Of a DNA stretch of 34,266 bases, positions 1 to 34,266 are shown one piece after another. Each line of letters starts with the position of its first letter. Within the stretch, counting starts at the first letter, position 1. The notes below the pieces were generated by a model. That model searched no databases and had not been told where the DNA came from. It worked only from the letters and a program-made list of their open reading frames with translations. Source of the DNA: an uncultured bacterium (lineage in GTDB: Bacteria > Actinomycetota > Actinomycetes > S36-B12); contig CAINMH010000037.1 in assembly GCA_903850745.1 (NCBI GenBank), positions 1 through 34,266 on the forward strand, given 5' to 3'. Position numbers and translations under genes: made by a program.

Positions 1-3000
1 CGGTGACCACGCCTGGCTCACATTGACATCGAGGGCCCATTGCAATTCACCTTCGACGGAAGCAAAAGTGCCAGTGAAGTCACTCGGCTGGATGGTCAGC
101 CCGGGGACAGGCTGCCATGTCGCTGTGCCGCCCCCGGTCACTGTCGCGGTCCACTCGGTCGTTGAGGTGTATGCGATCGTCGCGTTGACACTGATGGAGT
201 TGCCAGACGAGCCATACTCAAAGGCCACCGTGCCACGCGCAGTAATAGCGGGTGAAGCCCCCGGCTTCCACGAGATGTTTAGGGTGGGAATCGTGACACC
301 GTCCACCAGAGTCGCTGTGCTCGTCAGAGAGCCGGTCACACTGCCAGTAATCCCGTTTGTAGTGGAATACGCCACTGAACCGGTGGCATTCACCCCCGCC
401 CCACCGATCTTGATCAGGTCGTTCGCAGTCACAGTTGCGTTGAAGGAGCCATTCGTGGAGACATTGCCACTAAAGGTCGCGGTCGCACCGCCTGGATCAG
501 ATGAATTCGCCGCAATCGCAACCGAGGTGTTCCCAGCCGATGCAACGAACGACACCTTGGTCTTGCCAGTCCAACCGCCCGGCAATGGGAAGAAGGCAAA
601 GTTCGACATCGTGAAGGACCCCGACATCGTCACATCCGCTGTCGTCGTGCCCACAAACGCAATCACGAGACCGGCGTTCGAGAGGTTCATCTCCGGCAGG
701 CCCCAGCCGGCAGGTGAGGTCAGTGAGCCAGCAGAGATCGCAATGCCCGCTGCGCTCACGGTGCCTGACGCGCCAGAGATCTTGAACCCACCAAAGGACA
801 GGTTCGTACCAGAGAAGGTGAAGCCGGAATCGGAGTTGCAGACGTCGTTGATCATGCGGAGCTGATTGAAGACGGCGTTGATCTGGTCACTTAAAGCCGT
901 TGAGAGCTTCGCTGCTCCTTGGGCTGCCTTGTTGACCGCGGCTGCCGCCTTGTTGTAGAGCGAGCAGAACTGGGTCGTCACCGTGGGGTTGAGCGCGTAC
1001 GTCACCGTGTCAATTGCTGTTGCCCCAGTGCCATCAGTCACGGTCACCTGATAGGTGATGACGCGAGTGTTATTGGGGACTGTAAAGGTTGGCTTGGCCA
1101 CCGAAGTGCTGCTGAGGGCAGGTGCGACGCCCACAATCTGTTGCCACGCGTATGTGACTTTGCCACTGGCATTGGAGACCGCGGTATCCAACGTCACCTT
1201 CGCGCCATTACGGACAATCTGAAGCGCACCACCTGCGATGCTGACACCAAGATTGGAGTTGCGGGGGGTAGAGGTCACAGGCGTTTGCGTTGTGGGATTA
1301 GCCACAACCGGAGTCTCGGAGGTCACTGCAATCAGATTTGCGGTGGCCATTGTCGGCGCTACCGGCTCACGGGTCGAACCGAAATCGGCGGTCGGGGCAA
1401 ATCCAGTTCGTGCATCTACCTGCGGAAGACGATAACTGCGGGCACGATTGGTCGCACCTGCCGCCTCAACTTTCACGAACTTGTCGAAGCTCGAATGGCT
1501 ATCTGATGCACGGACGCGGAAGACATAACTTTTATCTCCTGCATTCACCGGAATGAGAACCGAAGCAATCTCACGGTTCGGCGACATGACTTTGACTGCC
1601 TCGGTTCGTACGCCCCGACACTGCTCAAGGACATCGCGCTCATTCTGGGTTAAGCACACCTGCTCCCAACGGTGAGTCCAGACACGAGAACCTCGCGTCG
1701 AGTTAACTGCACGCAAGATCACTCGACTGGCGCGGTCACCGACGGCGCGTTGACCTATGACATTCGGCACTGCCTCAGCCTTGAGGACTGCTCCCGGGAA
1801 AACCGCTAAACGAGCACGAACCGAACCCGTCGCAAAATTCGGTCTGATACCACTGGCAGTCCACAGAATTGAACGCAGACCAGGTTGAGCATCCACTGAA
1901 GCAAGCAACGGGATGGTGACGACAGGCGTGCGCGCACTCTTGTCGAGCACCGGGGCGTACTTGCAGGAGACATTATCGCCCGCTTCGCACGTCCATCCAT
2001 TTTCACGTATGGCACCTGAAGTGATTCCCTCTGGAAGCGTGCCAATCACCTTGACTCCGTGCACCTTGAATGCCGTGGACTTATCAGCAATCTGGAGCTT
2101 GAGCAGGCTGTCGCCACCGGCAGTGATGCCGTCCTCGAGTCGCGTGATTACTCGTAATGGGAGCCGGGGATGAGCCGCCCGGAAATTGACGCCGCGATAA
2201 GTCGGCTGATTTTGGGTGTTATCAACGAGCGCACGTACGCGTCCGAACGGAACTTCAATGGCTGGCCGCGAGGCGACGAACGAGATCGTAGCGCCAGCAA
2301 TTGACTCACCAGGCTTCACCGAACGTTGCGCGATTGCTTTACACACCCACTTGGCGCCGTTTTGAGTGATCGTGCAGCCTTCGCCGGCGACGTCAGTAAA
2401 TCTCGCGCCCGGTCCGACCTCCTGCGAAAATGTCACCGACTTACCTTCACGCAGTCGAGCACCGCCGATATTCGGAATGAGCACACGGTATTGAGACGTG
2501 GTCCCGACACGCGCGGTCAACACCTCGCCGTTGCCCCGGCCTCGCACATCGTCACGAATTATTTTGCGGATCTCTACGCCCGCAACCGGATCGCCCGCAT
2601 CCGCTATGAAAATGGGATGTGTGAAGCTTTTATCTCCGCCAGGTGCCACCGATACCTTGACTACAGCTTGTCCCGTGGGCGCATCCGAGGCTGCCTTGAT
2701 CGTCAACGGCATGCGCCCAGTCTCTCGGCCTTTCAACTTCGGACCAACGCACGTCAATGTTGCATCGCCTGTGCAGATCCAGTCCTTCTCGCCTTCAATC
2801 GCGGACACTCCGACAGGCAGGGAGACAGTCACGGTGGGGGTATAGGCACTGCGAGAGGCGTTTCGAAGGAAGACACTGAAGGTCTCCGTGCCGCCTTGAA
2901 TGAGGCCCTGACCGCGGGGCGAACGCATCTCAATGATGAAGTTTGCAGGATCCGGCTTAGCTCGCATCTGATCCATGGCGAGGCCGGAGACGATGGGAGC

Positions 3001-4017
3001 GCTGACCTGAGGCTGGCCCGGCTTGCCACCCTTCGTGAATTGGCCGCCACTTATTGAAGTCTGAATCGTCCACGGGATGTGGTCGTCGGTCCCGGGAGCG
3101 ACAAATGTGGCATCAATGTCAGAGATATCCCCGACCTTGAGACTCTTGGTCGTCACGCATGATGCCGAATCGCCCGTGGTACAGGACCAGCCGGGAGCCT
3201 TGATCGCAATACTCTTTGACCCGCTAGGAACCAGTGAATCCATCGTGATTGATGAGTTGCTTGCTTCAAGTCGACTCAGCACGATTGTCCGTATCGAAAT
3301 CTTGTTTGCCGTCGGAGCAGATTGAACTGGCACATCTCGAACCAACACTCCTGGTGGTACATCTTTCACAACGGCTACCGCGATATTGCTGTTCTGAGTA
3401 ATCTCCCCGATAACTGACTGCGGGTTCGGGGCTGTCGCGGCTGCGCGAACGGCAATCGTGCCAATGCTCTTTCCCGTGATTGCCAAAGTCGGCGCACTCA
3501 CGACGAGTAGAGCCTGCGCAAGCCGGTTGTTAGGAATTCGACCCGGTGTCCCATCAGACTCCAGGAGAGAGCACGTCACAGTGCCGCTGCCCTTACAGGC
3601 CCAAGCGCCCGTGACGCCAGGGTCAGGGTCGGTGATCACGTTTAGGATGCGGACCCCTGTGGGCAAGACGATCGTCAATGAGGGAGCGACAGATCCTGAC
3701 GTGCGATCAAGAATTGCCAACGGGCGAATTCCAACGGCAAGGACGGAGGACTCATTGGGGTTAATGTTCAGCGTTGGCGTCGGGGTGGTGTTGGACTTGG
3801 CCGGAATCTGCGCTGCCGTCAGAGTCAGGCTTAGTGAAGAAGTAGGGGTCGAACCGGCGGCCGCAGCCGCTTGTTGATCGGCGGCCGACTGACTCGCCGC
3901 TTGCCCCGCTGCCTCGGCGGCCTGGGCGGTGAGCCAACCCGGCGCGAGGGTGACCGTTGCGGTCAGAAGCGTGAGGGTGGTGGTGGCCAGCGTGGCTGCA
4001 CGACGAAGGTTGCCCAT
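1..4017 (-). CDS. Very large secreted repeat-containing surface protein, 3' end beyond window
   Basis: One reading frame is open from an ATG at 4017 to the left edge (1339 codons, no stop met when read in sections), so the C-terminus is missing. Residues 1-33 form a signal peptide: Arg-containing n-region, hydrophobic core, AQA cleavage site after about residue 33. An Ala/Gln-rich linker follows. Then come tandem beta-domains of the DUF11 / CARDB kind, each ending in a W-x-C...C signature (W139-C141-C149, and again near residues 275, 413 and 675, with a variant near 550). An Ig/PKD-like domain with a YAWQQ core lies near residues 915-1005. The last 330 residues are Ser/Thr/Gly-rich beta-repeats without a recognisable family. 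The likely role is an extracellular, possibly cell-wall-linked, adhesin or surface-layer-like protein; this is inferred. The intergenic space to smpB is about 107 bp and should hold its promoter. No good Shine-Dalgarno sequence is visible. Plus-strand ORFs across this region are antisense shadows. Confidence 0.85.
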   Translation of the reverse strand, partial: MGNLRRAATLATTTLTLLTATVTLAPGWLTAQAAEAAGQAASQSAADQQAAAAAGSTPTSSLSLTLTAAQIPAKSNTTPTPTLNINPNESSVLAVGIRPLAILDRTSGSVAPSLTIVLPTGVRILNVITDPDPGVTGAWACKGSGTVTCSLLESDGTPGRIPNNRLAQALLVVSAPTLAITGKSIGTIAVRAAATAPNPQSVIGEITQNSNIAVAVVKDVPPGVLVRDVPVQSAPTANKISIRTIVLSRLEASNSSITMDSLVPSGSKSIAIKAPGWSCTTGDSASCVTTKSLKVGDISDIDATFVAPGTDDHIPWTIQTSISGGQFTKGGKPGQPQVSAPIVSGLAMDQMRAKPDPANFIIEMRSPRGQGLIQGGTETFSVFLRNASRSAYTPTVTVSLPVGVSAIEGEKDWICTGDATLTCVGPKLKGRETGRMPLTIKAASDAPTGQAVVKVSVAPGGDKSFTHPIFIADAGDPVAGVEIRKIIRDDVRGRGNGEVLTARVGTTSQYRVLIPNIGGARLREGKSVTFSQEVGPGARFTDVAGEGCTITQNGAKWVCKAIAQRSVKPGESIAGATISFVASRPAIEVPFGRVRALVDNTQNQPTYRGVNFRAAHPRLPLRVITRLEDGITAGGDSLLKLQIADKSTAFKVHGVKVIGTLPEGITSGAIRENGWTCEAGDNVSCKYAPVLDKSARTPVVTIPLLASVDAQPGLRSILWTASGIRPNFATGSVRARLAVFPGAVLKAEAVPNVIGQRAVGDRASRVILRAVNSTRGSRVWTHRWEQVCLTQNERDVLEQCRGVRTEAVKVMSPNREIASVLIPVNAGDKSYVFRVRASDSHSSFDKFVKVEAAGATNRARSYRLPQVDARTGFAPTADFGSTREPVAPTMATANLIAVTSETPVVANPTTQTPVTSTPRNSNLGVSIAGGALQIVRNGAKVTLDTAVSNASGKVTYAWQQIVGVAPALSSTSVAKPTFTVPNNTRVITYQVTVTDGTGATAIDTVTYALNPTVTTQFCSLYNKAAAAVNKAAQGAAKLSTALSDQINAVFNQLRMINDVCNSDSGFTFSGTNLSFGGFKISGASGTVSAAGIAISAGSLTSPAGWGLPEMNLSNAGLVIAFVGTTTADVTMSGSFTMSNFAFFPLPGGWTGKTKVSFVASAGNTSVAIAANSSDPGGATATFSGNVSTNGSFNATVTANDLIKIGGAGVNATGSVAYSTTNGITGSVTGSLTSTATLVDGVTIPTLNISWKPGASPAITARGTVAFEYGSSGNSISVNATIAYTSTTEWTATVTGGGTATWQPVPGLTIQPSDFTGTFASVEGELQWALDVNVSQAWSP

Positions 4018-4124
4018 GCTCGCTGACACTAGGGCCTAGCCCCCTTAGGACGCTAGTCCGGCCCGCGCCAGTTTCCCGTGAACAAACTGTGAAATTCCCC
4101 TAGTGGCTACCCACGTGACGGCGC

Positions 4125-4601
4125 TTAGGCCATGCCCTTGGAGCGACGCCCGCTGGCCCGCTGGATCTCCCGGGTGGATTCCCGCTCGGCAATAGCCTGG
4201 CGCTTGTCGTGCGCCTTGCGGCCCTTACCAATGCCTATTTCAACCTTGGCGTAGCCGTCCTTGAAATACAGCGCAAGCGGCACGAGGGTGAGGCCAGACT
4301 CTTTGAGTTTGCCCGCGATCTTGCGCAGCTCGTCGCGCTTCAGCAAGAGCTTTCGGGTGCGGCGCGGCTCATGATTGTTCCAGGTGCCAAGGTCGTACTC
4401 GGGGATGTGTACGCCCCGGAGCCACGCCTCGCCGTCATCGATCGTGGCGAACCCATCGGTCAAGGTCGCGCGGCCAGCCCGCAGGGACTTGACCTCGGTG
4501 CCGGTCAGCACGATGCCGGCCTCAAAGGTGCTTTCGATGGAGTAGTCGTGCCGAGCCTTGCGGTTCTGCGCGATCAGCTTGCGGCCCTGTTCGCGTGGCA
4601 T
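4125..4601 (-). CDS. smpB: SsrA-binding protein SmpB
   Basis: SmpB binds tmRNA (SsrA) and brings it to stalled ribosomes for trans-translation. The 158-residue product has the family's usual length. It starts [20 protein letters not shown], followed by the conserved [17 protein letters not shown] stretch (about residues 27-43) and a Lys/Arg-rich C-terminal tail ([10 protein letters not shown] onward), which in characterised SmpB proteins enters the mRNA channel. An open frame continues upstream to 4757, but that part lies inside ftsX and is not SmpB-like, so I place the start at the ATG at 4601. This is one base after the ftsX stop codon, implying translational coupling in the ftsE-ftsX-smpB operon. 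The tmRNA gene itself is not seen in this window. Confidence 0.97.
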
Positions 4602-4602
4602 G

Positions 4603-5511
4603 TCAGACCCGCAGGTACTTGCGCAGAGTGAAGAATGCCGCGATGGCAGCCAGTCCAACACCAACGATAAACATGATGGGCGCGATGGTCGCGATCGCAT
4701 CCCAACCAACGAATGCGGTGAACTGATAGTTGGGTGCAACCAACTGGTCGATGACAACGCCCTTGACTAATAGCAACGCACCGATGGCAAGTACGGCCCC
4801 GACCGCGGCCGCGAGTGCCGCCTCCACGAGGAAGGGCAACTGGATATAGAGATTGGATGCGCCCACAAGTCGCATAATGCCCGTCTCTCGTCGTCTGCTA
4901 AACGCGGCGACACGCATCGTGTTGGCCGTGAGCAGGACAGTGACAACAAGCATGGAAAGCGCAATCGCGAGTGCTACGGCCTGCAACCCGCCCAGCAGTT
5001 GGAAGAACCGGTCGAGAATCTGTCGCTGGTCATTGACCTGCTCAACACCGGGCCGTCCGTCGAAAGCGGACGCCACAACTTGGTATTTGGAAGGATCAGA
5101 AAGTTTGACGCGGAACGACTCAGGCATCGCTTCTGGCGTGATCGTGTCGGCAATCGGTGAATTCTTGAACTGCTCTTTAAATCGCTCGTATGCCTCTTGC
5201 TTAGATTCGAAATAAACCTCTTCGACGAGCGGCTTAAGTGAATTGAGGTCGGCCTCGATCTGGTCCCGCTGCGCATCAGTCACGGCGCCACCTGAGCACG
5301 AAGGCGCGTCGGAGCCTTCACTACACAGGAAGATTGAGACCTGCACCTTGTCGTACCAGTAGTCCTTCATCGTCTCGACCTGTGCACGCACAAGCAGGCT
5401 GACGCCGAAGAGTGCGAGTGACACGGCAACGGTGATGATGACGGCGAGCGTCATTGTGAGATTGCGGCGTAGACCAACGCCGACCTCGCTGAGTACGAAT
5501 CGAAGTCTCAT
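4603..5511 (-). CDS. ftsX: Cell division ABC transporter permease FtsX
   Basis: FtsX is the membrane partner of FtsE. Together they transmit ATP hydrolysis across the membrane to activate cell-wall hydrolases at division. The 302-residue protein has the expected plan: an N-terminal cytoplasmic stretch, TM1 (about 21-42), a large extracellular domain (about 43-170), then three C-terminal helices (about 175-197, 226-250 and 273-295). The extracellular loop carries two close cysteines (C63 and C72), which could form a disulfide. Its ATG overlaps the ftsE stop by 4 bp (ATGA), and smpB follows after one base. No M23 peptidase gene lies between ftsX and smpB, as in Mycobacterium. Confidence 0.96.
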
Positions 5512-6197
5512 CGGTTATATCCGTAAATGCCGCGGGACTGATCGCGTACGACATGTCCCATCTCCATCTCGACGACACGCTTGCGCATCTGATCGACAAT
5601 CGCGGCATCGTGAGTGGCCATGACCACTGTGGTGCCGGTGCGGTTGATGCGATCAAGGAGCTTCATGATGCCGACAGAAGTCGCAGGGTCAAGGTTGCCC
5701 GTGGGCTCATCGGCAATGAGAATCGCCGGCTTATTGACGAAGGCACGCGCGATGGCAACACGTTGTTGTTCTCCACCGGAGAGCTCGTCGGGCATGCGGC
5801 CCTCTTTGCCTTCGAGTCCGACGAGTTCGAGGACCTCGGGCACCACGCGCTTGATCTGAGAGCGCGGGCGTCCGATGACCTCTAGAGCGAAGGCGACGTT
5901 GCCCGCCACGGTGCGATTGGGGAGGAGCCGAAAGTCTTGGAACACCGTGCCGATCTGGCGGCGCAACCCAGGGACCTTCCAGTTGGACAGGCGGTTGAGG
6001 TCCTTGCCCGCGACCCACACTTTGCCGCCCGTTGGGAGCTCCTCGCGCAAAATAAGTCGGAGGAAGGTGGACTTGCCAGATCCGGAGGCTCCCACGAGGA
6101 ACACAAACTCCCCTCGCTCGACCTCGACCGTGATCCCATCAAGGGCCGGTCGGGTCTGGCTCGGGTAGAGCTTGGTCACGTTGTCGAGGAGGATCAC
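5508..6197 (-). CDS. ftsE: Cell division ATP-binding protein FtsE
   Basis: This is the ATPase of the FtsEX complex. The 229-residue ABC domain has Walker [10 protein letters not shown] (36-44), a Q-loop near 87, signature LSGGEQQ (139-145), Walker [10 protein letters not shown] (159-167) and a switch histidine in MATHD. The start is GTG at 6197. No strong Shine-Dalgarno sequence precedes it, so the mRNA could be leaderless or the site weak. In other actinobacteria ftsE is found just downstream of prfB (one or two small genes between them in Mycobacterium). Here the upstream neighbour is the divergent catabolic SDR gene, and prfB lies about 24 kb away in the same orientation. The promoter must therefore be in 6198-6384. 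Confidence 0.97.
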
Positions 6198-6384
6198 CGT
6201 GGCAGTCTACGTGGGGCTCGGGCCAGATATCGGTCTTGAGGCCCCTCAATCGCATGTGACGCATGGGGCGTATAGAGCCGAGCGTCGGTGGCTAATGCAC
6301 CGCCTCTCGGTCCGCTTGGCGCTGCCCCATGAGGCGACGATCGGTACTCCAATAGGGTGACGTCGTCTAGAGAGGATGTATCAC

Positions 6385-7119
6385 ATGGGACTTTTAGACG
6401 GAAAAATCGCAGTTATCACCGGCGGCGCGCAAGGGATCGGCTTGGCGATTGCCCACCGCTTCCACAGTGAAGGCGCTCGAATAGTCCTCGGCGACCTTGA
6501 TCTAGACGCCACGCGAGCCGCAGCAGGATCTCTCAGCGCCGACTCTTTGGCGATTCGTTGCGATGTCACCCGGTCGGCTGATGTCGAAGCGTTGATCGCC
6601 GGAGCTGTAGATGCCTTTGGCTCGATAGACATCATGATTAACAACGCCGGCATCACTCGCGATGCCACGATGCGCAAAATGACCGAAGCCGACTTCGACC
6701 AAGTGATTGCCGTACACCTCAAAGGTTGTTGGAATGGCACCCGATTCGCAGCAGCACGCATGCGCGAGCAGGAATCCGGATCAATTGTGAACATGTCTTC
6801 AATCTCGGCAAAGGTCGGATTCTTCGGGCAGACCAATTACTCCGCAGCCAAAGCCGGGATTGTGGGGCTGACAAAAGCCGCCGCAAAAGAAGTCGCATCC
6901 GCCGGCGTACGTGTCAATGCAATTCAGCCTGGACTCATTCGTACGGCGATGACTGAAGCGATGCCCAAAGATATTTGGGACCAAAAGTTGGCCGAGGTCC
7001 CCATGCGCCGTGCCGGTGAACCCGACGAGGTCGCCAGTGTGGCGCTATTTCTCGCCAGCGATCTGTCCAGCTACGTCACCGGCACAGTCACAGAAGTAAC
7101 AGGCGGACGCTATATGTGA
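6385..7119 (+). CDS. Short-chain dehydrogenase/reductase (FabG-like)
   Basis: NAD(P)-dependent oxidoreductase of the classical SDR family, likely interconverting a secondary alcohol and a ketone, or a 3-hydroxyacyl and a 3-oxoacyl thioester. Counting from the chosen start it has cofactor motif TGGAQGIG (12-19), NNAG (86-89), catalytic Ser138/139, Tyr152 and Lys156 (Y-S-A-A-K), and 244 residues, the exact length of typical FabG proteins. I prefer the ATG at 6385 because AGAGG at 6371-6375 is 9 nt from it. An ATG at 6376 directly abuts that site and would add three residues. A role in fatty-acid synthesis is possible by homology, but the lone position beside a CoA ligase and other catabolic genes favours catabolism. 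The substrate is unknown. Confidence 0.88.
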
Positions 7120-7138
7120 AAGGACCGTCAGTCCTTTC
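7118..7138. terminator. Compact hairpin between convergent genes (possible bidirectional terminator)
   Basis: GAAAGGAC (7118-7125) and GTCCTTTC (7131-7138) form a perfect 8-bp stem with a 5-nt loop. The stem overlaps the stop codon of the SDR gene (plus), and the loop overlaps the stop codon of the acyl-CoA ligase gene (minus). There is no U-tract on either side, so classical intrinsic termination is uncertain. The symmetry would suit a shared terminator or mRNA 3'-end protector. Confidence 0.4.
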
Positions 7139-8696
7139 CCGCGAGCTGTTGAGCACGTAGTCGCTCTCGCAATACGAACTTCTCGATCTTGCCTGTGCTC
7201 GTCTTGGGTAGATCAGAAAAAATGATTTGGCTCGGCGCCTTGAAATGCGCGAGTCTCTCGCGACACCAATCGATCAGAGCCTGCTCACTGACTTCTTGGC
7301 CCTCCGCCACCGCGACGAATGCGACCGGCACTTCGCCCCAGCGCTCATGCGGTCCGGCAATGACGGAGGCCTCTGCCACGGCCGGGTGCGCCACCAGCAC
7401 TTGCTCAACTTCGATGGAACTGATGTTTTCGCCACCGCTGATGATGATGTCCTTGGAGCGATCTCGCACTTCAATCATGCCGTCGGGATGCCACACTGCG
7501 AGGTCGCCTGTTCGAAACCAGCCATCCGCGTAGGAAATCGCAGTCTGCTCTGGATCGTTGAAGTAGCCCAGCGTCACATTGTTACCGCGCAACCAAATCT
7601 CGCCCATGCTTTCTCCGTCGCGGGGGACGATCGTGCCGTCCGGTGCAACGACGCAGAGCGGTTGCGAAATGAGGTTGGGAGCGCCTTGGCGCGCCTTAAG
7701 CTTCGAACGTACGTCATCGGGCAATTCATCCCATTCGGGATACCAAGGTGAAGCCACCATCGGCCCGAAGGTTTCGGTGAGGCCATATAGATGCATCACA
7801 TCGAAACCCAAAGACTCCATCGCGGCAAGCAAAGTAGGAGAGGGCGGCGAACCACCGGTGCCCACCTTGACCCGCTCGGTCAACGGACCGGCTTCTGGTG
7901 CTCGCACTAGATCACCCAAAACAATGGGTGCTGCGCAGAGACAGTTGACGCCTTCTTCTCGGATGAGGCGCCAGCTCTCAGAGGGCACAACCTTGCGTAG
8001 ACACACTTGGGTACCACCGGCCGCAACGATCGCCCAGGGGAACGTCCAGCCATTGCAATGGAACATGGGAAGCGTCCACAGGTAAACCGTGTCGACACCA
8101 AGGTTGAGGTGATAGGCCATCGCAACGGACTGCAGATAGGCCCCGCGATGGTGGTACATCACTCCCTTCGGCTTACCCGTTGTTCCGCTGGTGTAGTTCA
8201 AGCACAGCAGAGAACGCTCGTCAGTAACAGGGAGACACAACGGCATTGCTGATTGAGCGCGCAACCGAAAGTCCTCAGCCGCAATGACGGGGACAGCAAT
8301 ATCGTGTGCCCGGTCCAGGAAGTCCTCATCGACAATCGCGAGTTGTGCGCCACAGTGTTCGACGATTGCGGCAATCTCCGCAGCTTTGAGCCGAGTGTTG
8401 AGAGCCACGAGCACAGCGCCTGCCATCGGGACACTGAAGTGAGTCTCCAAGAGGATCGAGGTATTCGGAGCGAGTACGGCCACGCGATCACCCGGCATGA
8501 CTCCGAGCTCCGCAAGAAGCCCCGCCTGACGGGTGCACTCCTCCAACAATTCGGCATATGTCAGGCGAATGTCCCCGTCTACGACCGCCAGCCGTCCTCC
8601 ATGAACCACGGCAGACCGCAATAAGTGATCAATGGGCGTCAACTCGGCATGAGATGCCTCTGCGAAAACTGGCGGCTTCGCGCCCATGCCCATCAT
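7128..8696 (-). CDS. AMP-forming acyl-CoA ligase (fatty-acid/medium-chain type)
   Basis: ANL-superfamily ligase that activates a carboxylic acid to its CoA thioester through an acyl-adenylate. Motifs: P-loop YTSGTTGKPKG (168-178), adenine-site YGLTE (304-308), GWFRTGD (392-398), hinge region RDRSKDIIISGGENIS, and the catalytic lysine in TSTGKIEK (K503). The YLWTLPMFHCNGWTFPW segment places it with the medium-chain / methylmercaptopropionate-type acyl-CoA ligases rather than acetyl-CoA synthetase. Length 522 fits. Three candidate starts (ATG at 8696, 8693 and 8687) follow GAGGGG at 8697-8702. The one at 8687 has the best spacing, so the true protein may be three residues shorter. It is divergent from the NDP-forming acyl-CoA synthetase and convergent with the SDR. 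The substrate cannot be read from sequence. Confidence 0.92.
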   Translation of the reverse strand: MMGMGAKPPVFAEASHAELTPIDHLLRSAVVHGGRLAVVDGDIRLTYAELLEECTRQAGLLAELGVMPGDRVAVLAPNTSILLETHFSVPMAGAVLVALNTRLKAAEIAAIVEHCGAQLAIVDEDFLDRAHDIAVPVIAAEDFRLRAQSAMPLCLPVTDERSLLCLNYTSGTTGKPKGVMYHHRGAYLQSVAMAYHLNLGVDTVYLWTLPMFHCNGWTFPWAIVAAGGTQVCLRKVVPSESWRLIREEGVNCLCAAPIVLGDLVRAPEAGPLTERVKVGTGGSPPSPTLLAAMESLGFDVMHLYGLTETFGPMVASPWYPEWDELPDDVRSKLKARQGAPNLISQPLCVVAPDGTIVPRDGESMGEIWLRGNNVTLGYFNDPEQTAISYADGWFRTGDLAVWHPDGMIEVRDRSKDIIISGGENISSIEVEQVLVAHPAVAEASVIAGPHERWGEVPVAFVAVAEGQEVSEQALIDWCRERLAHFKAPSQIIFSDLPKTSTGKIEKFVLRERLRAQQLAGKD

Positions 8697-8864
8697 CCCC
8701 TCGACTGTGATTGAGAGTTGAACCCTCCCATGAACCTCCTATGCTCCGGGTCCCGGCGGCCGGACCCTCGTATCGGAATGGGACAGCAGGGGGCACCAGC
8801 CCTACGAGAGAATGAGAGCAACTAATCCAGCGATCAATCCACTAGCGCGTCGAGGTGAAGATTT
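8697..8864. promoter_or_regulatory. Divergent promoter region between two acyl-CoA synthetase genes
   Basis: This 168-bp gap must contain promoters for the AMP-forming ligase (minus) and for the five-gene plus-strand unit starting at 8865. It holds the 17-bp operator-like palindrome at 8769-8785 and, next to it, an inverted repeat GGGTCC (8748-8753) / GGACCC (8762-8767) with an 8-nt spacer. A strong Shine-Dalgarno sequence, GAGGTG, lies at 8852-8857. I could not assign -35/-10 elements with confidence. Confidence 0.6.
8769..8785 (+). promoter_or_regulatory. Operator-like 17-bp imperfect palindrome, copy 1
   Basis: CGTATCGGAATGGGACA. It shares the right half TGGGACA and a GT dinucleotide at fixed distance (yGT-N11-ACA) with the sites at 16431, 24663 and 28365. 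It agrees with the copy at 24663 at 14 of 17 positions. It lies 79 nt before the NDP-forming acyl-CoA synthetase start and 72 nt from the ligase start. It is a proposed binding site for the AcoR-like regulator; this is inference. Confidence 0.5.
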
Positions 8865-10961
8865 ATGAGCGAAGCAGGGCTCCCCTTCCTGCATAACCCG
8901 TCCTCTGTCGCCATCATCGGAGCCTCTGACGATCCGGACAAGATCGGGGGGCGTCCAATCGCCTTCATGCGCAAGTACGGATTCTCCGGGGCAATTCTTC
9001 CGGTCAATCCAAGCCGGGCCACGATTCAGGGCCTACCCGCCTACCCCGATGTTGCCTCTTTACCCATCGTGCCCGAGGTGGCCATCATCGCCCTACCCGG
9101 CGAAGCTGCGGTGGCGGCTGTCGAGGCGTGTGCCGCCTTAGGCGTCAAGGGTGGCGTGGTCATGGCATCTGGCTTCGGCGAAACTGGACGCCCTGAGGAT
9201 CTGGCTCGTCAACACAATCTGGTGGCAATTGCACACGCGGGAGGAATGCGCCTCGTCGGACCAAACTCCCAAGGACTCGCCAACTTTGGCACCGGAACAA
9301 TCTTGAGTTTCTCGACCATGTTCGTTGAGCAAGAACCGCTAGATGGACCCATCGGCATTGTCAGTCAAAGTGGCGCAATGTGTTCGGTTCCTTACGGACT
9401 GCTTCGTCGCCGCGGTCTCGGCGTGCGCTATGTGCATGGCACCGGCAATGACGCTGATCTGGGAGTGGGAGACCTCGCGCTCGCTGTACTACAGGATCCG
9501 GATATCAGACTCCTCCTGCTGTACTTGGAGGACATTCGTGATCCGGCCTCCCTCCAAGCTGCCGCTGAGCAGGCGCTGGATCGAAACATCCCGATTGTGG
9601 CCATGATGGGTGGGCGAAGTGTTGATGGCCGACGAGCCGCTTCGTCGCATACCGGAGCCTTGGCCAACGAACAAAGAGTAGTGGATGCATTCTTCAAGCG
9701 AGTGGGCATCTGGCGCGCGAAGAGTATGAGCGGCATGGTCGACACCGCTGCCCTCTACCTCAAGGACTGGCACCCGCGTGGACGACGTCTTGCCATCGTG
9801 AGTAACTCGGGAGCGATCTGCGTTCTTGGGGCCGATGCGGCGGCAGACAATGGCTTGCAGTTGACGCAATTTACGCCGGAGACTTCACAGGCTCTGACGG
9901 AAATTCTGCCAACCTTCGCCACGAAGACGAATCCTGTCGACATCACTGCAGCATTACTCACCGATAGCAGTCTCTTTGGAAAGGTATTCCCCGTTCTCGC
10001 TGCAGACCCCGGAGTCGATGCGGCGCTCGTCGGTATTCCGGTCTCTGGAAAGGGATACGACTTCCCCCGCTTTGCAGCGGACACCGCCGAGTTCGCCGAG
10101 CGAGATCGTAAACCCGTGGTGGTGGCAATACCCCAAGAACCCGTCGCGCGTGCATTCCGCGAAAAGGGCCTCGTTGTCTTTGATGACGAGGCAACGGCTT
10201 TGGCTGCGTTAGGACAGTTTCTACACCATCGCGAACTCATGGAAGAGGTCCGTCGGCTTGGACCACTCCACAATTCCGTCAAGGGATCGCCCGTGGTGCG
10301 CAGTCTCAGTGAATCGGCAGCACTGGAATTCCTCAGCGACCGTGGCATCCCCGTTGCGCCCTCCACACTGTGTGCCACTTCCACTGCGGCCGTTGCCGCT
10401 TTCCACTCATACGGAGACATCCCGGTTGTAGTGAAGGGATGCCCCTCAGCGGCGACGCACAAGAGCGAGTTGGGCTTGGTACGCCTCGGGCTCTCGACGA
10501 GTGATGCTGTCGCATCAGCGGCTGATGACATGCTTGAGATAATGTCTCGCCTTGAGTTAGCAAACGACGGAGTGATCGTCGCACCGATGGTCCGAGGAGT
10601 GACGGAAGGAATGATTGGAGCACACGTCGACGCGGTGTTTGGTCCAATCGTTCTCGTCGGTGCTGGCGGCAAGTATGTGGAAGCCCTTGATGATGTCCAA
10701 GCGTTGATTCCGCCGTTCGACGAATCGGCTGCCTTAGCCGCAATCCAACGGCTTCATATTGCTCCGCTACTGAGTGGCGTACGAGGAGAGCCGCCCACAG
10801 ATGTGGAAGCTTGGGCTCGTGCCGCCGTCGCACTCGGCGAGTTGATGCTCGATAACCCAGCGATCCAGAGCGTAGATGTCAATCCACTCATGATCGGGGC
10901 TGCGTTCGGCGAGCCGTCATTTGGGGCTCTGGCCGTAGACGCAGTGGTGGAACTCGCCTAG
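8865..10961 (+). CDS. NDP-forming acyl-CoA synthetase (acetate-CoA ligase family)
   Basis: Single-chain acyl-CoA synthetase that couples thioester formation to ATP (or GTP) via an acyl phosphate and phosphohistidine. Domains in order: CoA-binding Rossmann domain (about 8-140, VAIIGASDDPDKIGG), succinyl-CoA-ligase-like domains (about 160-460) with the expected phosphohistidine H262 in SSHTGALA, and an ATP-grasp domain (about 480-690) with a second conserved histidine H532 in THKSELG. The 698 residues fit the fused alpha-beta form. The family includes acetate, pimelate and aromatic (ferulate, FerA-type) ligases, so the acid is not known. The start is fixed by GAGGTG 7 nt upstream. It heads a plus-strand group with ADH, ALDH, thiolase-like and DUF35 genes. 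A second CoA ligase of an unrelated family starts divergently from the same gap. Confidence 0.9.
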   Translation: MSEAGLPFLHNPSSVAIIGASDDPDKIGGRPIAFMRKYGFSGAILPVNPSRATIQGLPAYPDVASLPIVPEVAIIALPGEAAVAAVEACAALGVKGGVVMASGFGETGRPEDLARQHNLVAIAHAGGMRLVGPNSQGLANFGTGTILSFSTMFVEQEPLDGPIGIVSQSGAMCSVPYGLLRRRGLGVRYVHGTGNDADLGVGDLALAVLQDPDIRLLLLYLEDIRDPASLQAAAEQALDRNIPIVAMMGGRSVDGRRAASSHTGALANEQRVVDAFFKRVGIWRAKSMSGMVDTAALYLKDWHPRGRRLAIVSNSGAICVLGADAAADNGLQLTQFTPETSQALTEILPTFATKTNPVDITAALLTDSSLFGKVFPVLAADPGVDAALVGIPVSGKGYDFPRFAADTAEFAERDRKPVVVAIPQEPVARAFREKGLVVFDDEATALAALGQFLHHRELMEEVRRLGPLHNSVKGSPVVRSLSESAALEFLSDRGIPVAPSTLCATSTAAVAAFHSYGDIPVVVKGCPSAATHKSELGLVRLGLSTSDAVASAADDMLEIMSRLELANDGVIVAPMVRGVTEGMIGAHVDAVFGPIVLVGAGGKYVEALDDVQALIPPFDESAALAAIQRLHIAPLLSGVRGEPPTDVEAWARAAVALGELMLDNPAIQSVDVNPLMIGAAFGEPSFGALAVDAVVELA

Positions 10962-11063
10962 ATCGAGGATCCGGGTCCTTGCGCCTGTACCAAACTAGAA
11001 CATCGGTGCTCTCGGTCCCAATGGTCTGATCAAGAATCTGGCATCTACGTTGAGGAGAACACT

Positions 11064-12152
11064 GTGAAGGGTCGCCTCGTCGCGCTCTTGGGTCCGTCTC
11101 AAGTGGAGATTCAGGAATATGAATTGCCGGCCTTGCCACCTGGCGCAGCTCTTCTGAAGGTGCGCCGAGCAAACGTGTGTGGGTCAGATTTGCACATTTG
11201 GCACTTCCTCAGCGTTGCGTTTCGTGACGTTGTTATGGGTCATGAATTTGTGGCTGAGGTAGCAGAGCTTGGTGAAGGTGTAACGACAGATAGTGCTGGT
11301 CAACCTCTCTCAGTCGGTGACCGAGTGGCGGCGGTTTATTACCACACCTGCCTAAAGTGCGCTGCTTGCAGCCGAGGCGATTTTGAGATGTGCCTCAACG
11401 TGAACCGAAACTCAGCACTCGCGCCAGCCACTCCCCCACACTTCAACGGCGCCTTCGCCACGCACTACTACCTAAGCCCCGGGCAGTTCTTTTACAAGGT
11501 GCCCGACGAGGTTAGTGACGCGGCCGCGGCCGGCGCCAACTGCGGACTTGCGCAGATGGTCTTTGCAATCGACAAGCTCGGTGTGCGGTACGGCCAAAAC
11601 GTTGTCGTTCAGGGAGCTGGTGGACTAGGCCTCTACGCAGCAGCCGTTGCCAACCGCCAAGGTGCGCGAGTGATTGTCGTAGAAAAGGAGCCTGTGCGTA
11701 TCGCAGCCGCACTGCAGTTTGGCGCTCACGACATAGTGGACATCAACGAATTCCCCTCCGCCGAGGAACGAACGGCTCGCATCATGGAGTTGACTGGTGG
11801 CATCGGCGCTGACGTGGTTATTGAGCTCACCGGTCGCGCTTCGGCTTTCGCCGAGGCGGTTGATTTCTCTCGCCCCGGTGGCCACATCGCGTCAATCGGC
11901 AACCTCAATGTCGGCAAGGAATTCGAGATTAGTTTTGCTCCAGCACTCATCACACGTAAACAACTGCGCATCTTTGGAATCCTGCGCTATCACCCTTGGT
12001 ACCTCAAGCGCGCGTTAACATTTCTCGCCGAAAATGCTTCTCGTTTCCCATTCGAGGAACTCAGCGATCGAGTTTTTGCTTTGGATGACATCAATACGGC
12101 CTTAGAGTTGAGCGAGGCCCGCGCCGTATCCCGAGCCGCCATCATTCCTTGA
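11064..12152 (+). CDS. Zinc-dependent alcohol dehydrogenase (MDR family)
   Basis: Medium-chain NAD(P)-dependent alcohol dehydrogenase. Catalytic zinc ligands are C39, H60-E61 and probably C160. The structural zinc site has C96, C99, C102 and C110 (CLKCAACSRGDFEMC). The nucleotide-binding loop is GAGGLGL (184-190), followed by an acidic residue after the second strand (VEKEP), which favours NAD. It has 362 residues. The start is GTG at 11064, with GAGGAG at 11052-11057. The 102-bp gap after the acyl-CoA synthetase could contain an internal promoter, though co-transcription is also plausible. In a lactone/hydroxyacid pathway this would be the hydroxyacid-to-oxoacid step, feeding the ALDH encoded next; that role is inferred from order alone. 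Confidence 0.9.
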   Translation: MKGRLVALLGPSQVEIQEYELPALPPGAALLKVRRANVCGSDLHIWHFLSVAFRDVVMGHEFVAEVAELGEGVTTDSAGQPLSVGDRVAAVYYHTCLKCAACSRGDFEMCLNVNRNSALAPATPPHFNGAFATHYYLSPGQFFYKVPDEVSDAAAAGANCGLAQMVFAIDKLGVRYGQNVVVQGAGGLGLYAAAVANRQGARVIVVEKEPVRIAAALQFGAHDIVDINEFPSAEERTARIMELTGGIGADVVIELTGRASAFAEAVDFSRPGGHIASIGNLNVGKEFEISFAPALITRKQLRIFGILRYHPWYLKRALTFLAENASRFPFEELSDRVFALDDINTALELSEARAVSRAAIIP

Positions 12153-12187
12153 CCAAGGAACCACCAGAAGAACCCATTGGAGATCAC

Positions 12188-13636
12188 ATGAAGACGTACG
12201 GGAACTACATCGGTGGCGAGTGGCGCGAGCCAGGCACAAGCGGAACTTTCTCTGTGGTGAATCCAGCGACCGGCGAAACGGTGGCGGAAGTTGCCTCTGC
12301 TACTGCAGATGACATCCGTGACTCGATCGATCGAGCTGAGGCCGCGATGGCCGACTGGGCGGCCATGCCCGCGATTGAGCGCTCGCACATTCTGCGCCGC
12401 GCAGCTGCGATCATGATGGGCCGAGTCGACGAGCTTGCCGAGATCCTCACCCGGGAGCAGGGAAAGCCACTCGCGCAGGCTAAAGGTGAAATCGCATACG
12501 GATGCGGATTCATCGATTGGTTCGCCGAGGAGGGAAGACGCGCCTACGGCACCACTATTCCGGCGAGCGTTCCCGATAAGCGCATCGTTGTCGTCAAGCA
12601 GCCCATCGGAATCAGCGTCGCCATCACTCCGTGGAATTTCCCTTCCGTTCAGTTGCTCCGGAAGTTGGGCGCGGCGTTGGCTGCCGGGTGCCCCATGATT
12701 GCCAAGCCTGCCGAGCTCACGCCGCTGTCTTCGCTTGAGATAGCCCGAGCCTTCGACGAAGCTGGACTCCCCAAAGGAGTGTTCTCTGTCGTCTGCGCTG
12801 CAGAGCCCTACGAATTCACCGACATCATTATGGCGGATCCACGCGTACGAGCCGTCTCGTTTACGGGCTCCACAGAAGTCGGCAAACTACTCATGCGTCG
12901 TGGTGCAGATCACGTCAAGAAGGTCTCGTTGGAGCTTGGTGGACAAGCGCCAACGATCGTCTTTGAGGATGCAGACCTCGATGTCGTGGTTGCCGAGACC
13001 ATGGCTTCTAAGTTCCGCAACATGGGGCAGACATGTGTCTCGGTCAACCGAATCTACGTCCACGAATCCATCATTGATGAATTGGCAACACGCATGCAGT
13101 TGGCTATGAGCCAGCTCGAAGTCGGAGATGGGCTACATCCAAATAGTACGGTGGGCCCGCTCGTCGAGCCCGCTGCAGTCGAGAAGGTAGAGCGCCACGT
13201 AGCCGATGCAATCGCCAAGGGAGCACGGGTTCTCCAGGGCGGTAAGCGGGCCAGCGGCACTGATTTGAAATCCGACCAATTCTTCGAACCCACTCTCCTA
13301 GTGGGAGTCGATGAATCGATGCAGGTCATGCAGGAAGAGACTTTTGGTCCTGTCGCTCCGCTCGTCCCCTTCTCTGACGAGAAGGACGTGGTTGCCCGCG
13401 CAAATGGCACTCCATACGGCCTGTCTGCCTACCTCTTCACTCGCGATATCAACCGCGCGATCCGAGTCACCGAGGCGTTGGAATTCGGCACGATTGGCGT
13501 TAACGATTCAACCTTCTCCGCAGTGCAAGCACCCTTCGGCGGGTTCAAGGAAAGTGGACTCGGTCGCGAAGGTGGCTTCCTCGGTTTGGACGAATTCATG
13601 GAGTACAAGTTCATCTCCATCGGCAACGTTCGCTGA
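12188..13636 (+). CDS. NAD(P)-dependent aldehyde dehydrogenase (succinate-semialdehyde dehydrogenase-like)
   Basis: Oxidises an aldehyde to the carboxylic acid. Motifs: PWNFP (148-152), KPAELTP near 173-179, FTGST (225-229), general base E249 in LELGG, nucleophile C283 in GQTCVSVNR, and EETFGPVAP. The segment before PWNFP (VPDKRIVVVKQPIGISVAIT) and the region around the catalytic Cys resemble GabD-type semialdehyde dehydrogenases, so a terminal oxoacid substrate is reasonable. The frame is open to an in-frame TTG at 12149, but I start at ATG 12188: it has GGAG at 12179-12182 and gives the canonical N-terminus (482 residues). It lies 35 nt downstream of the alcohol dehydrogenase. Confidence 0.93.
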   Translation: MKTYGNYIGGEWREPGTSGTFSVVNPATGETVAEVASATADDIRDSIDRAEAAMADWAAMPAIERSHILRRAAAIMMGRVDELAEILTREQGKPLAQAKGEIAYGCGFIDWFAEEGRRAYGTTIPASVPDKRIVVVKQPIGISVAITPWNFPSVQLLRKLGAALAAGCPMIAKPAELTPLSSLEIARAFDEAGLPKGVFSVVCAAEPYEFTDIIMADPRVRAVSFTGSTEVGKLLMRRGADHVKKVSLELGGQAPTIVFEDADLDVVVAETMASKFRNMGQTCVSVNRIYVHESIIDELATRMQLAMSQLEVGDGLHPNSTVGPLVEPAAVEKVERHVADAIAKGARVLQGGKRASGTDLKSDQFFEPTLLVGVDESMQVMQEETFGPVAPLVPFSDEKDVVARANGTPYGLSAYLFTRDINRAIRVTEALEFGTIGVNDSTFSAVQAPFGGFKESGLGREGGFLGLDEFMEYKFISIGNVR

Positions 13637-13651
13637 AAGCGAATTGGTCTT

Positions 13652-14785
13652 ATGAAAGCCACAATCCTGGGAGCAGGAGAGTCTGATCGCACTCCCCAAC
13701 CGGGACGTACCGCGATTTCGATGGCTGTCGAATCCTCCCTCGCGGCCATCAGCGATGCCGGAATAGAAATCGGTGAGATCGACGGTGTCGTCACGGGTTA
13801 TTCGCTTGCGGAGCGACATCTCGACTTCAGCGCGGATTTGGCTGAGGCGCTTGGGGTCCGCCCGCTGTGGTCGCAGACAATTTCACGTAGTGGGGCAACG
13901 GGCTCGTCAGTTGTAGTCGATGCCGTTCTGGCAGTCATGGGCGGTGCGTGCACCACGGCCCTAGCCGTGTGGGCCGACAATAGAGTCTCGGGAAATCCAG
14001 AGGATATGACCGGAGCCCTCTCGGCTTCGTTGAACGCCTTCGAAGTAGCCAGTGGCCCACTCATCACTACGCAATACGCGCTTATTGCCCACTCCTACAT
14101 GTCGCGGACCGGCGCAACGAGTGAGGACCTTGCTTCGGTCGCAGTTCAATTTCGCAAGCACGCGTCGCTGAACGAGGCTGCAAAATACCGGAAGCTGATC
14201 ACGATTGATGATGTCCTTTCCTCGCCGATGGCTTCTTCTCCCCTGCACCGACTCGAATGCGCTCTCGTGACGGACTATGGCGGCGCTGTGGTCGTCAGCC
14301 GAGTAGATCGAGGCCGCCAAGGATCCGTCGACGTTCTTGGCTTCGGAGAGGCGTTGTCTCATTCTTCGATTCTGCGTAATCCCGATCTCTTCACTACCGG
14401 CAAGACCGCCGCGGGACAGTCCTCCCGCACGGCCTTTGAGATGGCGGGAGTCGGCCCAGCTGACCTCGACATGGCGCAGATCTACGACTGCTTCACGATT
14501 ACGGTCTTGATGCTGATGGAGGACTTTGGTCTTTGCGCGCGCGGCGAGGCGGGCGCGGCAGTTCGTGGCGGGATGTTGGACCGCGAAGGTGCACTTCCTA
14601 GCAACACCAATGGCGGCCTGCTTTCCTGCGGTTCCGGAGGCATTTTGCACGTGACCGAGGCTGTACGCCAGATGCGTGGTGTTGCTGGTTCACATCAACT
14701 TGCGTCCAGACCTGAACTTGCCTTGGTGCATGGCAACGGCGGCATCCTCGGCGCCCAAACCACTCTGATCTTGGGAAGGCGGTAG
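13652..14785 (+). CDS. Thiolase-like protein (SCP2-thiolase / Ltp2 type) lacking the thiolase nucleophile
   Basis: Thiolase-fold protein of 377 residues. In conventional thiolases a Cys sits in an NNCSTG-like loop near residue 90; the matching loop here is ISRSGATGSS (77-86), so the nucleophile position is Gly81. The C-terminal catalytic Cys region reads VHGNGG (359-364), also without Cys. A YDCF motif (Y278-F281) and SNTNGG (317-322) are typical of lipid-transfer-protein/SCP2-like thiolases. In M. tuberculosis Ltp2 such proteins pair with a DUF35 partner and cleave CoA thioesters by retro-aldol chemistry, using tyrosines. The next gene is exactly a DUF35 protein, overlapping by one base, so I predict a two-subunit complex acting as retro-aldolase or acyl transferase on a CoA thioester. 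The substrate is unknown. It lies 15 nt after the ALDH. Confidence 0.85.
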   Translation: MKATILGAGESDRTPQPGRTAISMAVESSLAAISDAGIEIGEIDGVVTGYSLAERHLDFSADLAEALGVRPLWSQTISRSGATGSSVVVDAVLAVMGGACTTALAVWADNRVSGNPEDMTGALSASLNAFEVASGPLITTQYALIAHSYMSRTGATSEDLASVAVQFRKHASLNEAAKYRKLITIDDVLSSPMASSPLHRLECALVTDYGGAVVVSRVDRGRQGSVDVLGFGEALSHSSILRNPDLFTTGKTAAGQSSRTAFEMAGVGPADLDMAQIYDCFTITVLMLMEDFGLCARGEAGAAVRGGMLDREGALPSNTNGGLLSCGSGGILHVTEAVRQMRGVAGSHQLASRPELALVHGNGGILGAQTTLILGRR

Positions 14786-15168
14786 TGGTGAATGATCCAG
14801 CTGAAGACCTCTGGAAGGCATGGGCTGACGGGCGGCTTTGTATCCAAAACTGCACGAAATGTGGGGCCTTACAACATCCACCAGGCCCGGTGTGCGGTCA
14901 TTGCCATGCCACGACACTTGATCTCATCGACATTGCGCCTACCGGAAAGATTGTTGCGTGGTCAACGGTGCACCGAGCACCTTCACCCACCTTTGCCGAC
15001 GAGGTGCCCTACACGATCGCAATCATTGCCATCGACCCCACTACATTTATTGAATCCCGCGTCTCATCTGCCGTGGTCGAAAGTGATCTGCGCGTCGATA
15101 TGTCTGTGCGCATCGAACTGGACGAAATAGGCGGCCGGGCGATGCCGGTGGTTGCCGGACTCGTCTGA
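14785..15168 (+). CDS. DUF35 OB-fold / rubredoxin-like zinc-ribbon partner of the thiolase
   Basis: Small (127-residue) DUF35 protein: an N-terminal helix (DPAEDLWKAWADGRL), a zinc ribbon with C23, C26, C37 and C40 (CTKC...CGHC), then an OB-fold (about 48-126). In characterised cases DUF35 proteins bind the pantetheine arm of CoA and channel substrate to a thiolase-fold partner. The start is GTG at 14785, overlapping the thiolase stop, or the adjoining GTG at 14788. GGGAAGG at 14773-14779 serves both, with slightly better spacing for 14788. The gene is convergent with the zinc-ribbon gene on the minus strand, with a single base between the stop codons. Confidence 0.9.
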   Translation: MVNDPAEDLWKAWADGRLCIQNCTKCGALQHPPGPVCGHCHATTLDLIDIAPTGKIVAWSTVHRAPSPTFADEVPYTIAIIAIDPTTFIESRVSSAVVESDLRVDMSVRIELDEIGGRAMPVVAGLV

Positions 15169-15169
15169 C

Positions 15170-15577
15170 TTAGGGAACCGGGTCGGGGGCCAAGGTCGAT
15201 CCCCCGGGGTGGTGGTTGTGCGAGATCGCATCCTCAGTGGTGAACGGCCGCTCTTTGACCTTAGTTTCCTGATACGCGATCTCTCGCTCAACGGCGCGAT
15301 TGTCTCCCTTGTATTTGGCGACCCACATACGCCCGGCGTCCTCTGACATATGGCACAGGCCCGGCACCATCGGATACTGGCTGCACATGGAAGGACGTGG
15401 CGCAGCTGAGGCGGCCTTGGGCGCTTGAGCCTTGCCGCCGAGGCGAGGGGCAGCAAACACCTTTCGCGCATCACCACCGCAGGCTTCACATGCCATAACT
15501 TCCGGCGCGGGACGGGCAGTCCAATGTTCTGCCATATGGCCGCAACTGTGACAACGGTAATCGTTGAGTATGTCCAT
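15170..15577 (-). CDS. FmdB-like zinc-ribbon protein
   Basis: 135-residue protein with an N-terminal zinc ribbon: C9-x2-C12 (YRCHSCGHMAEHW) and C30-x2-C33 (MACEACGGDARKVF), the FmdB/Zn-ribbon pattern. The following Ala/Pro linker is followed by a Cys- and His-containing tail with no domain I know. FmdB was first named as a putative regulator next to amidase genes; its function is not firmly established. It starts 6 nt after the stop of the lactonase-like gene, so the two are likely co-transcribed. A role as small regulatory or metal-binding partner of that pathway is only a guess. Confidence 0.75.
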   Translation of the reverse strand: MDILNDYRCHSCGHMAEHWTARPAPEVMACEACGGDARKVFAAPRLGGKAQAPKAASAAPRPSMCSQYPMVPGLCHMSEDAGRMWVAKYKGDNRAVEREIAYQETKVKERPFTTEDAISHNHHPGGSTLAPDPVP

Positions 15578-15583
15578 AGAGAT

Positions 15584-16375
15584 CTACTCGTAGCAGTACG
15601 GCGCGTGCTGGTATTGAGCCCAGTCGTCGGGATCGTGGTTGATCCATACGCTGAGGTCTTCAGATTCTGCCATTCGCTTGATACGTAGCAGGCTATGCAC
15701 AGCCGACAACGTGTCGACATCTAGTGGGAATGGCCATTCGTTTTCTAGTGCCGCACGAAGGTGTACTGCATCTCCAGTCAGGAGGAAGGTACGACTCGCC
15801 AGCCGCACCTTGAGGCTGACCTCACCAGGTGTATGCCCTGGCGTGGAAAGAATGATCAAACTGCCATCGCCGAAGACATCGAGGTCAGTGCCGCGCGGCA
15901 CGACTCGCCAATTCCACTCACGATATTGGGCGACATGTTCAGGGATAAAACAGAAACTCCCCAACTTTGCCGGGAAAAAGGCAAACTCCAACTCCCCCTG
16001 GCCAGCATAAAAAGTGGCATTCGGGAAAAGGTGGTGTCCACCAGCATGGTCAAAATGTAGGTGCGAAGAAATCACGTATTTGACATCTTCGAGTTTGTAG
16101 CCGAGCGCGGCTATCTGTCGATCGATGCGCTGATCAACCGTCCCCGTGATGCCTAATCCATCAGCAAGTTCCTGGCCATAGATCGCCACTGGATCCTCGA
16201 TGGCATCGGGATAAATTCCGGTATCAAACAGCACCAAGCCCTGCTGGTGTTCGATGAGGAATGCCGGCATCGGGATCGTAACCTTGCCCGACAGTCCGTA
16301 CATAAGTGAGATTGCATCCACGGTCAACGTCGGGCAATCCAGCGCCCACATTCTGCGTGCAAATCCGACAGACAT
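15584..16375 (-). CDS. Metallo-beta-lactamase-fold hydrolase, N-acyl homoserine lactonase family
   Basis: Dinuclear-metal hydrolase of 263 residues resembling AiiA-type AHL lactonases. The metal ligands can all be placed: H105, H107, D109, H110 (HLHFDHAGG), H181 (TPGHTPGE), D202 (LTGDAVH) and H247 (INHDPDDW). This matches the AiiA set (H104, H106, D108, H109, H169, D191, H235) in order and spacing. The frame is open to 16462, but the ATG at 16375 is preceded by a near-perfect GGAGGG (16383-16388) at 7 nt, so I start there. In this block it could open the lactone made by the Baeyer-Villiger monooxygenase; quenching of AHL signals is the alternative. It is divergent from the transketolase genes, across a gap carrying operator copy 2. 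Confidence 0.88.
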   Translation of the reverse strand: MSVGFARRMWALDCPTLTVDAISLMYGLSGKVTIPMPAFLIEHQQGLVLFDTGIYPDAIEDPVAIYGQELADGLGITGTVDQRIDRQIAALGYKLEDVKYVISSHLHFDHAGGHHLFPNATFYAGQGELEFAFFPAKLGSFCFIPEHVAQYREWNWRVVPRGTDLDVFGDGSLIILSTPGHTPGEVSLKVRLASRTFLLTGDAVHLRAALENEWPFPLDVDTLSAVHSLLRIKRMAESEDLSVWINHDPDDWAQYQHAPYCYE

Positions 16376-16430
16376 CTCTCGTCCCTCCGGTCGCGGGCTA
16401 CCAGCATCCACATAGGTCCGCCAGTCGGGC

Positions 16431-16447
16431 CGTGCCAGTTTGGGACA
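16431..16447 (+). promoter_or_regulatory. Operator-like 17-bp imperfect palindrome, copy 2
   Basis: CGTGCCAGTTTGGGACA, followed by CG. It lies in the 131-bp divergent gap (16376-16506) between the lactonase-like and transketolase genes, 59 nt before the transketolase start and 55 nt from the lactonase start. A wider context is shared with the copy at 28365: both read GCCGTG...CCAG...TT-GGGACAC, apart from small gaps. Confidence 0.5.
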
Positions 16448-16506
16448 CGCCAGAAGAACCATGCGTGAGACCCTTAAGCGCAGGCTTCACGCAGGTAGGA
16501 GACCGA

Positions 16507-17376
16507 ATGACGACCACGACACATATGTCCCCCGGGGCACCAACGGGTGCTGATCTAGACCGCCTCAGGGTCCGCGCATACGAGTTGAGAGTCTCGATGC
16601 TCGATATGGCTGCGGGTAAGGGTGAGGGCTACGTCGCTCAAGGCCTCGGCATGGCCGATTGCCTGGCCGCCCTGTACTTCTTCGAGATGCGCCACGACCC
16701 CCAAAATCCGAGTTGGGCGCAGCGTGACCGCTTCCTGCTGTCCACCGGGCACTACTCCATCGCCATGTATGCCCTACTCGCGCGGGCCGGGTACCTCGAC
16801 CTAGCCGAACTGCCCACCTACGGCCTCAATGGCTCCAGGCTCCCCATGAGCACCTTCGACGATCTGCCCGGTATCGAGATCGTCGGCGGCTCGCTCGGTC
16901 AGGGTCTGGGCCAAGCAGTCGGGATGGCAATTGGTCTGCGTTTGGATGGACAAGGATCCCGTGTCTTCTGCGAAGTCTCCGACGGGGAGTTGCAGGAAGG
17001 CTCGACCTGGGAAGCCTTGATGTCCGGAGCCACATTTAATTGCGACAATCTCGTCGCCTTATTTGATTGCAACGGTGTCCAAGCAGATGGAGCCATCCAC
17101 GTCCAGCTGGAACCCGTCGCAGACAAGATTGCTGCGTTTGGCTGGGACACAGTCGAGATCAATGGGAATGACCTGGTGGCTCTGACGGATGCGCTCGTGA
17201 ACGCACGACAGGCTGATGGTCGCCCCAAAGCAATTGTCATGCGAACCCAACCCGGTTCTGGCATCCCCACACTCGAACGACGCGAGCGTGCTCACTTCGT
17301 TCGCATCTCGGATGACGAGTGGCAGGTCTGTCGCCAAGAGCTTGAAGCAGGTCGACCGGAGGTGCGCAATGACTAG
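16507..17376 (+). CDS. Split transketolase, N-terminal (TPP-binding) subunit
   Basis: Thiamine-diphosphate subunit of a two-chain transketolase, 289 residues. It has GHYSIAMYALLARAGYL (81-97, with the conserved His82), GGSLGQGLGQAVG (127-139), and the TPP/Mg motif SDGELQEGSTWEA (158-170) ending at N189. Two places differ from standard transketolases. The GHP motif that contributes a sugar- and TPP-contacting His is replaced by RLPMS (111-115), and the usual GDG begins with Ser (SDG). I believe RLPMS marks an uncharacterised transketolase subfamily rather than a one-off mutation. The start is ATG 16507, with AGGAG at 16497-16501; the frame extends upstream without support. Its 3' end overlaps the C-terminal subunit gene by 8 nt. 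Confidence 0.9.
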   Translation: MTTTTHMSPGAPTGADLDRLRVRAYELRVSMLDMAAGKGEGYVAQGLGMADCLAALYFFEMRHDPQNPSWAQRDRFLLSTGHYSIAMYALLARAGYLDLAELPTYGLNGSRLPMSTFDDLPGIEIVGGSLGQGLGQAVGMAIGLRLDGQGSRVFCEVSDGELQEGSTWEALMSGATFNCDNLVALFDCNGVQADGAIHVQLEPVADKIAAFGWDTVEINGNDLVALTDALVNARQADGRPKAIVMRTQPGSGIPTLERRERAHFVRISDDEWQVCRQELEAGRPEVRND

Positions 17377-18358
17377 CGAACAGTTGATCGCGGGACAAAC
17401 CCGCGGCATGGGCGAGCTGATCGAGATCGCGGGCAAGACCACCGAACTCGCACCCTTTGGCCGAGAGCTCGCAGCGCTAGGTCGCGAGAGGTCGGATATC
17501 GTCGCGCTGACTGCTGACATGGGTCGCTATAGCGACATTCTCGCCTTCCGTGACGAACACCCAGACAGATTCTTTAACGTCGGGATGGCCGAACAGAACC
17601 TGATCGCCGTTTCTGCCGGCCTCGCGAAAACCGGAAAGATTGCCTACTGCACGACGTATTCAGTCTTTGTGTCGCGACGCGCCTATGATTTTGTTGCAAT
17701 TGCCGGCGCGCATTCCATGGCGAATGTAAAGATCTTTGCCGGAATGCCTGGCCTCATGAACGGCTATGGAGCAACTCACCAGGCAACAGAAGACCTGAAT
17801 ATGATGCGCGGTATTGCTGATCTCACCATCATCGATCCTTGTGACGCCACCGAACTCAAGCAGGTCGTGCGCGCGGTTGCCGATATTCCAGGGACCGTCT
17901 ACGTGCGACTTCTTCGCGGAAACGTCTCGGTCGAACTTGACCCGGCCACGTATCAATTCACAGTTGGAAAGGCTGCAGTCCTCCGACCCGGTGGCAGCGT
18001 GGGGATCATCTCGACGGGCTACATGACTGCACGAGCTTTGGATGCAGCGGCTCACGTAGCGCCCCAAGGCGTCGATGTTGGGGTACTCCACGTGCCGACC
18101 ATTAAGCCCTTCGATACAGCGGGTGTGTTGGCATTTGCCGCACAGTACGACCGGGTCATTGTTGCCGAGAATCACAAGACGACCGGTGGCCTTGCCACCT
18201 TGGTAATTGAGTCGATGTTTGATGCCGGTGTCATTCGTCCCGTTGAGCGAATCGGCCTTGCTGATTCATTCTTCGAATGCGGATCGCAGGAATATCTTGA
18301 AGCTCGATACGGGGTGGACCTACCCCGCTTTGTGCGCGCGATTCTTCAAGAAGCCTAG
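17369..18358 (+). CDS. Split transketolase, C-terminal (pyrimidine-binding) subunit
   Basis: Partner of the preceding subunit, 329 residues, carrying the pyrimidine-binding and C-terminal transketolase domains. The catalytic glutamate is E75 in GMAEQNLIAVSAGLA. The YSVFVSRRAYDFV stretch and GATHQATEDLNMMR (134-147) are conserved. Where common transketolases have H-x-G-L-x-x-G-E-D-G-x-THQ, this one has GMPGLMNGYGATHQ. By eye the sugar-hydroxyl-contacting His and Asp (E. coli TktA H461 and D469) are lost, with Tyr133 at the Asp position. That points to a less hydroxylated or unphosphorylated ketol or aldehyde. The ATG at 17369 has GGAGG at 17358-17362 and overlaps the first subunit gene, so the pair is coupled. 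The gene is convergent with the GldA-like gene. Confidence 0.9.
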   Translation: MTSEQLIAGQTRGMGELIEIAGKTTELAPFGRELAALGRERSDIVALTADMGRYSDILAFRDEHPDRFFNVGMAEQNLIAVSAGLAKTGKIAYCTTYSVFVSRRAYDFVAIAGAHSMANVKIFAGMPGLMNGYGATHQATEDLNMMRGIADLTIIDPCDATELKQVVRAVADIPGTVYVRLLRGNVSVELDPATYQFTVGKAAVLRPGGSVGIISTGYMTARALDAAAHVAPQGVDVGVLHVPTIKPFDTAGVLAFAAQYDRVIVAENHKTTGGLATLVIESMFDAGVIRPVERIGLADSFFECGSQEYLEARYGVDLPRFVRAILQEA

Positions 18359-18390
18359 GCAATTCCGGCAGGGATTGACTGCTCAGAGTT

Positions 18391-19500
18391 TTAACTGACT
18401 GGCAGTTGCGTGGCTAGCCGATCCACGCGTTGAATGGCCTCAACTATGAGCGTCTCGGTCACTGGCTTCGAGAAGTTCGCGAGGTGCGGAGCGGTCAGAG
18501 TCAATGTCGCAATGACGTGATGCTGCGGCTCCAGCGGGGCCACAATGCCAAGATCTTCCGAACTCGCCGGTAATCCCGTTGCCCGGACAAACGACATGAG
18601 TTCGAGGACTTCGCTGTCTGAGCGCCCTTCCGCGGCCACCTGAACCACCGCGCCCCACGCCACGTGGTAGCCATGAAGCAGGGATTTGGCTCCCTCTGTG
18701 ACCATGAGTCCCCGAGTAAGTGAATGCGCTAGAGATAGACCACCATTCTCGAAAGACAAGCCGCTAAGAAGAACTACCGCCTCCACGACCCGCTCCACGG
18801 CGTCAGTGACGCGATGCTCTTCGCAATCACGTAGGGCCTGGACACTGTCCGCGCGCAATGTTTGGTAGCACTGCTGGCCTATAGCCGATGCAATTCCTAG
18901 CGGACGAGTGCCCAACGGGGTCATGCCCGTGCCATTCTGGCAGGCGTCTGCCTCAAATACCTTCGACAACGCATCGCCAATGCCTGACCGCAGAAATCTC
19001 GTAGGTGCCTCCACGATAAGGCTCGTGTCGACGATGACAGCGGCCGGATTCGCGACCATCTTGTCTACCGAAATAAGTCGATGTTCGTCGTCGTACATCG
19101 CGATCACGCTGCTCGTCGGGCTGTCATTTGAAGCGATCGTGGGAACCGTGACCATCGGAACGCCCAGGCGCAAGGACATTGCCTTGGCTGTGTCCAGCAC
19201 CTTTCCGCCACCAAGTCCCACGACGACTCCAGCACCTAGCCCGCGGCAGGACTCCGTAAGTTGCTCAACGTTCGCGTAAGTGATCTCCCCGGTAAACAGT
19301 GCTACGTGAGGCGCAAGTCCAACAGCGGTGAGCTGAGAGAGCACTCTGTCGCCGATAAGTTCGCATACCGGTTCATCCATCACGAGAATCGGTCGCGTGC
19401 CAAAAGGTTGGACGATCTGGCCGAGTTGGTCCAGCGCAGTGGGCCCTTGCAAGTAGCGCCCGGGGCTTGCAAAAAGCCGATTACCGCTTCCGTACATCAC
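18391..19500 (-). CDS. GldA-like iron/zinc-dependent alcohol (polyol) dehydrogenase
   Basis: Group III metal-dependent dehydrogenase of 369 residues, the size of E. coli GldA, which oxidises glycerol and other vicinal diols to alpha-hydroxyketones. It has NAD motif GLGGGKVLDTAK (95-106), TIASNDSPTS (121-130), and metal ligands D176 (GIGDALS), H259 (SLAHS) and H276 (LLHGYH), in the same order as GldA D173, H256 and H274. The start is a GTG at 19500 that overlaps the ABC stop codon by one base, or the ATG at 19497; no good ribosome site is visible, so translation may be coupled. As the last gene of the importer unit it probably acts early on the imported compound. Its likely ketol product would suit the convergently encoded transketolase. 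The substrate is inferred by family only. Confidence 0.88.
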   Translation of the reverse strand: MMYGSGNRLFASPGRYLQGPTALDQLGQIVQPFGTRPILVMDEPVCELIGDRVLSQLTAVGLAPHVALFTGEITYANVEQLTESCRGLGAGVVVGLGGGKVLDTAKAMSLRLGVPMVTVPTIASNDSPTSSVIAMYDDEHRLISVDKMVANPAAVIVDTSLIVEAPTRFLRSGIGDALSKVFEADACQNGTGMTPLGTRPLGIASAIGQQCYQTLRADSVQALRDCEEHRVTDAVERVVEAVVLLSGLSFENGGLSLAHSLTRGLMVTEGAKSLLHGYHVAWGAVVQVAAEGRSDSEVLELMSFVRATGLPASSEDLGIVAPLEPQHHVIATLTLTAPHLANFSKPVTETLIVEAIQRVDRLATQLPVS

Positions 19501-22049
19501 TATCGGGACGTAGCCCGACGTCGCTGGAACACGCCGCCACCACTGGAGTAGGCAAGCAGCGCGATGAGAGTCAAGCCGCCGATGAGGAGGTAGCTCACGG
19601 CATCAGACAGTTTGAGTGCGGGGACAATCGCCGTGGCAAGCGCGAGCATTAGAGCACCCACTAGGCAGCCGACAAATGACCCACGACCGCCGAGCAGGCT
19701 AGCGCCGCCGAGGACAGGGGCGGCAATGGCCAACAACGTGTAGCCGTTACCGACTGTCGCATCACCCGTACCTACCTGGCCCGCAACGACTATGCCAGCG
19801 ATTCCAGCAACGATCGCGGCCACGACGTACGACATCACTCGCATTCTGGCGACGTTCAGGCCGAGTCTGGTCGCAAAATTTGGCTCTAGACCGGCCGCAC
19901 GAATGAGCAGTCCATAACGGCTACGCCACAACACGAGGTCAGCGACTATAAGCAAAGGAATGATCACGAGGAACGGCGCCGGGATGAACCCAATCTTCTT
20001 CGTCATAAAGGTCATGAGTTCGGAGTTGATCGCACCTCCCGCAGTAGGTCGCAGTAGGAGCCCGAGACCCGAGACGATGCCAAAGGTCGCGATGGTGGCA
20101 ATAACTGGAGAGAGTTTTATGTATTGCGTGAGGACAGCATTCACCCCACCCACTATTAGACCGAGAACAATGACGATGCCTAGTGAAAAAAGTAGAAGTA
20201 GTATCGCGTTACCTTGAGTTATGAGGTACGACATCACCACGACGGTTAGACCTACTACAGCTCCGACGGAGACGTCGATGCCACCCAGCATCAAAACGGA
20301 GAACTGTGCGACCGCAAGCACGGCAATAGGAAGGGTCAGCAACAAGACGTTATAGAAACTCTGGGCACTACCGAATCTCGGCTGGATGAGAATCGCCGCT
20401 ATCCAGATGGCTGCGACGATGAGGGAGAGTCCGGCGAGCCGCACGAAGTCTTGGGCTCCACCGGAAAGACGCTTACGACGCGCGCCGTCCACCGCCACCT
20501 TGGAATCATCTTTGGCACCTGTGGAATCCGCGTGAGTTGCTACAGAGAAGCTCCCGACGATGGTTTCTTCCGTCGCTCCGATCCCCGGCAACTCTGCAAC
20601 AACACGCCCCCGTGACATCACGACAATTCGGTCTGCCATCCCGGCTAACTCCGAGGCGTCGGAAGATCCAATAACGACACCGATCCCACCATCCGCAGCG
20701 GAGCGCAACATGCGGTAGATGTCCATCCGGGATCGCACGTCGACACCCTGAGTGGGCTCTTCGATCAGCATCACCTGTGGGTCCGTGGCGAGCGCCCTAC
20801 TTAGAGCCACCTTCTGCTGGTTGCCACCGGAAAGCGACGTGATCGGGTGAACGGGACTTCCCACTTTGATACCGAATTCATCGATCTCGGATTCGATCGA
20901 GTCTTTCTCCTTGCGTGGATTAATCACGCCTGCCGTTGCGAAAGTCTTCAGGATTCCCACGGTGAGGTTTTCCTTGATACTGAGAGACTGGAAGAGGGAT
21001 TCCTTACGGCGATCACCACTGAGGAACAGAACTCCATTGCGTACCGAGTCGCCATAAGACTTCAGGGACTTCCCACGTGTTTCGAGGCTCCCCTGAACGC
21101 CATTAACGGCAGCAAGGCCTCTCAGCAGTTGGCGCTGGCCATTGCCATCCGCCCCGGCGATTCCGACAATTTCACCAGAGCGAACCGTCAATGACACAGG
21201 TCCGAAGCCAGCGCCCTGCAACTCCTGCGCCACGAGTAGCGGCTCAGCATCCACATTCACAGCAGAACGTTCTGGATACTCCACGTCTACTGCCGCGCCC
21301 GCCATGATTTCCACGAGCCCGACATAGTCCGTCTCAGAAGCTAGCATCGTTCCGCGCATGACGCCGTCGCGAAGGACTGAGATGCGGTGTGCAACACGGA
21401 ATACCTCGGAGAGACGGTGCGTAACAAAGAGCACTGAGGCGCCGGATTTGCCGACCTGGGTGACTAGATCTAGGACCCGATCAACACCTGCCGCATCGAG
21501 CGCCGAGGTTGCTTCGTCGAGAATAAGTAGTTTGGGCTGCGCAGCTATTGCGCGCACGATCTCAATAAGCTGGCGATCTCCAGGCGCAATTGACGCAGTC
21601 CTAGCATCAGCCGGGATAGAGCCCAGCCCGTACTGAGCAAGGGTCTCGGCCGTCCACTTGGACATGTCGCGATAGTGCGGACGATGCTGCGCGGGAGTGC
21701 CGATAAAGAAGTTCTGAGCGACGGACAAGCCCGGAATAAGGGAACCGTCCTGGAATACCGTGAGCACTCCGGCGCGCTGAGAATCGCGTGGCGACTTTGT
21801 ATCGAGGGCCTGCCCGGAAACTTCTATGTCACCAGCATCCGGCTTCACGGTGCCGCTCACGACTCCGACAAAGGTGGACTTGCCGGAACCATTCTCGCCA
21901 ACCAGCGCATGAATTTCGCCTGGGGCCAGTGTCAAACTCGCGTTCTGAAGTGCGCGCACGACGCCATACGTCTTGGAGAGGCCACTCGTGCTCAACAGCA
22001 CCTGGCCCGCCATAGCGGTGTCGCGATCAACGCTCACGTGGGTTCCCAT
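19500..22049 (-). CDS. Fused ribose-type ABC importer subunit: two ATPase domains plus permease
   Basis: A single chain of about 849 residues joins the RbsA-like tandem ATPases to an RbsC-like permease; these are normally separate proteins of about 500 and 320 residues. First ATPase: Walker A GENGSGKST (51-59), degenerate signature APGDRQ (about 155-160), Walker B LLILDEAT (174-181). Second ATPase: degenerate Walker A GADGNGQRQ (299-307), normal signature LSGGNQQK (406-413), Walker B VMLIEEPT (426-433). This asymmetry is usual for RbsA/XylG. A hydrophilic linker (about 500-535) leads to the permease with GGIDVSVGA and several helices. The frame is open to 22295, but that extension overlaps the binding-protein gene and looks non-native. 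I chose ATG 22049; GTG 22040 and ATG 22013 are alternatives. Confidence 0.88.
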   Translation of the reverse strand: MGTHVSVDRDTAMAGQVLLSTSGLSKTYGVVRALQNASLTLAPGEIHALVGENGSGKSTFVGVVSGTVKPDAGDIEVSGQALDTKSPRDSQRAGVLTVFQDGSLIPGLSVAQNFFIGTPAQHRPHYRDMSKWTAETLAQYGLGSIPADARTASIAPGDRQLIEIVRAIAAQPKLLILDEATSALDAAGVDRVLDLVTQVGKSGASVLFVTHRLSEVFRVAHRISVLRDGVMRGTMLASETDYVGLVEIMAGAAVDVEYPERSAVNVDAEPLLVAQELQGAGFGPVSLTVRSGEIVGIAGADGNGQRQLLRGLAAVNGVQGSLETRGKSLKSYGDSVRNGVLFLSGDRRKESLFQSLSIKENLTVGILKTFATAGVINPRKEKDSIESEIDEFGIKVGSPVHPITSLSGGNQQKVALSRALATDPQVMLIEEPTQGVDVRSRMDIYRMLRSAADGGIGVVIGSSDASELAGMADRIVVMSRGRVVAELPGIGATEETIVGSFSVATHADSTGAKDDSKVAVDGARRKRLSGGAQDFVRLAGLSLIVAAIWIAAILIQPRFGSAQSFYNVLLLTLPIAVLAVAQFSVLMLGGIDVSVGAVVGLTVVVMSYLITQGNAILLLLFSLGIVIVLGLIVGGVNAVLTQYIKLSPVIATIATFGIVSGLGLLLRPTAGGAINSELMTFMTKKIGFIPAPFLVIIPLLIVADLVLWRSRYGLLIRAAGLEPNFATRLGLNVARMRVMSYVVAAIVAGIAGIVVAGQVGTGDATVGNGYTLLAIAAPVLGGASLLGGRGSFVGCLVGALMLALATAIVPALKLSDAVSYLLIGGLTLIALLAYSSGGGVFQRRRATSR

Positions 22050-22066
22050 CCTTGACACTTGAGGGT

Positions 22067-22100
22067 GTCTGGTGGCCGGCCTCACGACCGGCCACCAGAC
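22067..22100 (-). terminator. Strong intercistronic hairpin after the binding-protein gene
   Basis: GTCTGGTGGCCGG (22067-22079) and CCGGCCACCAGAC (22088-22100) form a perfect 13-bp GC-rich stem with an 8-nt loop, starting 13 nt after the binding-protein stop codon and ending 17 nt before the ABC fusion start. No U-tract follows, so I read it as a partial terminator or mRNA stabiliser that raises binding-protein expression over the transporter, as known for other importer operons. A weaker competing stem, GACAC/GTGTC (22054-22058 / 22065-22069), shares its edge. Confidence 0.7.
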
Positions 22101-22113
22101 GTACTTCTCGGTA

Positions 22114-23448
22114 CTACTTAGCGGCCAGCATCTGGTTGACCAACTCGTCCGGGATCGTTGTAAGACCCGGGTAGTCAGCCGGCTTGTCGGCCTTGTAATC
22201 AGCCGCAGTCGCCTCAATGAATGGCTGCGGGTAGATCGACAGTGCAGGAATCTCGGTGCCACCAATGATGGAATCCATGATGTTGGACACGGCAACGCGA
22301 GCTGACCAGGTCAGTGAGTTGGTGTCGATCAACTTGAATGCCTTGTCGGTGCCCTGACGTGCTGACCACTCCTTGAACAGGTCATTGTTCGAGGTCCAGG
22401 TGATGAAGTCAGGAATCTTCTTCCCAGCCTGGTCGTAGGCCTTCACGATCTGCGTCATCGGATCTGCGTAGTCGTACATGATGATGTTGACATCGTTGCC
22501 ACTCGCAAGAAGAGCGGTGGATGCCTCGAATGCACCCTGAAGGGTCCAGTTCGTGTCAGCCTTGAAGACAACCTTGATGTCTGGAGCCTTTTCGGCGAGG
22601 GTCTCCTCTGCGCACTTGTTCCATGCAGCGCCCTGAGGGTTGCCTGGTGTGCCGTTGAAGAAGGCGATATTGCCGGAAGTTCCCAGAATCTCAATGGCCT
22701 TATCCGCCATTGCCTTGCCGTTGTTGCACACATCGCTCGTGACCTGAGTCGCGATTGCATCCGTGGGCGTTTCGGGCGAAGGACCGACGAAGATGCCAAC
22801 CTTGGCACCTGCATCTTGAGCTGACTTGAATGCCGGAGCAAGCGCCGGTCCGAAGTCGTTGTAACCAATGATGACGGTGGCGCCATCAGCAGAGAGCTGA
22901 CGAACACCGGCCTGCATCTGGGCGAGGTCGTACTCCGGCATGACCGAAATGATGCGGCCAACCTCGGGGTACGTCAGCGCCTGGATGATGGCTTCCATGC
23001 GAGCGAACTTGCGCCAGGTGTTGAGCTCCGGCGAGATGTAGCCAACGACCTGATCGCCACCACCTGGGATGGTGCAATCGGCGGTGGACCAGCACTCATA
23101 GGCGAGTGCTGTCTGCTCAGGCGTCAACGGCACTGCTGCACGAGTCAAAGCAGCCTGGATTTCAGGCGGAAGACTTGCTGCATCAACAGTGTCGGTGTTG
23201 AGGGCGATATTGACCTCTGCCTGAAGATCCCCACTCGGTGCTGCCGACGTGGTGGGTGCCGGTGCTGCCGACGTTGTAGGCGCCGGTGCTGCCGACGTTG
23301 TAGGCGCCGACGACGAGGACGGGGTGCTTGAACCGCCGCCACAGGCGGCGAGCAAGACCGCAGCTGAAATGCCCGCAGTCGCCACGACAAGATTCTTGAC
23401 CGTGAGACCACGAGGCGTTCTGCGCCGCGCAGTGGTGGAACTCTCCAT
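22114..23448 (-). CDS. Sugar-type ABC transporter substrate-binding lipoprotein
   Basis: Periplasmic-binding-protein family, ribose/galactose (CUT2) type, 444 residues. The N-terminus MESSTTARRRTPRGLTVKNL, then a hydrophobic segment and lipobox LLAAC with C36, mark a lipoprotein anchored outside the membrane. A low-complexity linker of APTTSA repeats follows, encoded by three 24-bp tandem copies. The ligand-binding domain begins near residue 120 and contains stretches typical of the family (VIIGYNDFGPALAPAFKSAQDAGAKVGIFVG; SGNDVNIIMYDYADPM). The frame is open to 23595, but AGGGAAGGA next to 23454 gives the best spacing (about 6 nt) to ATG 23448, so I start there. It lies 13 nt after the permease gene. 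The ligand is not identifiable by eye; the family binds sugars and polyols, but members also take other small molecules. Confidence 0.9.
   Translation of the reverse strand: MESSTTARRRTPRGLTVKNLVVATAGISAAVLLAACGGGSSTPSSSSAPTTSAAPAPTTSAAPAPTTSAAPSGDLQAEVNIALNTDTVDAASLPPEIQAALTRAAVPLTPEQTALAYECWSTADCTIPGGGDQVVGYISPELNTWRKFARMEAIIQALTYPEVGRIISVMPEYDLAQMQAGVRQLSADGATVIIGYNDFGPALAPAFKSAQDAGAKVGIFVGPSPETPTDAIATQVTSDVCNNGKAMADKAIEILGTSGNIAFFNGTPGNPQGAAWNKCAEETLAEKAPDIKVVFKADTNWTLQGAFEASTALLASGNDVNIIMYDYADPMTQIVKAYDQAGKKIPDFITWTSNNDLFKEWSARQGTDKAFKLIDTNSLTWSARVAVSNIMDSIIGGTEIPALSIYPQPFIEATAADYKADKPADYPGLTTIPDELVNQMLAAK
23237..23308 (-). repeat. Three 24-bp tandem repeats encoding the lipoprotein linker
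   Basis: The units 23237-23260, 23261-23284 and 23285-23308 repeat the plus-strand sequence GGTGCTGCCGACGT(T/G)GT(A/G)GG(C/T)GCC. The last two copies are identical and the first differs at three bases. They encode an 8-residue Ala/Pro/Thr/Ser unit between the lipid anchor and the binding domain. Copy number may vary between strains. Confidence 0.9.
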
Positions 23449-23461
23449 TCGCATTCCTTCC

Positions 23462-24481
23462 CTAGTGGACAGACCCTTGAAGTAGGGCCTCATTCCCTCC
23501 TGCATTGCGGCGACTACGTAGTGACCGCAAGACCTTTTTGTCTCGCAAGAGGAAAACCATGGTGAGTCCGAGGGCCAGAACCAAGCCCTGGACAAGATCG
23601 GGCGCGCCGCCCGTCAAACCGGCGACCTGAAGATTCAAGGTCAGCAGAGATACAAAGAGCGCACCGCACACTGTGGCAACAAAACTAACTCGCCCACCGG
23701 TAAGAACAGCTCCGCCGAGCACGACAGCCACAATGGGCGCCAACAGATAGGGCGCCCCAATTGTGAGGTCAGGCGTACGCAAGAGTCCAGAGAGCAAGAT
23801 GCCGCCGACGCCGTACAGCACTGCAGCGAGCACATAGGCGAGGATGCGATAGAACCGGGCCTTCAAGCCCACGAGGGTGCCCGCAGCGACGGAAGCGCTG
23901 CTTGCCACAAGACGACGACCAGAGACCGTCATCCACGTGACAAACGTTGCAAACCCGGCAAGCACAAAACTCGCGATCAAAATGAAACTGATTCCGGCAA
24001 CGTTATTGCCGCTGAATTCGACCAACAGCGGGGGCACACTGCTTACATTGAGAATCTGCCCGCGATAGAGACGCGCAAAACCAATCGCCAACATTCCCAC
24101 CGCGAGCGTGACAACAAGTGAGTTGAGTCCAAAGATCTCCACCAAGATTCCGTTGGTGAGACCCATGAGGATTACGGCGATCAAAGACACGATGATGGCC
24201 TGGGCCAGCATGCTGTCCTGTCCGTCCGGGAATTTCAACATGATGATGCCGACGACGGTGATGGCGGATGGGACACTCAGGTCGATCCCGCCGGTACCAA
24301 TCACGAGTGCTTGACCTGCGGCCGCGAGAACCATGATGCCCACAAGCGGCGTGAAGGCAGAGAGAATGCCCTGCCCGAAGATGCTGCCAGAAGTTTGCAG
24401 TCCAGCCAGAGCAAGGAGCAGCACAACCCCGATCGCAATGACCGTAAGTGGTGTCACAAACCCTCGTGCTGGTCGACGCAC
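23462..24481 (-). CDS. Ribose-type ABC transporter permease
   Basis: RbsC-like integral membrane protein of 339 residues with about eight to ten hydrophobic segments and the family motif GTGGIDLSVPS (about 62-72), corresponding to GGIDLSVG in RbsC. It is a second, separate permease in addition to the permease domain of the ABC fusion protein, so the importer probably has two different membrane subunits rather than the RbsC homodimer. It is the first gene of the minus-strand unit permease - binding protein - ABC fusion - GldA-like dehydrogenase. The start is GTG at 24481, with AAAGGTG a few nt upstream. The basic, Gln/Asn-containing tail after the last helix is cytoplasmic. Confidence 0.9.
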   Translation of the reverse strand: MRRPARGFVTPLTVIAIGVVLLLALAGLQTSGSIFGQGILSAFTPLVGIMVLAAAGQALVIGTGGIDLSVPSAITVVGIIMLKFPDGQDSMLAQAIIVSLIAVILMGLTNGILVEIFGLNSLVVTLAVGMLAIGFARLYRGQILNVSSVPPLLVEFSGNNVAGISFILIASFVLAGFATFVTWMTVSGRRLVASSASVAAGTLVGLKARFYRILAYVLAAVLYGVGGILLSGLLRTPDLTIGAPYLLAPIVAVVLGGAVLTGGRVSFVATVCGALFVSLLTLNLQVAGLTGGAPDLVQGLVLALGLTMVFLLRDKKVLRSLRSRRNAGGNEALLQGSVH

Positions 24482-24529
24482 AGTTACACCTTTCTAAACC
24501 GCGGCGGTTGCCAATGTCGAAAAGTTGTC

Positions 24530-24565
24530 ACAGGGGCACCTGTAGAAGATGTCTCATTGTGAGAC
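24530..24565. promoter_or_regulatory. Two inverted repeats upstream of the importer operon
   Basis: GTCTCA-TTG-TGAGAC (24551-24565) is a perfect 15-bp palindrome with a 3-nt centre. Next to it, ACAGG-GGCA-CCTGT (24530-24543) is a 5-bp inverted repeat. Both lie 48-84 nt before the permease start, where an operator would be expected. They do not resemble the 17-bp TGGGACA site in the same gap. A local transcription factor not encoded here could bind them. Confidence 0.4.
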
Positions 24566-24662
24566 GTGGATCACTTGACTTTGATCCTCCTCCTAGGGTG
24601 GCCGAAACCACCCGCTCCGATGCTCAATCGTTATGGGCTGCGCGGAGTCCCCGGTCTGTTTG

Positions 24663-24679
24663 CGTATCTATATGGGACA
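24663..24679 (+). promoter_or_regulatory. Operator-like 17-bp imperfect palindrome, copy 3
   Basis: CGTATCTATATGGGACA, 14 of 17 bases identical to the copy at 8769. It lies 53 nt before the LLM oxidoreductase start and 181 nt from the permease start, inside the 251-bp divergent gap 24482-24732. Apart from these sites the gap shows nothing gene-like. Confidence 0.5.
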
Positions 24680-24732
24680 TCCATGATCCGCAGGCATGGT
24701 GTGGCATTCGTGGTAACCCTAGGGAGGTCTTC

Positions 24733-25599
24733 ATGCAGGTAGGCGTATACGCATTTGCAACCCCGGACGGGCTTCAGCCCGCGGAACTTGCGCGAGAAGT
24801 CGAAGCCAGAGGGCTCGCTGCACTCATGTTCCCTGAGCATTCGCATATACCTGTAGCCCGTGCCACGAGTTATCCAGATGTTTATGGAGGCGGAGAACTC
24901 CCCGGGTTCTACATGCGGACCTATGACCCCTTCGTGAGCTCCACGTTGGCGGCTTCGGCAACCACTCGACTGCGCGTTGGCCCCGGCATTTGCTTGCTCG
25001 CCTTGCGTGAGCCTGTGCACACGGCTAAGGAGGTTGCTTCCATCAGTCACCTTTCTGGCGGTCGGTTCAATTTCGGCGTGGGCTTTGGCTGGAACGCGGA
25101 TGAGTTCGACAACTTAGGTGTCCCCTTTAAGGGTCGGCACAAGTTGGTGCGCGAAAAGGTCATGCTGATGAAGCGCCTTTGGGAAGACGACGTGGCCAGT
25201 TTCGATGGCGAATTGGTGTCATTGAAGGCGAGTTGGGCTTGGCCAAAGCCGATCGACGGCCCTCCCATCTTCCTTGGCGGAAACGGTCCAATGACAATGA
25301 AGCACGCCGCTGAATGGGCAGACGTGTGGTACCCGACGCCTCCAGGAGAAGACCCCTTGCTGGAGAAGTCCGTGGCCGCCTTCAAGATTCTCGTGGAAGA
25401 AGCTGGACGTGACCCGCAAGCAGTCAAGATCGGCTGCGCACCCGGCGATGTCACCCGAAGTGATTTGGACGCCTACGCGGCAAACGGTCTGTCCTACGTG
25501 AATGTCGGCATGGTGACCACGTCACGCGACGACGACCTACGGCGACTAGACGACATCGCTGAGCGGGCCGTCGAATACATTGCCGGCTCTCAGAAGTAA
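24733..25599 (+). CDS. Luciferase-like (LLM class), probably F420-dependent oxidoreductase
   Basis: TIM-barrel flavin/F420 oxidoreductase of the luciferase-like superfamily, 288 residues. Landmarks: N-terminal GVYAFAT, MFPEHSHIP (32-40), SGGRFNFGVGFGWNADEFDNLGVPFKGR (108-135) and PIFLGGNGP. The SGGR-F-x-x-GVGFGWN stretch is characteristic of the actinobacterial F420-linked subfamily; cofactor use is inferred from family, not seen. The frame is open to 24448, but AGGGAGG (24721-24727) five nt before ATG 24733 fixes the start. Its 3' end overlaps the end of the regulator gene (minus) by 10 bp. It could reduce or oxidise a ketone or alcohol of the pathway; the substrate is unknown. Confidence 0.88.
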   Translation: MQVGVYAFATPDGLQPAELAREVEARGLAALMFPEHSHIPVARATSYPDVYGGGELPGFYMRTYDPFVSSTLAASATTRLRVGPGICLLALREPVHTAKEVASISHLSGGRFNFGVGFGWNADEFDNLGVPFKGRHKLVREKVMLMKRLWEDDVASFDGELVSLKASWAWPKPIDGPPIFLGGNGPMTMKHAAEWADVWYPTPPGEDPLLEKSVAAFKILVEEAGRDPQAVKIGCAPGDVTRSDLDAYAANGLSYVNVGMVTTSRDDDLRRLDDIAERAVEYIAGSQK

Positions 25600-27395
25600 T
25601 CCGCGTCAGGATCAATTCGATACGAACTGAGCTTGCGATAGAGGGTAGATCGCGAGACCCCCACGATGTTTGCCGCAATGACTTTGTTGCCATTTGACTG
25701 ACGCAGTGCATCCAAGATCGCCTTAAGTTCCACGTGCTCGAGGGCCGTTAACTGCCGACGAGTCGCGCAAGCCTGAATTTCGGACGGCAGATGCCCCGCC
25801 TGAATCTCCCCATTAGCGTCAGCTGCCACAGATTTGAGAAGCGCCCGCAACTGGAGGATGTTGCCTGGCCACGGTGCACGGACCAAGGATCGGAGTGCCC
25901 CTGAGGACAAGCGCAGTTTCCTTGATTGGGCATCGACAAGGATGACCTGAGCAATCGCTGGAATGTCCTCACTGCGCTCTCGGAGTGCCGAAATGCGAAT
26001 CATTGGACCAAAGACCGCTGCGAGACGTTCATGCTCCGCGGTTGCAGGTGCTCCTACTGCCGAAGTCAAAGTGCCCACTACTACGCACTTCGATGTCTTG
26101 ACAGTGTCAGCGAGGCGCGAGGCAAGAGCCATCGCCACGCCTGGTGACATCGCTTCGACATGACGAATCAAAACCGCGTCGGCCCCTGCCGTCGCAGCGT
26201 CGTACTCCTTCATCGCGGAACCAGCGGCTTCCCATGCTTGAGTGGCCGCGTCAATCACGCGGATCGTTCCATCGGGGAATGCTTCGGAAAGCGCGCCCTG
26301 CGCGAGGGCCGTTTTTCCGACGCCTACCTCACCAGTCACGAGCGCCGAACTTCCATTGGCTATGGCTCGACGCATTGCCGAGACGACTTCGCGCCACGCG
26401 GCGCTGGACCCTACGAGACCGGGCAAATCCGCAGAACGTACATTCGCTGTAGATTTCGCTGGTTTCGAATGCGTAGATGACGACACCACGGGCGCACTGA
26501 AATCCACTAACGCACCCACCATCCGTCCCTGGCTTTCGATCGGACGACAAACGATGGGAACGACCTGCCCATCTTCGAGTAGAAGTTCGGTCTTCGCTTC
26601 CGATCTCCCGCCGAGAGCCTCTCGCACCGTCTCCCAGATGACCACCTCTTGAAGTCCGCCCAGCAAATGGGTAACGCGTGGGCCAGCGATGAAAATCTGT
26701 TGTCCCACGCCAGCGACGCGACGGCCATTGCCTCTGCTTGCTTCTAGGTAGGCGTCAAGAACGAGTCTTTCGGCCACGGATCCTTGTTCGAGCAGGCGGT
26801 GCTCTACGTCAGCGGCGACGCTACGCATCAACGGAGTCAGCAGTGAACTCGCGGACTCCGCCCGGCACGACATGGTGATGACACCTTCAAGGCGGCGGGT
26901 AATCGGGTGATGAACTGGAACCCCGACGCACGCAAACGGGACCATGGACTCCATGAGGTGCTCGTGGCCGACGATTTGAATAGGTCGACCAGTCTCCGCA
27001 ACCGTGCCAATACCGTTTGTGCCCACAACCTCTTCGGATCCGCTGAATCCAGCATCAGATCTGAGGCTGTCCAACATGGGTAGCAGGTTCGGATCAGAGA
27101 CCCACCTGCGAAGGATGCGCGCGTGGCGGTCAGCGAGTAATACGCCGGCACCCAAACCGGTCAATTGTCCGGCAAGTGCCTCCAGGACGGGATCGGCTGC
27201 CGCACACAAGGCACTGTCCGTATCGAGCTCGCCGACGTAGGGAAGTTCGGGAAGCCCCACCTGCGCTCCGCTGAGCAGGGACCGCCGCCAGGAACTGAGC
27301 ACCTCGGGGCGCAAAATGGCTTCCCACGGCTCAGGAATAACACCCTCAGAGAGAACGATCTCCCGCACTTGGCTCACGGACATGGTCAGCGACAC
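25590..27395 (-). CDS. AcoR-like GAF/AAA+/Fis transcriptional regulator without sigma-54 contact motif
   Basis: 601-residue activator-type regulator. An N-terminal helical segment (SSWRRSLLSG) leads to a GAF sensor domain (about 60-205; FSGSEEVVGTNGIGT, the signature of acetoin/diol-sensing AcoR/DhaR-like proteins). A second segment (about 225-300) ends in GALVDFS. A degenerate AAA+ domain (about 320-540) has Walker A GEVGVGKTA (355-363), the Walker B position read as AVLIRHVEAM (no DE), LRERSEDIPAIA and PWPGNILQLR. The C-terminal Fis-type helix-turn-helix is at about 556-591 (NKVIAANIVGVSRSTLYRKL). The GAFTGA loop needed to touch sigma-54 is missing, as known for several actinobacterial members such as MimR-type proteins. 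The start is GTG 27395, with AAGGGG 6 nt upstream. It is the only regulator in the block and the best candidate to bind the four 17-bp sites. Confidence 0.9.
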   Translation of the reverse strand: MSLTMSVSQVREIVLSEGVIPEPWEAILRPEVLSSWRRSLLSGAQVGLPELPYVGELDTDSALCAAADPVLEALAGQLTGLGAGVLLADRHARILRRWVSDPNLLPMLDSLRSDAGFSGSEEVVGTNGIGTVAETGRPIQIVGHEHLMESMVPFACVGVPVHHPITRRLEGVITMSCRAESASSLLTPLMRSVAADVEHRLLEQGSVAERLVLDAYLEASRGNGRRVAGVGQQIFIAGPRVTHLLGGLQEVVIWETVREALGGRSEAKTELLLEDGQVVPIVCRPIESQGRMVGALVDFSAPVVSSSTHSKPAKSTANVRSADLPGLVGSSAAWREVVSAMRRAIANGSSALVTGEVGVGKTALAQGALSEAFPDGTIRVIDAATQAWEAAGSAMKEYDAATAGADAVLIRHVEAMSPGVAMALASRLADTVKTSKCVVVGTLTSAVGAPATAEHERLAAVFGPMIRISALRERSEDIPAIAQVILVDAQSRKLRLSSGALRSLVRAPWPGNILQLRALLKSVAADANGEIQAGHLPSEIQACATRRQLTALEHVELKAILDALRQSNGNKVIAANIVGVSRSTLYRKLSSYRIDPDADYF

Positions 27396-27511
27396 GCATA
27401 ACCCCTTCCGTCAAAGCCAGTCCCCGCGATCAGCACACACTAATTCTCTTGATGGTAACCCTCCGCGACAAGAGCGTAGGAGGGAAATTCCTAAAATTGG
27501 CCGAACTTTGC

Positions 27512-28291
27512 CTAGTCGCGGGTCGACCGGGGCCGAAAGTCGCCATCAATAGTCACTCCGCCATCCGCCTTAAGCAAGATCCCCGTCACGAAGGAGGCGT
27601 CACTTGATGCAAGGAAGGACGCGACATTTGCGATCTCATCAGGGCTGCCCAGCCGCCTAAGGGGGGTCCGATTAAGAATCTCCTGCTCGTCCAAGACTCC
27701 CTCGCCAAAGCCTGATCGCATGAGATCTGTGTCGATGTATCCAGGCGCAATGGCATTGACTCGGATGCCAAAGGATCCCCACTCAGCGGCCAAGGTACGC
27801 GTGAGGCCGAGCATGCCGCTTTTTGCCGTGCTGTAGGCCAGGCGCAGCGGCATACCCAGCGTCGAACCCACTGATCCAAGGTTGATGATGGATGGGTTCT
27901 CGCCGGCCCGAAGCAGATCAAAGGCGGCCCTCGAGCAACGCATTGTGCCGCCCAGATTGACGTCAAGTTCGCGCATCCACTGGTCTGTGCTCAACTCCGT
28001 TGATGGAGTGCGCTTGAGAATTCCGGCGTTGTTCACGAGTACGTCGAGACGTCCGTAGGCGGCGTGAACCGCCGCCATGAGGCCCTGAACGCTAGCGTCG
28101 GAGGTCACTTCCAGCTCCAGACCCAAAGCGACGTCTTCTGAGCCCAGCGCCTGAGCCAGATCTGTCGCCCCTGCCGCATTGACGTCGGCTACCACGACGC
28201 GCAGCCCATCTCGATTCAGCCGGCGGGCGATCGAGGCGCCCAGCCCTTGGGCTCCCCCAGTGACGACCGCAACTCGACCCACTAACGCCAT
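27512..28291 (-). CDS. Short-chain dehydrogenase/reductase (second copy)
   Basis: Classical SDR of 259 residues, probably oxidising an alicyclic or secondary alcohol to the ketone used by the divergent Baeyer-Villiger monooxygenase. Motifs: TGGAQGLG (11-18), NNAG (87-90), S140, Y153 and K157 (Y-S-T-A-K), and NAIAPGYIDTDL. Asp36 after the second strand (VVVADVN) favours NAD over NADP. The frame is open to 28405, but homology begins at MALVGRVAVVTGG, so I start at ATG 28291. No good Shine-Dalgarno sequence is seen, so the message may be leaderless. It lies upstream of the regulator on the same strand, with a 116-bp gap. It is clearly a different gene from the SDR at 6385, not a recent duplicate. 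Confidence 0.9.
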   Translation of the reverse strand: MALVGRVAVVTGGAQGLGASIARRLNRDGLRVVVADVNAAGATDLAQALGSEDVALGLELEVTSDASVQGLMAAVHAAYGRLDVLVNNAGILKRTPSTELSTDQWMRELDVNLGGTMRCSRAAFDLLRAGENPSIINLGSVGSTLGMPLRLAYSTAKSGMLGLTRTLAAEWGSFGIRVNAIAPGYIDTDLMRSGFGEGVLDEQEILNRTPLRRLGSPDEIANVASFLASSDASFVTGILLKADGGVTIDGDFRPRSTRD

Positions 28292-28363
28292 CCCGCAAGG
28301 TTGTCTGAGGTCCCGGGGCCGCGGGTGGCTCAGAATCGGACGCACGTGTCCCCCAACCGTGCC

Positions 28364-28382
28364 GTGTCCAGAGTTGGGACAC
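28364..28382 (+). promoter_or_regulatory. Operator-like palindrome, copy 4 (most symmetrical)
   Basis: GTGTCC-N7-GGACAC is a perfect 6-bp inverted repeat. Its inner 17 bases (28365-28381, TGTCCAGAGTTGGGACA) align with the copies at 8769, 16431 and 24663. A further half-site, GTGTCCCCCAAC, begins at 28346 and can also pair with GTTGGGACAC. The site lies in the 183-bp SDR/BVMO divergent gap, 93 nt before the BVMO start and 73 nt from the SDR start. Confidence 0.55.
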
Positions 28383-28474
28383 CCCATGACGACGCCGAGC
28401 AACAAGATGGCAGTGGGCTAGGTCTGTCTGGTCCGCTGATTCCTAACGTGTTCGATGAGAGGACCGTGAGAGCA

Positions 28475-30070
28475 ATGGCTGAGTTGGCTGATGTCGATGT
28501 GGCGATTATTGGGACAGGCTTTGGTGGCTTGTACGCCCTCCACAAGATGCGCGATGAACTCGGTCTGACGGTCCAGTCCTTCGAAGAAGCGGGGGGCGTC
28601 GGCGGAACGTGGTTCTGGAATACGTATCCGGGAGCCCGCTCTGACACCGAAGTCAACGCCTACTGCTACCTCTCGGACAAGAACTTGTTCGAAGAATGGA
28701 AGTGGAGCGAGCGTTACCCAAAGCAGAAGGAGATCCTCTCCTACCTCAATCACTGCACGGATCGCTGGAACCTTCGCCCCAACATCAAGTTCAACACTCG
28801 AGTCGTAAAGACCACCTTCAACGAGTCAACATCGCGTTGGGAACTAGAAACTGACACGGGCGAGAAGTTCACCGCTCAGTTCCTCATCGAAGGAGTGGGC
28901 CTCCTTTCCTCCACGAATTACCCGGATTTCCCCGGGCAAAGTTCGTTCCGCGGGCAGATCTATCACACGGCCCGCTGGCCCAAGGAGGAAGTGGACCTTC
29001 GCGGCAAGCGCATCGGCGTTATCGGCACGGGTTCCAGCGGCACCCAGGTGATTACCGAGTTGGCTCCACAGGCCGAGCACCTTTATGTCTTCCAGCGCAC
29101 GCCCCAGTTCTGCGTCCCGGCCAATCATGGGCCCTTGGATCCGGAGAAGATGAAGGGCATCATCGAGGACTTCGATTCATACCGTCACTCGGTGTTGTCC
29201 TCCATCACGTCGTTCGGTTTCGACGAGAGCCCGGTTCCGGCGATGAGCGTCTCGCCGGAAGAGCGCGAGGCCGTGTTTGAGGAGGCGTGGCGCCAAGGCA
29301 ATGGTTTCCGGTTCATGTTCGCCGCATTCAGCGACATCGGCGTTGATCCCGAGGCGAATAAAGCCGCTACAGACTTCCTCAAGAAGAAGATGGCGCAGAC
29401 GATTAAGGATCCAGTCACGCTGGAAAAGCTCACCCCGAAGGACTACTGGGCGAAGCGACCATTATGTAACGACGGCTACTTCGAATCGTTCAACCGCGAC
29501 AATGTCAGTCTGGTTGATGTGAAGGAACATCCCATTGTGGAGTTCACTGAGAAGGGGATCCGCACTGACAATGCGGAATACGAGCTAGACGTGATCGTCC
29601 TTGCGACAGGCTTCGATGCGGTGTCTGGCATGTACCTCAAGATCGACCAGTCCGGCCTCGGCGGAACCACTCTCCAGAAGAAGTGGGAAGACCGCCCGCA
29701 CGCCACATACGGCATGATGGCGGCCGATTTCCCGAATATGTTCATGATCTACGGGCCCATGGGCCCATTCACCAATCAGCCACCGGTGCATGAGTGGCAG
29801 GTTGATTGGATGGCGGATGTCATTCAGCATGTTCGTGCGAACAACCTGGCGACCGTCGAGCCCTCGCGTGAGCTGGAAGAAAACTGGATGGTCAGTTGTG
29901 ATGACATCGCCTATCAGACGCTCTTCATGAAGGTTGACTCGTGGATCAATGGATCCAATGTCGTCGGCAAGCCAGTGACAAACTACTTCTACATGGGCGG
30001 CATGGGCGCGTACAACGAACTCGTGACAACCTCGCAGAAGGCCGGATACCCCGGGTTCAACTTCAAGTAA
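28475..30070 (+). CDS. Baeyer-Villiger monooxygenase (cyclohexanone monooxygenase-like)
   Basis: FAD- and NADPH-dependent type I Baeyer-Villiger monooxygenase that inserts oxygen next to a ketone, giving an ester or lactone. The 531 residues fit cyclohexanone-type enzymes. FAD-binding GTGFGG (13-18) is followed by GGVGGTWFWNTYPGARSD (40-57). The family fingerprint F-x-G-x3-H-x3-W-P is complete (F158, G160, H164, W168, P169). The NADPH-binding motif is GTGSSG (184-189), and VIVLATGFD is present near the C-terminal third. The frame is open back to 28301, but the upstream part is unlike the family. I start at ATG 28475; the in-frame GTG at 28466 would add three residues. It is divergent from the SDR. 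Cyclic ketone, linear ketone and steroid-type substrates are all possible. Confidence 0.95.
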   Translation: MAELADVDVAIIGTGFGGLYALHKMRDELGLTVQSFEEAGGVGGTWFWNTYPGARSDTEVNAYCYLSDKNLFEEWKWSERYPKQKEILSYLNHCTDRWNLRPNIKFNTRVVKTTFNESTSRWELETDTGEKFTAQFLIEGVGLLSSTNYPDFPGQSSFRGQIYHTARWPKEEVDLRGKRIGVIGTGSSGTQVITELAPQAEHLYVFQRTPQFCVPANHGPLDPEKMKGIIEDFDSYRHSVLSSITSFGFDESPVPAMSVSPEEREAVFEEAWRQGNGFRFMFAAFSDIGVDPEANKAATDFLKKKMAQTIKDPVTLEKLTPKDYWAKRPLCNDGYFESFNRDNVSLVDVKEHPIVEFTEKGIRTDNAEYELDVIVLATGFDAVSGMYLKIDQSGLGGTTLQKKWEDRPHATYGMMAADFPNMFMIYGPMGPFTNQPPVHEWQVDWMADVIQHVRANNLATVEPSRELEENWMVSCDDIAYQTLFMKVDSWINGSNVVGKPVTNYFYMGGMGAYNELVTTSQKAGYPGFNFK

Positions 30071-30091
30071 GCGAATTCGCTGGATGATTGC

Positions 30092-31195
30092 CTAGGCGCT
30101 GGTGCGACGCCAGCGGATGGCGGACTCGACGAACTCGTCGATCTCACCATCGAGGACTGCGGCCGTGTTGCCCGTTTCGGTCTCGGTGCGTAGGTCCTTG
30201 ACCATTTGGTACGGGTGCAAGACGTAGGACCGCATCTGGTTGCCCCAGGAGCCGGTCGAGTCGCCCTTGAGAGCGTCCATCTTGGCTTGCTCTTCCTGGC
30301 GGCGGCGGTCGAGCAGCTTGGATTGCAAGACCGTCATCGCCGACGCGCGGTTCTGGATCTGCGAACGCTCGTTCTGGCACGAGACCACGATGTTGGTTGG
30401 GATGTGCGTGATTCGCACTGCTGAGTCCGTGGTGTTCACACCCTGACCACCGGGACCGCTGGATCTGTAGACGTCTACGCGCAGTTCGTCTTCGGGGATT
30501 TCGATGTGGTCAGTCTGCTCAACAACCGGCAACACCTCAACGCCGGCGAATGAAGTCTGGCGGCGGCCCTGGTTGTCGAACGGCGAGATGCGCACTAGTC
30601 GGTGTGTGCCCTGCTCAACCGAGAGCGTGCCGTAGGCGTAGGGCGCCTTGATCGCGAACGTCGCGGACTTGATGCCAGCTTCTTCGGCGTATGACGTATC
30701 GAGAACGTCATAGGACCAGTTGTGCCGCTCGCAGTAGCGGGTGTACATGCGCAGCAGCATCTCCGCCCAATCTGCGGCGTCAACTCCCCCGGCCTCCGCG
30801 CGGATGGTCATCAGGGCTTCGCGGGAGTCGTACTCGCCGGCGAGAAGTGTGCGGACCTCCAGCTCGCCGACAGACTTGGTCAGCTCATCGAGTTCCTTGG
30901 CGGCCTCCGCGAACGAGTCGGCATCATCTTCGGCCTCTGCCAACTCAATGAGCACTGGCAGGTCGTCGAGTCGCTGGCGCAGGGCCTCGGTCTTGCGGAC
31001 CTCGCCTTGCACAAAGGAGAGCCGACTGGTCACCCGCTGGGCGTTGTCTTGGTCGTTCCAGAGGTCGGGGACCGCCGCTTCTTCTTCGAGAGCCGCGATC
31101 TCCTTGCGCTTAGCGGGCAGGTCCAGCACAGTCTCCACGCTGCGCATCGTCTGATCGAGAGCAGCGAGCGCCTCGGTCATATCGGGAGCAGCCAT
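30092..31195 (-). CDS. prfB: Peptide chain release factor 2
   Basis: RF2 recognises UGA and UAA stop codons and triggers peptide release. Counting from ATG 31195 the protein has 367 residues, with the codon-reading tripeptide SPF at 204-206 and the catalytic GGQ at 249-251, almost exactly the E. coli positions (205-207 and 250-252). The coding frame is continuous: there is no programmed frameshift with an internal UGA, as seen in many other bacteria. An in-frame GTG at 31201 is an alternative start. Its stop is 21 bp from the convergent BVMO stop, and two short perfect palindromes (30070-30081 and 30090-30097) lie in that junction. In other actinobacteria prfB directly precedes, or nearly precedes, ftsE. 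Confidence 0.97.
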
Positions 31196-31239
31196 GCCCA
31201 CAGCCTACGGGAGCCCCTCCACCCCTCCCTATCCCCGCC

Positions 31240-31294
31240 GACGTCACCTTCCGTAGCCCTAATTCCCTCCCTTAGCGCTACAGAAGGTGACGTC
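31240..31294 (-). terminator. Long hairpin at the end of the Tad gene cluster
   Basis: GACGTCACCTTC (31240-31251) pairs perfectly with GAAGGTGACGTC (31283-31294). After one mismatch, GTAGC (31253-31257) pairs with GCTAC (31277-31281). The total is 17 paired bases around a 19-nt loop. It overlaps the TadG-like stop codon and precedes prfB, so it probably ends Tad transcription or separates the two units. No U-tract follows. A mobile or dispersed repeat is an alternative. Confidence 0.65.
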
Positions 31295-31730
31295 AACGGA
31301 ACTGGAGTTGGGCGCCGGCTTCGACACGGATGGGGAAGTTGGCGCGAAGTAGTCCAGAGAAGGGCGCAGTCGCCGTGCGACGCAGCCGGACGAGCACTGT
31401 GCGGCCCTCGACGCGTACGGACTCCACTACAAGGCCCGACATGTCAGCCGCCACTTGTGCATTGCGCACGTATTCGAGGACGACTGCTCGGACCTGCGTC
31501 TGATCAGGCGACAGACCCGCCGAAGCCCCCCGGCGGTAATAGGCCGACAGATCAACCGCCTGGGTGCCAGCAAGAGCCGCGCCATCAGCGATTGAGGCAA
31601 GCGAGCGGCGCTGCAAAAAAACCGCCGACACATCGGTGACCACCGCGATCGCGATCATGATGATCGCAATGAATCCGAGGACGAGCAACATAACGCTACC
31701 GCCATCACCACTTTGGCGTGAGTGAGTCAT
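31293..31730 (-). CDS. TadG-like pilus-assembly minor protein
   Basis: 145-residue protein with one N-terminal transmembrane helix (about 13-35, VMLLVLGFIAIIMIAIAVVTDVSAVF). It is followed by LQRRSLASIADGAALAGTQAV, the TadG/TadE-like signature seen in the actinobacterial helicase/secretion-neighbourhood family. The rest is predicted extracytoplasmic and beta-rich. TadG-like proteins are minor pilins or anchors of the Tad/Flp pilus. It overlaps the upstream TadE gene by 4 bp (ATGA) and is the last gene of the unit. It is shorter than classic TadG, which often carries a von Willebrand domain. Confidence 0.85.
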   Translation of the reverse strand: MTHSRQSGDGGSVMLLVLGFIAIIMIAIAVVTDVSAVFLQRRSLASIADGAALAGTQAVDLSAYYRRGASAGLSPDQTQVRAVVLEYVRNAQVAADMSGLVVESVRVEGRTVLVRLRRTATAPFSGLLRANFPIRVEAGAQLQFR

Positions 31731-32176
31731 GATGCCGCTCGAAGTTTCTCGATTGCCGCTCGATACTCACCGGAGACTGAAATCGAGGCCAGTGAACTGT
31801 CACTCCATGTATCTGGAATAAACGGAAGTGCGACGCGTGTTTCGATAAGCACATACGCACTCGACCCCGGCGAAAGGCAGGCCCCAAAGTCACAGTCGAT
31901 TGACACTCGAGCGACATCAAAACTGACGCCCTGATCAGCTAATGCCAGCTTCGCAGCTAGTTGCGCTCTTTGGATACCACTGGCCGCAGTCTCTGCTTGG
32001 GCAAACGCACGGCCTGCCTGACGCGCTGCCTCTGTTACGCCGAATGATGCAGCTTGAACCTTCATGACTGCGAGTACGACATAGACAAGTGGCAGAAGCA
32101 CACATACTCCGAGTATGACGAACTCCAATAATGCTGCTCCGCGATCACCATCACCCTTGCGAGGTATGCACGTCAT
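31727..32176 (-). CDS. TadE-like pseudopilin (second)
   Basis: 149-residue TadE-family protein. A short basic/acidic leader (MTCIPRKGDGDRG) is followed by AALLEFVILGVCVLLPLVYVVLAVMKVQ, the prepilin-like hydrophobic helix with a Glu at the +5-type position. The extracellular region has two cysteines (IDCDFGACLSPGSS) that may form a disulfide. It overlaps its neighbours by 4 bp at both ends, which implies tight co-expression. TadE proteins are processed by a dedicated prepilin peptidase and serve as minor pilins. Confidence 0.87.
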   Translation of the reverse strand: MTCIPRKGDGDRGAALLEFVILGVCVLLPLVYVVLAVMKVQAASFGVTEAARQAGRAFAQAETAASGIQRAQLAAKLALADQGVSFDVARVSIDCDFGACLSPGSSAYVLIETRVALPFIPDTWSDSSLASISVSGEYRAAIEKLRAAS

Positions 32177-32589
32177 GAGCCCTCCTGCACCGCATGCCCA
32201 GTTACTTGAAGTGACGTTGGGCCGAGTAGACCAATAAGGGGCAGGCTCGCTGTGACCGTGATGGCCACCACCTCTACGCCCGCAAGGCGTTCGCGGGATG
32301 CACTCACACCACCTACTCTTCCGCCAGCCAGCGAGTCAGCAAGTACATCCCGTGTGCGTTGCTCCCCACGACTCAGCGAAGAGCCCGAAAGTGCCGCCAC
32401 GCGGGCACCCTCAGCAGCTGCAGCCGTCAAAGTCGCTCGTACGTGCATCGCCAGCGCAATCTGAAGCACTCCAAGTAGCAAAACGAGCAACAGCGGAGTG
32501 ACAAGCGCGAACTCGACGACGGCACTCCCCGTATCGCCTCGCGCACAAGTAGCGCGCCGCCGAAGTGCAGCACGTGCGTTTATCCACAT
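32173..32589 (-). CDS. TadE-like pseudopilin (first)
   Basis: TadE-family protein of 138 residues from the chosen ATG at 32589. The N-terminus MWINARAALRRRATCARGDTG leads into SAVVEFALVTPLLLVLLLGVLQIALAMHVRATLTAAAAEGARVAAL, the canonical TadE hydrophobic segment with Glu five residues into it. The frame is open to 32685, but the extra N-terminus is Cys-rich and unlike the family. No good Shine-Dalgarno sequence precedes 32589. It overlaps the next TadE gene by 4 bp. The two TadE proteins are distinct in sequence and are likely different minor pilins. Confidence 0.87.
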   Translation of the reverse strand: MWINARAALRRRATCARGDTGSAVVEFALVTPLLLVLLLGVLQIALAMHVRATLTAAAAEGARVAALSGSSLSRGEQRTRDVLADSLAGGRVGGVSASRERLAGVEVVAITVTASLPLIGLLGPTSLQVTGHAVQEGS

Positions 32590-32594
32590 TGCTT

Positions 32595-32609
32595 TACACA
32601 GCCTGTGTA
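32595..32609. promoter_or_regulatory. Perfect 15-bp palindrome just before a TadE start
   Basis: TACACAG-C-CTGTGTA, 7-bp arms around a single base, ending 5 nt before the start codon of the first TadE gene. The arms are too close for a hairpin, so a protein-binding site (repressor at a start codon) or chance are the options. Confidence 0.3.
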
Positions 32610-32623
32610 TTCGTGTGCTGCCG

Positions 32624-32818
32624 TCACGGCCCTTGCACGCCGCGCACTGCACGACGCAACACACCAGACAGCACCCCATCAGCAAGGAACCAGAGTGCAG
32701 TCACGAGTCCGGCTGTCATGACAGCGACAAGTACCCAGCCAGGCACATCACCACGGTCCTCGCGCAATCCGTTGAGTCGAACCATCGTACGAACATAGAG
32801 CAATTGGATGTGTCGCAT
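32624..32818 (-). CDS. Small membrane protein, Flp-pilin-like
   Basis: 64-residue protein: a short N-terminal region ending REDRGD, a hydrophobic helix (VPGWVLVAVMTAGLVTALWFLADGVL, about 25-50), and a basic tail. Its size and its position between TadC and TadE fit the major Flp pilin or a related pilin-like subunit of actinobacterial Tad loci. The standard G/x4-E cleavage pattern is not clear, however, since no Glu follows the Gly. Translation is well supported: AAAGGAGA lies just upstream of ATG 32818. It may instead be a non-pilin helper peptide. Confidence 0.75.
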   Translation of the reverse strand: MRHIQLLYVRTMVRLNGLREDRGDVPGWVLVAVMTAGLVTALWFLADGVLSGVLRRAVRGVQGP

Positions 32819-32839
32819 GATCTCTCCTTTTTTGTCTGG

Positions 32840-33751
32840 TTAGGGAATTGAAAGGGTGATGCCGTAGACGCCAGGAAACAGCGCGATAACAACGACAATG
32901 GGCAGGATTAGGAAGACGACAGGTACGAGCATCGCGACCTCACGTCGACCCGCGCTCTCCAACAGCTGCCGGCGCCCTGCCGCTCGCGCATCTGCCGCCT
33001 GAGCACGTAGCACTTCAGCCAACGGAGAGCCGCGCTCAAGAGAAACTACGATGCCATCCACAAAGCGACCGACCGCCTGCGACTTTGTGCGAGAAGCAAG
33101 GTCTCGTAATGCGACCGAAATCGACCCTCCCACGCGCACGTCGCTCACGACGGTGTCTAGTTCGGCTGCGAGCTCGCCATCAACAGTGCGGGCCACACGT
33201 TCAAGCGCGGCAAGCGGAGGTTCACCTGCTGCGACGGCAAAGGCGAGAAGCTCTGCCACTGTCGGCAACTGCTCTCCCATGCGCTTGCCGCGACGTTTCG
33301 CTTTGCCTGAGAGGAGCCAATCTTGCAGAAGGTACGCCGATACGACACCAAGACCCGTGAGAGCCACCACAATCACGAGTGATCCAGAGCGTGCCACAAC
33401 GATGACCGATCCGAGCGTGCCTCCCACGATGAAGCCGCCGACCAGCCACACCACTTGGGATAACCGAAATCTCGTCACGTCACCCGGTAACCCCGCCGAT
33501 CGAAGCCGTGTCTCGACAGATGCCGGAGTGGACGACCGCGGTGAGAGGGCGGTCAGGATTGGAGCGACTAATTCAGCGATGAGTCTCAGACTCTCAATGC
33601 GAACGCCGCCTTGTCCGACTCCGCTTGAGGTCGCACTTGCGCGATCGACGAGACGCGGTCTACGAAGTCGACGCCAACGCGCGACCATGAGCAGAACCCC
33701 GACGGATAGGACAACTCCGAGCAATGCTCCAAGAGCTGATGGCCCCGTCAT
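32840..33751 (-). CDS. Type II secretion F family inner-membrane protein TadC
   Basis: 303-residue platform protein of the Tad pilus. It has two N-terminal helices (about 5-23 and 103-145), a cytoplasmic T2SSF domain (GKRMGEQLPTVAELLAFAVAAGEPPLAALERVARTVDGELAAELDTVVSDVRVGGSISVALRDLASR, about 157-222), and a C-terminal helix (MLVPVVFLILPIVVVIALFPGVYG). The LPTVAELLAFAVAAGEP segment is typical of TadC. Its ATG overlaps the TadB stop by 4 bp. With TadB it should form the membrane base driven by the TadA ATPase, presumably encoded to the right of the window. Confidence 0.93.
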   Translation of the reverse strand: MTGPSALGALLGVVLSVGVLLMVARWRRLRRPRLVDRASATSSGVGQGGVRIESLRLIAELVAPILTALSPRSSTPASVETRLRSAGLPGDVTRFRLSQVVWLVGGFIVGGTLGSVIVVARSGSLVIVVALTGLGVVSAYLLQDWLLSGKAKRRGKRMGEQLPTVAELLAFAVAAGEPPLAALERVARTVDGELAAELDTVVSDVRVGGSISVALRDLASRTKSQAVGRFVDGIVVSLERGSPLAEVLRAQAADARAAGRRQLLESAGRREVAMLVPVVFLILPIVVVIALFPGVYGITLSIP

Positions 33752-34266
33752 CGCAAGACCCGCCGTTCAGTGGGCAAGGATCCAAAGGCCAACATCACCT
33801 TGTATGCGATGGCCGACATCAACGCGCACACACAGATGAGGACGGCGCCCGTTGCTGATGAATAGGCAGAGACCGCATCGGCACGAGTGCAGAGCAGTCC
33901 GAGTGTCAACCAAGGGGCCGCGACCGCGATGCGTGCAGCGTTGACGGTCCAGCCTTGGCGGGCCTCAATCTCCCCACGCGAACGAGCATCGTCGCGAAGG
34001 AAGTCGCTCAAAGTTGTGAGAACCTTCGACAGGTCGGCACCACCGACCTCACGAGCAATGCGCAATGACACGATCACCCGGTCAGCAACCGGGTCGCTGA
34101 GTTCGTGGTGCAGCCGTACAAGCGCCACTCCGAAGGAGCCAGTCGCACGGTATTCGGAGGCAAACTCGGCAAATGCTGGTCGAAGCACCTCCGGCCCACG
34201 AACAGACAGGTCTGCCACAGCCTCCGGCAGGGACATGCCCGCCCGCACGGCCGACACGAGCGTGTC
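33748..34266 (-). CDS. Type II secretion F family protein TadB (5' end beyond window)
   Basis: C-terminal part of a TadB-like T2SSF protein. The frame is open through the right edge; GAC ACG CTC precedes the first internal GTG, so the N-terminus is outside. Visible are RAGMSLPEAVADLSVRGPEVLRPAFAEFASEYRATGSFGVALVRLHHEL, which is the F-domain repeat, then DLSKVLTTLSDFLRDDARSRGEIEARQGWTVNAARIAVAAPW, and two C-terminal helices. It overlaps tadC by 4 bp. It is the other inner-membrane platform subunit of the Tad pilus. Confidence 0.92.
   Translation of the reverse strand, partial: DTLVSAVRAGMSLPEAVADLSVRGPEVLRPAFAEFASEYRATGSFGVALVRLHHELSDPVADRVIVSLRIAREVGGADLSKVLTTLSDFLRDDARSRGEIEARQGWTVNAARIAVAAPWLTLGLLCTRADAVSAYSSATGAVLICVCALMSAIAYKVMLAFGSLPTERRVLR

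Follow-up and report, generated by a model that had tools for sequence, protein, structure and literature searches.

Four divergent promoter regions within one gene block of an uncultured member of the Actinomycetota carry a similar 17-bp sequence, which raises the question of whether the block forms a single regulon and which protein would bind these sites. The block lies in a stretch of 34,266 nucleotides (contig CAINMH010000037.1), hereafter called the window, and includes the gene of an AcoR/DhaR-like regulator (25590-27395, minus strand). The original prediction, made by eye, was that this regulator binds the four sites and controls the surrounding genes. In this study, that regulon reading was supported computationally. 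It is very probable that the sites described below as A-D and F, perhaps together with E, are operators through which the local regulator activates the whole block. The computed basis of this reading consists of the sites, their conservation, their co-occurrence with the regulator and the absence of sigma-54; we infer binding, dimer formation, activation rather than repression and an inducer.

Putative operator sites in the gene block

All four internal divergent gaps of the block contain a site on the plus strand at the predicted position, in a single orientation. Site A (CGTATCGGAATGGGACA, 8769-8785) separates an AMP-binding acyl-CoA ligase gene (7128-8696, minus strand) from the gene of an ATP-grasp CoA ligase of the NDP-forming type (8865-10961, plus strand). 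Site B (CGTGCCAGTTTGGGACA, 16431-16447) lies between a lactonase-like metallohydrolase with a zinc-ribbon protein (15170-16375, minus strand; the lactonase start codon was assigned from conservation) and a split transketolase with N and C subunits (16507-18358, plus strand). Site C (CGTATCTATATGGGACA, 24663-24679) is located in the perm2/LLM gap toward the gene of an F420-dependent LLM-class oxidoreductase (24733-25599, plus strand), its predicted target. Site D (TGTCCAGAGTTGGGACA, 28365-28381), which is almost symmetrical, lies between SDR2 (27512-28291, minus strand) and a Baeyer-Villiger-type flavin monooxygenase (BVMO; 28475-30070, plus strand). For A, B and D the genes on both sides are predicted targets; SDR2 is located 116 nt upstream of the regulator gene on the same strand, and D perhaps serves the regulator along with it. 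The distances of 53-93 nt that had been given between A-D and the plus-strand start codons (8865, 16507, 24733 and 28475) were confirmed.

The claimed pattern with its right half, YGT-N7-TGGGACA, has exactly four matches in the window versus a mean of 0.13 in shuffled sequence, a figure that on its own is post hoc because the pattern was derived from sites A-D themselves. About five further copies of TGGGACA/TGTCCCA had been counted, whereas six were found (3547, 5554, 17143, 24269, 26701 and 28510); as predicted, none of them has YGT at the correct distance. The description of the sites as palindromes held in part: a dyad is present, though not a perfect one, the right half being strong and the left half weak in A and C.

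The proposed set of four also required extension, since A-D stand but two further sites, E and F, had been overlooked. Site F (CGTCTCACAATGAGACA, 24550-24566, minus strand) shares the perm2/LLM gap with C and faces the opposite way, toward its predicted targets: the permease, binding protein and fused ATPase-permease of a sugar-type ABC importer and a glycerol-dehydrogenase-like Fe-ADH (18391-24481, minus strand). It scored 16.5 with a matrix trained without it, and unrelated sequence scored approximately 10.5 or lower. Site E (TGTTCTAGTTTGGTACA, 10986-11002, minus strand), between the ATP-grasp ligase and the Zn-ADH, is the predicted site of the Zn-ADH, ALDH, thiolase and OB-fold partner genes (11064-15168, plus strand). 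Its counterparts in relatives have greater symmetry. In the window it is similar to TGTTCC-N5-GGAACA, the palindrome at the promoter of C138, a second AcoR-like regulator gene that this genome carries; E may therefore be a different subtype, perhaps outside the set of A-D and F in this genome. The gaps holding A, B and D measure about 130-184 nt and have one site each, and the perm2/LLM gap, the longest at about 250 nt, has two, one per direction. SDR1 (6376-7119, plus strand) is also a member of the conserved block; neither it nor the regulator gene has a clear site upstream in the window. A sigma-70 consensus scan of the gaps recognized no promoter, such a scan being uninformative for this kind of organism.

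Taken by family name only, the SDR, BVMO, lactonase, ADH/ALDH, CoA ligase and thiolase genes suggest a pathway in which a cyclic alcohol or ketone would be oxidized via a lactone to CoA esters.

Conservation, rearrangement and genome-wide occurrence

Four other genomes from this family encode regulator orthologs with 63-65% identity; a contig search with the regulator as the query returned one true ortholog, in the relative G071, and otherwise distant NtrC-type proteins. G071, G079 and G080 contain a nearly complete block with unchanged gene order. Loss of the motif from orthologous blocks that keep the regulator had been named as an outcome that would count against the regulon; instead, each divergent gap that was found has its site in the same orientation. 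Site A is kept in G071, G079, G080, G031 and G109, B in the first four of these, D in G071 and G080, and both E and F in G071, G079 and G080; C is likewise conserved. The portion of G079 that was read did not yield the SDR2/BVMO gap. In anchored comparisons of G071 and G079 with the window, the GT core is 100% identical, the TGGGACA half 95-97% and the flanks 34-40%; the site alignments also take in G080. When a weight matrix was built only from A-D and applied to 147 kb of sequence from the relatives, 15 matches reached 14 bits or more, every one in a gap of the block; column-permuted matrices gave 0-3. Block fragments of G031 also carry sites; the regulator was not found there, in an assembly of approximately 4 kb contigs.

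A more diverged and rearranged version of the module is present on a plasmid of Cnuibacter physcomitrellae (NZ_CP020716.1), where most of the block genes recur, differently ordered and paired, with protein identities of 38-63%; the plasmid regulator is 35% identical to that of the window. The top four matches to TGTCCCA-N3-TGGGACA in 39.8 kb of this plasmid are all at block promoters: CGTCGCAAGATGGGACA in the BVMO/thiolase divergent gap, TGACTCACAATGGGACA in the ADH/lactonase divergent gap, TGTCCTGATTTGGCACA in the regulator/permease divergent gap and TGTCCTATTCCGGGACG immediately upstream of the LLM gene. The predicted sites travel with the genes rather than with one particular gap.

The genome scan suggested as a check gave a divided result. 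Counting the bare pattern did not discriminate (11 matches versus nine for a reversed control), and this count was dropped as evidence; all seven of the matches outside the block are within ORFs of at least 100 amino acids in this genome. The full model, however, was confined to block sites in this genome. A sequence-only covariance model (R1), applied to the best 150 candidates from each of 12 genomes, matched this genome at A, B, C and F only. It also matched the ligase/ligase gap of the G109 block, the contig of which had contributed nothing to the model; most of its other matches are members of the training set. Six relatives in which the regulator was not found (G028, G029, G030, G046, G040 and G106) gave 0-1 matches each, one in total, which lies inside an ORF.

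The regulator and its probable mode of action

The regulator combines a GAF sensor, a degenerate AAA+ region with an AAA lid and a C-terminal Fis-type HTH (Pfam matches GAF, AAA_16 below the cut-off, AAA_lid_14 and HTH_8), an architecture that places it in the broad AcoR/DhaR-like family. The GAFTGA loop is absent from the regulator and from its four orthologs, and the regulator has no match to the Sigma54_activat domain (PF00158); a match to the weaker Sigma54_activ_2 domain in one of the orthologs is consistent with descent from sigma-54-dependent proteins. Sigma-54 itself (PF04552) was found in none of the eight genomes searched, including this one, with positive controls. A classical role as a sigma-54 enhancer-binding protein, and with it sigma-54 promoters, was ruled out because the regulator has no GAFTGA and the genome no sigma-54 gene. 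For the same reasons, the lack of a sigma-54 contact loop and of sigma-54, the regulator most likely activates sigma-70-type promoters.

In the mechanism that we propose, the GAF domain would sense a compound of the pathway, and the Fis-type HTH would bind YGT-N11-ACA as a dimer, with TGTCNCA-N3-TGNGACA as the ideal form. Through the ordinary sigma-70-type holoenzyme the regulator would then turn on the importer, the CoA ligases, the ADH/ALDH/thiolase unit, the lactonase, transketolase, LLM, SDR and BVMO genes. In the short divergent gaps, a single site between two promoters would probably serve both, an idea that fits the presence of one site in the short gaps and two in the longest.

Other explanations of the sites were weighed against this one. 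That a short G+C-rich word recurs by chance might be argued from the lack of genome-wide enrichment of the bare pattern, but conservation within diverged gaps, the blind recovery of the G109 site and the rearranged Cnuibacter block refute chance, the probability of which is negligible. The sites might instead be a core promoter element, such as the -35 box of an alternative sigma factor, with the fixed orientation of TGGGACA giving the direction of the promoter; A-D all face the plus-strand gene with this invariant half. We regard this as highly improbable: the sites have dyad symmetry and keep GT at their left edge, the two halves of D almost mirror each other, and homologous sites at distant loci form perfect palindromes; moreover, the distance to the start codons varies and the presence of the motif follows the regulator, not a sigma factor.

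The block could also be one regulon whose sites are bound by a factor encoded elsewhere, for example C138, which is present in this genome and whose promoter palindrome resembles site E. This appears very unlikely: C138 was rejected as a general binder because the palindrome in the divergent gap beside it (TGTTCCGATCCGGAACA) differs and because no ortholog of it was found in G071, G079, G080 and G109, all of which keep the block sites. Palindromes of the same type, furthermore, adjoin distant AcoR-like regulators of other families, and the block showed no second regulator gene; C138 may contribute at E, which looks similar. The local regulator might alternatively bind the sites as a repressor released by an inducer, or act in both roles. 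Promoter elements were not recognized in the gaps, and an operator overlapping the promoters would fit distances of 53-93 nt; on the other hand, characterized proteins of the same architecture (AcoR and EtgR) are activators, and a single site between two divergent promoters, at this distance from both starts, would better suit an upstream activator. Repression, alone or combined with activation, is considered unlikely.

Relation to known systems and a candidate family operator

Activation by the local regulator has several partial parallels. The best NCBIfam match of the regulator is DhaR of E. coli (129.3 bits), with GAF, AAA+ and Fis HTH in the same order, and its GAF region matches the solved DhaR chain 4lrx; however, the score falls well short of the 551 bits set as the curated cut-off for the DhaR equivalog NF008485, and the dihydroxyacetone kinase genes that DhaR controls were not seen in the window block. 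AcoR of Bacillus, the activator of acetoin catabolism, likewise has a GAF-type sensor, an AAA+ region, a Fis-type HTH, an inducible catabolic operon and a palindromic operator that precedes the start codon, but it depends on sigma-54 (SigL) and its operator is approximately 30 bp (PMC10018347); the window regulator has no GAFTGA, its genome has no sigma-54 gene and the predicted operator is 17 bp. In Rhodococcus, Mycobacterium and Gordonia, a Fis-family regulator is encoded alongside the propane monooxygenase genes prmABCD, and a palindrome over the prmA -35 region has been proposed as its site (PMC4428276). This is also an actinobacterial Fis-HTH-type regulator beside a catabolic monooxygenase unit, although the enzymes differ, only one promoter is involved and the palindromes are likened by description, not by sequence. 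Enhancer-binding proteins of the FhlA/NifA type in Clostridiales have a Fis HTH and recognize TGT-N10-12-ACA inverted repeats, mostly 100-250 bp upstream of sigma-54 promoters (PMC6615313), whereas the window genome lacks sigma-54 and its sites are 53-93 nt from start codons. TpdR of Rhodococcus TMP1 was set aside as a parallel, being of the LuxR type. The kind of site, TGT-N11-ACA of Fis-HTH activators, is already known, TGT-N10-12-ACA sites having been described for many such proteins (PMC6615313).

The block site predicts a similar site for many uncharacterized regulators of the AcoR-like kind. Nearly perfect palindromes adjoin distant regulators, approximately 30% identical to that of the window, in various Actinomycetes. 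Among 41 AcoR-like regulator loci, collected without regard to the motif (approximately 24-42% identity, with 1.5-kb flanks where the contig permits), TGTCCCA-N3-TGGGACA matched at 14 of 14 positions in five loci and at 13 of 14 in two, versus 0/410 shuffles. Two forms chosen after this result was known were more frequent: the generalized YGTCNCA-N3-TGNGACR in 10/41 loci (0.1 expected) and a looser palindrome in 18/41 (1.5 expected). A clear palindrome is missing at many of the 41 loci. In ten whole genomes, the generalized palindrome occurs at 1-3 places per genome; as several of these were chosen for a known site near the regulator, it is only the rarity of other matches that counts.

On balance, these results lean toward YGTCNCA-N3-TGNGACR being a general operator of a large, mostly uncharacterized family of actinobacterial AcoR-like activators that would have lost sigma-54 coupling, with the inner base pairs (TGTCCCA, TGTCTCA, TGTCGCA and TGTTCC types) separating paralogues. 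If so, one motif would allow catabolic regulons to be read from genomes. Neither TGTCNCA-N3-TGNGACA nor YGTCNCA-N3-TGNGACR was found described in a limited literature search, and both the block regulon and the family operator appear to be new. Work on MimR-type regulators could contain the operator. For bacteria reached here via draft assemblies, a by-eye observation has become a well supported regulon in which a single regulator would govern the importer genes together with those for oxidation and CoA esters, and Cnuibacter physcomitrellae, which is in culture, carries this module too. Genes for BVMO, SDR and other monooxygenases are often found next to those of actinobacterial AcoR-like regulators, whose DNA targets seem little described in the literature searched. 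On Rhodococcus plasmids, related sites are located upstream of regulator and BVMO-like genes, as in RHA1 pRHL2 (TGTCCGAAGCTGGGACA and TGTCCTATTCTGGGACA).

Position and possible mobility of the catabolic block

The catabolic block is flanked by ftsE and prfB (window 5508-31201) and looks like an insertion between these two genes, since the two are at most about 1.5 kb apart in 15 of the 18 relatives examined. Furthermore, most of the block, in a different gene order, is present on a plasmid of Cnuibacter physcomitrellae (NZ_CP020716.1:175000-214750, L167), which supports mobility of the block; this species may serve as a culturable model for it.

Further elements in the promoter gaps

Between the predicted operators F and C, in the gap between the permease gene perm2 and the LLM gene, the element AATCGTTA (window 24626-24633) is fully conserved in four genomes. 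Near site B, in the lactonase/transketolase gap, a tandem second site, CGTCCGGAAATGGCACA, was observed in G079 (G079:C19:185760) and G080 (G080:C101:11429), starting 22 or 18 bp past the start of site B; in G080 an additional BVMO gene is inserted ahead of transketolase.

Weak candidate sites were observed immediately upstream of the regulator gene in G071 (G071:C39:27830) and G109 (G109:C316:3277), where they possibly reflect autoregulation. No such weak site was seen directly upstream of this gene in the window, where it closely follows SDR2 (27512-28291, minus strand).

Additional AcoR-like regulators

A second, paralogous block was found in G071 (L024, G071:C39:40420-47854), G079 and G080 (L057-L059, on G079:C3 and G080:C182), where a related importer of the ABC type occurs together with an AcoR-like regulator gene (28-30% identity). 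The G071 copy of this regulator gene has TGTCCTGAGATGAGACA some 240 nt upstream. The genome of the window itself carries a second AcoR-like regulator gene (G000:C138, L118), divergent from an aldehyde dehydrogenase gene, and the gap between the two contains the palindrome TGTTCCGATCCGGAACA (L118:1335-1351).
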